DNA from: Crossaster papposus | Taxonomy: Eukaryota > Echinodermata > Asteroidea > Velatida > Solasteridae | Length of the DNA stretch: 64,000 nt | NCBI GenBank assembly: GCA_037893245.1 | Contig: JBAIAA010000074.1 | Coordinates: forward strand, 434,001-498,000 | Direction of reading: 5' to 3' | Shown: in pieces, positions 1 to 64,000 of the stretch | Numbering within the stretch: the first letter of the stretch is position 1 | How the letters are laid out: each line of letters begins with the position of its first letter | Position numbers and translations under genes: made by a program | The notes under the pieces: generated by a model | What the model saw: the letters and a program-made list of their open reading frames with translations, nothing else | Databases searched by the model: none | What the model was told of the DNA's origin: nothing

Positions 1-287
1 ATCTGAAAGTAAATGTTGATTCTGAGCATCCAGCAAAATGATTGCGCTAGATATCCTGTAATTATTCCGAAAAATAGAATTTTATAATGAAAAATCCGCG
101 CTCGCCGGACGGCGATCGCGAAAAAACAAAGATAACATAAGAATAACTGCTCGACGCTGGTTGGAAAAACCCACTGATTTTCGTGCTTTTCTCGGCATCC
201 ATGATTCTAAAACTTCGGACAGCTCAGTTAAACGATATTTTTTATAAAATACAACCCCCCAAATCTACTCATTCATAATAATTATTT
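1..287 (+). mobile_element. Family A MITE, left-truncated by window edge (A1)
   Basis: Matches the body of the family A element seen complete at 8375-8726: the block CATCCAGCAAAATGATTGCG, a GGCGATCGCG segment, CGGCATCCATGATT and GTCAGTTAAACGATATTT occur in the same order. The left terminal repeat lies outside the window and the right one has decayed. Family A is a short non-coding DNA element with ends AGGTAGGATACACCATT and target TTAA. It has no coding capacity. Confidence 0.85.
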
Positions 288-289
288 TG

Positions 290-345
290 TGAATTGTTTG
301 TTGTATGTTGCTATTGGCCGAATAAATAATAATAATAATAACTCG
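290..345 (+). repeat. Retroposon 3'-tail fragment ending in (AAT)n
   Basis: TTGTGAATTGTTTGTTGTATG is followed by TTGGCCGAATAAATAATAATAA. The same tail occurs inverted at about 45220-45295. A conserved block running into an AAT microsatellite is typical of a non-LTR retroposon or SINE 3' end, but no head is visible here. Confidence 0.45.
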
Positions 346-810
346 CTGAGATTGTACAGCAGGAAGCCGGGATGGCGGCGACGTTCTCGTGGTAATTCGC
401 ATGCGCAACGTACGTATGAATCATCCGCTGGGTACACCTATCATCCTCGATCGAACGTGCTCCATGCACATTAATTCATAGGGGTTGGTGTCCGTGTTAA
501 CCCTTTGGGGAACTTTCATTCGATTAAAGAGGGGATACCGTCCCGATAGGACCTGGTGGTCGGGGGTTAGGTGTAAGATGGCCCAGTTATCATGACTCAT
601 TTCCATGTGTGATGGGGGAACGCAAGCTCAACTTACGTCCTCTTGTGTAAAGAATGAGTAAGCTATAAAACCAAAGGTGAACGGGAAACTGGGTTACAAT
701 AATGTACGCCAATTTCTTATGGTTTTAACTAGTTTTTTTTGTAGATCGATGATACGATTTTTAAGCCTGCATGTCTCAAGTTAATGGTAAAGTACAGGAT
801 GACATTATGG
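346..810. other. No gene recognised
   Basis: Unique-looking sequence with short unsupported ORFs on both strands around 360-606. I see no splice-flanked exon and no repeat shared with the rest of the window. Confidence 0.5.
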
Positions 811-1135
811 TGCGAAATACGGTACCCTCTGGAGACTTGAACACAATGGGGACATTGGGAGTGAATAGGTCTTCAAAGGTTAATTTCTATAGATGAATAG
901 GTCTCCATTAGAAATTTCACGAATTAGATTTTTGGATTGTACTTAAATTATTCAAAAACTAGGGTTAGAATATGGGTTAGGGTTAGTGTTTGGGTTAGGG
1001 TATAATATAGGGTATATTAGGTCGAAATTTCAACCCAGGAAAATAATTGTGGTTAAAATGGGAGCATTTTGAAAAACGTGCTCGACTTTCTAACCATTTT
1101 GTACACGAGAACAAAGCCATGTCTCCACAGTGATA
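811..1135 (+). repeat. Family H repeat with telomere-like core (H1)
   Basis: About 320 bp shared with 34593-34912 and, inverted, 47808-48100. It begins near GGTACCCTCTGGAGACTT and ends near ACAAAGCCATGTCTCCAC, so GGAGAC/GTCTCC lies at both ends. The centre has GGGTTAGGGTTAG followed by TTTGGGTTAGGG, resembling interstitial telomere sequence. It is non-coding. Confidence 0.75.
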
Positions 1136-2320
1136 CAAAAATGCGAATGTATGTTTTTGTCTGTCTACTCATCAGAATATATTTAACTTCGGGCTAGAAT
1201 TTCTTTAAATATGACAACTGTACATTTATGGAACAATATATTGTAATAACTAGTTGACCGGAATACGTGTACCACGTTTACTGGGACCCATGGGAGATCA
1301 GTAAATTCCACAGAATGAGTTACCCAGTTAGAATAGGAAATAAATATATATATTAGAACTTTAATCTCCTGATTCAAATTTGACTTACAGGGAATAGTTC
1401 GAACAATCTAGGTCTAGACCCTTGTTTCTATTGTCAGATAATAATCGTCCAAAGACCACAGAAACACTAAAGAAATATTAACAAAATGTATTGACTTAAT
1501 ACTCGCAAACTTACATTTCTTCAGAAATTTGTGACTGCGAAATGTTATGTACTACGATTTTACAGTCTACCGAACAAGGGGAAAAATAATTTACTTAATA
1601 ATTGTTCCCTGTCATTGAAACCAGAGATAATTAGCCTCTACAGTACATGTTAACTAACGATAGACTTGTTTGTTACTTGCTTTAATTAATGTCTAGCAAG
1701 ACAGGCTATAGGACCTTCCGTGCCCTCAAAAAGGAACGATGAAGATAGCACACAATGTTTTCTCGAGACATCCCATGTTCTGTCAGATTGAAACAAGTCA
1801 TGTTCAACCAAAATCTATATCTTTTACCAACTCTGTGTACAGTGTAATCGATTATTTAAAAGACACTACGAATTCGCCATTCAATTCGAGCGATTCACAA
1901 TACCTAGAAGCTGCCGTTGGAGGCGCAAATCCTGCTATACCCGCAGTGCATCATGGGGAAAAGTCGGCATCAGGTTGAAAAACGGTATTCATTTTGCATG
2001 AACTCATCAGTTTTTACGTCTTTTTGGACGCGTGCGATTAAAGTTCTAATTTGTTTCTGCAAATAACAATGTTTTAATCAACGACGCTTCCGGATACATT
2101 GATGTTTGTGTTGTAACTCGCGTGAACAATGAAGAATAGATATTTCACTACAGTATTATATACGGAAGAAGTCAACCGTAAAGTTTAAAAGTGGCTCTTT
2201 TGAGTCAAACGCTTGGTGGCGCACTGCATTGTGAATCGCCCGAATTCAGTTCAAGTCTCATGACTACACGCTACTCGATGGATTTAATGATCGAATTACT
2301 ATGTTCATTATAATGTAATC
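1136..2320. other. No gene recognised
   Basis: A 79-codon ORF at 1739-1978 has no recognisable family motif and no splice context. I see no repeat with a clear second copy here. Confidence 0.45.
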
Positions 2321-2324
2321 GAAC

Positions 2325-2620
2325 GTGCCATGACCACTGACCTCAACACCTGGACGGATCATTGTCCATATTCTGCTGTGCTAACACTTGAAGTCGGCGC
2401 GAACTGGAAGTGCAACATGGCGTCACTGCTGTGAGCCAATGAAATGTCCAGTTGTAGAGGTCAGTGGATTTACCAACCAACTGAACTCTACACCTGGACA
2501 TTTCATTGGCTCACATAGTGACTTCGTGGGTCCGCCATGTTGCACTTCTCTGCATGCCGACTTCAAAATGAAACAATGGATGATCTGTCCATGTATAGAG
2601 GTCAGTGGCCATGACATACG
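2325..2620. mobile_element. Foldback element, nearly full-length inverted repeat
   Basis: The left arm starts TGCCATGACCACTGACCTC and the right arm, inverted, starts TGTCATGGCCACTGACCTC. The arms stay similar through GAAGTCGG, GAAGTGCAACATGGCG and GAGCCAATGAAATGTCCAG to the centre near 2470. The whole element can fold into one long imperfect hairpin. The ORFs here are by-products of the palindrome. Confidence 0.75.
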
Positions 2621-2799
2621 CGACAAGGATAAGTCGAGATGAGGATATACTGGCATTAAAAACCGCTGGCATTGTACTAGTGGGGAGTGGCAGTGCGTCT
2701 ACACACAATTAAAGGGCAATGGGGCAAGGGGCTTGTGTATAGGTACTACGTAATTGATGCAAGTAACCCTCCTATATAATAGTGCAGTTGCCATAGAGT

Positions 2800-3070
2800 T
2801 GTCAGACCTTTCAAAACCTTTCAAGTTTTCTGGATTGAAGGGTTTTGAAAGGTGAGAAAACTGTCTGGCAAAAGGAACCTATGAAAGATTTCGAAAGGTA
2901 AAATAACTCTCTGAACAAACTGGTGTGAGAAAAAAATCTTTTCAAAAGGTTTTGAAAGGTGTAGTACTAGTAGTGCAATAGCAACAAATTCTGGAGCGTT
3001 TTGAAAGGTTCGTACTTATTTATAGCCATTTTGCCCAGTAAGCAGGTTTTGAAAGGTTTTGAAAGGTAAA
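2800..3070. repeat. Cluster of GGTTTTGAAAGGT motifs
   Basis: The word TTTTGAAAGGT or its inverse (ACCTTTCAAAA) recurs about eight times at irregular spacing, including a direct double at 3046-3068 and an inverted pair near 2808-2860. The irregular spacing argues against a simple tandem repeat. Confidence 0.6.
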
Positions 3071-3645
3071 ACCAAAGGAGGGAAATTAAAGTAAATGTCT
3101 GCCTTAATCCGCGTAGGCCCATTTATGTATTATGCCTGCGTTTAAGTTGTTGACTATTTCAACCGCCAACAAATTTAACTGAATCGGTGACTTCAACCCA
3201 CTTTATACTAAAGTCATTTGAGAATTTGTATAAATAATTACTTTCAGGTTTGAAAGCATCTCTGGTGATGGACTAGAGACTATAGTCAAACGTAAAGGAG
3301 ATTTCTGGCTAAATTCGTGGAGCTTCCAAGCTGGAGTTGGGCTGCCGAGAAAAAAAAATCCAACTAAAATTTCGCTCTTGGAAAAGTCAGAAAAGCAATT
3401 ATTAATTTCATCCCAAGTCGGTTGTGAACACGCGTAGGCCTTTTTCAATTAAATCTGATCTGGAATAGAGTCTTTCGGCGAAAGGGTCTTAGAGAATAGA
3501 GTCTTCCAAGCTTTTCCGCTAAAATAAACAAGAAATGTCCTTTGTGTGGAATCAAAGTAGGATTGTAGTGGTGGTTGTTTTAACCCGTATCACATTAAAC
3601 CCTCTCCTACCGCGTAACAATTTGCTGTTTTTGTATTCTGGTTTA
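3071..3645. other. No gene recognised
   Basis: A minus-strand ORF at 3203-3448 has no recognisable domain. No repeat was identified. Confidence 0.4.
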
Positions 3646-3649
3646 TTGA

Positions 3650-3925
3650 CTTTCTTCAGACGAAACAGTTAAATTTATAAATATATGTCAGGTAATTATC
3701 AGGTTAGAAAACTAGAATAAGTTTATTGAATTGGGGGCAGTGTTTGAAAATACTCAGGTAGGGCCTATTTCTAACGATTGCCGGCTGCCAATCGTTGGAA
3801 ATTGATACAAAATTCAACTTTTGTTAAAAACCACACCACAAACTGATATTCACTTTAACAGTCAAATAATGTATCTCATGATACTTCAGTAGTTTTGTTT
3901 TTGATGTTTGCAAATGTGTATACTA
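3650..3925 (+). repeat. Family Q diverged repeat (Q1)
   Basis: Shares GATTGCCGGC...CAATCGTTGGAA and the following TTGATRCAAAATT block with 26100-26440, and the GGGGCAGT/TTAACCAG-type blocks with 43590-43790. The copies are old and their boundaries are not resolved. Confidence 0.45.
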
Positions 3926-4189
3926 GACCTTTAAGAAAAGGCTACTTCAACGGTAATCGTCACATGTCGGTGCATATCTTGTGAAACCCCAGACGGCGAC
4001 AGTGATTTCATGTTTATATACATGTATATCTCAAAGGCCGCTGGCGTATGTAACCAGAGAATTGTTTTTCTGGATGGTGTTACATGTAATAACGGGCTCA
4101 ACATGACTGTACAGTATTGACATGAAACAGTGACTTGACACGAGACTAGAGTTCACAACGTCACGCCTGGACAAAGGATGCTGGAATAT

Positions 4190-4631
4190 GTGACCCGCTC
4201 CATCGAAATCAGGAATAAGTCTGAAAATGACTTTTTGAGATATGCACATGGTGAGAAAGAGAATTTCATAAGCTTTCTAAAGATACCCATCACAAGTGTG
4301 TATCTGTTTAGGTTAACGAGTTATGGTCTGATGAAGATGACAGGTGTATATTTATTTGCCGAATCCACATTCCGAGAAAAACAGCTTTGAAATAGACAAA
4401 ATTGACCAAAATCATACGGACAGCGCACACAAATCCTCTTCATTTTCATCTTTATTGATCGTTTTTACATAAAAGACATTAATGACAATAATCTGTGATA
4501 ACTACACTTCCTAAAAATACAATATTCAGAAAATCGACTTGGTCACGATTTTCACTGACGCGTTCATTTCAACGACCGATTGCGTAAAACGGCCTCAGCG
4601 ACGTATTCCAGATTACGATGGAGCGGGTCAC
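4190..4631 (+). mobile_element. Family I TIR element (I1)
   Basis: 442 bp bounded by long inverted repeats: GTGACCCGCTCCATCGAAAT on the left and, inverted, GTGACCCGCTCCATCGTAAT on the right. Full-length copies lie at 32679-33120 (same orientation) and 50833-51276 (opposite). Flanks here are ATAT and ATAA, an imperfect 4-bp duplication, against exact 4-bp duplications at the other two copies. No transposase is present; the ORF at 4178-4390 is not conserved as coding. Confidence 0.9.
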
Positions 4632-4770
4632 ATAATATTATCAAAGATGGCTGACAAACAATGTGATTTCTCATCATCGTGATTCGTATGATTATGGAAA
4701 TAAACCAGGCAAAACAGTTAATCATGAATCGCTAACCTCGTCATGTGGAGTTATCCGAACCTTAAATGTG

Positions 4771-5813
4771 TTTAATAAATACCTAGGAGAGTTGAAGGCT
4801 TCTGATTGGCCGAGACTCGATCACGTGCCGGTCATTATATGTAGTAACATCATGGGTTTTCGAAGTCCGTTTTCTAAACCCCGGCTTTGGGCTGCACTGT
4901 GGCCACATTACAGACGTTTTCCTAGTTCCGGATCGCAAAAAATATTCAGGCTGTTTTCGGCAAGTCTAATCCTCGAAATTTAAACGAAATAGATTTAGTA
5001 GTTTACCTTGAGTGATGGAGAAACTACAGTTTTTGTTTCGATATTGATGCTCTTCTTTATTTGAAAATACATACTGTACGACGTCAAATATACCGACATC
5101 CCTTTTTCTAGTTGTGGATCAGCCTTAACCAATTCCCGCGGATCGAGTAAAAAACTGCTTCGTACATAAACATTATCACGCTAGAACCAACCCAAATCAA
5201 GCCTATATTTCTGATAAAGTATTCATTAATTTATATAAATACAGTTTAAAATAAATGTCAAATACTTTAACTTCCAATAAAGTTTTAAAAGAGGACTTGC
5301 AAGGAAATGCTTTGAAATTTTTGTCCGTGTACGTGTGTTTCGCGCGGCAACGAGCCGATAAACTTTGTCCCACCAACGTGGAGGAATAAACTCCATGGTC
5401 CATTAGAACACGTCATATGAAATCGCTTGCGCGCGTGCTGTTGATGCATGTATTTTACGGGCGATCCGGAACTAGGAAAAAATGAACGTTCAGTCTTTGG
5501 CAGATTTGAGACTTTTACTTCGACTTATTTTTACTTATGTATCAAGAAGCTTGTATGTTTCTTTTCAAAATGCACTTCATCTAAACAAATAGTATTGGAG
5601 ACCAAGCCATAACAAGGTAGGTTTTTATTTGAAGCGATCTGGAACTAGAAAAAATCCGGAACTAGGAAAACAACTGTACCACTGCTAAACTACATGAACG
5701 AAGCCAAAATACGAAAACGAAGCTGCGTTTGTAAAACGGCCTAGAAGAAGCCGCGAAGTCGCGAAATTCGGAGTATTTTCACCATTTTTCTCGTTAAAAA
5801 GGTATTTATTAAA
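4771..5813 (+). mobile_element. Hairpin composite family D: MITE core
   Basis: The ends are inverted repeats TTTAATAAATACCT and AGGTATTTATTAAA. Just inside the left end is GATTGGCCGAGACTCGATCACGTG-type sequence at about 4804-4828, a box shared with families C and E. The core directly abuts the hairpin at 5814-5978. The words CCGGAACTAGGAAAA recur inside the right half. No domain was recognised in the 106-codon ORF at 4663-4983. Confidence 0.75.
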
Positions 5814-5978
5814 GGTAATAACAGTGCGAGAACCCGGTTATTACTGCGTGGTAATGACCGGGTTGGGGGATGACCGCTGGTAATGGACCTCGCCTTCGGC
5901 TCGATCCATTACCAGCGGTCATCCCCCAACCTGGTCATTACCACGCAGTAACAACCGGGTTCTCGCACTGTTATTACC
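5814..5978. repeat. 165-bp near-perfect hairpin of family D
   Basis: The left arm GGTAATAACAGTGCGAGAAC pairs with GTTCTCGCACTGTTATTACC over about 75 bp. The tip contains CTCGCCTTCGGCTCG. Length and tip match the family C hairpins at 31718-31882 and 41492-41656, although the arm sequences differ. Confidence 0.9.
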
Positions 5979-7108
5979 TATGTAGCGACTGTTACAGTGT
6001 TTGACAGAATCTGACATTGTTAAAGCATTCAACACAAACCAAAAATATACAAAACAGAGTATAATGTAAGTTGTTGACCAAGTATAGGCTCGTGTGTATA
6101 CTACAGATTTTCAAGAATTGGTTGCAATTCTGAATTCGTAACCCAGGTAGGTAATCGTTTATTAAATCCTTTCTCAAATCCCGGCCTGGAGCACCTTACG
6201 ACCAAATTAAAAACATTGAAGTGGTAATAAATTGATTTCAAAACTCAAGCCCCCCCCCCCCCCCTTTCAATCCAATGAATCTACTCTTTATGCATTTTTA
6301 AGACCTGGAAATTGTTTTACCTTAAGTTCTTGTAACGAGATCAAGGAGCGTAATAGATTATTGCTCGTTTGCGAGTTACACGCGGCGTCCCTTAGTCGGG
6401 TCAACCATGCAGGAATAAGAATGGGTCAACCGCCCAGCTTTTCGCCAGACTCTTTTCCTTTCTTTAACCTAGATATACCAGGCGCGCGCCGGCGAGGTAT
6501 ATGATCGATCACATTCGACGGGGCCACCGCGTTCAATCCTATTACGATTTATTAAATTGCCCCCGAGACATTAAGATAGATATGCAGATTGTGTAACGGG
6601 AGACATTTTTATGGCCGATTTAGAGTTTGAGGGTCTCTTGGTGGAGGGAGAAAAACCACTTCAATCCATATGATTACCTGTACATTTGTACTGTCCAGGG
6701 CAATACTTCGTACGGAATCGGATATGGCAAAGACGGATATAAAGGACGTCAACACAAATTGAACTTTTTTACCAATTCAAATTTGATGTAAATTTTCAAT
6801 TGATATACAGTGAATCAGATCAGTCTCTAGCCAGACCGCATACAAAAATAGCTCAGATGTCGTTTAAATTGTTTGACTTGTTATTAAAGAAATTGTTTTA
6901 GACATTATTTGGAATCGGTCCAAATAAAGTATTCGTAATTGTCTAAAATGACACAATTAGGAACACTTTTAAATTAATAAAGTTTAGAAAAGCTTTTCGT
7001 TAAAAAAATCATTTCAGGTGATCACAACTCAAAGTCATGTAAAAGGTCAAGCATGTTGTGTTTATTTGTAATTACTTACCTACTCAAAGTTGCCCCGGAG
7101 ATGGCTTG
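5979..7108. other. No gene recognised; poly-C run at 6250-6265
   Basis: Contains a homopolymer C tract and a 90-codon ORF (6232-6504) that starts just upstream of it; I do not regard this ORF as a gene. No repeat copy recognised. Confidence 0.4.
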
Positions 7109-7112
7109 TTAA

Positions 7113-7828
7113 AGATGGACTACAACGGAATAATGATAAAGGCTGTGTTGCTGTTTTTTGTTCGAGAAATGTATAATGATTACTAATATATCATTAGTAT
7201 TCAATAAATCTTGTTCCTTCATGCAAAAAAACAACAAAATTGATCGGCGTTCTACGACCCAGAAAAACTCAGTTTCAGCAAAAGCCCTTAACTCATGAAT
7301 AATTCATACTTTGTGTGTGACGTACTACCCATGAAAAACGCATACATATGGTGGCCCTGAAGGGACTCCGCAGATCGCGAATATTGACGTCAAATTTGAT
7401 GTCAATATTCGCGACTTTTGGGGAAAGTCGTGAATATCGACGTCAAATTTGACGTCAATATTCGCGACTTTTTTGGAAAGTCGTGAATATTGACGTCAAA
7501 TTTGACGTCGATATTCGCGATCTGCGGAGTCCCTTCAGGGCCACCATGTATGCGTTTTCATGGGTAGTACGTCATCACTTTTCGCTGGTTTACAAGTCCG
7601 CTGGTACTATATCGTGGATTTCATTGTGGTTTTCAGTGGATCTTTGCCGGGAACCAGTACAGGGCGGGAAATTTCAAAATCGAAGAATCGAGGTCTAATT
7701 TTGTCGGTCAAATTGCAACAAAATTATTGGGAGAAAAACATGACCGTAACAATAAAGTGTTACCTGAACACAACATAAACAAGGTCCGATAATAAATTTA
7801 ATGTGTGAGTTTTCGTTGTAGTCCATCT
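7113..7828. mobile_element. Foldback DNA element flanked by TTAA
   Basis: The terminal inverted repeats are AGATGGACTACAACGGAA and, inverted, AGATGGACTACAACGAAA. TTAA flanks both ends (7109-7112 and 7829-7832), the expected duplication for a TTAA-target element (piggyBac or Kolobok type). A second palindrome occupies the middle. No transposase is visible. Confidence 0.8.
7319..7574. repeat. Inner palindrome with CRE-like TGACGTCA array
   Basis: TGACGTACTACCCATG at the left end is matched inverted at the right. Between them, three tandem copies of a unit of about 45 bp read GTGAATATTGACGTC...GACGTCAATATTCGCGAC. Several carry the exact palindrome TGACGTCA, the bZIP/CREB consensus. Whether it is bound is unknown. 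Confidence 0.8.
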
Positions 7829-8261
7829 TTAAGCAACGCACCCTTTCTATTTAACGTCTTGCTCTACGGTTGTAAACACTTGAAGACACACGACACACGC
7901 CGACGTGAAGACTGAGGAATTTAAAGAAAAGAAAAGGAAGCGCATCTTTCGATGTCATCGTCATCAGAACTCAGAGGGAACCTAGAAATAGACATATACC
8001 ATAATTATGGTTATCACTTACAAAATCGCTACGAAATACCAAAACTGACTTTCCGTTGCACTATGCATTCCCCTTTTTTGGTGAAATGCATTTTTGGTGA
8101 AATTACACAGAAAATTAAAAAAATTATGTTGGCCAAGGTTGTTATGTAATATTTGGGTAGTCTTGGGTAGGCCTATGCAGCATGTAATACATAGAGTTGG
8201 ATTATAATAATCCACAAAAAATTATTTACCGAAGTTCTGATGGCTAGTACATTATGAAGCA

Positions 8262-8370
8262 AGATATGGCAAAGGACCCCCCCCCCCCCCCCCCCCGGAC
8301 CCTCCCTTGTATGTTTGTCATTGTGTTCCCGGAATCTCAGGAGTTCTTTTCAGATATCTAGGGTGTGTGT
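8262..8370 (+). repeat. Poly-C and flanking repeat, left part
   Basis: A C run is followed by TGTGTTCCCGGAATCTCAGGA, which recurs at 9680-9703 after another C-rich tract. The downstream parts also match (TATAGGGACAAGGGG at 8767-8781 against TATAGGGATAAGAGG at 9762-9776), so the family A copy at 8375-8726 appears to interrupt an older repeat. Confidence 0.6.
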
Positions 8371-8374
8371 TTAA

Positions 8375-8726
8375 AGGTAGGATACACAATTTGCAGATAT
8401 CGAAAACATTTACTAACGAATTATTAAGAAATTTCATACTTATTTGAAAGTAAATAATGATTGTAGGCATCCAGCAAAGTGATTGCGCTAGATATCCTAT
8501 AATTGTTCCCAGACGGCGATCGCGAAAAAACACTACAGCATAAGAACCACTGCACAACGCCGGTTGAAAAACGAACGCCGTTTTTCTTGCTTTTCTCGGC
8601 ATCCATAATCGTAAAACTTCGGACAGGTCAGTTAAACGATATTTACTATAAAATACAACCCCCCCCCAAAAAAAAAATCCACCGATTCATGATAATTCAA
8701 GCAATTACCAATGGTGTATCCTACTT
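8375..8726 (+). mobile_element. Family A MITE, complete (A2)
   Basis: 352 bp with terminal inverted repeats AGGTAGGATACACAATTTG and, inverted, AAGTAGGATACACCATTGG. Exact TTAA flanks at 8371-8374 and 8727-8730. This copy defines the family: subterminal GCAGATATCGAAAA on the left and TTCAAGCAATTACC on the right. Non-coding. It sits inside a poly-C-associated repeat. Confidence 0.9.
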
Positions 8727-9076
8727 TTAAGGTACATGTATTTATAGTCTGGAGCGTGTCTAGGGTATAGGGACAAGGGGTTTCCCTTCTGCCATAAATC
8801 GTGTTGGGTATAGACAAGTTCGTCATTATGTAAAAAGTAGGGTAGGCCTAATTAGGATGTGAAACTAATTATTTTAAAATTGATTTTACAATAAAACGAA
8901 ATAAACAAAATTGCAGTTGTCCTGGAATGTTTTTTTTGCAACTTCGCCGAAAAACATGGAATTATAACACAAAAATGTACACCCAAATTATTATTTTTTT
9001 TTTTTATAGATCTATACAGTGCAGAGGCATAGACGTTCGCACAAAATCACGTTTTTAAAATGTATTGTGTTTTCTA

Positions 9077-9386
9077 AGGGTTGTATGTTAGAGTAAATAT
9101 CGTTTAACTAACCTGTCCGAAGTTTTACAATCATTGGATGTCGAGAAAAGTAAGAAAAACGGCGTTCGTTTTCAACCGGCGTCGGGCAGTTGTTCTTATG
9201 TTATCGCCGTTTGGCGATCGTGAATTTTGTTCATAAAATTCATTTTTTTCGGAACAGTTATAAGATATCTAGCGCAATCATTTTGCTGGATGCCTACAAT
9301 CATTATTTACCGTTCGAATAAGTAAGATAATTCTTGATAATTCGGTACTAAAATTGTTCGATATCTGCAAATGGTGTATCCTACCT
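9077..9386 (-). mobile_element. Family A MITE, one end missing (A3)
   Basis: Inverted copy of 8375-8726. The end ATGGTGTATCCTACCT is intact and followed by TTAA (9387-9390). The opposite terminal repeat is missing beyond GGGTTGTAT. Confidence 0.85.
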
Positions 9387-9557
9387 TTAATTCAATGGAA
9401 TTTGACATAGGATGATTGACCGACTAAATTCCAGGTCTTGGTCGACATAAACACAACGCGTGTTGATTCTTCTAATTCCCAAGCTTTCAATAACAAAAGT
9501 GGCAACACGCTTCTAGTAGTAGTAGTGACATATGAAACACGAATGTGGCAGAGAAAC

Positions 9558-9663
9558 CACCCCCCCCCCCCCTCCCCCCCCCCTCCCCCCCCCCTCCCCC
9601 CCCCCCCCCCCTCCCCCCCCCCCCCCTCCCCCCCCCCCCCCCCCCCTCCCCCCCCCCCCCCCT
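9558..9663 (+). repeat. C-rich low-complexity tract
   Basis: About 105 bp of C runs broken only by single T. It produces artificial poly-proline and poly-glycine ORFs on the two strands. The following TGTGTTCCCGGAATCTCAGGA is shared with 8325-8345. Confidence 0.95.
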
Positions 9664-9739
9664 CTTTTGTGTTGACCACTGTGTTCCCGGAATCTCAGGA
9701 ATTCCTTTTAGGTTTCAAGGGGGGATGGGTTAGGTTACA

Positions 9740-10370
9740 ATAGTGTTGAGTGCGTATAAAGTATAGGGATAAGAGGGGGGTACCCCTCTGCCACATATCG
9801 TGCTGGGTATAAGTAGTGCAGGTGATGTTGTCACAACCACGACACCACGATTCGTGACGTGAATTGGACATTTCACGTGAAGAGACAAAAATGTGGGACA
9901 AGCACTTATTGAAGTGGTACGCAAAGGCCCACTTTCAAAGTGCACTCACTTGCAGAGCCACCAATCCAGGGAAATGTCGCAGGTCACACACCGACGCGCC
10001 GGGTTAAATTTGGCCGGCGTGCCAGTTATTTTTTCCAAACGACATTTGATCGAATGGATAAATTCTTCAGAGCTAGCCTTCTTCAATACAATACGTCAAG
10101 AAGAATGGACGAGGCAAAGCCGAGTCTATTGTTGCAAGAATCTACAGTTCCGAGTCTATTCTCCGACTTAATCTATGTTGTGTTAACAACAAAGGTTTGT
10201 TCAAATAAGATTCCTGGCTTACCGCAATCCCCACGTTTGTGAATAAGTGTGGATTGGTAAAGTTACCCATGCGTACAGGCATGTATATTTAGTCGATGTA
10301 CATGTACAACAAATGGAAGGCATCAGTAGTTCGGTTCGTGTCTCCCTGAGGTGGCACCTCGCTCACAACA
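9740..10370. other. No gene recognised
   Basis: Overlapping ORFs of 68-100 codons occur in both strands, but none carries a recognisable domain. GTGGCACCTCGC and similar words do not recur. Confidence 0.4.
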
Positions 10371-10375
10371 AAAAC

Positions 10376-10429
10376 TGTCGATTCGTGACGAATCTACAGC
10401 AAACTGTAGATTCGTCACGAATCGACAGT
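10376..10429. repeat. Perfect 25-bp-arm hairpin
   Basis: CTGTCGATTCGTGACGAATC continues to CTACAG, then loop CAAA, then the exact inverse. The arm half-repeats a third time at 10434-10445. Arms this exact suggest a recent or gene-converted palindrome. Confidence 0.9.
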
Positions 10430-10445
10430 TTGCTGTAGATTCGTA

Positions 10446-10854
10446 AAAATAATCTACACTTCTAACAATAGATGACGTCACAGAAATAGATTAATTTTAA
10501 TAAATACGTAGACGCATATAATTATTACAGTCGGGCGCAGTCTTCAGAAACGTGCTGTAACTCTCTTGGTAAAAGAAATATTCATGGGATGTGACACTCC
10601 ATTTCGAAACTAAATTACCTGATATTGCGTCTTCAAAAGAAAAGGGTTTAGCCTTATTAGTAAATGAGATTATAAGAACAAATATGAACTATTTCCAGAA
10701 ATATAGGAGTGGAAACATTGCTGTTATTGTCGCGAGTTTACGGTTTTTTGCCAGAAAATATAATAATTATGACGGCATAATAAATTGAATAAGTTTTATC
10801 CAGACGTTTTCAAGCAATATCATTATTTTTGTTTTGGAAAACAAAAACAAGCGG
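10446..10854. other. No gene recognised
   Basis: AT-rich sequence with a 65-codon ORF at 10591-10788 of no recognisable family. Confidence 0.4.
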
Positions 10855-10858
10855 TTAA

Positions 10859-11241
10859 AGGGATCGTATACGTTTGTAATTGTAATTAATTATGGCAATA
10901 AAAACTTCCTTGGTAAGAAGTACAGCAGCTTTGGATAGTATAATGCATTTTTAGAAACTTTTCACTTCAAAGTACTGCGGTTATGGAAAAATATATCACT
11001 TTTTATCCCTCAAACTTTGAATCTGAGAAACGTTACTGTAGTGACGTTTCTCAGATTGTGTATTCCAATGCAGATTATTCTTCCTGCTTGGACATAACCG
11101 CTCCAGATTTTCGGCAATATCTCAAAATCGCTACTACCTTTTGAAATGAAATTTGTACAGGTTAGTTTTATGGTATATATCTATAACTATATAGGATTGA
11201 AACACACAATGGGTTCCAATTACCAAACGTATACGATCCCT
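10859..11241. mobile_element. TTAA-flanked MITE with central hairpin
   Basis: 383 bp. The terminal inverted repeats AGGGATCGTATACGTTTG are exact, with TTAA at 10855-10858 and 11242-11245. A central palindrome AATCTGAGAAACGTTACTGT pairs with its right arm at 11021-11058. Non-coding, single copy in the window. Confidence 0.9.
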
Positions 11242-11249
11242 TTAACCAG

Positions 11250-11348
11250 CTTTCAAGCGCGAACGAACCCAGTATTTAAACCAACTGAACTTGAAGTTTT
11301 CGTTCAAGAGAGGGCGCGCTACACAGATAGTGGTCACCAAGATAATAA
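11250..11348 (+). repeat. Direct repeat, copy 1
   Basis: CAAGCGCGAACGAACCCAGT through TTCAAGAGAGGGCGCGCTAC and GTGGTCACCAAGATAATAAG recurs at 11706-11838. The spacing between the copies is about 360 bp. Confidence 0.75.
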
Positions 11349-11705
11349 GAATTTCAATACGAAGAAATTGGTTGTTTTTGTTGTTTTTTTTCACAATTTT
11401 CTTTAACAATTATATTGCATGGAAACAACTAGAGAAAACTAGTATAAAGATTCTCCAGAAAATAGTTCAGTTCGACCTTTGGGCACATTTGCGATGAAAA
11501 AGTCTGGCCATCACAATTTGGGTTTTAAAACCTGTCTAATTATTAAGCAAAACGCCCTTGTTTTCGACAGAATAACTCAAGAAACATATTTTGTGTTAAA
11601 TTCAAATTCTGTCCATTGGTTCGATGTTATGAGTAGCACAACCCAGATGGATATGGAGAGAAATCATATAAAAATAGAACAAAAATATGCCAAACCGCGT
11701 TGTGC

Positions 11706-11838
11706 TTCAAGCGCGGATGAAACCAGTATTAAAACCAACTGAATTTTTTGTTCAAGAGAGGGCGCGCTACACAGATAGTGGTCAGAGCCGTCTCTTTCGA
11801 TCTACGGCTCTGATTATAGTGGTCACCAAGATAATAAG
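11706..11838 (+). repeat. Direct repeat, copy 2, with hairpin insert
   Basis: Same as 11250-11348 but with about 40 extra bases around 11785-11825. The insert contains the inverted pair AGAGCCGT...ACGGCTCT and ends with a short duplication of TAGTGGTC, as left by a small insertion. Confidence 0.7.
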
Positions 11839-12877
11839 GGTGCACTAGCCTAATTCAAGTCACATGTGTACAATTCAAAACAGTGTAAAATTAACAATGT
11901 TCAGGACCAAGTTTCATGCAAACCGACATCACTGGGGTTTCTTAAACAACAATCAGATTATTGTCTTGGCATTTCTTTTCAATTTTTAGTGGGTTTATTT
12001 ATGTTTATTGAATGGCATCACGTTCTAGGGCAAGTAGGACCCATTTTCAACTGTTATTTTATCAAGTCTGCCCTCAGATTGAAGCGAAAACCAGGGAGTT
12101 GATCATAGGCTATATTTACACAATCCCACCATTTTGTTTACCAAACGGCCTCCTTTTTCAAAAATAATTGTGAGGGCACATTTTATGCTAATGAGCTTGC
12201 GTAGAAATTCTCCCTTTAATTAGGGTGGTGCACCCATAAGGATTTAAATACAAAGAAAACAAGTCGGGTGAAGCTAAAGTTATGTAACATGTTAACTTAT
12301 AAGGGCGCCCTCTATTACCAAACACAGGCGAATGCCAATATTTTTTTTGGTTTGTTTCAGAAAGCAAAAAATGTCAAAGGTATAAATTGCCAACCTTAAA
12401 TTACACAACTTAAAGTATTGCATTTATCCACAAATCTTCCATAGCAAAGAAATGTAGACCAAATCGATGTCGAGTCCAAATGTTTGTAGTAAAAACAAGA
12501 GATATTGAAATGGTTTCACAAAATGTTATAATAGGCTTAAGCCTTGCAACCTAGCAAACTCAAAAACAGCGCATAGGGACCTAACGGTGATACACGCTAT
12601 ATAAAAAGAATGGTTTATTATTATTATTAAAACTGAAATTCCTAACTCATTTTTCACTGAAGCTAGATACCCATAAAGGTTGTGGAACTTCACCTCTATT
12701 GAAATATGGATGACAAGCCATAACTTCTGCAGAAAACTATGGGAAAGTAAACCATTACAAATGCATGGTCTAGCTTTTTTGATGGTAAAACCTTTGAAAA
12801 TAAAAGAAAGGGTTTCAAGAGAATAACCAGCACGACTTAATTTAGGCGACTTAATAAGGTGTTTCACGGTATTATGC
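11839..12877. other. No gene recognised; ORF 12526-12891 minus
   Basis: A 121-codon minus-strand ORF starts in the family K repeat (MAHNTVKHLIK). Its start is shared with 16332-16366, where the similarity stops quickly, so the ORF start is probably repeat-derived and the rest is unassigned. Confidence 0.35.
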
Positions 12878-13030
12878 GCCATCTTGTTCACGGGGCAAAT
12901 TTACACGCGTTGCCGTGTATGCATCGTACGTCGATCGAAAACTGTTGCGCCTCTAAGTTACCATGCGTTCATTCTAAAATGTGCGAGCGTTTAGCAACGC
13001 GTGTTCATTTTGCCCCGTGAACAAGATGGC
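12878..13030. mobile_element. Family K short MITE (K1)
   Basis: Ends GCCATCTTGTTCACGGGGCA and its inverse at 13011-13030 bound about 150 bp. Inside, ACACGCGTTGC and GCAACGCGTGT form a second inverted pair. A second copy lies at 16195-16366. The sequence just outside the left end is also shared, so the full element may be longer. Confidence 0.75.
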
Positions 13031-13159
13031 AACTGTCCCATAATATATGGGCAGTTGCCTATGAAAATTAGTATTACAAACAAAATTCCCGATAAACCTG
13101 AAGCAGAAAACAATGTTTAACTTATTAGAAACAATTTATAGATAAAGAGCAATTTAGCC

Positions 13160-13410
13160 GCCGGCCGAACCGACGGCCCGACCCCACCTGCCGGCCCCAC
13201 CCGCCGGCCCCACCCGTTCTGTTGGCCCGACCGCAGAACCCGACCGCAACTACTCATTATTATGGGCAATGTGGGCAAGCTACCCATTATGGGCAATATG
13301 GGCGAGCTGCCAATATGGGCAAGCTGCCCATAATGGGCAAGCTGGGCAAGCTGCCCATGGGCAAGATTCCCATGGGCAATATGGGCAATCTTCCCATATG
13401 GGCAACCGAT
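13160..13410. repeat. GC-rich block followed by GGGCAA/GCCCAT array
   Basis: GCCGGCCCCACCC repeats at 13175-13215. Then ATGGGCAATNTGGGCAAGCT units and inverse pieces CTTGCCCAT alternate to 13404, giving imperfect tandem and inverted structure. Confidence 0.7.
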
Positions 13411-13445
13411 AGAGCTATGATCAAACTAATGTACTACATGTACTA

Positions 13446-13806
13446 TTATAACACCTCACTCACAGATTCTGTGTCTTGATTGGCCGAGAGCGCGGCACGT
13501 GTCACTTGCTATTTTTACTATTTTGTACCATGGAGAAATAAGACTATCCAAAAAGACTATACCACGCAAAAAGGACTATAATGCGCATAGCAACACACGA
13601 ATATGCGCATAGCAACGAAAGCGTGACTGAAACCCAGACGTGTGTTTCGGTGCATTGCGTAAACATTGCTCTATCACCTTCGCACCCGTTCATCAAGGCA
13701 ACAAAGTACACGTATGATCGAGAGACGTATAATTCGGAGATTTTTTGTCATTACTATACTTTCAGGAAGCTTAAATTGTGCAGAATATGTGAGTGAGGTG
13801 TTATAA
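13446..13806 (+). mobile_element. Hairpin composite family E: MITE core (E1)
   Basis: Terminal inverted repeats TTATAACACCTCACTCAC and GTGAGTGAGGTGTTATAA are exact. Near the left end lies GATTGGCCGAGAGCGCGGCA followed by CGTG, the box shared with families C and D. It directly abuts the hairpin at 13809-13971. Confidence 0.8.
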
Positions 13807-13808
13807 AA

Positions 13809-13971
13809 CAAATATTGACTGCTTTATTTCGCGGTATAGTAAAACTAGCCTCCCTCGGTGATCCATGGAGCATTCTATTTTCCCTCGGCTTCGCCTCGGG
13901 AAAATAGAATGCTCCATGGATCACCTCGGGAGGATAGTTTTACTATACCACTCAAAGCAGTCAATATTTGT
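13809..13971. repeat. 163-bp hairpin of family E
   Basis: Left arm CAAATATTGACTGCTT...GGTATAGTAAAACTA pairs with the right arm TAGTTTTACTATACC...AAGCAGTCAATATTTG. The tip is CTCGGCTTCGCCTCG. Its length is close to the family C and D hairpins. Confidence 0.9.
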
Positions 13972-15188
13972 ATACTAGCACTCTGTGAACCGAATGCACA
14001 GAAAACGGAGCAACTAAATTCGATCAGGGACCTACGTAACTACTAGATCATGGGACGAAGTCACAAAATCCTTTCAGAAAGTCATTTTCGTGATTCCCAA
14101 CTTGGTAGTTGATAAAACTAGTACATATTTTTCAGTACTCACTCATTTTTTTGATACGGAACATAACATTGCAAAGTGACATTAAAATAAATAGATTCAC
14201 ATGAAAATTGAGAATTAACAAATAAATGTTCACAATTTGTGGCCATATACCCACTTTTTGGTTGCTGTGGTCCACGAGTGATAGTGCCCGCTCCAACTCT
14301 ACAGTTTAATTTTACACTGGATCTGTAACCTTACTGGGAATACTGAATTGTTTATTGTGATTAAAGTCCTTAGTCAATGTTGCAATAACATTTGAAATGA
14401 CAAAAATGGTGAATTGTATGCACAATAATAATTACATTTAAATTTGTGTAAATGCCTATTTTAGTACAATATTTTCTCAAAAAGAGGGATATTCATACTC
14501 CATAATAGATGTTTCAGTGTGTAGTTCTACTTCTAATAAGTTTCAACTAGGTTACACCATGGAGGTAGGGTTACACTTTTCAATTATAAAGACCCTTGAA
14601 AATAGTTGCCCTGTGGAACAGGGATAGTGGAAGTTAACTATATGAAAACGGCCAAAGCAGCTAGCTGCATGATTAACAGCCGATTTTGTGCTTAACACAG
14701 CCATGCTTAAGCAACAGCATGTTTTTTTGCTACAGTTTGGTGGGTCAAAACCAATGTCATTTTATGCACGTAGGTGCTCAAATAACTGTTGCAGCGAAGA
14801 TCAGACCACCACGTTCCGAACCAGTCGAATCACATACAATTCTTTTTATTAATGTTTCTAAGGTACCGTGTGTTCAAGGCTTGTTAGGCAAATGGTGATT
14901 ATTCCACTATTGTGTGTGGCTACAAATCTCATTTTTTTCATGTCAATTGTTCCTTCCCGTCGAGATAAAATAACCACGCAAAAAGCTCCTGGGGTATTTT
15001 AAAAAGCAACCCCCCCCCCCCCCCCCCACCCCCAACCCCGACCTTGAGCCGCATTTGCACCCCGCATAAATTCGTCGCGTTCCGTTTCTAATGGTCACAC
15101 TCCTTCGTATACAATAAATCTGAACACTTTTAAACCAAAAATAATATAATCCCGATTTTGTAAACAACTGTGTGCATGACGGGGTCTA
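13972..15188. other. No gene recognised; poly-C at 15010-15027
   Basis: Contains AAGCA-rich sequence near 14617-14720 and a homopolymer C run. No supported exon was seen. Confidence 0.4.
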
Positions 15189-15400
15189 AGGTAGGATACA
15201 CCATTGGTAATTGCTTGAATTATTATAAATAGGTGGATTTCGGGGGTTGTATTTCTTAGTAAATATAGTTTAACTGACCTGTCTGAAGTTTTACAATCAT
15301 GGATGCTGAGAAAAGCAAGAAAAACGGCGTTCGTTTGTAACCGGAGTCAGGCAGTGGTTCTTGTTCTGTTTTCGCGCTGTTTCGTTCTTGTTTTAAACCA
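15189..15400 (-). mobile_element. Family A MITE cut by minisatellite (A4)
   Basis: The terminal repeat AGGTAGGATACACCATTGG and about 200 bp of body are present. The element then stops where the 13-bp minisatellite starts, so the array has replaced or expanded within the rest. Confidence 0.85.
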
Positions 15401-16016
15401 GCAGTAGACCTGCGCAGTAGACCTGCGCAGTAGACCTGCGCAGTAGACCTGCGCAGTAGACCTGCGCAGTAGACCTGCGCAGTAGACCTGCGCAGTAGAC
15501 CTGCGCAGTAGACCTGCGCAGTAGACCTGCGCAGTAGACCTGCGCAGTAGACCTGCGCAGTAGACCTGCGCAGTAGACCTGCGCAGTAGACCTGCGCAGT
15601 AGACCTGCGCAGTAGACCTGCGCAGTAGACCTGCGCAGTAGACCTGCGCAGTAGACCTGCGCAGTAGACCTGCGCAGTAGACCTGCGCAGTAGACCTGCG
15701 CAGTAGACCTGCGCAGTAGACCTGCGCAGTAGACCTGCGCAGTAGACCTGCGCAGTAGACCTGCGCAGTAGACCTGCGCAGTAGACCTGCGCAGTAGACC
15801 TGCGCAGTAGACCTGCGCAGTAGACCTGCGCAGTAGACCTGCGCAGTAGACCTGCGCAGTAGACCTGCGCAGTAGACCTGCGCAGTAGACCTGCGCAGTA
15901 GACCTGCGCAGTAGACCTGCGCAGTAGACCTGCGCAGTAGACCTGCGCAGTAGACCTGCGCAGTAGACCTGCGCAGTAGACCTGCGCAGTAGACCTGCGC
16001 AGTAGACCTTAGACCT
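15401..16016. repeat. 13-bp minisatellite, about 47 units
   Basis: Unit GCAGTAGACCTGC, almost without substitutions over 616 bp. The unit is partly self-complementary (GCAG...CTGC). Because 13 is not a multiple of 3, the period at protein level is 39 bp, giving an artefactual ORF of 222 codons at 15393-16061. Confidence 0.98.
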
Positions 16017-16090
16017 GCAAAGCCAATACCAAAAAAAGCGAACCCTTAATAGTAAATACATTGCAGAAATGTAATAATCCTGTCATGTCT

Positions 16091-16096
16091 TTTATT
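16091..16096 (-). promoter_or_regulatory. Possible polyadenylation signal of RFXAP
   Basis: Minus-strand AATAAA, the first I see downstream of the RFXAP stop codon at 17261. It would imply a 3' UTR of about 1.15 kb containing the 24-bp minisatellite. This is position and motif only. Confidence 0.3.
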
Positions 16097-16194
16097 GAAA
16101 CACGCACCGCCCGTCCCGGCCAGCATGTGCTGTGCTCGCCCGCTGCCGCACAGGCTCGCGGTGAAAGCCAGCTGGCCCTCCCTCCGGCTGGTAC

Positions 16195-16366
16195 GTATTT
16201 ACACGCGTTGCTGTGTATACGCATCGTCGATTTTTTTTTTTTTAGCGCTTCCAAGTTATCATGCGTTCATTCTAAAAGTGCGGGCGTCTACGTCTAGCAG
16301 CAACGCGTTGTTATTTTGCCCCGTGAACAAGATGGCGCATATTACCGTTAAACACATTATTAACAA
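16195..16366 (-). mobile_element. Family K repeat (K2)
   Basis: Inverted relative to 12878-13030: CCCCGTGAACAAGATGGCGC, ATGCGTTCATTCTAAAA and TTACACGCGTTGC recur in order. The second terminal repeat is missing. It lies in the probable 3' UTR of RFXAP. Confidence 0.7.
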
Positions 16367-16523
16367 GGACTCTTTACCATGTACACACTATATACAGACT
16401 ATATTGTTACCTAACACACCCCTCCTAAAACTGAAAGGAATTCCCGAGATGATCCACACACGGTCCCTCTATCTTATATCTTGCTTCATAATTCAAGAGG
16501 GGCTAGGGCAACTCAGGGGCTGC

Positions 16524-17260
16524 GACAGGAGGCCGACCCTTGTCAGCAACAAGAGGCCGACCCTTGTCAACAACAGGAGACCGACCCTTGTCAGCGACAG
16601 GAGGCAGACCCTTGTCAGCGACAGGAGACCGACCCTTGTCAGCGACAGGAGGCCGACCCTTGTCAGTATCAGGAGACTGACCCTTGTCAACGACAGGAGA
16701 CGGACCCTTGTCAGCGACAGGAGGCAGACCCTGGTCAGCGACAGGAGACCGACCCTTGTCAGCGACAGGAGACCGACCCTTGTCAGTGACAGGAGACCGA
16801 CCCTTGTCAGCGACAGGAGACCAACCCTTGTCAGCGACAGAAGGCCGACCCTGGTCAGCAACAGGAGACCGACCCTTGTCAGCAACAGGAGACCGACCCT
16901 TGTCAGCGACAGGAGGCCGACCCTTGTCTGTATCAGGAGACAGATCCTTGTCAGTATCAGGAAACTGACCCTTGTCAGCGACAGGAGGCCGACCCTTGTC
17001 AGCGACAGGACGCCGACCCTTGTCAGCGACAGGACGCCGACCCTTGTCAACGACGAGAGACCGACCCTTATCAGTGACAGGAGACCGACCCTTATCAGTG
17101 ACAGGAGACCGACCCTTGTCAGTGACAGGAGGCAGACCCTTGTCAGCGACAGAAGACCAACCCTTGTCAGCGACAGGAGACCAACACTTGTCAGCGACAG
17201 GAGACCAACACTTGTCAGCTACAGGAGACCGATCCTTGTCAGAAAGAAGGCCGACTCTTT
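16524..17260. repeat. 24-bp minisatellite, about 30 units, at RFXAP 3' end
   Basis: Unit CCGACCCTTGTCAGCGACAG followed by GAGA or GAGG. The length is a multiple of three, so several frames on both strands stay open (396-codon plus ORF, 337-codon minus ORF). I regard these as repeat artefacts. On the minus strand the first, diverged unit overlaps the last codons and TGA of RFXAP. Confidence 0.95.
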
Positions 17261-17395
17261 TCAGCGATGGGAGGCCGGCCCGTAGCCATGGACCTGCTGC
17301 AGGCTCCAGGTCTTCTGCTGGTGCTTGTGCTGCTGGTTTTTTTTCTGCTGCTGCTTCTGCAGGAATTCCAAGACTACAGGGGACTGCATCAGCGC
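17261..17395 (-). CDS. RFXAP: RFXAP last coding exon
   Basis: 135 bp from acceptor TTATTCTTTCCCACAAG to TGA. It encodes ALMQSPVVLEFLQKQQQ, then a Gln/His/Lys tail ending GYGPASHR. The last six codons align with a diverged unit of the adjacent 24-bp minisatellite. Confidence 0.9.
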   Translation of the reverse strand, partial: ALMQSPVVLEFLQKQQQKKNQQHKHQQKTWSLQQVHGYGPASHR

Positions 17396-19968
17396 CTTGT
17401 GGGAAAGAATAAAGCCAAAAACATGAGAGCTCTACTAAAAACCTATGTGACCTGTCACCACGAAATGAGCTTAAAGTCGGAAATTGCCATTTTGTAGAAC
17501 AGAGGGCAAAAGCCAAAACTTATAAGAGTGTTTTTTGGGTTGTTTTTTTCCTTCTTGCGTATGCTCTGCAGCAACTCTTTGTCACACCTGCAGCTCGGTG
17601 GCGGCTAGCCATGCCCTCGTGTCGTCGTCCAGGGTAATGATGACTTTTTTGCCGTTAGGTGGCCGGTGTTGTGGGCAGGACTCGATGTTTGTTCGAGTTT
17701 GGTCCACAGTTTGTTCTGGGTGGTTGCAGTCACATGCGGCAGTTTCTTTTTATTTATGTGAACTTAATCTGTAAGTCCTATTTTACCTTTCCCCAATTTT
17801 GTTCTTCAGTCAAACATCTTTAAAACCTATTTCATCCCAATTGTATTATGTCGTCACATATTTACTGCAACACAACTGTAAGATTTTAAATGCCTTTTTT
17901 TCAAGATTAAGTTTTACCACTTAAAGTACGTTGGTAGTCTATTTTTCCATTACTAAACTTAGTACCCCATATTGTTGTATACCATTGGAAAGCTCTTGTT
18001 CTGCATATTCAAAAGTATAGATATCTCAATTCTTAAAAAGTCTTCCAGTATAAGAGAACAAAAAAATCCACGTTCAGCTTTTTGAACTCACAAAAGTAGA
18101 TGATTATGCATGTTGACTATCTGCAGATTAATTTTGTGCAAAGAAAGCAGGGTTTTTGGAAGGATGGGGAGGGTTCCCAGTAAATCATGCTAGGGGCTAG
18201 GGTTAATATCTTCAAACGTTTTTGGCATTTGGCATACTCTACTTTTAATAATTTTTCCAATCAAAACTAAAATATTGACCATTTTTTTCACCAGAAAGAA
18301 TTATTCGTAACCAGTTCGCGCTGGAGGACGTATACACACAAAAATCTTTTCCAAGATTCAAAACGGGTGACGCATAGACACGTCACGAGCAAGGTGGGAA
18401 ATGTCTGTGAGCTGCGAGCAAGGCCGGAAATGCGCGAGTGTGCTTCCCGGTACCATCGGCCTGAACTCCCGTATAATAGAGCAAGGCCATTTTCTAAACC
18501 CCAGCTTCGTCTTCATCTTTGGATTCGTTTATGCAATTTGGCAAGGGTGACGGAGCAAAAACGAAGCCTAAGCTGGGGTTTCAAAAACCACCCTTTTTTG
18601 GAGGCGGAGTGTTCGTGGGGGCAGAGTGTTCGTGGGGGCAGAGTGTTCGTGGGGGCAGAGTGCTCGTGGGGGCAGAGTGCTCGTGGGGGCGGAGTGCTCG
18701 TAGGGGCGGAAATGCGTGAGTGTGCTTCCCGGTGCCATCGGCCTGAACCACGTATAATAGAGCAAGGCCATTTTCTGAACCCCGCATCAGATCAAGTTTC
18801 GTTAAAAATTTTCTCGCGCCTCGGCTCTGTGATGTTGAAAATAATCCCGGCGCGAACTGGTTAATAAATTCTGCAATCAAAACTAAAGTACTGACCATCT
18901 TTTTTTCATTCAAGACCTGTTCCAGCATGGATCCCTGCTCCCCCTGCCTGGGCCGGTTTGCTGCTCCTGCAAGCCTGTCTCCTGGTAGCTCAAGGCCTGG
19001 GGTTTTCACCTCGACGCTAAAAGGATCCTGTAGCAGAAAATGTGGAGATTTTGAGAAAATGGTTGATTTCTGTTTTTTTCATAAGAGGAAACAATTAAAT
19101 AGATGTTTGTATGCGTTTGTATTGACCGGCAATCGTGGTCGTCGGACAAAAGAATTGGGAGGCAAACAATGGGTCCACGACTGACACAACGTCCACGATC
19201 TCAACTCGTGTACAAATCCTATGGCGATCATCCAAAAACGTTAGAGTACAAACAAAAGAGGTAAGACGGTCGGACAATGTCCCGTCCACGATTGCCGGTC
19301 CATACATGACTGGGTAAGTTGGGGTGGGGTGAGTTTTACACATGTAGAAAAAAGTCCATGGTATCCATTTGTCTGGCATTGATTTTTGCCAAGACAAGCT
19401 TCGGTTTTATGCAAAACAGGAAAGAAAAACAGAATCTGGATCAATGGGCATTATTTTGTTAATGTTGTTTACCTAAATACTTAACACCCAGAAAGCTCTA
19501 ACATCATGAACAATAACGATAATACCCGACGGTCAATAGAATTAACATAATCTGAAAACTTCGAACATTTTTCAAGAAAAACGTGTGACATTGGCGGCTA
19601 CCGGACCTTATAATTATTCATCCGAAATAGTCAGAATTGTTCAGTCTGGGAACCAGACTAATAAATATAAACCAAACCTCAACTTGACTTGACCTGACCT
19701 GACCTGACCTGACCTGACCTGACCTGACCTGACCCCTTCCCCACCAGCTCCCCCTACCTGGTTAGCCATGGCCTTGCGCCTCTTGTACGTCTCCTTGTAG
19801 GTCTTGTTGCGGTGGTACTTGCACTTCCAGGGCAGCAGCTGGTAGCGGCGCGACTTGTAGGCCGATTTCTCACAGCCCTTGACCATGCACGTCATCTCCA
19901 CCTTAGGGAAAAATTTAATATACAGACATCACGTTTTGTTCAATAATTGTTTACGCAGTGGCTATCGT

Positions 19969-20001
<33 letters not shown>

Positions 20002-21504
20002 TGGGGAGGCTAATTCTTCCAAATAGGCACTTGGGAAGACAAATTAGGGTATGTTTTTAGATAATAGGGAGACAGTGGCACTTAGGGAGACATTTCAATG
20101 TCTCCTTAAGTGTCTAGCTACCCTAAAAAAACAATATTTGGGAGTTATTTTTGTCCAAGAATGACAGATTTTGGTCTAAATAGCATAAATCTCGAAGATC
20201 TTAGAGAAAAGGGTTAGGGTAAACAAGTTAGAACTGTTTTAAGTTTGTGTACTTCTCTATGGGATTGTCTCCCCAAGTGCTCCTTACTCGCAGCTGGTGT
20301 GCTGAATTGCAAAGGACGCGGCTACAACGTGGTCGAGTCGCTGGCACGTAAAGGCGCCTAGGGCAGCCGGCCACATCGACTCATTTATGACTACGGGAGC
20401 ACAGCCTGAGATCGATAGTGTTTGATTTTTCCAGAGGGAGGAAAACTGGAGGACTCAGAAAAAAAACCTCGTGGCACAGGAGAGAACCAACGCACAACTC
20501 TACTCACATATGGTCCGGGCCGGGAATCCAAACCTGGGCCACATTGGTGAGAGGCGAGCGCTTTACGCACAAGCCACCTATGCCACAGTTATGGCAGTTG
20601 ACGATCTGATTCCCCGACTTTATACCCAGCCTGACATCGACAATAATATTTGGATATTGATTTTCAAACCAGACTTTTTGACAGTCGAGTTCCAAAAGTA
20701 AAAAGCTCCAGAGTATTGTCAATGTCCGACTGGGCAAGTTGTCGGAGAGTCAAATTGCAAACAGCCCAACGATAGCCACTGCTGAAAAATTGAATTTTGT
20801 TAAAAAAACAACAACAACTGCCCGATGCCGGTTGAAAACAAATGATTTTTCTCTTGCTTTTTTCTTTGCATTCATGATTGTAAAACTTCGGACAGGTCAG
20901 TTAAACGATATTTACTATAATAATAGTAACCTATTCCTGATAATTCAAGCAATTACCAATGGTGTATCCTACTTTTAACCAGTTCGCGCCGGGATTATTT
21001 CAACATCACCGAGCCGAGGCGCGAGATTATTTTTAACGAAACTCAATCCGAGGCGGGTTCAGGCCGATGGTACCGGGAAGCACACCCACGCATTTCCGGC
21101 CTTGCTCGTGACTTGTTTATGCGTCATCCGTTTTGAATCTGGGGAATACTTTGCGTGTATACAATGTACGTCCTCCTGCGCAAACTGGGTAATTAAGACA
21201 AAATCCAGAAACGTTTCTAATGCTAAAATTACTACCTAAATTTCAAGGTAAGCTTAATATTTGTTTTCCCCATTCTCTGTGATGTTTGTTTACGAAATTT
21301 TTTCCCCACCTTGTCATCTTTGGAACACGTGGATGACGTAGATGATGATGACGACAGCGAGGATGATGATTCAGCCCGCTGATAGGAGCCAGAGTCCTGT
21401 TTGATTAGCATGGGTGATGCCGCGGTCTCTTTCTCCATTGAAGACTTGCCTAATTCTGTCTGGCTGTCCTCTGCGAAACCCTCTTGACCACAACGTGAAG
21501 ACAT
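17261..21504 (-). CDS. RFXAP: RFXAP homologue (regulatory factor X-associated protein), 4 coding exons
   Basis: Joined exons 21504-21310, 19901-19758, 19027-18896 and 17395-17261 encode 201 aa ending in TGA. All three introns are GT-AG and phase 0. In vertebrates RFXAP is a nuclear subunit of the RFX complex with RFX5 and RFXANK. Residues 1-65 are Ser-rich and acidic-leaning. Residues 66-113 hold a Cys/His pattern (C70, C75, C92, H95) with LLPWKCKYHRNKTYKETYKR, matching the conserved PW-C-KHRNK-YK-YK block of RFXAP. Residues 148-156 (LEQVLNEKK) join across the last intron to ALMQSPVVLEFLQKQQQ, the C-terminal RFXANK-binding region, with spacing equal to the vertebrate protein as I remember it. 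It is shorter than human RFXAP (about 270 aa), mainly N-terminally. The start is the first ATG of exon 1; an upstream exon may add sequence. The invertebrate role is presumably general RFX transcription, since MHC class II is a jawed-vertebrate feature. Confidence 0.9.
17930..18065 (+). repeat. Family J fragment in RFXAP intron
   Basis: TATACCATTGGAAAGCTCTT and the following ATATCTCAATT match 58150-58225. No terminal repeats remain. Confidence 0.55.
18311..18860 (+). mobile_element. Family B MITE with internal expansion (B1), intronic
   Basis: Ends CCAGTTCGCGCTGGAGGACG and, inverted, CCAGTTCGCGCCGGGATTAT; TTAA lies at 18861-18864 and a decayed CGTAA on the left. The body carries an internal duplication and the 17-bp array at 18605-18712, so it is about 550 bp instead of 235. 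Its right end is about 35 bp from the donor of the RFXAP third coding exon. Confidence 0.88.
18605..18712 (+). repeat. 17-bp tandem repeat inside family B copy
   Basis: Unit GAGTGTTCGTGGGGGCA, about six copies with C/T and A/G variants. It has no counterpart in the other family B copies. Confidence 0.92.
18896..19027 (-). CDS. RFXAP: RFXAP third coding exon
   Basis: 132 bp between acceptor TTTTCTGCTACAG and donor ATG/GTCAGT. It ends GSMLEQVLNEKKM, the start of the C-terminal conserved block. An earlier in-frame GT after LEQ is less likely, because it would delete VLNEKK, which is conserved in the family. Confidence 0.88.
19121..19303 (-). mobile_element. Family L short TIR element (L3), intronic
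   Basis: Ends GACCGGCAATCGTGG and CCACGATTGCCGGTC are inverted. The interior (GTGTACAAA..., AGTACAAACAAA) resembles 32036-32225 and 62506-62702. It lies in the RFXAP intron between the Cys/His exon and the third coding exon. Confidence 0.65.
19682..19735 (-). repeat. (AGGTC)n pentamer array beside RFXAP splice donor
   Basis: About ten GACCT units on the plus strand. Read on the minus (transcribed) strand they form overlapping AGGTCA half-sites. They begin about 20 bp inside the intron from donor 19757. Confidence 0.95.
19758..19901 (-). CDS. RFXAP: RFXAP Cys/His exon
   Basis: 144 bp between acceptor TTTTTCCCTAAG and donor CAG/GTAGGG. It encodes the diagnostic 48-residue Cys/His and basic segment. 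Base composition is clearly GC-richer than the introns. Reading continues open past the donor into the AGGTC repeat, which is intronic. Confidence 0.92.
19966..20001 (+). repeat. (AAT)n microsatellite
   Basis: About eleven AAT units directly upstream of the family G element. Confidence 0.95.
20027..20280 (+). mobile_element. Family G TIR element (G1), intronic
   Basis: Ends GCACTTGGGAAGACAAATT and, inverted, GCACTTGGGGAGACAATCC. A second copy is at 44954-45210; shared interior words include GGCACTTAGGGAGACATTTC and CTAAATAGCATAAATCTCG. It lies in the first RFXAP intron. Confidence 0.82.
20800..20974 (+). mobile_element. Family A MITE, right half (A5), intronic
   Basis: Right half of the family, ending TACCAATGGTGTATCCTACT. 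The TTAA at 20975-20978 also serves as the left flank of the next family B element, showing TTAA reuse. Confidence 0.85.
20979..21190 (-). mobile_element. Family B MITE (B2), intronic
   Basis: Inverted copy: CCAGTTCGCGCCGGGATTAT at the left, TACGTCCTCCTGCGCAAACT at the right. It begins at the TTAA that ends family A copy A5. It lies about 120 bp from the donor of RFXAP exon 1 at 21310. Confidence 0.85.
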
Positions 21505-21509
21505 ATTGT
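21310..21509 (-). CDS. RFXAP: RFXAP exon with start codon
   Basis: Acceptor TTTTCTGTTGCAG precedes ACAATATG; coding runs from 21504 to 21310, 65 codons, then donor AAG/GTGGGG. It encodes a Ser-run (SSSSLSSSSSTSS) and ends SKDDK. The five bases before ATG are exonic, and no stop intervenes, so coding could continue upstream. Confidence 0.8.
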
Positions 21510-21815
21510 CTGCAACAGAAAATTCATATGTTTTTTCCTACTGTCAATAACTATCACAGATTAGTCCAAGTACATGTAACTTGGACCCAAATAATTAATA
21601 TCACCTTTTTCAACATTTGGACATGGTCTGGTGATATTAGGGTCCAAGCAAGACCCATTGGAATCGTTGTACGAAATGTCTGCACATCGACCCCCATGAC
21701 CTCCCACACTTATCCCCCAAAATGTCATGGAAAACGGCCACTTACACAAATGCTGCTTGTCCCCAGTAGGCACTAAGGATCAATGAAGACACTAACACTA
21801 TCGGTGTGTTCTTAC

Positions 21816-21901
21816 CTTTTAAAAAAGTGAGAAAATCAGGCCTCAAAATGTGGAGCAATGTTCGCCGATTCAAATGCACGTAGCCATTGTTGAGCAAATT
21901 C
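21816..21901 (-). other. Possible upstream RFXAP exon
   Basis: 86 bp between acceptor AGTAACTCAG and a strong donor AAAAG/GTAAGA. Spliced to 21509, the frame of the RFXAP ATG stays open through the whole exon (ends FLTFLKDN before the Met). It could be coding or 5' UTR. The peptide is unfamiliar and the acceptor is weak. Confidence 0.4.
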
Positions 21902-22248
21902 CTGAGTTACTCGGACTAATCACAGATAGGGTAAGAGAAATGGCGCTACCGGTATATAATTATTATAATAACACTCTCTCTTTCTCTCTTTGTCTGTGCT
22001 AAAACAGAGCCAGCTACTCTATCTATAAAAACCTATCATAACTCATAAACTCCTACCACAAAAGCATATAAAGTAGAACATAAATAGCCCAAATTTTCGG
22101 GGCACATAGACCTTTCCCTTCTTTTTTGTGCAGGTTGATGATGTGTGGCTCGATATATGAAGGAAGTGCAGTATTTGAGCCCCATAAAGTTTGGAGCTTA
22201 GAAGTTTTTTACTTCTGCCACGATGAAAGGTTTGAAACATTGAGCCTT

Positions 22249-22590
22249 TTGATGATGATGATGATTGAAGACTTATATAGCGCCGGTATCCGCTGTAAAA
22301 ACGGCGCTCATTGCGCTTCAGCGGCGCGCTTTGCAGCCGTACTGCCAGGAACACCGGGGCAAATCCCTCCTCTATAGCTATGAGTGTTACTGGGTTCTTT
22401 TACGTGCATTACACAACACACGGGATCTACAGCTTTACGTCCCATCAGAAGGACGAAGCAATAGTGGTTAAGTGCCTTGCTTAAGGACACACATGTCAAG
22501 ACCGGGACTCGAACCCACACTCTGCTGATCAGAAACACCAGAGCTTGAGATCGCGTGCTCTTAATCGCTCGGCCATGACACGCCATGATG
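22249..22590 (-). mobile_element. tRNA-Leu-derived SINE
   Basis: On the minus strand the head starts GGCGTGTCATGGCCGAGCGA and contains anticodon-loop context TCTCAAGCT (CAA, Leu), a long variable arm and the B box GGTTCGAGTCCC. The body follows (AAGGACGAAGC... region, GGCGCTATATAAGTC) with an ATC-rich tail at 22249-22265. A tRNA head, body and simple tail define a SINE. It may belong to a widespread invertebrate tRNA SINE group; the exact family is not determinable here. Confidence 0.85.
22490..22582 (-). pseudogene. tRNA-Leu(CAA)-like head of the SINE
   Basis: Acceptor-like TGTCATG pairs with CTTGACA at six of seven positions. The A box is TGGCCGAGCGA and the B box GGTTCGAGTCC. Because it is joined to a SINE body it is not scored as a working tRNA gene, although its pol III promoter boxes look intact. 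Confidence 0.7.
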
Positions 22591-22823
22591 TCCATGACAA
22601 GATCATGATGATGAGCTAATCTGGACATGATCTGGCGATAGTCAACCTATAAGCCATAATTTTTTCATTCATAATTTTCTCATGAAAAAAGAAAGAATTT
22701 GATTTACATTCATTCTACCAAACAAAGATGACGGTTTACATTGTAAATGAGAATTATGGTTTGTTTATCTTTAAATAAAATGTATTTATCAAATATATTA
22801 AATTGCATTTAAAAAGCCCTTAA

Positions 22824-23056
22824 CCAATTCGTGCCAGGATTATTTTAACATCACCATGCCGACGCGCGAATTCTTTTTAACGAAACTCGATCCGAAGCGG
22901 GTTCAGGCTGATAGTACCGGAAAGCACACCCACGCATTTCCGGCCTTGCTCGCTGCTGACAGACACTTCCGGCCTTGCTTGTGGCATGTTTATGCGTCAT
23001 CCGTTTTGAATCTGAGGAAAACTTTGCGTTTTTATACGTCATCCGGCGCGAACTGG
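22824..23056 (-). mobile_element. Family B MITE, complete (B3)
   Basis: 233 bp, ends CCAATTCGTGCCAGG and CCGGCGCGAACTGG, with exact TTAA at 22820-22823 and 23057-23060. Confidence 0.9.
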
Positions 23057-23599
23057 TTAAAAACTTATCATGTGTCCGGAATTTGGACCAGGATAGGTCC
23101 CAATTTTGTCCTTGAAAGCATCACTTTTCAGATGTGAACATTACCTAAACACACGTTTACTGAAGACAAATCACTCACTTTTTTGGTAGTCAAGGGAATC
23201 TTTCTGTCTAACCGGAGCAAAAAGGCGAATTACAAAGCCCTACGCCGTTACGCAACATTTAGGCTTTACTGGAAACGCCGTTTGTTTTGTTTACATTTTG
23301 CAATATCCCTTGGAAGGAATTGCAACATCGGAATGGACGTCAGGACTCCTGCTCAAATTATGGCATGGTCCCCTCTTGTTTTATGCGAAAACTATACTGC
23401 TACCGTGTCAGAGGCCTTGAGCTGACTAAAGCCACCAGACTACAAGTATCACAGAAAATTAATGACTTGCGTCGAGAGAATCGTTTGAACTTAATCGCAT
23501 TGGCCTAAAAACAACTGAGAAAAATCCGCACACCAAATTATATAATCGATGCCAGGTTATATACTGAAGGTATTTATGTGATTTTGGTTGTCCTCTTTT

Positions 23600-23776
23600 C
23601 TTCACGATCACAGCAAAGGCAATTGAACTTCGCCGGTAGTATGGACGTGGCCGTGAAGAGTCGCATCGCGTGTTCGTTGACAACGCGCGGAGTACGATAA
23701 ACTTGTGTGGGAAACTTGTGACTGTGACTGGTTGTGACTGTGAGTTGACTGGGCTATACGGCATTGCTGTTAACTG
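23600..23776 (+). promoter_or_regulatory. Possible 5' exon with donor
   Basis: GC-richer stretch ending AACTG/GTAAGTG, a good plus-strand donor. It contains only a 20-codon ORF from the ATG at about 23640. It could be an untranslated first exon on the plus strand, upstream of and divergent from RFXAP. Weak evidence. Confidence 0.2.
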
Positions 23777-24083
23777 GTAAGTGTTACGCCCCGCCCCAAC
23801 TTCGGCCACGGTCCAAACTATAGCTGGGCCAACCCAAACTACTTTACACCAACCCAAACTTGTACAGTGACATGATGCACTGACTGGAACAGGGTCAGGG
23901 TGGTCGCATAGTCGGGAAACGCAGGCGGTTGTTTGTTTTTATTTATCCATGTTTTTTATCACATTTTCGTCAATAGTATTTGCATTATACCTGGTGGTTC
24001 TTTCGACTCTAAAATTCATATTTCCAAAGATTATTCATAATGGATTGCCATTGTGGAGTGGCAGAGGCGAGGAGCAAAATCCT

Positions 24084-24101
24084 CCCCCCCCCCCCCCCCC
24101 T
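24084..24101 (+). repeat. Poly-C run
   Basis: Homopolymer C tract in a C/T-rich stretch. It creates the proline-rich part of a 104-codon ORF. Confidence 0.9.
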
Positions 24102-24396
24102 CCCCCTCTTCCTCCCTGCACTGCACTCACCCATTATCCTGCTCGCCTATTTCTTGCGCAGGTCTCCTGTCGGTGCATCACCGGCGAACAGTCACCGATA
24201 ACCCGATGCATTGAACCGAACCAGGCATGTGCAATGTCGCGCTGTAACCGCAAAGCATTATAATCACTGTCAGGTCAAACTGTCTCTAGTCAGGTGCTGT
24301 CGATTTTGGTCTGGAAGCGCGTTGAACTTGACTACCATTGTTTTGTACATATGTCAGTTGAGACCCCAGAAACCCAACTTAAATGTTTCTGAATTA

Positions 24397-24734
24397 TAGT
24401 AAAATATCGTTTAACTGACCTGTCCGAAGTTTTACAATCATGGATGCCAAGAAAAGCACGAAAAACGGCCTTGTTTTCAACCGGCGTCGAGCAGTTATTC
24501 TTATGTTATTTGTGGTTATTTGTGATAATTCGCAAAAAAAATTGTGATCGCCGGATGGCGATCGCGAATCTTTTGTTATACAATTCTATTTTTTAGAATA
24601 ATTACAGGATATCTAGCGCAATCATTTTGCTGGATGCCTAGAATCACTATTTACCTTCAGATGTGTGAGATATTTCTTAATAATTCGGTAGTAAATATTT
24701 TCGATATCTGCAAATGGTGTATCCTACAGTACCT
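24397..24734 (-). mobile_element. Family A MITE, one end missing (A6)
   Basis: Inverted copy. The right end ATGGTGTATCCTAC is followed by AGTACCT and TTAA (24735-24738); the left terminal repeat is absent. Confidence 0.85.
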
Positions 24735-24739
24735 TTAAG

Positions 24740-25625
24740 AACCATCGATCAAATTTCACCAAATACTAATATTTCTCACACAATGAAGTTTTTTTCAATC
24801 CACATTTGTTACTGTACAGTTATACCCTATGATAATTCTTTTCAATTTTTCTATTTGTAAAAAACACAATAACCTGTTTTACCTCTAGCGTTCTTTATCA
24901 AAGAGGGGAACCTTGTGTGGACTTGGCCAAGTCCACAGAAGGTTTCATGTGTAAAGTGTAGACAATCTTTTGTTACCCAGTCCACACTAAGATAGCAATG
25001 TTCGTACAATTAATTTTAGTAATTAGAAAAAAACAAAACCCCATTTCAATCAACAGTTATTTGCGACAGAAATTCCTCACAGAATGGGATAATTAACATA
25101 CAGAACATTCTACAATGTACATTGTAATTGCACTGCACCCTCCACATTTATTAATTAAGTTTTCTGTAGTTTATTTTAATGGTTGTCTAAAAAAAAAAAT
25201 ACAGCAATTGTGTGTAGTATTTTTTAATCTGATATTAATTTGTTAACGACCAGGTCAAGGTGAAAAATTAAATAATGCACTGTAAATTGAGTGCTTTAAA
25301 AAAAAATGTAGTACAAATACATACATGTACATTCGATTTTGCTGTAATTTTTGAAAATTGGATGCGTAAGGGGGGTTAATATTTATAGTAAATATTGTGA
25401 TACTGACCTATTTTTTAAGTTTGGTGTTCATAGATGTAGATGCTGGGAAAAACCATGAAATGTAACCCTAAATACCGGTAGTAACAATCCCCATCCAGTC
25501 AAAATCAAAATGGTTGTTTTTTAGCGCCATGGTTAGGTATACATGTACCTCCAGAATCAGAGTCCAACAGTTTGTGTGTACAGTTTGCCATAGGGTGTTG
25601 GGATTTACCAGAGAGTTGAGGTTAA
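24740..25625. other. No gene recognised
   Basis: AT-rich. The segment 25380-25440 weakly resembles 40960-41060 and 43470-43540 (GTTAGTATTT...GATGCTGGGAAAAACCA), perhaps an old family A relative. Confidence 0.35.
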
Positions 25626-25628
25626 TAT

Positions 25629-26066
25629 GTGACCTGGCACTCCAAAATGAGCGGAAAGTCGCACATTGCCAAAACGAGTTATTGGCCGAAACATCAATTT
25701 TTCAAGTGGAGGTCGTTTTGGAGTTGTTAACGTTTTTACATACAAAAAAACCTTCTTTATTAATCCCAAAATTTTATAGCTCAATTAAAACTCTAACGTG
25801 TGTTTTTTTGTGGCTAAATTGCACTGATTGGAAGTATAGTTGGCACAGTTCACGGACTTTGAACTCTGTTTTCTCAAAACAAGGGAGTATGACTTAAGCT
25901 ATTTCAAAAGACTATAGCAGCGCCTAGGAATAAGCTACAGCAACACACAATACATCATTGGAAAGCTAAGGACTTCTTCTTTCTAGAAATGTAATAATGT
26001 CAACTTTTTTATTTTGCAACTTTTTTATTTTGCGACTTTCCACCCATTTCTTGGTGCTAGGTCATA
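25629..26066 (+). mobile_element. Family J TIR element (J2)
   Basis: Ends GTGACCTGGCACTCCAAAAT and, inverted, ATGACCTAGCACCAAGAAAT; GGAAAGTCGCA lies just inside both. Shares CATTGGAAAGCT with 58165 and 17985. The 127-codon ORF it contains is not supported as a gene. Confidence 0.7.
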
Positions 26067-26099
26067 TTGGTACATGTATTGTCTTTGTAGTCTGGTTTC

Positions 26100-26440
26100 T
26101 TGAATTCCTTCAGGTGAAACGGAGCAATTTATCGACGTTTGAGGAATTATCAAGGTTAAGAAACCGGACTACATGTAGTTGGCTGCCACCCATTCATGGA
26201 TGTGTAACAGTATTGCAAATAAAATGTGAACTAACTAAATGTAAATGTAATAAATACATTTTTCCAATGATTGCCGGCCGGGCAATCGTTGGAATTTGAT
26301 GCAAAATTTCATTTTTCTTGACAACCAAAGCCCACCAGATGATGTGATTTCACAGAATGCTAGTTGTGGTACTGTTATTCACTAACAGTCAAGTAAGGTC
26401 ATAATAATCCAGTAATTTTTCTTTGCAAATAGGTTGCATA
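26100..26440 (+). repeat. Family Q diverged repeat (Q2)
   Basis: Shares GATTGCCGGC and GCAATCGTTGGAA with 3775-3805 and the GTGAACTAACTAAAT and GATTTCACAGAATGCT blocks with 43590-43790. Confidence 0.5.
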
Positions 26441-26477
26441 CTGTACAGGTGTATTCAATTTTAGATTTTGGCCCTTA

Positions 26478-26818
26478 GGCATATACAAAAAAAATGTTAT
26501 GTTGGCGTAACGGGCTCAAAAAAATAGGGTAGGTAGGTAGGGATTTTTTATTTTTTTTATATTTTTTTTCCCTCCCAGCAATGAAAATGATATGTTTTCT
26601 AATTGTTTAAGCCGGTAGTGATACACGATAGCGTGTCCAGATATACACAATCCACACACACAACAATGAGAAACGGTCAGAAATGGTTTCAAACGTATAA
26701 CTAGATTTATATAGATTTTAATCATTAAATTTCGTCCCTTGAAAAAAAAAAATATTCAGGGTCGGCCGTATTTTTAGGGTCGGTCAGGTTACGCCAACAT
26801 AACATTTTTTTTTATGCC
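26478..26818 (+). mobile_element. Family F TIR element, complete (F1)
   Basis: 341 bp. Inverted ends GGCATA...ATGTTATGTTGGCGTAAC, flanked by TTA at 26475-26477 and 26819-26821. A 3-bp TWA duplication is typical of PIF/Harbinger elements. Other copies: 36924-37168 (truncated) and 59580-59931. No transposase. Confidence 0.88.
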
Positions 26819-26821
26819 TTA

Positions 26822-27690
26822 TTAGGAGGTTACATGTACTGGTACATATTGGACAGTAGTTTTACACAGCACATCTGGTCATTCAGTGTATTGATTTTTA
26901 ACCTCCAATATTTCACCCTGCCCTGCTTTTATGGAATTTGTACAATTGTGTACACCGTACGAACTAGGGAACGCGGGGAAACAGCTGTATGCTAAATTCT
27001 GCGTTCGTGCAAAGAGATACTGTAAGCCAGCCAGCTTACGGTTAAGCAAGGAAACAAATTAACCGACGGTTGTGTGGAATGATAGATAAAATCGCGGGAT
27101 TATTCCTGCATACATTGTATCTGTTGGTCAAGGTTTGACCATGGGAAACAGATTGGAAGCATACATGTATGTTTGTATTTGTAATACATATGCACAATGT
27201 AGTAATTAGTACCGTAACGCTCACTGATTGATTGTGGTTTGTCGTCCAAAATAAAAGTCCGAGGTCTTGCAAATCTAGAGCTGAGTAACAGTTACTGTAC
27301 AGGTCTTCAGAGGTAAGAACTTTGTTGGGCTTAATTTCTTGGCTCTGTCGACCACAGAACTCTGTGCTTACGATCAACATTCTGCGCTCACAGCGTTAGC
27401 TGAACAATTATGTGCTTATTCAGTAAGCACAGATTCCTTAGTTACAAGATACTGCAATTTCTTGCTAACCCGGTAATAATGCTTAGCACAGACCTTTCTG
27501 CTACAGTAGACAGGGATTTTTTACTGAGGGTCATGGTGTACATACCGTATCCCATTAAATAATTTAGCTAACCAATGCATTAACCATGTCATGCCTATTT
27601 TACTGTGTTGTTTTAGGCTCTGAATGTACATCCCACATACATGTACATGTATAATATCAACACATACGGTACATGTAGCAGCACTATTAT
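26822..27690. other. No gene recognised
   Basis: Contains a 112-codon minus ORF (27042-27380) without recognisable motif and several ACATGTAC words. Confidence 0.4.
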
Positions 27691-27691
27691 A

Positions 27692-27790
27692 GATAATAAT
27701 AATAATGTGCGGTGCTTATATAGCGCTTTATCACCAACGGTCTAAAAGCGCTTAACATTATTACCTTGGTCATTGGGCCCATGAAACACT
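27692..27790 (+). repeat. SINE-body-like fragment with AAT tail
   Basis: AATAATAATAATGTG...CTTATATAGCGCTTTATC resembles the body end of the SINE at 22249-22590 (ACTTATATAGCGCC). No tRNA head is visible. Confidence 0.5.
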
Positions 27791-27801
27791 TTAAATACCA
27801 T

Positions 27802-28676
27802 CTCAGCTCAGGGATGTAGTCGAGTCCATCACAAGTCCCTGCAAGTCCCTGTAAGTCCCTGCAAGTCCATCACAAGTCCTTCAGTTCCAATTCAAATCAC
27901 AAGCTATTCAAATCAGCTTTGACAAAGGCATTCCTTTGTCATTGTTCATCTAGTTAAGGCCCAGTCCCATTGCCAATGACGCATAAATCACGCATAAATC
28001 ACGCATAAATCACGCACAAAATTGGTTTGTGCGTGATTGTTCGTGGAGAAATTGGTCATTTTCTGGGGTTGTGCGTGGTCAGAATCACCGATGAATCGCG
28101 TATAAACTGCGCATGTATCACTTACAATCACTGACAAAGAACATTCCACGCACAAGCCCAAATTTTGGTAAGTGATTGTAAGTGGAACATACGTGGATTG
28201 TGCGTGTTTTGTAAGTGATATGTGCGTGTTCTGTAAGTGATTCGTCAGTGATGTGCGTGCTAGGAGCCAGTTCCTGACGCACAAGCACTGACGGAACACT
28301 GACAGAACACGGACATATCACGCACCTTCCACGTCCAAACTACGTACAAACTGCGCATAAACTGCGTATAATCGCGCACGTTGTGCGTGGAAAATTTTGA
28401 ACCGTTCAAAACCGGCGATCGCGCACAAACCCGTCTCCGCGTACAATCACTTACAAAAACTGATGCTCCACGTGTGAAACACGTGGGATTTACGCACATC
28501 ACTGACGAATCACGCACGAAGAAAATTTTATGCGCAATTCATGAGTAATTCGTGCGCAAGTGCAGTGGGACTGGGCCTTTACTTGTGACTGCCTTTATGA
28601 AGGGACTTGTGACTGGCTTCACGAAAGGACTTGTGAAAGGACTTGCAGGGACTCGACTACAACCCTGTCTCAGCTA
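27802..28676. mobile_element. Outer TIR element hosting a nested element
   Basis: Ends CTCAGGGATGTAGTCGAGTC and, inverted, GACAGGGTTGTAGTCGAGTC match closely, with subterminal AAGTCCCTGCAAGTCC repeats on both sides. The middle is occupied by the second element at 27957-28578. Confidence 0.75.
27957..28578. mobile_element. Nested TIR element with 3-bp duplication
   Basis: 622 bp bounded by AGGCCCAGTCCCA and TGGGACTGGGCCT, with TTA at 27954-27956 and 28579-28581. The interior carries many copies of TCACGCA(T/C)AA and its inverse on both strands, including three 11-bp units at 27978-28012. Such subterminal motif arrays are often transposase binding sites. Confidence 0.82.
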
Positions 28677-29145
28677 CCGGTACCTGGGGACTTAACTGTT
28701 GTACGTAATAATATAGGGTTAACTTTTAGACTGAATAAAAGTTACTAAACTGCTTCAATAAACCTGATTTGTTTTTCTCTAGTACACAGAAAATGATTTC
28801 GTTACAGAATCCTCATTCAATCAGGAATACGTGCACAACCTATTGGAATACTTAGATTTTGCATCCATGTAGTAATTATGCAGGATAGAGTATTAATGTC
28901 GAGGAAAATAAACGCTAAAATGTTGAAAATGACAGATAGACATCTTCACATGATTAATGGCCATGATTAATTGTACTTGTTACAAGGCTAGACAGATGTG
29001 CTGTAAATTATCAGTGCTTTTGGATGCCTTGGATTGTTTTGTGCTCAACACGAATCCCTTAATTGCGCTGGTGTTTGCATAGATGTTTTCGTCGGGTCAT
29101 TTTGTAATTATTTGTTGAGCGTTTCTGTCGAGGTTCCTATATATC

Positions 29146-30391
29146 CATGGGCGGATCCAGGATTTTTTTAAAGGGGGGGTCCACCCAAGGTCTTAGGCAG
29201 CATTTTGTTAATTGGGTGTGTAAAAAAACAATGTGGGTGTGTAACAATTTGAGTACATGTAACTGGGAAGCATGTACGCGAAGCGCACATCACGAGCGCG
29301 TAGCGCGAAGTCCCTGCGGCCGGGGTTCAGGGCCCGCTTAAGGGCCCTGAAATTTTTTGGTTTATTAGGTGCTCTCTGGCGCAATCTGAGGCCAATTTCT
29401 ACCTATTTTTTGTTAATGTTGTGGCAATATGAAGCCTGATTTTTATACGATTTTTTTTTTAAATCTAATATTTACCATTTTTAGCTGGAATGATAACTTG
29501 AAATAAATTTTGACCAGAGGAGTATATTATGGATACCGGTATTGGAAGTTTGGATTTAAAAACAGCGCACACTGACTCACACTACGTGTAAAATGAGGTA
29601 ACGGTTAATTGGTCATAAACCTTAGGCATACTTAACATAGGCAGGATTTGGCTGGGAGCGACCGGCAGTGACTCCATTTAAAATAATAAACAAATTACAA
29701 GCCCTAATAGTTATTAAGTAAGTTTAATTTAAAGTTGAATGTTAAAATAAAATGTTACAAGTTGTGTTTAATCTTTAAAAAACTACACGCCAAACGCCCG
29801 CTTGTGCTAGCGGGGTTTATTCCGACCGTCTCTACAAACGGTGGAAAAAGCGGCGTGTTTGTTCCAATTTAGTGTTTAGTAATTTACATAAATTTAGCTT
29901 AAATTTAGGTCACGTGACAAATATATAAACACTGTGGTTAGCGCCTATTGCACTCGTTCTGCTGGGGCTACTCAACCGTCACTTCAAACGGTGAAATTCC
30001 AGTGTTTTTATTGGCAAGTCTGCCAAGTAAATGGGCCCAGTGGTGAGCCAAGCATGGCATTTGGGGCAAGCCTGCCCCGTTCAAGCTTATGAAAGCGTTA
30101 AAAAAATTAAAATATGTAATTGCCTGAAATGCAATAAGAAGGAATAAACAAACTAGCGGCTCGAAAAACTAAGCCAAAAAAGTCAAATCATAGTCTATAT
30201 GGTTGTTATTTTGTGTGTGGGGTTTGAGAATAATACACGTATGTGTTTGTGTACATGTATGTACGTTGCTTGTTACAGGTGAAATACATATTTTTATTTT
30301 TTTTCGTTTTTTTCGTTTTTTTATTTTTTTTTCACTCAAGAAAAAAGGGGGGGTCCGGACCCCTTGGACCCCCCCCCTGTATCCGCCCATG
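29146..30391. mobile_element. 1.25-kb TIR element with 5-bp duplication
   Basis: Ends CATGGGCGGATCCAGGAT and, inverted, CATGGGCGGATACAGGGG, both followed by GGGGGTCC. Flanks ATATC at 29141-29145 and 30392-30396 are identical. AGGGCCCGCTTAAGGGCCCT at 29329-29349 is a small palindrome. No transposase recognised. Confidence 0.85.
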
Positions 30392-30396
30392 ATATC

Positions 30397-31063
30397 CACG
30401 TACTGGTACATGTAAATGTAAATGTACGTTAATAAATAAATACACATTGAGTGGTTTGTATCATCCTGAGCCACGCAGCGCTTTTACGAGCTTTCTACAA
30501 TTCACACTCAAACCCCTGCGGACATTCGGCAAGATCCGTGGTTATTAGCGCAAAAATTCATGCGCCCAATCAGAGCCTCCGTTACAAACAGACCAAGGCC
30601 GTTTTCCAAACTTTGGCTTCGTCTCCGGCTACAGCCTATTGCTAAAAGAACCCAACGCCCCAAGGCATGCGAACCAACGCGCATTTCTATTGGTCTATTC
30701 CATTGGACATCTAAGGTGTTCTCACAAATGTTCATCTTCCCACGTAAACATTTAAATTAATCGGAACAATTGTAGAAAATTAACGTACAGAACATGAAAT
30801 AAAGCCTTGCTATCAGAATAAGAAACATAAAAGACTGAAAAGCTACGTAAATGCCAATAAAATTAAATATAGTGGTAGAAATTTTACCAGGGGTGGACGT
30901 TCATATCATGTACATGTACAGTGTATTGGCCAACTAGTTTAATGATTGCTGCGAATGTCTGCAGGGTTTGAGGGCGACAATTCAAGATCCCGTTAAACTC
31001 TGCGTGGCTCAGGATGGGTTTGTATTGAAACAAACTACAAATGGTTTCCCTGGATGTTTAATT
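30397..31063. other. No gene recognised
   Basis: ORFs on both strands at 30451-30760 are shadows of each other with no recognised domain. Confidence 0.4.
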
Positions 31064-31167
31064 TATATTCATAAATACCTGGGACAGTTTAGGCATTCCT
31101 ATTGGTCGAGAGCCCGTCACGTGGCCGGTATTAAACGGACGATAAAGACATGGCTGGAAGTGTTTAA

Positions 31168-31401
31168 CCAGTTCGCGCCGGATGACGTATATAAACGCAA
31201 AAATTTCCCCAAATTCAAAACGGATGACGCATAAACACGCCAAGTTCAAGTTCGGAAATGTATGTCAGCAGCGCGCAAGGCCGGAAATGCGTGGGTGTGC
31301 TTCCCGGCACTATCAGCCTGAACCCGCTTCGGATCGAGTTTCGTTAAAAATAATCCCGCCCGTCGGCTCGGCGATGTTAAAATAATCCCGGCGCGAACTG
31401 G
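31168..31401 (+). mobile_element. Family B MITE nested in family C (B4)
   Basis: 234 bp with inverted ends CCAGTTCGCGCCGG and TTAA at 31164-31167 and 31402-31405. The uninterrupted family C copies read GTGTTTAAAACC on the same strand here, so the empty site has a single TTAA. This fixes both the element boundary and its TTAA target duplication. Confidence 0.95.
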
Positions 31402-31409
31402 TTAAAACC

Positions 31410-31556
31410 AACTGGCAACAACATTCCGTCCCCAGGGCTCACTTTATTTCCAACCCTGAACCGTACCTCGTCTCCAATAGTAAGAGCGGCTAGTGTTGGG
31501 CGCGTACAGCTCGACACCTTGGGAACGAGGTTTCCAATGGCAGTAATAGTCTGGTT
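31410..31556 (-). other. Protein-like segment inside family C core
   Basis: The minus strand reads NQTITAIGNLVPKVSSCTRP and continues open for about 50 codons. The C3 copy keeps the start of this peptide but carries compensating indels later. It may be a captured host exon or a transposase remnant; no family recognised. Confidence 0.3.
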
Positions 31557-31717
31557 CACAGTAAATACGCTTTATTGCATGTATTGTGTAAAGCGACAGA
31601 GGCGGAAACATGTCATTTGACACAGACAGAATGGCGAAACACAGACATTTACTTGCGACAATTTCGGAATTTTCAGGGCTTTTTGGGCTGAATTTTACAA
31701 AAAAGGTATTTATGAAT

Positions 31718-31882
31718 GGGAATAAATGTGTGTTCGGTCGGTATTAATCACTCTGTTTAATACCGCTTGGAGTCTGGGTGCTGATAATTACCCTCGCCTT
31801 CGGCTCGGGTAATTATCAGCACCCAGACTCCAAGCGGTATTAAACAGAGTGATTAAAACCGACCGAACACACATTTATTCCC
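31718..31882. repeat. 165-bp hairpin of family C, copy C1
   Basis: GGGAATAAATGTGTGTTCGG pairs with CCGAACACACATTTATTCCC; arms differ at one or two positions. The tip CTCGCCTTCGGCTCG is at 31793-31807. Confidence 0.95.
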
Positions 31883-32035
31883 TTATTGGAATAGCATAGA
31901 CGAGTCCTTAAAATCATTAACCTCCCTCTATATCTGTTAAAAATCTGAAATCCTATCTCCTTGATTCATATTCATTTAATTAATTATATTTTAAGAACTT
32001 GTGTTTTTCAGCTTGTGTTTTGTTTGTTTGCGTTT

Positions 32036-32225
32036 GTTTATGGTGTAAATGGAGGACACATGCCTGGCGACACGAAGGTGAATTGGGGTTAGGGTTAGAA
32101 TCGAGGACGACCTCGATTGAGATTCGTGTACAAAACCAGTGAGAGCCGTTCGAAAAAGTACAAACAAAGGAAATCATCGAGAGGAACAAAAGAAACTCCT
32201 CGATTTACACCATAAACAAACGTGA
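32036..32225 (+). mobile_element. Family L short TIR element (L1)
   Basis: Ends GTTTATGGTGTAAATGGAGG and, inverted, GTTTATGGTGTAAATCGAGG. Inside is GAGGACGACCTCGATT, GTGTACAAAACCAGTGAGAG and AGTACAAACAAAGGAAAT. An inverted copy is at 62506-62702. Confidence 0.85.
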
Positions 32226-32674
32226 GTGTTTACGTACAGTATGTGTATTTTTTCCTTTGTTTTGTGTTGACCGTATAGATTGTTTGTCAATAGGTTATTG
32301 AAGCATTTCACTTCACCTTTTACCTAAATGTTTTGGTCATAATTTAATACTTCTGTACATAATATACTCTTAATCATTTAATTGTCTATTCTTTCTTAAT
32401 ATTATAATGGGATTTAAATTGTTCATTTTGTGTTAATGGCAGCATGGAAATAAATGTACAATATAGGAGCCAATTTCATAAAGCATGTAAAGCACACAAA
32501 TTTGCTTAGCACAAAAAAATCTTGCTCAGGGAAACACAATAGGGTATCCTTGGTCATTATGTAAAACACGACTACGGCATGTTCTTTCAAGTTCGAAAAC
32601 TGAAAACTATTCTATAGTTTAGATAGAATGCTTGTTTGAGAGGGCAATCAATGTATTTCATGAAATTGTGGCCC
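32226..32674. other. No gene recognised
   Basis: AT-rich, with GCTTAGCAC-type words at 32500-32520 but no clear repeat boundaries. Confidence 0.4.
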
Positions 32675-32678
32675 ATAT

Positions 32679-33120
32679 GTGACCCGCTCCATCAAAATCA
32701 GGAATAAGTCTCGAAATGACCTTTTGAGATATGCACATGGTGAGAAAGGGAATTTCATAAGCTTTCTAATGATACCCATCACAAGTGTGTATCTTCTTAG
32801 GTTAACGTGTTATGGTCTGATGAAGATGGCAGGTGTATATTTATTTGCCGAATCCACATTCCGAGAAAAACAACATTGAAATAAACAAAATTGACTAAAA
32901 TCATACGGACAGCGCACACAAATCCTCTTCATGTTCATCTTTAGTGATCGTTTTTACATACAAGACATTAATGACAATAATCTGTGATAACTACACTTCC
33001 TAAAAATACAATGTTCAGAAAAACGACTTGGTCACCATTTTCCCCCATGCGTTAACTTCAACGACCGATTGCGTAAAACGGCCCCAGCGACTTATTCCTG
33101 ATTACGATGGAGCGGGTCAC
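32679..33120 (+). mobile_element. Family I TIR element (I2)
   Basis: Same length and orientation as 4190-4631. Flanked by ATAT on both sides (32675-32678, 33121-33124), an exact 4-bp duplication. Confidence 0.92.
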
Positions 33121-33124
33121 ATAT

Positions 33125-33985
33125 TCCAATTTACGTGTATGAGAATTATACATACATGTACATGTACGGTACCAGTAATTTGTAAATTTTCCTAATGTAC
33201 ATGTACCGGTATGTACAAAAGGAACTATCACAACAGTTCATTTTGATTGATAGTATGACACAATGCAATAAATCTAAGTGTACATGTACAAATCAAAGAA
33301 ATGTCAAGTAGGGTCGTTCGAAATACTTTCCTTTATATTTGATGTTCTGTCATTTTCCCATAGGCACATACATTGTACGAGTATTATTGAATGCCACATC
33401 CAAATTACATGCAACAGTAGTGACTGTCAGATCCGACAATTACAAGTCTGTCGAAAAGCCCTAACATTGACGCTAACGCCGCTCAAGACCACACACATCC
33501 ACACCACGGCTCATTAATTATTAGTGCGCACATTTTGTTCATTCTGTCCCGAAGGCCAAACTGGTATAGAATGTCTTTTCGCTTGGTTTGCTCCGTTGAG
33601 GGAATTTTGTTCTTTTCTTCATTTTTCATTTAGCGTCGCGTTTCGCTCAACACTTTGCTTGGCAGTTTCAAGTTAAATGCTTTTGAATAAGCGTAGGCTT
33701 CCTGTCAAAAAAAAAAAAATCCATATTAATTTCAACAAAACTAATGTCGAACATTACTGTATTACACATTTCCTACCAGAGGCGTTTGAAAGAATGCACG
33801 TTAAAGCCTGTACTCACGATTTTTGTTAAAGGATGTAAAAATAAACAGTTTTAATTTACTCCACCATTAGTAATCCGCTTGGTACACTGTTACAAAATGC
33901 AGACTATAAGACAAGGAGATTTGTGCATTGTTGTTTTATTCTACGGCTGCATGCTGGATGAAACTTTTGTTGAGTGATTTTTTAT
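33125..33985. other. No gene recognised
   Basis: Contains ACATGTAC-rich sequence at 33150-33210 and no supported exon. Confidence 0.4.
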
Positions 33986-33988
33986 TAA

Positions 33989-34349
33989 AAGGTAGGATAC
34001 ACCTTGCAGATATCAAAAAATGTTACTACCCAATAATAAGGAAATTTCATACTTATTTGAAAGTAAATAATGATTGTAAGCATCCAGCAAAATTATTGCA
34101 CTAGATTTTCTGTAATTGTTCCGAAAAATAGAATTAAAAAAAAATTACGGCGATCGCAAAAAAACAAGAACAACATGAGAACAACTGCCCGACGCCGGTT
34201 AAAAACGAATGTCATTTTTCTTGCTTTTCTTAAGCAACCATGATTGTAAAACTTCTGAAAGGTCAGTTAAACGATATTTACCATAAAATACAACCCCCAA
34301 ATCCACCCATTCATGATAATTCAAGCAATTACCAATGATGTACCTACCT
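33989..34349 (+). mobile_element. Family A MITE, near complete (A7)
   Basis: Left end AAGGTAGGATACACCTTGCA after TTAA (33985-33988); right end TACCAATGATGTACCTACCT before TTAA. Confidence 0.88.
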
Positions 34350-34592
34350 TTAAATACTGTTAAAAATAAATATGTACACTGACCTTATTATTACATTTTG
34401 TGTGTGATTGCAGAATCGTTTTCCTGGGCAATAAGTGAATAGTGCATCACTGTATTACAGCACATTGCTACCAGAGGCATTTGAAAGAAACTCTTTGACA
34501 GGTAAATTAATGTTCTTTTCTTGTTTTCTTTTAATTCACTTGAGTGAGATACATGTATGAACTTGCACCATGAGGCTATAGAGCTGAAATTT

Positions 34593-34912
34593 GGTACCCT
34601 CTGAAGACCTGAACACAATGTGTATAATGGAGACAAAAGGTATCCAGAGGGTAAATTTCTATAGATAAATAGGTCTCCACTGGGATTTTCACGAATTAGA
34701 TTTTTTGATTGTACTCAAATTATTCAAAAACTAGGTTTAGGATGTGGGTTAGGGTTAGTGTTTGGGTTAGGGTATTTATAGGGTATATTGGGTCAAAATT
34801 TCAACCCAGGAAATTAATTGTGGTTGAAATAGAAGCATTTTGAAAAAGTCGCCCAACTTTTTAACCAGTTTGTACACGTAAAACAAAGAGATGTCTCCAC
34901 TGGGATACATAT
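34593..34912 (+). repeat. Family H repeat (H2)
   Basis: Same order of blocks as 811-1135, including GGGTTAGGGTTAGTG and ATGTCTCCACTGGGATAC. The tRNA-like sequence follows within 6 bp. Confidence 0.75.
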
Positions 34913-34917
34913 TTAAG

Positions 34918-34990
34918 TATAGACGAGCTCATTGGGTAGAACACTTGAATTGTAATCCAGAAATTGCAGGTTCAATTCCTGCTGCAGTCA
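34918..34990 (+). pseudogene. tRNA-Thr(TGT)-like sequence, degenerate
   Basis: A box GAGCTCATTGGGTAGAAC, anticodon loop ATTGTAA (TGT, Thr) in a stem with one mismatch, and a perfect T arm GCAGGTTCAATTCCTGC. The acceptor stem pairs poorly (about three of seven), so it is likely a tRNA pseudogene or retroposon head. Confidence 0.6.
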
Positions 34991-35104
34991 GTGATATTAA
35001 TTTTTTTAAATCCTTGATTTATTACATTTTTCGTGAAAGAATTGACAGAATTTTAAGGGTTAAGGGTAACAATTTGAAACGGTGGACCCTGACATCCCTT
35101 GCAA

Positions 35105-35660
35105 CAATTTGACCATATAGAGAATAAATGTCTCCTTACAATATTGTTTGTTGTGCTTCAATTGGACATTCCGCTAATACAAGCCGAATCAGTCGGATGT
35201 CGGGGAATCCCAAAAATGCACTGTGTTCTTCGTTGGTATTTAAACAAATTTACATAACTCGACAACAAAACATCGTATCAACATGGGGTTTTCAGTTTTT
35301 AAAACGTACAGATGCCCTCTTTGAAACTACATGAAAACTCATGAAAAATTATGCCTGTTTAACAGTTGCATTTATCAACATGTTGCCAAAGTAGAATGTT
35401 AAGAAAAGGGCCTTATTGAATTTTGTTTTTTAAAATGTGTAGTCCCGCCTTGCCGATTTCTTTGTTCTCTTTGAAATGTCTTTCTTTATATGGTTAGAAG
35501 ACATCTAACAAAGATTACAAGTATCAATAAATCTGAAAATTCAAAGAAAAACATTTCTCCCCTTGTTTACTATTTTGCATTTTTCTTCACTGTGGTCTGT
35601 TCCCAGTCTCGTCTCATTTTGCCAGCATGCCTCACAATTAATAATGTCTGTGTTGCCTCT
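35105..35660. other. No gene recognised
   Basis: A 68-codon ORF at 35128-35334 has no splice or domain support. Confidence 0.35.
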
Positions 35661-35664
35661 ACAG

Positions 35665-35766
35665 AAGGTGACTGCGCCCCCACTTGGCCACATTATGATA
35701 ATAACATTGGCCATTCAGTCGCGTACCGGGCTTCAGTCTCGGAGGGCACATTAGACGAGAATTCAG
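35665..35766 (+). CDS. Candidate internal exon of unidentified gene
   Basis: 102 bp between acceptor GTTGCCTCTACAG and donor TTCAG/GTATGT. Only one frame is fully open, with two bases then 33 codons then one base: GDCAPTWPHYDNNIGHSVAY and onward to GTLDENS. GC content is higher than the flanks. I do not recognise the protein. No neighbouring exon was found, so the call rests on splice signals and the open frame. Confidence 0.4.
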
Positions 35767-36704
35767 GTATGTACATTGAATATTAGTCATTTTGTTATTT
35801 TAATTATCACGTTCCCACGAGTAGCCGTTTCATACGGTATGTGATCGGCTTCGATTGCAGAAATGGTTTACAACACTCGGGAGCCGTCAGAAATGATTAT
35901 CGTGGACATAATGGTTTACTGGAACCGCCGTCCTCGTTATAACCATCGTTATTCATGTTCCCAGGCCATATTGAATTTCTAATCCGTGTCACTGACCCAT
36001 ATCAGCACATACCGATACGGCACAGGGCTCAATTAGCTTAACGATCGGTGTGCTGTTCATAATGTGACTCGTCATATTATACAAGTAGCAACTATATCAC
36101 CCCTAAAAAAGGACTGTCTTTCAACATTACTTTTTATTAATTACTGTACACCATTATTAAAATTACAGAATTCTTGTAGTTTTTTTACAGTGTAATTTTG
36201 TATGCATGCTATTCATCTTGTGAACCTAGGTTTGTTTTAATTTAACGATTTCAAATTTCAGCAGTTGCACTTTATTTTTAAAATGTATACATGTACATGT
36301 AATTAAATACAATGCAAACAAAATGGAATTTTAAAACATAAATCTCAAACTCAAAGATACAATGTATCCATTCCATCTGTTTGCTTACATAAATAATTAC
36401 TTTTTCATACATTTATACACTTTTTCATACATTCATACATTTATGTACCTCAATTTTGTGTTGTCCATTTACCATGGATAATTGATATGACAATTTTACA
36501 TGGCAATGTTTTTTTATCATGTTATTAAATTCCAGAAAACTTAATAATTTGTTTCACTTACTGAAGGTTTTGTTTATCAATCACATTTTAGTGGTAGAAG
36601 AAATTGAAGATTTCAAAATCCGGTTAATTAAAATTGTTTGTTCAAACTGAATGACTGTAAAATCCGATTTCACCCTAACTACTTACATGTACGTACATGT
36701 ACTC
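35767..36704. other. No gene recognised
   Basis: AT-rich, with ACATGTACATGT at about 36290. This would be intronic if the exon at 35665 is real. Confidence 0.4.
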
Positions 36705-36795
36705 TGAGCCTATCAAACTTCAGCTAGGTTTTGGCAGGTTTGGTACAAAACATTAGCAACTTGTTGTTGGACTTTGTTTGACTGAGTACAAAAGG
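36705..36795 (-). repeat. Family N short repeat (N1)
   Basis: Inverted relative to 45775-45862: AACTTGTTGTTGGACTTTGT and GGTTTTGGCAGGTTTGG correspond to ACAAAGTCCAACAACAAGT and CCAAACCTGCCAAAACC. Confidence 0.6.
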
Positions 36796-36923
36796 CCCAG
36801 GGAGACGCTGTTATTCTGTAATGCTGCTCTCACACTGTGGCGAATATGCTAGCAAATGTGCTTACGAATGGAAATATTTGACAATCGCTCAAACTTCGCA
36901 ACATTCGCCGTGTCTTCTCTCCT

Positions 36924-37168
36924 AGCAATGAAAATGATATGTTTTATAATTGTTTAAGCCGGTAGTGATACACGATAGCGTGTCCAGGTTCAATACACAA
37001 TCCACACACACAACAATGAGAAACGGTCAGAAATGGTTTCAAACGTATTTATAACTAGATTTATATAGATTTTAATCATTAAATTTCGTCCCTTGAAAAA
37101 AAAATATTCAGGGTCGGCCGTATTTTTAGGGTTGGTCGGGTTACGCCAACATAACTTTTTTTTTTATG
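36924..37168 (+). mobile_element. Family F element, 5'-truncated (F3)
   Basis: Starts at AGCAATGAAAATGATATG, the position equivalent to 26578, and ends with GTTACGCCAACATAAC. The left terminal repeat is missing. Confidence 0.85.
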
Positions 37169-37780
37169 TGTACACCCTGTGTGTCCCCACTCAAACATAT
37201 CCCAACACACATCCAATGACCAGTCATCACAGCCCTGATCCTGAACACTGAACAATGCATAGACCCATCTGTACCAAGTCAATAAAACTTCAACAAGTTG
37301 AAGTTTGGCAAGTTTACAATTGTTAGGGTGAGTACCAATAATTACTGAACCTGTGTGCACTTGTTGAAGTTTGGTATGTTTTCTAGTGCGAGAGCCTAGG
37401 TGGTTTAGGGTTAAGTTCCTCAAGTTTTTATTCCCTCGATATTTGGTTGTTAGTTTCCTTTGTTCAGTTGTTAGTCAATGTGTCTAGTTGTCTATATATT
37501 TTTGTGTATTGGTCTGTTTCTGGGTCGGTTGTCAGCGTCTAATTTAATTTTTATAATTTTTAAAATAAGTTTTGGAGGATTTCGCAGGATTCAGGTTACA
37601 TGGAGTTTTAACACTTTGGAAACTTGGATTTTGCAGGATTCAGGTATATATATGTGTAAGAAAAGTGGGGTAGGGAGTTACATTCTAGGGTTAATCAATG
37701 ACCACTAGAATTTATTACAAAAAAACCACCAGAGCTGTAATGTTAGGGAACAAATAAATGGGTGGGAGCTTAAGAAAGCC

Positions 37781-38452
37781 TGTTAGGGCCAGGTACATGT
37801 ACCTCTTTCTCTTTCACAGAGGTGCGTTTCTCTGTAACGGATAGCTCATCTCTCTTGCAGAATGTGCTTCTTTTTGTTTCAAGGGCAAGTGCATTTTTCA
37901 CAGGGGTGTATTTTTCATTTATTGCGATTAAGTGGCAGCCTAGACATACTAAGTGGCAGCCGCGACATACTAAAGACATACTAAGTGGCAGCCGCGACAT
38001 ACTAAGTGGCAGCCGCGACATACTAAGTGGCAGCCGCGACATACTAAGTGGCAGCCGCGACATACTAAGTGGCAGCCGCGACATACTAAGTGGCAGCCGC
38101 GACATACTAAGTGGCAGCCGCGACATACTAAGTGGCAGCCGCGACATACCGGGGGTACTAAGTGGCAGCCGCGACATACTAAGTGGCAGCCGCGACATAC
38201 TAAGTGGCAGCCGCGACATACTACAGGTAAGTGGCAGCCGCGACATAATTAACCAGTGGCAAAGAGTTATGAGTCGCGGCCGCGACTTGGTCACAATAAA
38301 TGAAAAATGCACCCCTTAGAAAAATGGACTTGCCTCTTAAAAGAGAGAGACACACGTTCTGAAGGAGAAACGCATCGCTGTGAAGGAGAAACACATCGCT
38401 GCAAAAGAGAAACACATCGCTGTAAAAGAGAAAGAGGTGCCTGATCCTAACA
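37781..38452. mobile_element. Inverted-repeat element hosting a 21-bp minisatellite
   Basis: Outer arms GTTAGGGCCAGG...ACCTCTTTCTCTTTCACAG and the inverse CTGTAAAAGAGAAAGAGGT...CCTGATCCTAAC; inner arms GGGGTGTATTTTTCATTTAT and its inverse at 38297-38316. The minisatellite fills the loop. Confidence 0.75.
37930..38250 (+). repeat. 21-bp minisatellite, about 14 units
   Basis: Unit ACTAAGTGGCAGCCGCGACA followed by T. Units are nearly identical except for short interruptions at 37971-37981, 38148-38156 and 38220-38230. A length multiple of three keeps ORFs open in both strands (165 and 180 codons), which I treat as artefacts. Confidence 0.95.
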
Positions 38453-39879
38453 AACTTCTTTACAAACTGAATTGGCAAAATAAGACAAACCACTAGCAAG
38501 AAGTTACACAAGAAGTTACACCAATACACAATCGGAAATCAGCGAGCAATATCGGGGATATTCCAGATTTTTCTTTGTTCATAGTCTGTATCACAGACTT
38601 TTTCCAGTTTGTCAGGATTTGAACATAGCTGGTTTTCTACATGTAAATTATATCTGAAAAGCAGAATTCAAGCTAAAACAAAAATTCTGGATTTATATCT
38701 CACCACCAATTTGCCACTAAAAGCTAAATTGAATGGGAATAAAAAAGCTACATGTATACATGTATTGTATGTAATTGTATACATGTACATGTATGTAAAA
38801 AGGGAAAATATATAGATGATTGCGCATCGCATAATTGACAACCACGAACCAACAACCATGGTTCTTTTCAGAACCACACATCTCACTAAAGAGTATTACC
38901 GTGGTGTGACTGCAAACTAACGGTACTTACATGTATCTTATTGCCTTTTCGCCATGCAAACCTTTAAATCTGAAATCCCAAACGTATACGTACGTACATG
39001 TACATGTATGTAGTTCATACAGAAACCTGGCATAATGCACAATTGAAATTTAATTCATGCTTACCGTAAATATTATATACCTCAATGTTCAAACAAATGG
39101 AGAACAAAATTCGTAAAATTTGTCTACCTTACAAGTGTATTTGACATGACTTTGTTGTTGGTTTTTTATTGCAATATCTACCGCCAAAATTAAATCACGT
39201 GTTGCGTGTCATTTTGAAGGCCCTCCGGGCTTCACGATTCATAATGAAATTTGCATAAATTATAAGGCAGCTCAATATTAATCCTTTTGTAGGCATCCAG
39301 TTGTGCACGTACACATTTATATACACGTACACAGGACAGTTTAGAAGGAGTGTTTTTTTGTTTGTTTTTTTATTGGTGGTGGTGCCCTCCCTCATTTATT
39401 GCAGTTCTTTAAAGACTTGTCCGCACAACGGAGTCTCGAAAATTAAAGAGCCTTATCGACAGTGCTGTGCGAGTTTTATATGAAAGCAAATCGCAAAGCT
39501 GTGAATTAATCAGTTCCATGGCCGGTTGCCGGTCACCTGAGGGCACCTGCAGGGGTTGTGTGAAGTCTCAGCGGACCTGACAAAAAAAAATCGCTTGGAC
39601 ATACAGTTTAAAACAGCTTCAGTTGTGAAAACCTTGCGATAGAGCTATCTGTCTCGGCGCGGATGTTAAATCGTGTTTTCGTACCGAAGTGACAGGGATT
39701 TTTAATAATTGATGACTGCATAGATGATGTAGGTGAGTATAAGTTCAATGCACGATGTGAGCTTGACATGTTAGGAGTGTGTATTTTTGTTATGTTTTGT
39801 TTTGGTAAGATGGGAACAATTTTTTTTTTTTTACAAAATATACAAAATGGATTAAAAAAATTCACCGTCCTTATAGTTC
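38453..39879. other. No gene recognised
   Basis: Several ACATGTACATGT clusters (38755-38795, 38990-39012) and short ORFs. No supported exon. Confidence 0.4.
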
Positions 39880-40112
39880 CAAATCGTTGTGTCCAAACAT
39901 GCCAACAATTATTGTTGAAAATATGTCAACAGATCTTTTGGGTACCGGTATGTCAAATGCTATTTTGGCTATTTTAAATTCCCGAATGTCATACAACCGG
40001 TGCTTTATGTTAAAGAGTGACGTGTGGCCACTGGGTCGGACGCCGTCTTGAAAAATGGGTACAGTGTACCTGATAGACCGGCGGCTGAAAATCGTGGATC
40101 CTGTGATGTTCG
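39880..40112 (+). repeat. Family P diverged repeat (P2)
   Basis: Shares TGTTGAAAATATGTCAA, CGCCGTCTTGAAAA and GGCTGAAAATCGT in order with the mariner-like element at 57184-57480, but the terminal repeats are lost. Confidence 0.6.
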
Positions 40113-40434
40113 TTATGTAGCGGCGTTTTACCGTAGTACAGTTTGTACATGTACTTGTGTACATTGATATTTCATATTAACCCTAATGTCGTAGCCATTC
40201 ATTTGGGGTTAATTGGGTACCATGTACCGTACATGTACTATGGTACATTTGCATACTACATACATACAGTTCACTAATGGTAGTATCTTGTACTCTTTAG
40301 GTGAGGTTAGGGTTAAAGCAAATTTACAACTATCTATTTTAAAACAAAAATACCGAAGATCAGAAATTTAATGCCAAGCTCTGATGCAATTTGTGGTTTG
40401 TTTTAACCCTAACTCCCTCACCCCTTTTACTAGA

Positions 40435-40800
40435 AAGTATCCTGAATCCGCCACAGTCCACCAATTTTGGTTTGCAAAAACTGCTGGTGTCCTGAGACCA
40501 TCAGACTCCACCAGTATACATTCTGGAGAGATCCTGAGTCCATCATTCTCCACCAGCAAAAGTTTGATGGACTGTGACGGATTCAGGATACCTAGGTGGC
40601 ATACAAAAAATTGCAGTGCGTTTCTCCATAGAGTCCATCACAGTCCATCACCTGAATGTCTGTATCCTGAATCCATCACACTCCTGCAGTAACGCTAGGC
40701 TTAAAATCCTCAATCCATCACACTCCTCCAGTTGGTTCAATATGGAGGTATCCTGAATCCGCTAAAATCCTCCAAAACAGGAAATGGATTTTGATGGACT
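40435..40800. repeat. Cluster of inverted CCTGAATCCRYCACAGTCC repeats
   Basis: GTATCCTGAATCCGCCACAG at 40437 is inverted at 40572-40592, and four further partial copies occur to 40795. This is a foldback-type repeat cluster. Confidence 0.7.
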
Positions 40801-41185
40801 CAGGGTGGTTAGGGTAGGCCTAATTGATGTACAGTACACGTTTTATAGTCACATTGCTTGGGCTATAAGTGTGCTATATATGTGGGCAATTGTTTAATTA
40901 GTGTGATAAAATGTACTGTATATTTGCTTTTGCAGTTATTTCCCAGAGCGGATTTGAGGGTTAGTATTTTGTAACAAATATTATTACATTGTCCTGTTTA
41001 AAATCTTGTTTTCAAACCTGGTACATGGATGCTGGGGGAAAACCAAGGACAAAAATGTTGTCCTTGTAGTCTACATGTAGTTCCCTAACCCTCATTCAGA
41101 CAAACTGTTGCCAATTTGTTGTATTATTATTTCTTTTTACTGCCGTAAATCAATAATTTATCTTTTTGGTGTGTGTTAAACATCT

Positions 41186-41260
41186 GTACATGTCTATAAT
41201 TTATAGACATGTACAAATGTAATTAACTGCATAATTTATAGTATAAATTATGCAGTTAAT
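41186..41260. repeat. Two adjacent palindromes
   Basis: TGTACATGTCTATAA pairs with its inverse to 41216. Next, AATTAACTGCATAATTTATA pairs with its inverse to 41260. Both are essentially perfect and separated by only about 4 bp, a potential double hairpin. Confidence 0.85.
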
Positions 41261-41491
41261 TTTAATTATTCCATCTTGCCAAAATGCACTTTTTCTTATG
41301 CAGCTGGTTCACATGTACTTTTTTTATGAACAAAATAATACAAACCAGCAATAAAAACCAGTTCTAGGCTACAGCCCATCATAAATTTAAACATATTCTT
41401 TTTTTACCTTGTCCTTGTCCTGAACCCTATAAAACTTTTTTTTTTTGCATCAAGTGACAATAGATTGGCATGACAGAATGGTATTTAATAA

Positions 41492-41656
41492 GGGAATAAA
41501 TGTGTGTTCGGTCGGTTTTAATCACTCTGTTTAATACCGCTTGGAGTCTGGGTGCTGATAATTACCCGAGCCGAAGGCGAGGGTAATTATCAGCACCCAG
41601 ACTCCAAGCGGTATTAAACAGAGTGATTAATACCGACCGAACACACATTTATTCCC
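41492..41656. repeat. 165-bp hairpin of family C, copy C2
   Basis: Same as 31718-31882, opposite orientation, tip CGAGCCGAAGGCGAG. Confidence 0.95.
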
Positions 41657-42248
41657 ATTCATAAATACCTTTTTTGTAAAATTCAGCCAAAAAAGCCCCG
41701 AAAATCACGGCAAATTGTCGCAAGTAAATTTCGGTGTTTCGCCATTCTGTGTGTTTTCCCCTATCCATGTTCACGGGCCATTGTCAAATGACATGTTTCC
41801 GCCTCTGTCGCTCTACGTCACAATACATGCAATAAAGCGTATTTACCATTGATCTCCATTATATAGACTGGATAGGCCTCCGCGTCTAAATGGCGTACGC
41901 GCGCGTGTTTTTTTCAAAGGGAAAAGAACGAACGTGACGCGACCGCGTTTGTGCACGACTTATGGAATTTTTTTTAAAAGTGGAAGACTTTTTTTCTTAA
42001 ATTCGTCATATTTGGAGGAAAACAGGATTTTGCACCCGAATGGTTCAAAATAGATAAGAACAATGGTCTGGGCAGCAGTGAAGTGCCCGGAGAAGGATGT
42101 CCATTGAGTTGTCCATGTGCAGGGGCTACTTTTGTTGCCAACTGGTTTTAAACACTTCTAGCCATGTTTTTATCGTCCGTTTAAAACCGGCCACGTGACG
42201 GGCTCTCGACCAATAGGAATGCCTAAACTGTCCCAGGTATTTATGAAT
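41657..42248 (-). mobile_element. Hairpin composite family C: core, copy C2
   Basis: Begins ATTCATAAATACC and ends GGTATTTATGAAT. The conserved box is near the right end (CCACGTGACGGGCTCTCGAC). The middle (about 41850-42130) differs from C1 and C3, including GGATAGGCCTCCGCGTC and ACGCGACCGCG, so part of the core has been replaced. Confidence 0.85.
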
Positions 42249-42704
42249 TGTTGTTTGTTGAATTACATGTACACTCAATTTGGCACGTTCAAGTCGTTAA
42301 AGACCTCTTAACGCTTGGCTTCAGAGAATGTGATATTGTAATTTGTTGGGTGGGGGTAGGCAGGGGGTGGGAGTGGGCAGAAGCAGGCTGTTTTGCCTGC
42401 TTGAGCAATGCCAGAGTGCAGACAGATTGGAAACACTGGGCACATCTCATCTGTGACATTTATTTGTCGCTGATTTGAAAATAAAAGCTAGGGATCTACT
42501 GTGGGATTATGCACGTCATCCCTTCAAAGTGCCAAGAACCTTTAAAAAAAAAAAACCAACAATTCCAATGCGCCGTATTTTTTAACGTTGAGGGCGCTGT
42601 GCAAACGGTATTGGGGATAAAATTAAAAGTGATTAGAAGATGATTCACGTCAGTTTACATATTCTTACAGCTCCAAACATTTACATTTTTCAATATTCCA
42701 TTAA

Positions 42705-42867
42705 GGGAATAAATGTGTGTTCGGTCGGTAATAATCACTCTGTTTAATACCGCTTGGAGTCTGGGTGCTGATAATTACCCGAGCCGAAGGCGAGGGTAAT
42801 TATCAGCACCCAGACTCCAAGCGGTATTAAACAGTGATTAATACCGACCGAACACACATTTATTCCC
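42705..42867. repeat. 163-bp hairpin of family C, copy C3
   Basis: As C2 but lacking AG in one arm (AAACAGTGATT against AAACAGAGTGATT). Confidence 0.95.
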
Positions 42868-43293
42868 ATTCATAAATACCTTTTTTGTAAAATTCAGCCA
42901 TAAAAGCCCCGAAAATCACGGAAAATTGTCGCAAGTAAATTTCGGTGTTTCGCCATTCTGTGCGTGTCAAATGACATGTTTCCGCCTCTGTCGCTCTACA
43001 CAATACATGCAATAAAGCATATTTACTAGGAACCAGACTATTACTGCTATTGGCAACCTCGTTTTCAGCGTGTCAAGCTGTACGCGCCCAACACCACCCT
43101 ACTATTGGAGACGATGTACGGTTAGAAATAAAGTGAGCCCTGGGGACGGGTATAATGCGACATCGCGTGACGTATTTTGCTGCCAGCTAGTTTTAAACAC
43201 TTCCAGCCATGTCTTTATCGTCCGTTTAATACCGGCCACGTGACGGGCTCTCGACCAATAGGAATGCCTAAACTGTCCCAGGTATTTATGAAT
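42868..43293 (-). mobile_element. Hairpin composite family C: core, copy C3
   Basis: 426 bp with ends ATTCATAAATACC and GGTATTTATGAAT. It carries AGTTTTAAACACTTCC, the empty-site equivalent of the B4 insertion in C1. Confidence 0.9.
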
Positions 43294-43549
43294 GTTAGAT
43301 AAAAGTAATGTTACTAAACTACTTCATTGAAACGTGATTTTACCTGTGTTGGGTACCCGGAAATTGGCGTCTTACAGCGCCCTCATGCGACCAGTAATAC
43401 GGCGCATTTGCTTTCAAACTATTGCATAATTGCATGGCACAACAATTTTCTTTTACATAATTAAGGAAAATGGATGGATAAGGAGATTAGTTTTTTATAG
43501 CAAATATTGTTACACTCACCTGTTAAAAGTTTTGTTCTCCAGTTTCCCG

Positions 43550-43790
43550 ACCCCCTCCCCTCCCCTCCCCTCCCCTCCACCCACTCACAGACGGAACACA
43601 TCAATATATGGATGTCGGGAAATTATCTGGTTAAGGAAACAGACTTGCACCCAATTGCAAACAAAATGTGGACTAACTAAATTTGGGGCAGTATTTTAAA
43701 ATAGTTTGGTTTTTCAAATGTTAGTTGGCCGACCAATGTTGGCGTTCCACTGTACCATGATTTCACAGAATGCTTGAGAATGTACCATAG
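43550..43790 (+). repeat. (CCCCT)n and family Q repeat (Q3)
   Basis: CCCCT pentamers at 43553-43577 followed by a diverged Q copy (GTGGACTAACTAAATTTGGG and GATTTCACAGAATGCT). Confidence 0.5.
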
Positions 43791-43799
43791 AGTTCCTTT

Positions 43800-44950
43800 C
43801 TCTATACATGTACTGTACAACATGTACATGTACAGTCAAAAGATATTTGATTAATTTTAATAGTTTGGGTGTTTTTTTATTTGTTTGGCAATTGTTGTTA
43901 TATTAGATGTCACAGAATTTGCCTAGCCGCCAAACTTATTCTGGTCGTACATGAGGAAACACGTAGTTGTAAGCATTGGGTCTTTTGAAGGCCCTTTAAA
44001 TTGTGGCCTCAACGCAGTGCGTGCCGCATTCTTCATGTGACATGCATGTTAATCCTGACGAATGACAGCGTGTCAGGACTTATTGCGTGGCACTTCAGCG
44101 TGCAGGCAACCATTGAAGTAGTATAAGGCTACGTTTGAGTAGCTCACCTGGATCGACTCTGATATAGGCAGTTGGGTTAGCCACGAGAGCCGTGCTACAT
44201 ATAAATGAATGCTCAGATGTGTGATGTTCGTAGCCGCGGTATAGGCGTAGCCATTGACAAAACACCCCGTTTAGGCTTATGTACATGTACCTTCAAATTT
44301 ACCACCTAATTTCTGTTATTCTGATTCAATTCAATTCAATTCAGTTTGTTATAAAAACATTGTGAGTCATGCAGTTTCCTTTGTGGTGTATTTGTGTAGT
44401 ATTAAAAATAAGCATTACAAGCTGGTTTTTCCAACAGTTTTGTTAAATGACGTGTACATACATGTACCAGTATTACATTTTCCGCCATCTTGAAATCCCC
44501 GTAACCGATCTTTGGACTTGGTTCGGTTTTAGTCGGAACTGCGACGTCACTCCAGCCAACCGAAGTCGCGAAAAAGATCAACCAATGACCAAAGCCGAAA
44601 CATATTTCTGGTGACAGTCACAAAAACACGCCTCGGTTCATGTAACGGTACTGTACGTGTACTTGATTGTACTGTACTTCTCGGCGTCAATTTATATTTT
44701 GCATGCAAAACTGCTCCTGAAGCCATGTAAAAATTTGATACAAATAATCGTAGAGAGCAATAACCGATCCTAAATTGAGGTACAGAACTTGCAAATGTAC
44801 AGCGCAATCAAATGGTCTTCAGCAGAGAGCTTTGCGCAAATCTGTCAGCAATCCACGCATTGACATCTCTTTACAGTAGACTGCTTTCAACTGAGTCTTC
44901 GGTGTATCCATACGTACAAATTCATGAGAACGAATTGCATTATTTTACTT
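43800..44950. other. No gene recognised
   Basis: Contains TTCAATTCAATTCAATTCAG at 44325-44345, resembling a non-LTR retroposon tail, and ORFs without domains. Confidence 0.4.
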
Positions 44951-44953
44951 AAT

Positions 44954-45210
44954 GGGAACTTTGGGAGACAAATTAGCGATAGTTTTGATTCACTTGGGAG
45001 ACAGTGGCACTTAGGGAGACATTTCAATGTCTCCCTAAGTGTCTAGCTACCCCACAAAACGATATTTGGGAGTTATTTTTGCTCGGAAAAGACAGATTTG
45101 GGTCTAAATAGCATAAATCTCGAAGATCATAGAAAAAAGGGTTAGGGTATAAAAGTTAGGGCAGTATCCATTTTCTGCACGACTCTATGGGATTGTCTCC
45201 CAAAGTACCC
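44954..45210 (+). mobile_element. Family G TIR element (G2)
   Basis: Ends GGGAACTTTGGGAGACAAAT and, inverted, GGGTACTTTGGGAGACAATC. Copy of 20027-20280. Confidence 0.85.
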
Positions 45211-45219
45211 ATTTGGGCG

Positions 45220-45295
45220 TTTTATTATTATTATTATTATTATTTATTCGGCCAAATTGCAAACACACAATCAATCCACAAAATGAACTGAATTA
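45220..45295 (-). repeat. Retroposon 3'-tail fragment with (ATT)n
   Basis: Inverted match to 290-345: (ATT)n, then ATTCGGCCAAATTGC and CAATCCACAAAATGAAC. Confidence 0.5.
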
Positions 45296-45299
45296 ACTA

Positions 45300-45769
45300 C
45301 AGTATAAAACCAATTCAAGCTGGCCAAGATTGGCGACAATCAAGCTGGCGACACATTACAAGGTACCGGTACGCTCGCGCAATTGCCGCATGAGCGCGAG
45401 TGGGAAAAATGAACTTGGGAGGGCCTTTAATTTTGTCGGAATCACCCATCTGCAAATGACAGCTTCGGTGAAGGTCTTCCGGATTGGAGCAATTGTCCTT
45501 CATCAAGACCCAATAATTTGCTTGCCTTAATAGAGAAAACACATATTTGCTGGATGAGTGCATGAGATGAGTTGTTTTTAGTGTACACGCTTCATGCACC
45601 GATTTGAGGTTAACATGCGAACATTTGTACAGGTTTCCAGTGTTTGCATTTTTTTTATTGCACTGCTACATGTACTCACACTGCACATGTGCAGATGAGT
45701 TTTTGAAATTCATTTCTAAGTTTTCTGGAGGATCCGTGTTTAACTGTGCTGTAGCCAGCCTGAGCTCAC
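45300..45769. other. No gene recognised
   Basis: Minus ORF 45315-45599 and plus ORF 45330-45530 overlap; neither has a recognised family. Confidence 0.4.
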
Positions 45770-45774
45770 CCACG

Positions 45775-45862
45775 AATAAATGCCTGTGCTTTCCCCCAAA
45801 CAAAGTCCAACAACAAGTCGCTAATGTTTGGTTCCAAACCTGCCAAAACCTGCAGTTGGAGT
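45775..45862 (+). repeat. Family N short repeat (N2)
   Basis: Inverted partner of 36705-36795. Confidence 0.6.
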
Positions 45863-46559
45863 TTGATGGGCTTGGAGTAGTTAGGGTTAATAAATACTCA
45901 ATTTGCTAACCCTTCTGCCGTGTGAACTGAACTGGCAAACTGTCCGCACCATTGGGAATCATATTCTTCATCACTGTCGGCATCACTTCAGTGGGGCACC
46001 GGCCGAACCATGCAGGGAACCTGCCAACAGGTTACGGTATCTAATACAGTAGAAGGTAATTTCCCTGCATTAGGCCAATAATCTTCATTACCATAAATTT
46101 TATTGCATTTGTTACGTGTGCGTTCCTTTTGTGGTGAACTGCGGGCGGACGTGCGTGTATAAAAGGCTTGCGGTTTGTGAGCCTGCCATCGTTAATTGGA
46201 TTTTAGAGAAGATGTGCCTATTGGATTAAAGGGTTTATATCACATATGCTAGGGGTATCACTTACATGTAAAAAATACAAGATAAACCAGAACAGAAATA
46301 AACCAAAATGCCGCTTTCTTTAGCCTTTATTCCTGTATTTAGCTTGCTCTATTTTAAATTGGAAGTTCTTACAAAAGGCATTCAAATAAAAAGACACATT
46401 TTCTCTACTGTAATCATAGTTTTTGTTAGCACTGTCGGAGTCCCTGATTAACAAAAATAGTATCAGAAAACGAAAAGACTAATACAATATTATTAGGCAA
46501 GTATCGACAGATTGATATAATCCTGTAACAACCAGGTAGTGTGATCAAAGTCCATTGGT
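45863..46559. other. No gene recognised
   Basis: No repeat copy or exon identified. Confidence 0.4.
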
Positions 46560-47020
46560 AATATTCCAAAACCTCTTTGATTTCCCACCCCCTTCCCTCC
46601 TCCCTCGTCTGACCCTCTTTTTTCACCCCCCTCTTATGTCCGTCCCTCCCCCCCCCCCCCCCCCCTTCTGTCTGTTCCTGCCGTTATCTATGCGGACTCT
46701 CCCCTACTCCTTACCATACCCATAACTCTTTGCCACCACCCTTCTCCCCTATCTCCCTCCCCCTACCCCCTCCTACTACCCCCTCTCCCCCCAATCCCCT
46801 TTCCCAATCCCCTTTCCCAATCCCCTTCCCCAATCCCCTTCTCCAATCCCCTTTCCCATTCCCCTTCTCCACTCCTCTAATCCTCTCTCTCAATCCTCTT
46901 CCCCGATCCTCTCCCCCAATTCCCTTTCCCCAATTCCCTTTCCCCAATTCCCTTCCCTAATCCCCTTCCCTCCATCCCTACCACCCTTCCCTCTATCCCT
47001 ACCACTTCTCCCATCTTCCC
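46560..47020 (+). repeat. C/T-rich low-complexity region
   Basis: CCCCTTTCCCAAT units and a poly-C run at 46649-46665. Strand asymmetry is extreme (almost no G on the plus strand). Confidence 0.9.
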
Positions 47021-47021
47021 C

Positions 47022-47490
47022 ACCCCTACCGGTACCTCCACCCCTAACAGTACCTCCACCCCTATCGGTACCTCCACCCCTATCGGTACCTCCACCCCTA
47101 TCGGTACCTCCACCCCTACCGGTACCTCCACCCCTACCGGTACCTCCACCCCTACCGGTACCTCCACCCCTACCGGTACCTCCACCCCTACCGGTACCTC
47201 CACCCCTACCGGTACCTCCACCCCTACCGGTACCTCCACCCCTACCGGTACCTCCACCCCTATCGGTACCTCCACCCCTATCGGTACCTCCACCCCTACC
47301 GGTACCTCCACCCCTACCGGTACCTCCACCCCTACCGGTACCTCCACCCCTATCGGTACCTCCACCCCTACCGGTACCTCCACCCCTACCGGTACCTCCA
47401 CCCCTACCGGTACCTCCACCCCTACCGGTACCTCCACCCCTACCGGTACCTCCACCCCTACCGGTACCTCCACCCCTACCGGTACCTCTT
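47022..47490. repeat. 18-bp minisatellite, about 26 units
   Basis: Unit CCTCCACCCCTACCGGTA, with variants TATCGGTA and one TAACAGTA. On the minus strand it reads VGVEVP repeats in a 198-codon ORF, not regarded as a gene. Each unit carries ACCGGT. Confidence 0.97.
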
Positions 47491-47807
47491 CCCTACCCTA
47501 CCACCACTCTGTTAAATTACTGGTCAAAAAAATATACATCGAACCATTTTTGTTTGTAGGTGCACCCTTAAAACAATCTTCCTAATGCTGTCTTCTCTAT
47601 GCCCGGCACACTAACAAGCCAAAGGTAACAGGATTACTGAGCCAGCCTTCACAGATAGACGCGTTACTCTGGCGTACAAGATGCGACAGCTGAATGCAAC
47701 ACATATATCTTACTTAAGATGTACGGTAGAGTCTGAGAATAGCCACTGCCTGATTGTCCTTATGACCCTTTACAGACATTGTACGTATGTGTACATTTGT
47801 TGTATCA

Positions 47808-48100
47808 CTGTGGAGACATGGCTTTGTTCTCGTGTACAAAATGGTTAAAAAGTCGAGCATGTTTTTCAAAACGCTCCCATTTTGACCACAATTATTTTCC
47901 CGAGTTGAAATTTCGACTTAATATACCTTATATTATACCCTAACCCAAACACTAACCCTAACCCACATTCTAACCCTAGTTTTTGAGTATATGTAAACTT
48001 GTACAATCCAAAAATCTAATTCGTGAAATTCCTAATGGAGACCTATTCATCTATAGAAATTACCCTTTGGAGACCTTTCACTCCCATTTCGCACCATGTG
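47808..48100 (-). repeat. Family H repeat (H3)
   Basis: Inverted copy of 811-1135: CACTGTGGAGACATGGCTTT, CACTAACCCTAACCC and TATAGAAATTACCCTTTGG. Confidence 0.8.
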
Positions 48101-49047
48101 CACATCAATATTCACAGTGCATGAAAAGGCAATTGAGTTAGCATACACATTGTATGTGTACATGTACTAATGAGAACTACATGTACATGTACCCCAATCA
48201 GACATGGAATCATGAAATAGATTCAGAAAACAGCCAATTTGAGATTGTCTGTACGACCTTGTACTCTAACCGGTTAGTGCTGGGATTTAAAACCAAATAT
48301 TTTGTTTTAATTCCACTATTCGGTTTAGATTTAGAAAACCGAATATTTGAAACCAATCCCCCAAAAGTAAAGTCACAGGCTGACGAAAATAACTGCCACA
48401 TCCTTCAATTTGCTCCATGTTCTGTGATTTTAACTGCATTCACTTTAAGCCTGCCCATTTGACTTATCAGAGAGTTCCCATTCATTGTCCCCCCACATTA
48501 CAGCTCTGGGGTGTTTTTTGTACAGACCCAGTGACAACTGACTCCTCCCCACTGTACCCAGTCATTAGAAAGGCATTTCATGCAGAACCTCGCTCATCAC
48601 TTTTTGGGGGCTTAATGATTGTGAGCTGGTTGAAAACTTCCGGTTAAATCAAATACACGTAATTGGTATTCGGTTTAAAAAAAAAATTAGGGTAATCAAA
48701 TTTTTAACTCTCCGATTTCTCCCACCACTGTACACGTACATTGTGGGGAAGGGGTATATGCACTGAAAGCAGAACATTCTGCATGTTCATTTTATACGTG
48801 AGAAATACCAGTACAGTTGGCCAATCAGATTACAGGGAAGGTGCAGAGCAACCAATCGGAGGTCAGTAAGCTCTGAGGGTGTTGCCGGTCCTGATACAGA
48901 TGTATGATAAGAGGTCAGGTCACCAGCCTAGGGCAGGATGGGATAATAAACAGGTCTGTGTTCTGTAGTCATTCTAATCCTTGCCTCATCTCTGAGCAAA
49001 ATGCTAATCATATGTTGTGTATAAGCTACATACACAGTGCAATGAGT
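48101..49047. other. No gene recognised
   Basis: A 102-codon ORF at 48154-48462 has no recognised motif. TTCGGTTTA words repeat near 48320 and 48670. Confidence 0.4.
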
Positions 49048-49051
49048 TTAA

Positions 49052-49290
49052 AGGTAGAATACACCATTGGTAATTGCTTGAATTATCATGAATGGGTGGA
49101 TTTGTAAGTAACCCGGTACCGGTACAATCGGCATGAACCCACCTCAGATCGAGTTTCGTTAAAAATAATTCCGCGTCTCCGCTCGGTATTTAACTGACCT
49201 GTCTGAAGTTTTACAATCATGGATGCTGATAAAAAAGCAAGAAAAACAGCCTGAACATTTTCAACCAGCGTCTTATTTTTGTTGTAAAAC
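49052..49290 (-). mobile_element. Family A MITE with embedded family B fragment (A8)
   Basis: TTAA (49048-49051), then AGGTAGAATACACCATTGG. After the GGGTGGATTTG block the sequence switches to family B interior (GATCGAGTTTCGTTAAAAAT, 49118-49188) and then returns to family A (TTTAACTGACCTGTCTGAAG). The B piece lacks both ends. Confidence 0.75.
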
Positions 49291-49990
49291 CATAAACACG
49301 CGGGCTGGCGCAATTTGATATTGTTCGGACCGACAACATGCGCGGAGGATCAAGCCGAAAACCGGTATACATGTACATGTATGCAACCCTATTAAACTGT
49401 CTTCAGTATATTGAGTGCTGTTTTTAGGCTTCATCTTGCACACGGGAAATAATCGATATATCGAGTATACTCGATATTGAATTTCCGTTATCGATTATTA
49501 TAAAAAAACTGACATCGATGGACATTTAGCACTTCTGTGGTTGATGAATGGGCATGTGGCTTTGCTTGTCAGTGTACACAGTGGACTCAGCATGACAGTA
49601 GTTGACTTGTGGTTTCATATGGCATTTCTTGGAGTGATTTAGAGTGCCATGTAAGCAAACAAAAAAGGCTTTGAGGGCCACTGTTGAAGTGCTTCAGAGT
49701 GTAAACAAGAGCAAGAGTTAAATAAACAGTTCAATCAGCATCACAAATTCACCAATAAAACACTGCCTTGTCACTGTGTGTCTGCATGTTCCAAGTATGA
49801 TGTTAAATAAAGAACAATTCTAAAAATACCTCATTTTTTGACATATTGTGTATACACTAGAGACTTGCAGGAAAAGAGAAATAAAAAATTACCAGAAAAT
49901 AGAAAAAGACTAAATCAATATGGCGCCACAAGTGAGCATTAAGCATTTGTTTTTTCCACTGGCCGCACTTTTTCCCCTCTCGTGTCCGAC
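49291..49990. other. No gene recognised; ATCGAT-rich palindrome near 49450-49500
   Basis: AATCGATATATCGAGTATAC and TCGATATTGAATTTCC form a dense set of short inverted repeats. The rest is unassigned. Confidence 0.4.
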
Positions 49991-49999
49991 TGGAAATCT

Positions 50000-50236
50000 T
50001 AGACTGAGAGTGCAGTCGCCAAGAGCAAATTTCCGTTGAGTATACCTGTATATAGACATTTAACGGAGATGCACTGGGATATCGGTTGCTAGTTTGGAAG
50101 GAGCGACAAAAATAACTGAGTGCAAGAGGGGAAACGACACAGGAGAGTGGTTTATAGGAAGTCTTGAGGAGTTGGATAGGATAAAATCAGGAATTTATTT
50201 CGGCGGTTTTGGGAGAGGCTCTGAGGGAATGTACAG
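50000..50236 (+). promoter_or_regulatory. Possible first exon ending at a consensus donor
   Basis: Ends GTACAG/GTAAGTCC, a near-ideal donor. The stretch is purine-rich with no long ORF, as in a 5' UTR. A late ATG (ATGTACAG) would put the start codon at the exon end. The upstream limit is arbitrary. Confidence 0.3.
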
Positions 50237-50828
50237 GTAAGTCCCCTTGGATGTTCTGGATTCCTTACTACAAAGAAAGAGACGATTCAATCATTATTTC
50301 TGTCTAGTCTATGAGGCCGAAGTGTCATTTTGATAAACCCATTTCTTACCAATGTCGAGCTTTTTAAAAACGATGTTTACAAGGAAAGAGTTCAATTTCG
50401 GGAAATTTGTCTTACATGCATATACAATGTTGAAGTCCAATTCCATTCAAACTTGGGTCATGGATGCAATATTGTGACCTTTATACATGATGTTGATGTC
50501 ATAGGTCAAGTACTGAGGTCAAAGACCATTTGAGGTCAATTACAATCAAACTTGGGTCATACTGCAATCGTGAAAGTAGGCGAGACACGTGGTTCAAGAA
50601 CCATTTTTTTTTAAAGTTGTTTTTCCCATGCTCTTCAACGACCCCAAAACCTTCAAATATTTACCCTCCAAATATTTAATATAAAGTAAAGAAATACAAT
50701 TCAGTAACTAATCTTTGGCTGATTTATGTGAATAACATTTTTCAAATGTGAATAACATTTGCACAGCTAGAAAAGTTTTTTTTTTTCAGGATGCAACTCA
50801 ACAATTTCCTTAACAAAAATTGGAGCAC
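50237..50828. other. No gene recognised
   Basis: GACCTTTATACATGATG and TTGAGGTCAATTACAATC, with CTTGGGTCAT duplicated at 50452 and 50553. No exon seen. Confidence 0.4.
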
Positions 50829-50832
50829 AATT

Positions 50833-51276
50833 GTGACCCGCTCCATCGTAATCAGGAATAAGTCGCTGGGGCCGTTTTACGCAATCGGTCGTTGAAGTGA
50901 ACGCATGGGTGAAAATCGTGACCAAGTCTTTTTTCTGAACATTGTATTTTTAGGAAGTGTATTTATCACAGATTATTGTCATTAATGTCTTGTATGTAAA
51001 AACGATCAATAAAGATGAAAATGAAGAGGATTTGTGTGCACTGTCCGTATGATTTTGGTCAATTTTGTTTTTTTCAAAGCTGTTTTTCGCGGAATGTGGA
51101 TTCGGCAAAAAGATATACACCTGTCATCTTCATCAGACCATAACTCGTTAACCTAAGAAGATACACACTTGTGATGGGTATCATTAGAAAGCTTATGAAA
51201 TTCCCTTTCTCACCATGTGCATATATCTCAAAAAGTCATTTCGAGACTTATTCCTGATTTCGATGGAGCGGGTCAC
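50833..51276 (-). mobile_element. Family I TIR element (I3)
   Basis: Inverted copy of I1 and I2, flanked by AATT on both sides (50829-50832 and 51277-51280), an exact 4-bp duplication. Confidence 0.93.
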
Positions 51277-51869
51277 AATTGATGAATTGATGGCTGAAAA
51301 GATTACTTGCCAGGTTGCCATTTAACCCCAAAACGTACTTCATTCAACTTACACCAAAACAACGTGACCCAATATTTCAAGCAAAATGAAGTTCATTTTG
51401 CTTACGTTGTTTGGGGTAATTTATATTTTTGTATTTATAGGCGGGCATTATAATGTGCAAATAACCCTTCCTCATGTTTACACTCCATTGCACTTAAAAA
51501 GTCCATTTAAAAAAGTGCTATGTTTTTACATGGCACTCCAATTCACTCCATGGAATGTCATATGAAACTGCAGGTAAACTGGGTCATGCTACCAGTATAA
51601 TGCTATGTAAGCAATTCCATATGCCCATTTAATAACTACAGATGGGCTCTTCGTTGCACATACAAAGAAACGTTCAACACACTGCAGCTGGAGTGAATTG
51701 GCATACTGCTATACTGATTTTCCCTCATAGAGGAAGGGATTAGTCACTAAACTATCTTGTGTAGCAGTTCTTATTGACTTTTTTCAAGGCACTTTGTAAC
51801 ATAACCCGGTTTTCCCTCAGCCTTGCTCTATGGTTAAAATAATCCACAAGAACATTTGACGAAGAAAAC

Positions 51870-51933
51870 ACGATAGCCGGATTCGAACTTCAGATATTTT
51901 TATTCATAACCCACCTCTCTACCAACTACATGT
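51870..51933 (-). pseudogene. tRNA-like sequence, degenerate
   Basis: The minus strand has an A box like TAGTTGGTAGAGAGGTGGG and the B box GTTCGAATCC, but the anticodon stem does not pair. It is a tRNA-derived relic or SINE head. Confidence 0.4.
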
Positions 51934-52224
51934 AGAATATTGGTGAGTTGGTTGAAGACAGCCGTTTTTTTACAGTTCTTTAATGTAACTGAGTTGCATT
52001 TACGCACTACCCAGCTGCTGAAAAACCATTGGGAACTGCTACACAGGTTAGTATTAAGTGTCTGTCAAAGAGGGTTAATTTGACGGGTTAATTGGAAAAA
52101 ACGTAATCTACAATTTGTATTACACCATCAGGAGCAACTGGAAATACATGTAGTACAGGAATTGAGTTGCTCATACGACATTGATATTGTCAGTTTGTAA
52201 AAAGAAAAGTGCATGGAGTGGTTT

Positions 52225-52683
52225 TAAGGCTGCCAGTTTCCGGTTATTAAATTATTAACCGTGTAACCGTTTTGTTTTGCGGTTTTGCGGTAACGGTTAA
52301 TCGTAACCAAAATTTAAAAAAAAAAAAATAATTAAAAATTTAAAATAAAAATTAAAAAAAATGCATGGGCTTCATCAAGGAATTTAGTGTGTGCGCGTAG
52401 TACGTGTTGATAATCGCAGATCTGCAATTGCTAATTGTCTGCATCAAATTTTATAAGCCGACTGGCTATACCGGTATGTTAGATAAGCTTTTAGAAATGT
52501 CCATACAAAATGTATTCAATTGTACTATTTGTGACCTGCTCCAACGAAACCCACGCAAAGTTGACAATTGGTGGGGTTTCTTTTATTTATAAAAAAAAAA
52601 GGTTAACCAAACAGGAAAAATGTAACCGTGTAACCGTGTAACCGTTTGAACGGTCGGGTAACCATGTAACCGTTGCAGGCTTA
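52225..52683. mobile_element. hAT-like element (X1) with 8-bp duplication
   Basis: Ends TAAGGCTGCCAG and, inverted, TAAGCCTGCAAC. Flanked by AGTGGTTT at 52217-52224 and 52684-52691, an exact 8-bp duplication as made by hAT transposases. GTAACCGTGTAACCG repeats fill the subterminal regions. The 62-codon ORF inside is not recognised. Confidence 0.93.
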
Positions 52684-52691
52684 AGTGGTTT

Positions 52692-53552
52692 ACACCTAGA
52701 AAATGAAAAGTAATACTCGGGGTGCATTCAATATGAGTAAAAGGCAGAACTGTGTGGTATAAAGTATCGTGTAGTTTAAATCAGTTCATTGTTTCCTTTG
52801 TCCGCCTCGGACTCGTTAAAAGAACCACCTCTCCAGCACATCTGGGACAGGAAAAGCCTCATTTCATGTTCTAGTAAAATCAGACACCAGCCGCGGGGCA
52901 CCGGATGCTTGCGATTTTTCACACTCCAAAACTAAGTCAATACCAGGGGAGAAAAAGGGAAGAGAATGTCTGCCCCAAAGTTAAAATTGCATTAAATACA
53001 CAGAAATATCAATAAGGACGCAGTTCCTCAAGTGCGCTACATGTAACTCGCTACGTAGCCCTAAAAGATCCCACCATCAGAGCATTGTGTTTGCGTCGTT
53101 AGGTCAAGAAATAGGAGCTTTTCGCGCTTATGGTAAGATGGTTATCGCTACTCGGTAACTCGCTCTCTCGCTCGCTCTCCAGTCGGCACGCTTTGGCAGG
53201 ATGACATCCAAGCTTCTTGGCAGCTCCTAGGCAAACATGAGAGTGCATCACTTTTTCCTTTCTTAAATGTCAAATGGAAATAATTATCAGCATTTTTAAT
53301 CTTGACTGCTTAGAATTATTTACATTTTTTGTTGGTGGTGAAACCTGGAATTTTTGTGATCGAGGGCTGGCTACTGGGGAAACGACTTTATCTCTCGGCT
53401 GACATTTTTCAAGATAACAGTAATGACAGTAAAATGTCATGTACATGTACCGGTATGTATGTATACATATGCCCTATGTTTTTGTATACCGGTACATGTT
53501 CATGATAGTGCTGGTTGATACAATGATAAAAACGTAATTATGCGATATTCGC
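52692..53552. other. No gene recognised
   Basis: No exon or repeat copy identified. Confidence 0.35.
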
Positions 53553-53625
53553 CCCCCCCCCCCCCCCCCCACAAAAAATAATAATAATTATATAAATAAT
53601 AATAAATAAATATAAAATCGGCTAC
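53553..53625 (+). repeat. Poly-C followed by AAT/AAAT-rich tract
   Basis: A C run of about 18, then AATAATAATAATT and AATAAATAAATATAAAAT. Confidence 0.9.
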
Positions 53626-54074
53626 ATGTTTTTAAAAAAACCGAGATATTGCCTATTTCATTTTAAAATTAGCGATTTTTTCTTTCTTTTTCGGAATTGT
53701 CATTTTCACCCCAAAAAAATTGACGATACTTTATTTTCACCAGCAGATTCGGAAAATTTATTTAAAACCCTTGTGGTATATTTGTGTACAATTTAGTACA
53801 AAATCCAAAATGGGATTTTTCTTTCCGATGGCAGAGGTTATGTATTCACCTCTGTTTGTCAGAGTTTGTATCCTCATTCAAATAGAAGACGTAGAACAAT
53901 AGAGGACAATAGGGTCCACGATTCACAGAAAGTCCATGATTAAAAACCGTGTACAAAACCAGTGGAAGGCCTTTTAAAAAAAATGGAAAATTTTTGATTT
54001 TTTTACATTCGAAGATGTTTTTGCAGTTGGGGACAGAGTCTGCACTCTACTAAATGCCCCTTTTTGGGTTGAAG

Positions 54075-54768
54075 CAGGGGGGGGCGGAGGGGGGGGCCCA
54101 ACAAAGTGCGCCACCAACGTTGAAATGTATCTCATTCGTTCTTCCACGCTCATGAGCCACACATCTCACACAGTAAATACGTATAGATCGCTACCTCGAA
54201 GTGCAGCATTGAAACACGTACAAATTTCAGTGATTCATATAACGTCCGCAAAGCCAGGTACACAGACACGAATTTGTTTTGGTGCGATGTCATTTTCTGC
54301 CATTTTCGTTCGAAAACAACACGATAAAACGCAAGGGGTTCACAGGCAGATTTTTTAAAAAATTCAGTATATCACTGCTACATCCTTTTTTAACGTATCC
54401 ATGGAAAAAAGTGAGTGGGTTCGAAGCACGATTTTTCACAATTTATCAATTATTATTGCCCTTTTTAGGGGAGGTATTTGTCAACGTCGTTTGAGTATTT
54501 GTGCACAATCTCCACGCGCATCAACGGTACGTCAACGCTTAATTTTTTCGACTGCTTTTTTCATTTTCAATACAATTTTTGTCATTGGATGATAAAAATT
54601 AAGGTAAATAACAACGTTTTACAACTACAAAAGACAAGATGTTAAGATTGGATGCCAAAAACTCTTTATTTTCGCGTGAGGAAATTGTTCCCCCCTATTT
54701 TGAGAATGGACGGTACGTCAGCGTTGCGCAATCACAGTCTCGAAGGGCCCCCCCTCCGCCCCCCCCTG
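54075..54768. mobile_element. hAT-like element (X2) with 8-bp duplication
   Basis: 694 bp. Inverted ends CAGGGGGGGGCGGAGGGGGG and its complement. Flanked by GGTTGAAG at 54067-54074 and 54769-54776. The right copy overlaps the first bases of family A copy A9, so the element jumped into the A9 boundary. The ORFs of 60-77 codons show no transposase motif. Confidence 0.92.
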
Positions 54769-54774
54769 GGTTGA

Positions 54775-55131
54775 AGGTAGGATACACCATTTGCAGATAT
54801 CGAAAATATTTACTACCGAATTATTAAGAAATATGTTACTCATCTGAAAGTAAATAATAATTCTATGCATCCAGCAAAATGATTGCGCTAGATATCCTGT
54901 AATTATTTTGAAAAATAAGGATTTTATAAAGAAAAAAACACAAATAACATAAGAATAACTGCTCGATGCCGGTTGAAAACAAACGCTGTTTTTCGTGCCT
55001 TTCTCGCCATCCATGATTGTTAAACTTCGGAAAGGTCAGTTAAACAATATTTACTATAAAATACAACCGCCTAAATCTACCTATTCATGATAATTCAAGC
55101 ATTTACCAATGGTGTACATTGTATCTTACCT
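54775..55131 (+). mobile_element. Family A MITE, complete (A9)
   Basis: AGGTAGGATACACCATTTGC at the left; right end ATGGTGTACATTGTATCTTA then CCT and TTAA (55132-55135), with a small insertion in the terminal repeat. Confidence 0.88.
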
Positions 55132-55135
55132 TTAA

Positions 55136-55698
55136 TGAGAAGGATTTTCTAGCATTTCACTTTCAGATGTTAAAATTCATTTTTTGAATGGAGGAAGTCT
55201 GTGATGCTCTTCACATACATGTACATATTTCACATGAATATCTGTACAAATATTTTAATGTAATAATTCCTGCATCTCATCCATAGTCAGTTTCTCTCGG
55301 CTTACGGTATTTCATTTGAAATAACCAGCGGCAAGGAATTTAAGAGCTATCTCGCCTAGAGAATCCAGACAAGTTATTATTAACTTCAAGCACCAACAGT
55401 CAAGACATTGCAGCAAGCTGAAGGAGGGTTTTTTTTGTATGCGATTCCGAGCAACTATCAAAAACAAACATCGGGGCTCTTGATTGAAGATGATGTTTTT
55501 AGATTTGTACTTTCCTGTCCCGCACCTGTGTGGGGACTCTAATTTTAGAAAATGGAGAATCTTGTGTTGTTGTACCGGTACTTCTTCACAATATTTATAG
55601 ACTACGTGTCGAAGAAAGTGAACGTGTAAATCACAAGGCTCATTAAAATAATGATTTGTTGCATTGTCTTGTCCTAGGTATTCCTAAAGTCTCTTTCC
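55136..55698. other. No gene recognised
   Basis: No supported exon. Confidence 0.4.
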
Positions 55699-55702
55699 TT
55701 AA

Positions 55703-55941
55703 CCAGTTCGCGCCGGATGACGTATATAAAGGCAAAAATGTCCCTAAATTTAAAACGGATGACGCATAAGCACGCCAAGTTCAAGTTCGGAAATGTATAC
55801 ATGTCAGCAGCGAGCAAGGCCGGAAAAGCGTGGGTGTGTTTCCCGGCACTATCAGCCTGAACCCGCTTCGGATCGAGTTTCGTTAAAAAAAAAATCCCGC
55901 CCCTCGCTCGGCGATGTTAAAATAATCCTGGCGAGAACTGG
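55703..55941 (+). mobile_element. Family B MITE, complete (B6)
   Basis: 239 bp, TTAA at 55699-55702 and 55942-55945, ends CCAGTTCGCGCCGGATGACG and TCCTGGCGAGAACTGG. Confidence 0.92.
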
Positions 55942-55945
55942 TTAA

Positions 55946-56551
55946 TTGTACTACCTGACTTTAGAACTTAAAGGTAGTATCCATACTGTCTGAAACGATC
56001 GAGTTCTTTCCTGTTTTGTTTAGAACCACACAAATTCACAAAAAGTGATTTATCACATACAATGTAGTGCTACCGCAAACACCTTATCTTGCTACCTTTT
56101 CACCATGTCAACTGTTAAATCTCATCTCTCAAAAATAGTCCCTAGGCTTTTGAAGGCATGTACATATTTAGTCATTAGTTTGACAGATTCTCACCCAGTT
56201 TTGGTTCTCATCTTATTTGGACAGCCACGCCTACTTACAATCCCAAATGATCGCAGCCGTTTTGTCCAGCAGACGCCCGCATATCAGATAATCGGGTCGA
56301 GGCGTGACTGGCCATCAACTGGCCCTGCTTTTCCCTCCATCTCACGATTCCAAACATTGATTGCCAACACCCGAACCGCGTCGCGGCACAGAAAAAGGAA
56401 AAAAAATCCCCCCAGTCTGCTGCTGATATTATTTTCTCAAGACAGAAAGAAGGGGAAAGTATAAGTACAGGAGTGATACTGGCAGATCAATAAACATTTG
56501 CAGGCGTAGAATTCAAGGCTTCGGTTTGGTTTTTGTTTTTTGTTGTTGCAG
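55946..56551. other. No gene recognised; 139-codon ORF
   Basis: The plus ORF 56045-56464 is longer than expected by chance in AT-rich DNA, but its peptide (for example RSRFVQQTPAYQIIGSRRDW) matches no family I know. Confidence 0.3.
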
Positions 56552-56625
56552 TGGCTGTCTGTAGGATACCGTACATGCCCCCGCGCACTCGTGCAGACCA
56601 CCAGAAATCAATTAATGGCAGATGA
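56552..56625 (+). other. Possible terminal exon
   Basis: A strong acceptor (TTTTTGTTTTTTGTTGTTGCAG) precedes a frame of two bases plus 23 codons to TGA: AVCRIPYMPPRTRADHQKSI and NGR. Too short to judge. Confidence 0.18.
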
Positions 56626-56937
56626 AGAAGTTAAGAATAATGCCAGCCGTAGAAAAAAATATATACAAATATGGAACATGAGTGCATTTCAGGAAATGTA
56701 TCAGTACATGTACGTGACTGAATGAGCTTCTGAGTCATTTTGGATGAAAGCCAGTTTTTAGTGACGTTGATAAAAATCATGCACAGTATACTTGTAGATT
56801 ATCATCGATGAGGTTGCTAATTTCCAGCAGGATTGAATTGCCTTTTTGTTTTCTTTTTCTTTTTTCCATTCTGTTTTGGTTTAAAAATTATATACCATCA
56901 TTCCAGCAGAGTGATCTCAAATACTTAGTGTTATACA

Positions 56938-57033
56938 TTCATAAATACCCGAGACAGTTTAGCTATTCCCATTGGTCGAGAGCTCGTCACATGGCCGGGC
57001 TTAAACGAATAATAAAGATATGGCTGGCTGGTC
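56938..57033 (+). mobile_element. Family C fragment (C4)
   Basis: CATTCATAAATACCCGAGAC and TTGGTCGAGAGCTCGTCACA match the box end of family C. The rest and the hairpin are absent. Confidence 0.8.
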
Positions 57034-57183
57034 TTGAACACTATTCCAGTGTCACATTTAAATTTGCCTTTTTAGAACACACTTGACATTGCACAACATT
57101 GCGCAGTATGTGCGACTCGCACGCCAATCTCCATAAAAAGAAATGTTTATGTCTTACTTGCGAGCTCGAGACTCCATTATTTA

Positions 57184-57480
57184 TAGTGGAACGCCGCTAT
57201 ACCGAACATTAGGCTATACCAAACACCATCCTTAGCTCCCGATTTTTGTATACAAAAATACCGAACATTTTTGAAAAAAGTCATGTTGGATTTTTGCATC
57301 CAAAAATATCAAGCATTGTTGTTGAAAATATGTCAATATATTTTAAGAAATCCACTGCTTGCTATTTAGGACATTTTTAATTTCCGAACGTCAAACTACC
57401 GGTGTTTTAAAAAGAACAGACGCCATCTTGAAAATGGACTGGCAGCTGAAAATCGTTATTGGTATAGCGGTGTTCCACTG
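57184..57480. mobile_element. Tc1/mariner-like MITE (P1)
   Basis: Ends TAGTGGAACGCCGCTATACC and, inverted, CAGTGGAACACCGCTATACC, with TA on both sides (57182-57183, 57481-57482). CAGTGGAAC ends and a TA target fit Tc1/mariner. A decayed relative is at 39880-40112. Confidence 0.8.
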
Positions 57481-57632
57481 TAAATGTAGAACGGTGTTTC
57501 GAAAAACATGAAGTGAAATAAAATTGTTTTAAACAAAATCGTAGAAAAGTTTTAATTTTGACTTGTTTTGACTTCAGGACCGAAAAGTTTTGATTTTTGT
57601 ACCGAAAATATTTTCATGAATAGGAACAAATA

Positions 57633-58253
57633 ACCTGTCACCACAAAATAAGAGTAAAGTCGCACAATGTGATTCAGAGATATGGCCATCCAAAGTCAAA
57701 ATCTGAAGAGGTGGTCAATTTTAAGATTTTGCGTAATTTGGAAAGCCCTAGTCCTCCTTTACATATTCCCATTTTTTGGGTGACATCAGATGATCGAAAA
57801 CCTCTTAAACTACGCGATTTTGCATAGTTAGTGTTTGGATTAAAGTCCATTAGTGGTCTAATTAACACGGTAATTAAATATGCAAATCAGGTCCTTGTAA
57901 GTATCCCACGTTTTCGACATTTTAATATTTTGTTGTTTATACAATAGTTTGTATGTGTGGAAAATTTCAAGAAGAAATAATGATTAGAACATAGCCGTTG
58001 CTATGCTCAACCGAACCTTACTTGTCCTGTTTTGTAATCTTTTGTGTGTTTTTGTTTTTAGATGTTTAAAGTAAGTTTTCTCACAAACACGTTTTGTGAA
58101 ACCCATGACTTTCTAGAGCGCTGTAAAATGTATTTATCGCAAAACCCCCAAGTGTTATATACCATTGGAAAGCTCTCTTTCTCAAGAATTTGAAAATACC
58201 AATATCTCAATTTTCAATATTTCCGACTTTACTCTCATTTTGTGGTGACAGGT
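57633..58253. mobile_element. Family J TIR element (J1)
   Basis: Ends ACCTGTCACCACAAAATAAG and, inverted, ACCTGTCACCACAAAATGAG, continuing with AGTAAAGTCG on both sides. The internal ACCATTGGAAAGCTCTCTTT links it to J2 and J3. Confidence 0.85.
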
Positions 58254-58628
58254 CACATATGTGCTTGGTCGGTATTAAACACTATGTTTAAGACCAGTTG
58301 GAGCATAGAGAAAGGAAAAGATGCTGATCATTACCCTTGCCAAAACTTATTCCCTTATTCAGAGACAATCTGTACCAGACATCGCCCTGTGAATGTTCGC
58401 GCCTTTAGGCTTTGTCATATCTTCATGATCTTGTACACATACCGATAGCCTCAACAGGCCTTCCGATCTACTTTTGCATCTATTGTTGGCAATTTCACAC
58501 ATGACAGTACGGTACATGTGTAAAGTTGTCAAAGACCTACGCAAATACTATGGGTGCGTTGTACATTTACCGCCCTCAGCGGAAAGAAATTAAGGCCATC
58601 AACTGCATCTGCAATATCAACGCCATCT

Positions 58629-59213
58629 TAACTGTCTTCAATTTAAGTGTCTGGTTCCCGCTATGATATTCTTTAATAATGAAAATTGCCCAGGAGGACG
58701 TATATCAGGCAATGTTTTCTCCAGATTCAAAACGGATGACGCCTAAACACATCACGAGATAGGCCGGAAATGTCTGTCAGCAGCGAGCAAGGCCAGAAAT
58801 GCGTGGGTGTGCTTCCCGGTACTATTGGCCGGAACCCGCTTGGATCGAGTTTCGTTAAAAATGATTCCGCCCGTCAGCTCGTTGATGTTAAAATAATCCC
58901 GGCGCAAACTGGTATAAACTGTCTTCAATTTAAGTGGCAGGTTACCGCTATGATATTCTTAATGAAAATGCGATTAACCAGTTTGCGCCGGAGGACGTAT
59001 ATCAGGCAAAGTTTTCTCCAGATTCAAAACGGATGACGCATAAACACATCACGAGATAGGCCGGAAATGTCCGTCAGCAGCGAGCAAGGCCGGAAATGCG
59101 TGGGTGTGCTTCCCGGTACCATCGGCCTGAACCCGCCTCGGATCGAGTTTTCGTTTAAAATAATCCTGCGCCTCGGCTCGGTGATGTTAAAATAATCCTG
59201 GCGCGAAGTGGTT
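58629..59213 (+). repeat. Tandem duplication of a family B copy with its flank (B7, B8)
   Basis: ACTGTCTTCAATTTAAGTG...GCTATGATATTCTT followed by a family B element occurs twice head to tail (58629-58912 and 58914-59213). B7 has lost its left end (starts AGGAGGACGTATATC). B8 keeps TTAACCAGTTTGCGCCGG. A single-unit segmental duplication is the simplest reading. Confidence 0.88.
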
Positions 59214-59504
59214 ATGAGAGTCATCGAACAGACAAAGCAATACCACTGGTATACGAGTATCAAATGAACGAGTAGTGCAGCACGTAATACCGGTGACGTA
59301 CTCCCCATCGGAAGTACGATTGCTTTGTGAACAGCGCCCTCATTCAACTGTGCCCAGAGCTTATAGACAAGAGATAAAACATTTGACTTCTGCTGTGACT
59401 TTGATAAATATTTCTTGGGTTTTCCAGCTTCTTTAAACGCATAATTCTAGAAAAACAGGTCAGCGTCACAATATTTAATATATGAATACTCTAACATCTT
59501 CATT

Positions 59505-60013
59505 TTCGGAACAATTACAGGATATCTAGCGCGATCATTTAGCTGAATGCCTAGAATCATTATTTCCTTTCAAATAATTGGCATAAAAAAAAAATGTTAT
59601 GTTGGCGTAACGGGCCCCAAAAAATAGGGTAGGTAGGTAGGGATTTTATTTTTTTTTTTTTTTTTTCCTTTTCCTTTTAGCAATGAAAATGATAGGTTTT
59701 CTAATTGTTTAAGCCGGTGGTGATACACGATAGTGTGTCCAGGTTCAATATATACACAATCCACACACACAACAATGAGAAACAGTCAGAAATGGTTTCA
59801 AACGTATTTATAACTAGATTTATATAGATTTTAATCATTAAATTTCGTCCCTTGAAAACAAAATATCCAGGGTCGGCTGTATTTTTAGGGTCGGTCGGGT
59901 TACGCCAACATAACATTTTTTTTTTTATGCCTAAGTAAGATACCGGTACTTCTTAATAATTTGGTGGTAAAAATTTTCGATTTTTGCAAATGGTGTATAT
60001 ACTACATGTATCT
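59505..60013 (-). mobile_element. Family A MITE interrupted by family F (A10)
   Basis: TTCGGAACAATTACAGGATA to CTTTCAAATAA at 59577, then the F copy, then TAAGTAAGATACC to the right end before TTAA (60014-60017). Confidence 0.85.
59580..59931 (+). mobile_element. Family F element nested in family A (F2)
   Basis: 352 bp with inverted ends GGCATAAAAAAAAAATGTTA. The interrupted host reads CAAATAAGTA in other A copies; here TAA is present on both sides (59575-59577, 59932-59934), with two extra T at the left. Confidence 0.88.
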
Positions 60014-60017
60014 TTAA

Positions 60018-60558
60018 AGCAAATAGGTTCTATATGATATTTTTTTATCTGTGAATTGAGATCCAATGTCCTAGTTTAGCCATGTCCTAGTTTAGCCTTG
60101 ATAAATTCCACCCTGCCTCCATGCACACTGGTGTGCCGTCTCATCTTGGCATCTTATTGGAAATTAAATCCCTCCTCATGCTGGCTTTAAGAAACAGCCA
60201 GACTATAACAAAATAAAAAAAATAAAAATGCTCTTATTAGCTTTACTGGGCTCAAGGGAAAATCTCCCTTACTAAATGTTCCATCGTAATATCCTGTCTT
60301 TTATGTATTATTAACCCTAGCGCACCCAATAGTACAAAATATTATCAATACTTAAGTAAAATGAAGTATGCAGTACTCTTACTACACTAGACTTCACGTA
60401 TAAATCATACATGTACATGTACATCAACATACATCATACATACATCATACGGCATACATGTATACAGCATACTACATGTAGGAGAATTGTGTGGTATACA
60501 ATGTACACTGTATAGTGTACATGTACCGTAGTACTGTGTGCTGTACACAAAAAGAATG
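60018..60558. repeat. ACATGTAC-rich region and short shared repeat
   Basis: ATGCAGTACTCTTACTACAC at 60369-60388 and the preceding AATACTT-AGTA block recur at 62380-62455. GTCCTAGTTTAGCC is duplicated at 60069 and 60086. No gene seen. Confidence 0.5.
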
Positions 60559-60561
60559 CCT

Positions 60562-61363
60562 AAAGCCATGTTCGCACTGGACTTAAAATGATAAAACATA
60601 CCTAGACGATGGGTCCTTTTCCCATTTTAAGTCCAGTGCGGACAGCCCAGGACGTTTTTCTCTCAGGTACTTCTCCCGAGTCCAGTGGGTACTTCTACCG
60701 GTCAACTGCTGCCCGGGAAAACGTCCCTGGTCACTTTTCCCTAGACGATAAGTCCAGTGCGAACAGCGCGACTCGGTAAAAGCGTACCAGGAAAACGTCC
60801 ACCCGGCCCTCCAGTGCAAGGTCACGCTATACAAGACACCGCGCATGCGCTCTTTGCATTGTTTACATGCGGGCACGCTGATACATGCAAATCGCATCGT
60901 GATCACATTTGCACGTGGTTCTGCAAAAAGATTACGTAGAGGTGGGTAATTCCTTTGGTCAATATTATGGCAGATATTATTATTGATACAGTCGGAAGTT
61001 TGATTGGTGCTACCAGTGCATCATTTCCAAATGATAATAAAGAACGTCAACGTGTCTTACGACGAAAGAAAGCACAACAACGGATGCAATACCGTACCTA
61101 CGATGACATGGCGTCAATAATTTGATCGGGAAAAAAAGCGCGCGCGCGCGATCGCGAATGGGTACACCGGGGTCAATGCAAAAAGGTCACGCAAAGCGCC
61201 CTCACGAGTCATTATAATGACAGCTTGGTTACTTCTCCCACGGTCTCGGTAAAATTTTCCCGTGTCGAAAGTCCAAGTGCGAACAGTGGTAACATTTGAC
61301 CATTTTTTATTTTACCATCGTCTCAGTAAAACCTTCCCAAAAAAAGTCCAGTGCGAACACGGC
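60562..61363. mobile_element. 800-bp TIR element with repeated AGTCCAGTGCGAACAG
   Basis: Ends AAGCCATGTTCGCACTGGAC and, inverted, AAGCCGTGTTCGCACTGGAC. The end motif recurs internally at about 60630, 60750 and 61270, with CTAGACGAT and GGTACTTCTCCCG-type motifs. Target duplication not resolved. Confidence 0.85.
60967..61125 (+). CDS. Short ORF inside the TIR element, unidentified
   Basis: 52 codons: MADIIIDTVGSLIGATSASF, then a strongly basic stretch (RQRVLRRKKAQQRMQYR) and stop. It sits inside the 60562-61363 element, so it may be the N-terminal exon of a decayed transposase or an accessory protein. No family recognised. Confidence 0.3.
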   Translation: MADIIIDTVGSLIGATSASFPNDNKERQRVLRRKKAQQRMQYRTYDDMASII

Positions 61364-61367
61364 TTAA

Positions 61368-61635
61368 AGGTAGTATACACCATTGGTAATTTGTTGAATT
61401 ATCAGGAATGGGTGGATTTGGGGGGTTGTATTTTATAGTAAATATCGTTTAACTGACCTGTCCGAATTTTTACATTCATGGATGCCGAGAAAAGCATGAA
61501 AAGCAGCGTTTGTTTTCCACCGGAGTCGAGCAGTTATTCTTATGTTATCTTTGTTTTTTCGCGCTCGCCGGACGGCGAGAATGAATTTTGGTTTATACAA
61601 TTCAATTTTTTGGAACAATTACAGGATATCTAGGG
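61368..61635 (-). mobile_element. Family A MITE, truncated (A11)
   Basis: Begins after TTAA (61364-61367) with AGGTAGTATACACCATTGG and ends abruptly at ACAGGATATCTAGGG. The TTAA coincides with the end of the preceding element. Confidence 0.87.
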
Positions 61636-62505
61636 CCCTTATTTGCAGTCCCTGTCTTGGGTATGGGTAACTCTACAAGATAGCACTGCCGGACTAAATT
61701 CCCAAGACTACAGCCAGTCTTCAGAAATGGCTCTCGGGGACCATAAAATGGCCTCAGCTTGTGGAACTTCTACAAATAATCCCCCCCCCCCCCCTCTCTT
61801 CTCCGTTAGTGCGATTAAGACTTTGAAATTTACACAGTGAACCAACCAGTAGTTTTATATAGATTTGGCAATGGGAGATATTGCAAAATTTAGAAGGATA
61901 ATTCTGAAATTTGAAACCAAGAAAGGATGCATTAAAAGGATTCCGGGCTCTGAGTTTAGTGATAAAACCATTCAGCCAATGTGTAAACAGTGCGCACTCT
62001 CGATCAAACCACTTGAAAATCAATGATGTGGGGGCCGGGGCTCCTCATCTAAGAGCAATAATGTTGGGTGTAGATGTCTTAGAAATCTTTCTGATGTTGT
62101 GACTTTGTTTGCTTGACGATGTGTGCAAGATACTTTTTCGAAATTTTCATGAAGTTTTCAAATTATAAAGCAAAAGAAAAAGAAAGAAAAATGTGAACTA
62201 AGTTTTGCTTTTGGTATTAGTCTTTTTGCTTGACTTGTTACGCCAAAGAGTCTTGTTACAACAGCTACAGGCATGCAATTTTTCTTTGGCAGGCATGCAA
62301 TTTTTCTTTGGATCATCTGATTTTCTGGTTTTGTAATTTTTTAAAATTTACTATACACTTATGCCAATAATCAACCCTAGCATAATACATATGTACACTA
62401 CAAAATAATACTTGAGTAGAATGTCATATGCAGTACTCTTACTACACTGGCCTATAAGAATTGGGAAATTATTTTGTAGTACATTGTACATGTACATACA
62501 CTCAC
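61636..62505. other. No gene recognised; poly-C at 61781-61795
   Basis: Contains a 21-bp direct duplication AGGCATGCAATTTTTCTTTG at 62271 and 62292. No supported exon. Confidence 0.4.
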
Positions 62506-62702
62506 GTTTGTTTATGGTGTAAATCGAGGAGTTTCTTTTGTTCGTCTCAATAATTTCCTTTGTTTGTACACTAACTTTTTCCGACGGCTCTCATTGGTTT
62601 TGTACACGAATCTCAATCGAGGACGTCCTCGATTCTAACCCTAACCCCAATTCACCTTCGTGTCGCCAGGCACGTGTCCTCCATTTACACCATAAAAAAC
62701 GA
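62506..62702 (-). mobile_element. Family L short TIR element (L2)
   Basis: Inverted copy of 32036-32225, including AATCGAGGACGTCCTCGATT, itself a palindrome, and CTAACCCTAACCCC. Confidence 0.87.
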
Positions 62703-63139
62703 TGTACATATACTGTACCCCAAATGATTGCTTAGGAGGTTAGGGTTAAACATATTCTTGAAAAGCTGGCAATTCTTCTTCTTTTTTACTTTAGAGTTCG
62801 CTAGATAGTCTGAAGGCTCATTATTCCAAAATATTGATAGTCTGAACACTAACAGTTTCTATGTACCCGGAGTTTATTAACCTGAATATTTGGTGCGGTA
62901 GTCCAAATTAAACAACACCTGAAAAAAATGGTTTGTGGATCGTTTATCAAATGTCATTGGATTATTCCTCCCAATGCATGGTGCGGCTGCACTGCAAAAG
63001 AAGTTCTATTCAACGGTAAATACATTGTAAAACTTCCATCGCACAGTCTCACCATTAGTCACTCTCTGACCAATCAGATGACAAAAATTTATTCAGGCAT
63101 TGTATACAATGTATTACGTTCGTGCAATGGAAGTAATAA
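62703..63139. other. No gene recognised
   Basis: An 84-codon ORF (62928-63182) runs into the hairpin relic. Not supported. Confidence 0.35.
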
Positions 63140-63215
63140 ATATCTTTGGAATGATCCATTCCACTCAGCTTTGCCCCATTGAATGGAGCATTCCATCGGT
63201 CACCTCATACAATTA
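63140..63215. repeat. Decayed family E hairpin relic
   Basis: GGAATGATCCATTCC...GGAGCATTCCATCGGTCACCTC resembles the GTGATCCATGGAGCATTC and GAATGCTCCATGGATCACCT arms at 13857-13925. Confidence 0.5.
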
Positions 63216-63258
63216 TTCTCCCAATCGCACTCCCAAACATTCATTTGTATATTGTAGA

Positions 63259-63498
63259 TTATAACACACCTCTTGCTAGTTCTGTATTCTGGTTGGCTGA
63301 AACACGGTCACGTGGGGTTAACTAATATAGGCTATTGCATGAGATTTGCGCCACCGTGAATTTGCAGGAAATAGTTCCCGAAGCGGGCAATATACTTAAC
63401 ATTTGTGACTAGTTACAGCGCCCTCAAGCGGTTTGCCAGGCTCATCTTAATATGAAAAATGGCGGCGTCTGGATCTTCTGGACCGAGGTGTGTTATAA
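63259..63498 (+). mobile_element. Family E MITE core (E2)
   Basis: Ends TTATAACACACCTC and GAGGTGTGTTATAA. GGTTGGCTGAAACACGGTCA followed by CGTG is the box near the left end. AAAATGGCGGCG near 63457 is inside the element. Confidence 0.75.
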
Positions 63499-63725
63499 AA
63501 CTTCGGCCTCGGGAAATAGGTCCCCCTTCTGGTCACTCACAGTCTCTCGGGGGAATAGACGTGTTCTAGTGACCTCATTGCCAGTCCATATGTGTATACT
63601 ATTGAGCCTTCAGGCTTTTGACCCCTCAGACTAATTAACTTTTCAGACTATTAAGCCGTAACCGATGTTTTTTTAACGTATACCAGGTGTTGTTTTTATG
63701 TTCACTGTAGCTGTGTTTTGTACTA

Positions 63726-63790
63726 GTGCTGGGCGAGTAGTGATTTTTCCCACTCGCGAGTAGTTGTCACATTTGTTTACAAGGGGTAAA
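63726..63790 (+). repeat. Possible hAT left terminus
   Basis: TAGTGCTGGGCGAGTAGTGA with inverted ACTCGCGAGTAG just inside resembles hAT ends. The other end is not in the window. Confidence 0.35.
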
Positions 63791-64000
63791 ATGACGATCA
63801 CACATGTGTTTATCACCATGTGTTTTCATTCAAAGCATTACAGTAATTTCACAGCGACTTCTGCTGCAATTTGGTTTCCTTTTATCGCTCAAGTTAGAAT
63901 TGAAAATCAATAAAAATCATATTGTAAAACCATCGCAATTGTCATTAGTATACATGTAGTAGTAGAGTCTGTCCGCAACTTAATTGGTACTTGTCAACAA

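Follow-up and report, generated by a model that had tools for sequence, protein, structure and literature searches.

The window, i.e., the whole stretch of 64,000 nucleotides analysed here from the Crossaster papposus contig JBAIAA010000074.1, contains five elements of three families (C, D and E) with the same order of parts: 5' TIR, box, core, 3' TIR and a hairpin of 163-167 bp (Table 1). The ends are asymmetric, with a TIR alone at one and a TIR plus the hairpin at the other; the 3' TIR lies ca. 165 bp from the element end, and the hairpin reaches to within 2 bp of that end. A sequence-only reading of this DNA had described C, D and E as a TIR core joined to a long hairpin with a particular tip, and with a box (TTGGYCGAGA..CACGTG) by the TIR far from the hairpin. 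This was borne out in the five window elements, all of which carry the exact tip CTCGSCTTCGSCTCG and the box. The same reading had taken the families to be unrelated-looking, which is true of the arms, but the 5' ends of C and D align (79.7% over 69 bp). Their 5' TIRs (or subTIRs) are ca. 13-15 bp, those of E (26 bp) and of a further family, G (ca. 23 bp), being longer.

Table 1. Elements, hairpins and related fragments in the window (positions are those of the window).
Feature	Position	Strand	Structure
Element D	4771..5980	+	5' TIR TTTAATAAATACC at 4771; box TTGG 4806, CACGTG 4822
Hairpin of D	5813-5979 (167 bp)	+	3' TIR before 5813; outer end ..ATTACCTA
Family H fragment	10101..10202	-	87% over 103 bp to H copy L010; one-mismatch tip at 10110-10124
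Element E	13446..13973	+	26-bp TIR TTATAACACCTCACTCACAGATTCTG; box TTGG 13480, CACGTG 13496
Hairpin of E	13808-13971 (164 bp)	+	outer end ..TTTGTAT, then host ACTA
Element C1	31067..31884	+	TIR ATTCATAAATACC; box TTGG 31102, CACGTG 31118
Hairpin of C1	31718-31882 (165 bp)	+	outer end ..ATTCCCTT
Element C2	41490..42248	-	ends as in C1; hairpin 41492-41656 (165 bp)
Element C3	42703..43293	-	ends as in C1; hairpin 42705-42867 (163 bp)
Element C4	56937..57040	+	box present in a diverged 5' end of C type; 84-86% against C1-C3 over 89-94 bp
Putative element F	63259..63513	+	TIR TTATAACACACCTC; box TTGG 63293, CACGTG 63309; 3' TIR to 63498

C1 and C3 have a common middle, with a nested TAACCAGTTCGCGC element inside the C1 core, and among C1-C3 only C2 differs, having a middle unrelated to the other two although the C ends are kept. 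No hairpin was detected downstream of the 5' end of C4. Putative element F, whose positions were read by eye, has a tip remnant (CTTCGGCCTCGGG) after its 3' TIR, and its left hairpin arm was not found. Two further families resemble C, D and E: G, with a hairpin of 137-145 bp, has all features in common with C, D and E; H, with a hairpin of 94 bp, has only the hairpin motifs in common with C, D, E and G, and the two H copies compared (372 bp at 89%) contain no box. The earlier reading had held that arm length is kept, and that wide variation in it would count against a selected structure. The length is kept in C, D and E, and G and H depart from it.

When the window was scanned for hairpins irrespective of the tip (ungapped score of at least 28), eight were found, five with the tip and three (at 2430, 7348 and 10372) without. 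Allowing one mismatch added a single tip, that of the H fragment, and 100 shuffles gave none. Genome-wide the tip occurs 4,187 times (1822+2365), the reversed control 0+2 times. On one strand it bears a GAA loop and a C-GA-G/C-GA-G mismatch. At the first 100 listed places (contigs C1-C18), the G-C/C-G swap in the tip stem is compensated in 99 and not in one. E, G and H have a further copy of the mismatch within the arm; it should be noted that the CGAG step at position 4 is implied by the pattern used to sample tips, while this second step is independent of it. A DNA energy model favours the GA-bearing strand over the other by only 0.3-1.5 kcal/mol, and in the top strand of D the tip stem is absent from the best predicted fold, both of which weaken the rolling-circle reading given below.

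The letters were fetched around 44 of the 100 places. Merging identical 135-base copies left 44 distinct tips (41 from the genome and 3 from the window), and eight with weak arms were dropped. In 32 of the remaining 36, a box of like orientation (up to 2 errors) lies no more than 3 kb upstream; under the same rule, boxes were found for 9 of the 36 downstream on the same strand, 6 upstream on the opposite strand and 7 downstream on the opposite strand. Box spacing is nearly fixed: of 41 distinct 5' ends, 32 (12/16 C, 4/6 D, 12/15 E and 4/4 G) have TTGG at 34-35 bp inside the element and CACGTG 16 bp beyond it. We take the box to combine an inverted CCAAT motif with an E-box at this distance of 16 bp; it is probably either the promoter of an autonomous gene since lost or a site in the 5' end for a host factor.

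The C box (816+1334) and the C 3' end (791+1351) are likewise frequent genome-wide, with controls of 0. Among 100 exact C boxes listed, 62 are followed within 3 kb by an exact C 3' end on the same strand, and none by one on the opposite strand (0.5 expected). On contigs C1-C17, 43 exact C boxes are accompanied by an exact tip in 16 cases, an exact 3' end in 22 and neither in 19, and 24 of 42 exact C 3' ends have an exact tip; these counts leave out three 3' ends (contigs C36-C40) and two tips (contig C18). On the same contigs, the tip downstream of 25 E boxes is in the same orientation in 18, inverted in 2 and absent in 5, the figures for 10 G boxes being 4, 1 and 5. Independent occurrence of hairpin and core had been named as a finding that would undo the earlier reading. 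Coupling proved strong, yet many boxes have no exact tip (27/43 C, 5/25 E and 5/10 G).

Three C insertions, C3 among them, could be compared with paralogous empty sites. None has a target site duplication (TSD), and all three empty sites place the border of the unit at the outer hairpin end and not at the 3' TIR. Two of them are also compatible with duplication of a TA, a reading rejected since only 10 of 16 C copies have T as the preceding base. Likewise, 36 pairs of flanks (15 C, 6 D and 15 E) had no duplication of 2, 3, 4, 5, 6 or 8 bases at any offset tested, the strongest signal being in E (5 seen, 2.2 expected). The host flank at the hairpin end reads ANTA in 29 of 41 insertions, against a background of 2.3%, with A at +1 in 39. 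This count omits inner-arm matches and inexact ends and includes one E-E tandem junction, and for D and E the two element letters that follow the search pattern were fixed once the C pattern had been seen. Head-to-tail tandems of E are found at two loci (L025 and L026). G boxes follow each other on one strand at 829 and 822 bases, a spacing close to one G copy (803 bases in L046); a single G pair has the head-to-head arrangement. Some copies are very similar: of 476 G candidates 40 were scored, and the top 20 agree at 99-100% over 397 bases and are therefore recent, and 39 other D copies (best 40 of 2,070 candidates scored) have 97-99% identity.

In most sampled copies, the two arms are 85-100% identical to each other. 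The sequence-only reading had proposed gene conversion that keeps them so, and one could also think of foldback synthesis at each transposition. However, separate insertions have the same arm differences, at C position 56 in 9 of 13 copies and at E position 62-64 in 9 of 9, so the arms were copied as a unit and not re-made at each move. Such repair is refuted for the sampled copies and very improbable as a general explanation, though it could act on rare occasions.

Helentron-type Rep genes are plentiful in the genome, and an autonomous relative with the same ends, which the earlier reading had recommended looking for, did not appear near the boxes examined. A PF14214 profile search (150 of 273 candidates scored) was complemented by a DNA search for the Rep motif that allowed 2 mismatches at most (100 of 201 places listed). 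No G box lies within 20 kb of the 58 Rep places listed on contigs C1-C195, and no E box or listed C box near 11 and 7 Rep places, respectively (for C, boxes of contigs C18 and C31 were entered and contigs C17 and C22 compared by eye). The stretch downstream of an ORF of Helentron type in L049, where the element end is not proved, has no TIR, box or tip; L049 and L050 agree throughout 4,276 bases and were taken as one locus in duplicate contigs. A homology search with this downstream stretch and, by eye, the 321 bases past the last repeat unit in L057 likewise showed no TIR, box or tip. The scored candidates from core searches with G and D were all further copies like the queries. The long G copy L022 owes its length to a nested insert of 1.9 kb. 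Among ORFs of at least 110 aa upstream of the sampled tips, no Rep or DDE transposase was recognised by eye; a few frames there resemble parts of retroelements. Matches of two Rep stretches (tblastn) in the sampled DNA were at Rep loci only, and neither a phage collection (window 31600-31882) nor IMG/VR (box pattern) gave any match.

Insertion without target duplication in the copies examined points to single-strand, rolling-circle-like movement. We favour, at a probability of roughly 0.55, non-autonomous transposons with an oversized hairpin, moved via a single-stranded DNA intermediate by a rolling-circle (Helitron2/Helentron-like, HUH) enzyme. The asymmetric ends, the lack of TSDs, the ANTA motif, the head-to-tail tandems and the strand-specific GAA/C-GA-G hairpin argue for it, as do the near-fixed box spacing and C2, with its C ends around an unrelated middle. 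The enzyme would nick where the hairpin end meets ANTA; the strand reading target, hairpin, TIR and core would be peeled off, its folded tip perhaps serving as a recognition or stop signal, and this strand, or a circle, would be inserted at a new ANTA. That selection acts on a structure which a single mobilising machinery recognises, as the earlier reading suggested, is supported by the compensated tip swap, the repeated mismatch motif, the box spacing, the host motif and the absence of TSDs. Some data weaken the rolling-circle reading: self-targeting (E starts with TTA after an A, giving ATTA) could build tandems alone, one G pair is head-to-head, and two empty sites also fit a TA duplication. 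The inverted tips (2/20 E and 1/5 G) tell against it as well. Since no Rep place checked lies near a box, the Helentron rules for target and spacing are broken and an exact tip is missing beside many boxes, we regard the elements as a variant and not as members of Helitron2/Helentron.

It is rather unlikely, though conceivable, that they instead form a separate group of eukaryotic single-strand transposons, moved by something other than a known Rep-Hel, in which a giant hairpin with a strand code (the GAA loop and one or two C-GA-G/C-GA-G steps) marks the initiation end and insertion takes place beside a fixed ANTA, in a manner that we would liken to that of the bacterial IS91 or IS200/IS605 elements. 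If the favoured single-strand reading is right, the DNA structure read by a eukaryotic single-strand transposase is written in the genome as a natural experiment of thousands of copies, some near-identical and hence recent (judging from the best-scored ones), and its tip and internal GA steps, like the target motif, are open to direct testing. That an undescribed group keeps the same hairpin/ANTA logic with another HUH-type enzyme, or a nuclease invisible to the PF14214 search, is doubtful. It would suit ends, target and hairpin size that misfit the described groups, and the absence of G boxes by the listed Rep places despite recent G copies. However, a Helentron partner could be hidden, as 150 of 273 PF14214 candidates were scored and diverged autonomous ends escape exact box patterns.

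A hairpin that works as RNA (a small-RNA precursor or RNA-binding motif) and not as folded DNA seems improbable. Conservation on one strand fits an RNA of the same polarity equally well, tandem GA pairs have stability in RNA as well, and the box has what we take for a resemblance to a promoter, but an RNA role would not need a hairpin exactly at the insertion border by the host motif. We also consider it improbable that the TIR pair is the mobile unit of a cut-and-paste MITE, carrying along a second palindromic element joined to it once. The TIRs are clear, and the genome does contain stand-alone palindromes of similar arm length without the tip (L038 and L046). In four tip-less palindromes (these two, L043 and L026), TIR scores are weak (7-14), and the only boxes nearby are that of an E element 2.7 kb off (L026) and a poor box-like match 1.8 kb off (L046). 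Against a MITE stand the lack of TSDs at the three empty sites and in the 36 flank pairs, the unit border at the outer hairpin end, and a tip and CGAG motif common to families with different arms.

None of the titles and abstract openings met in full-text searches of the open-licence PMC literature names such an element, and an earlier description may be in print; if our reading is right, a hairpin with TIRs and no TSD can be taken for a MITE beside a palindrome. MITEs and foldback elements are also short and non-coding, with TIRs and palindromes, but our elements have a single terminal hairpin, which lies beyond the TIR pair, and the constant-length TSD of MITEs is missing. Replitrons have short direct terminal repeats and, in the excerpted account (PMC10741241), lack TIRs and make TSDs of 2-8 bp, whereas our elements have TIRs and no TSD, and the likeness in HUH-type single-strand logic holds only if our model is right. 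Canonical Helitrons, as excerpts on Helraiser describe them (PMC4778049), similarly have a hairpin near the 3' end, there a termination signal of 19 bp (several times shorter than ours), and head-to-tail forms; their 5' TC, 3' CTRR and A/T insertion are absent here, where TIRs are present.

The Helentrons/HINEs (DINE-1 group) come closer. The part of the source consulted (PMC4067079) places one subTIR close to the 5' end and another, followed by a palindrome, close to the 3' end, and gives them no TSD and non-autonomous copies that outnumber Rep genes, all as here. Of the rules given there, subTIRs of 12-15 bp, one of them no more than a few nt from the 5' end, agree with C and D, E and G being longer. 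The 3' subTIR and palindrome, at 38-60 and 8-35 bp from the 3' end, contrast with our 3' subTIR at ca. 165 bp; the palindrome is 5-10 bp and our hairpin 137-167 bp; and the target is TT or T-rich, against ANTA by the hairpin (the base 5' of C is T in 10/16). As to their Rep-helicase-endonuclease partner, Helentron-type Rep genes abound here, none of those checked being near a box, and the same observation applies to the Rep-Hel of the Helitron2 clade. In the excerpted description of Helitron2 in Fusarium (PMC5148889), the hairpins are short and within the inverted repeat, whereas here hairpin and TIR are separate and the target letters differ. FoHeli1/2 nevertheless have asymmetric terminal inverted repeats, a terminal hairpin and, next to the hairpin, a target of four bases (TNAT, compared with our TANT on the same strand). 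FoHeli1 starts with TCAGCC-GAA-GGCTGAC after TNAT, the inverted repeat of this end lying near the 3' end, and its GCC-GAA-GGC core is that of the C and D tip (PMC5148889).

All five elements of families C (copies C1 to C3), D and E in the window share one architecture: a box (TTGGYCGAGA..CACGTG) and, after it, a core stand between a terminal inverted repeat (TIR) and its inverted copy, and a near-perfect hairpin of 163-167 bp follows the latter. The combination of TIR core, hairpin, tip and box proposed by the sequence-only reading is thus present in every one of them. The motif at the hairpin apex, CTCGSCTTCGSCTCG, matched exactly in 5/5 elements and never in 100 shuffles. Two additional 5' ends and other repeats of the window are listed in the table. 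The repeat bordered by TGTGACCCGCTC could represent a further terminal sequence or an independent MITE; the same border also opens L057, another stretch of this genome, where it directly follows the final repeat unit on the downstream side of a Helentron-type gene.

Additional 5' ends and other repeats in the window
Feature	Position	Description
C4	56937	additional 5' end with box, without hairpin
F	63259	additional 5' end with box, hairpin damaged
Repeat with sharp border at TGTGACCCGCTC	4189, 32678, 50832 (+); 4632, 33121, 51277 (-)	six copies
Palindromic tandem array	7348-7547	AAAGTCGCGAATATTGACGTCAAATTTGACGTC-like units
Foldback-like element	8371-9390	ca. 1 kb, split arms 86-95% complementary
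Element with ends like TAACCAGTTCGCGC..GCGCGAACTGGTTA	18308-18864, 20978-21190	also nested in C1
Minisatellites and C-rich tract	15256-16082, 46726-47559, 9560-9660	minisatellites with more than two reading frames uninterrupted

Sampling of tips elsewhere in the genome led to two more families, G (TIR TTGTTATACCACGGCAATAGATT, hairpin of 137-145 bp, complete architecture) and H (hairpin of 94 bp), and no box was found in the latter. Arm length therefore varies across families, and its proposed conservation stands for C, D and E in the window and for the right arm of C, but not for G and H. On contigs C1 to C17, an exact tip lies within 100 bases of 24 of the 42 exact C 3' ends, always at 71-78 (strand convention). 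Two sampled stretches contain stand-alone, near-perfect palindromes (157-165 bp) that carry TGTGACC close to their ends but no tip (L038, 1829-1993; L046, 5070-5226). The box, also claimed to be kept between families, did have a near-constant spacing: of the 41 distinct 5' ends, 32 have TTGG 34-35 bases from the TIR start and CACGTG exactly 16 bases on (C, 12/16; D, measured from TTTAATAAATACC, 4/6; E, 12/15; G, 4/4). Six of the other nine have a base change in one word at an unchanged position, and three (L018, L020 and L032) an insertion or deletion. F shows the common spacing, and the 5' ends of C and D are homologous (79.7% over 69 bp). The box contains a CCAAT motif in inverted form (ATTGG) and an E-box (CACGTG), candidate targets of NF-Y and USF-type factors.

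Searching the genome (1.02 Gb, the window being contig C74:434001-498000), we found the tip at 4,187 places versus 2 for the reversed control, and the C box (2,150), C 3' end (2,142), E box (817) and G box (330) with no control match. Among 100 listed C boxes, 62 had a C 3' end within 3 kb downstream on the same strand and none on the opposite one (random expectation, 0.5), at a distance of 392-708 bases in 53 of the 62 pairs. Similarly, 18 of 25 E boxes on contigs C1 to C17 were followed by a tip in the same orientation, 2 by an inverted one, which matches the expected product of recombination between two inverted arms, and 5 by none; on the same contigs, an exact E box preceded 18 of 41 E/G/H-type tips. 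Core and hairpin move jointly, in one orientation. A strict rule is not favoured, since only 16 of the 43 C boxes on contigs C1 to C17 had an exact tip and 19 had neither tip nor 3' end; all these coupling counts are exact-pattern matches and hence lower bounds.

Three C insertions (L023, L028 and C3) could be compared with insert-free paralogues of the repeat in which they sit. These empty sites delimit a mobile unit from ATTCATAAATACC to ..ATTCCCTT, with the hairpin inside and without a target-site duplication (TSD). A TA duplication would also be compatible with two of the three, but the required T was in the flank of only 10/16 copies, and among 36 flank pairs no duplication of 2, 3, 4, 5, 6 or 8 bases stood out at any tested offset. 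After the hairpin end, the first base was A in 39/41 insertions and the third T in 35/41, and ANTA followed in 29/41, versus 2.3% of positions in sampled DNA. The empty sites assign these bases to the host in C, and from the common pattern the same probably applies to D and E. Four G ends, outside the 41, read A-A-T (two) and A-T-T (two) at this position.

The sequence-only reading had also offered gene conversion that keeps the arms identical. Separate insertions have the same asymmetry, with C mismatches at position 56 in 9/13 copies and 60-61 in 8/13, and the E mismatch at 62-64 in 9/9, so transposition does not make the arms equal again each time; they are inherited, and gene conversion is not upheld. 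C1 and C3 are alike over most of their length, except for the element nested in C1, and C2 retains ca. 110 bp of the 5' end and ca. 340 bp of the 3' end of C around a different middle. E forms head-to-tail tandems (L025 and L026), and the same is suggested for G by boxes on one strand 822 and 829 bases apart, and for C by three boxes spaced 1261 and 1268 bases apart, only the last of which has an exact 3' end. Some copies moved recently, judging by the identity of the 20 best-scoring G copies (99-100% over 397 bases; 40 of 476 candidates scored) and of 39 other D copies (97-99%; best 40 of 2,070 scored).

The hairpin is strand-coded. In 5/6 strands folded, its tip is predicted to form a 3-bp GSC stem with a loop of 3 bases, plus a 2x2 internal loop; the best predicted fold of the D top strand lacks this tip stem. 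The strand opposite the TIR-box-core reading carries the loop GAA and an internal loop with C-GA-G on both sides; tandem GA steps are stable in DNA. Among 100 listed places the stem was GCC/GGC in 56, GGC/GCC in 43 and unmatched in 1, under a pattern that permitted unmatched forms. A second CGAG/CGAG step within the arm keeps a constant strand in E (position 34-36, 6/9), G (position 23, 2/3) and H (position 35, 2/2) despite their differing arms; none was found in 13 copies of C or 7 of D. The predicted energy gain of the GAA/CGAG-bearing strand is small (0.3-1.5 kcal/mol). E and G tips contain d(GCGAAGC), reported in PMC4686876 to be a mini-hairpin of extraordinary stability whose loop holds a G-A pair.

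Helitron-type Rep (replication initiator) genes are abundant in this genome, and many of the 150 candidates scored (of 273) have open frames of >3,000 aa; six fetched stretches had the motif forms EFQQRGSPHTH (Helentron, two) and GLPH (canonical Helitron, four). Among the places checked, no Rep lay within 20 kb of a box (G, 0/58; E, 0/11; C, 0/7). Helentron-type Rep genes form a large population (e.g., C257:521986-531966), with open frames reaching 3,470 aa, and the C257 frame, positioned by frame arithmetic, seems to end in a minisatellite. Contigs C257 and C272 are identical over 4,276 bases, of which 3,717 recur on C173 at 100% identity, which suggests uncollapsed haplotypes or duplicate contigs.

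Our best reading, with a probability of ca. 0.55, is that these elements work like rolling-circle elements. Four of their features, the absence of a TSD, a hairpin at one end only, subTIRs and tandem copies, typify rolling-circle elements of the Helitron2/Helentron side (PMC4067079, PMC5148889 and PMC4778049). The Helentron target rule and 3' spacing rule both fail here, and we make no claim that these are Helentrons. FoHeli1 follows TNAT and starts with TCAGCC-GAA-GGCTGAC (PMC5148889); read on the opposite strand, our elements resemble it in their order of target (TANT), hairpin with GCC-GAA-GGC and then TIR.
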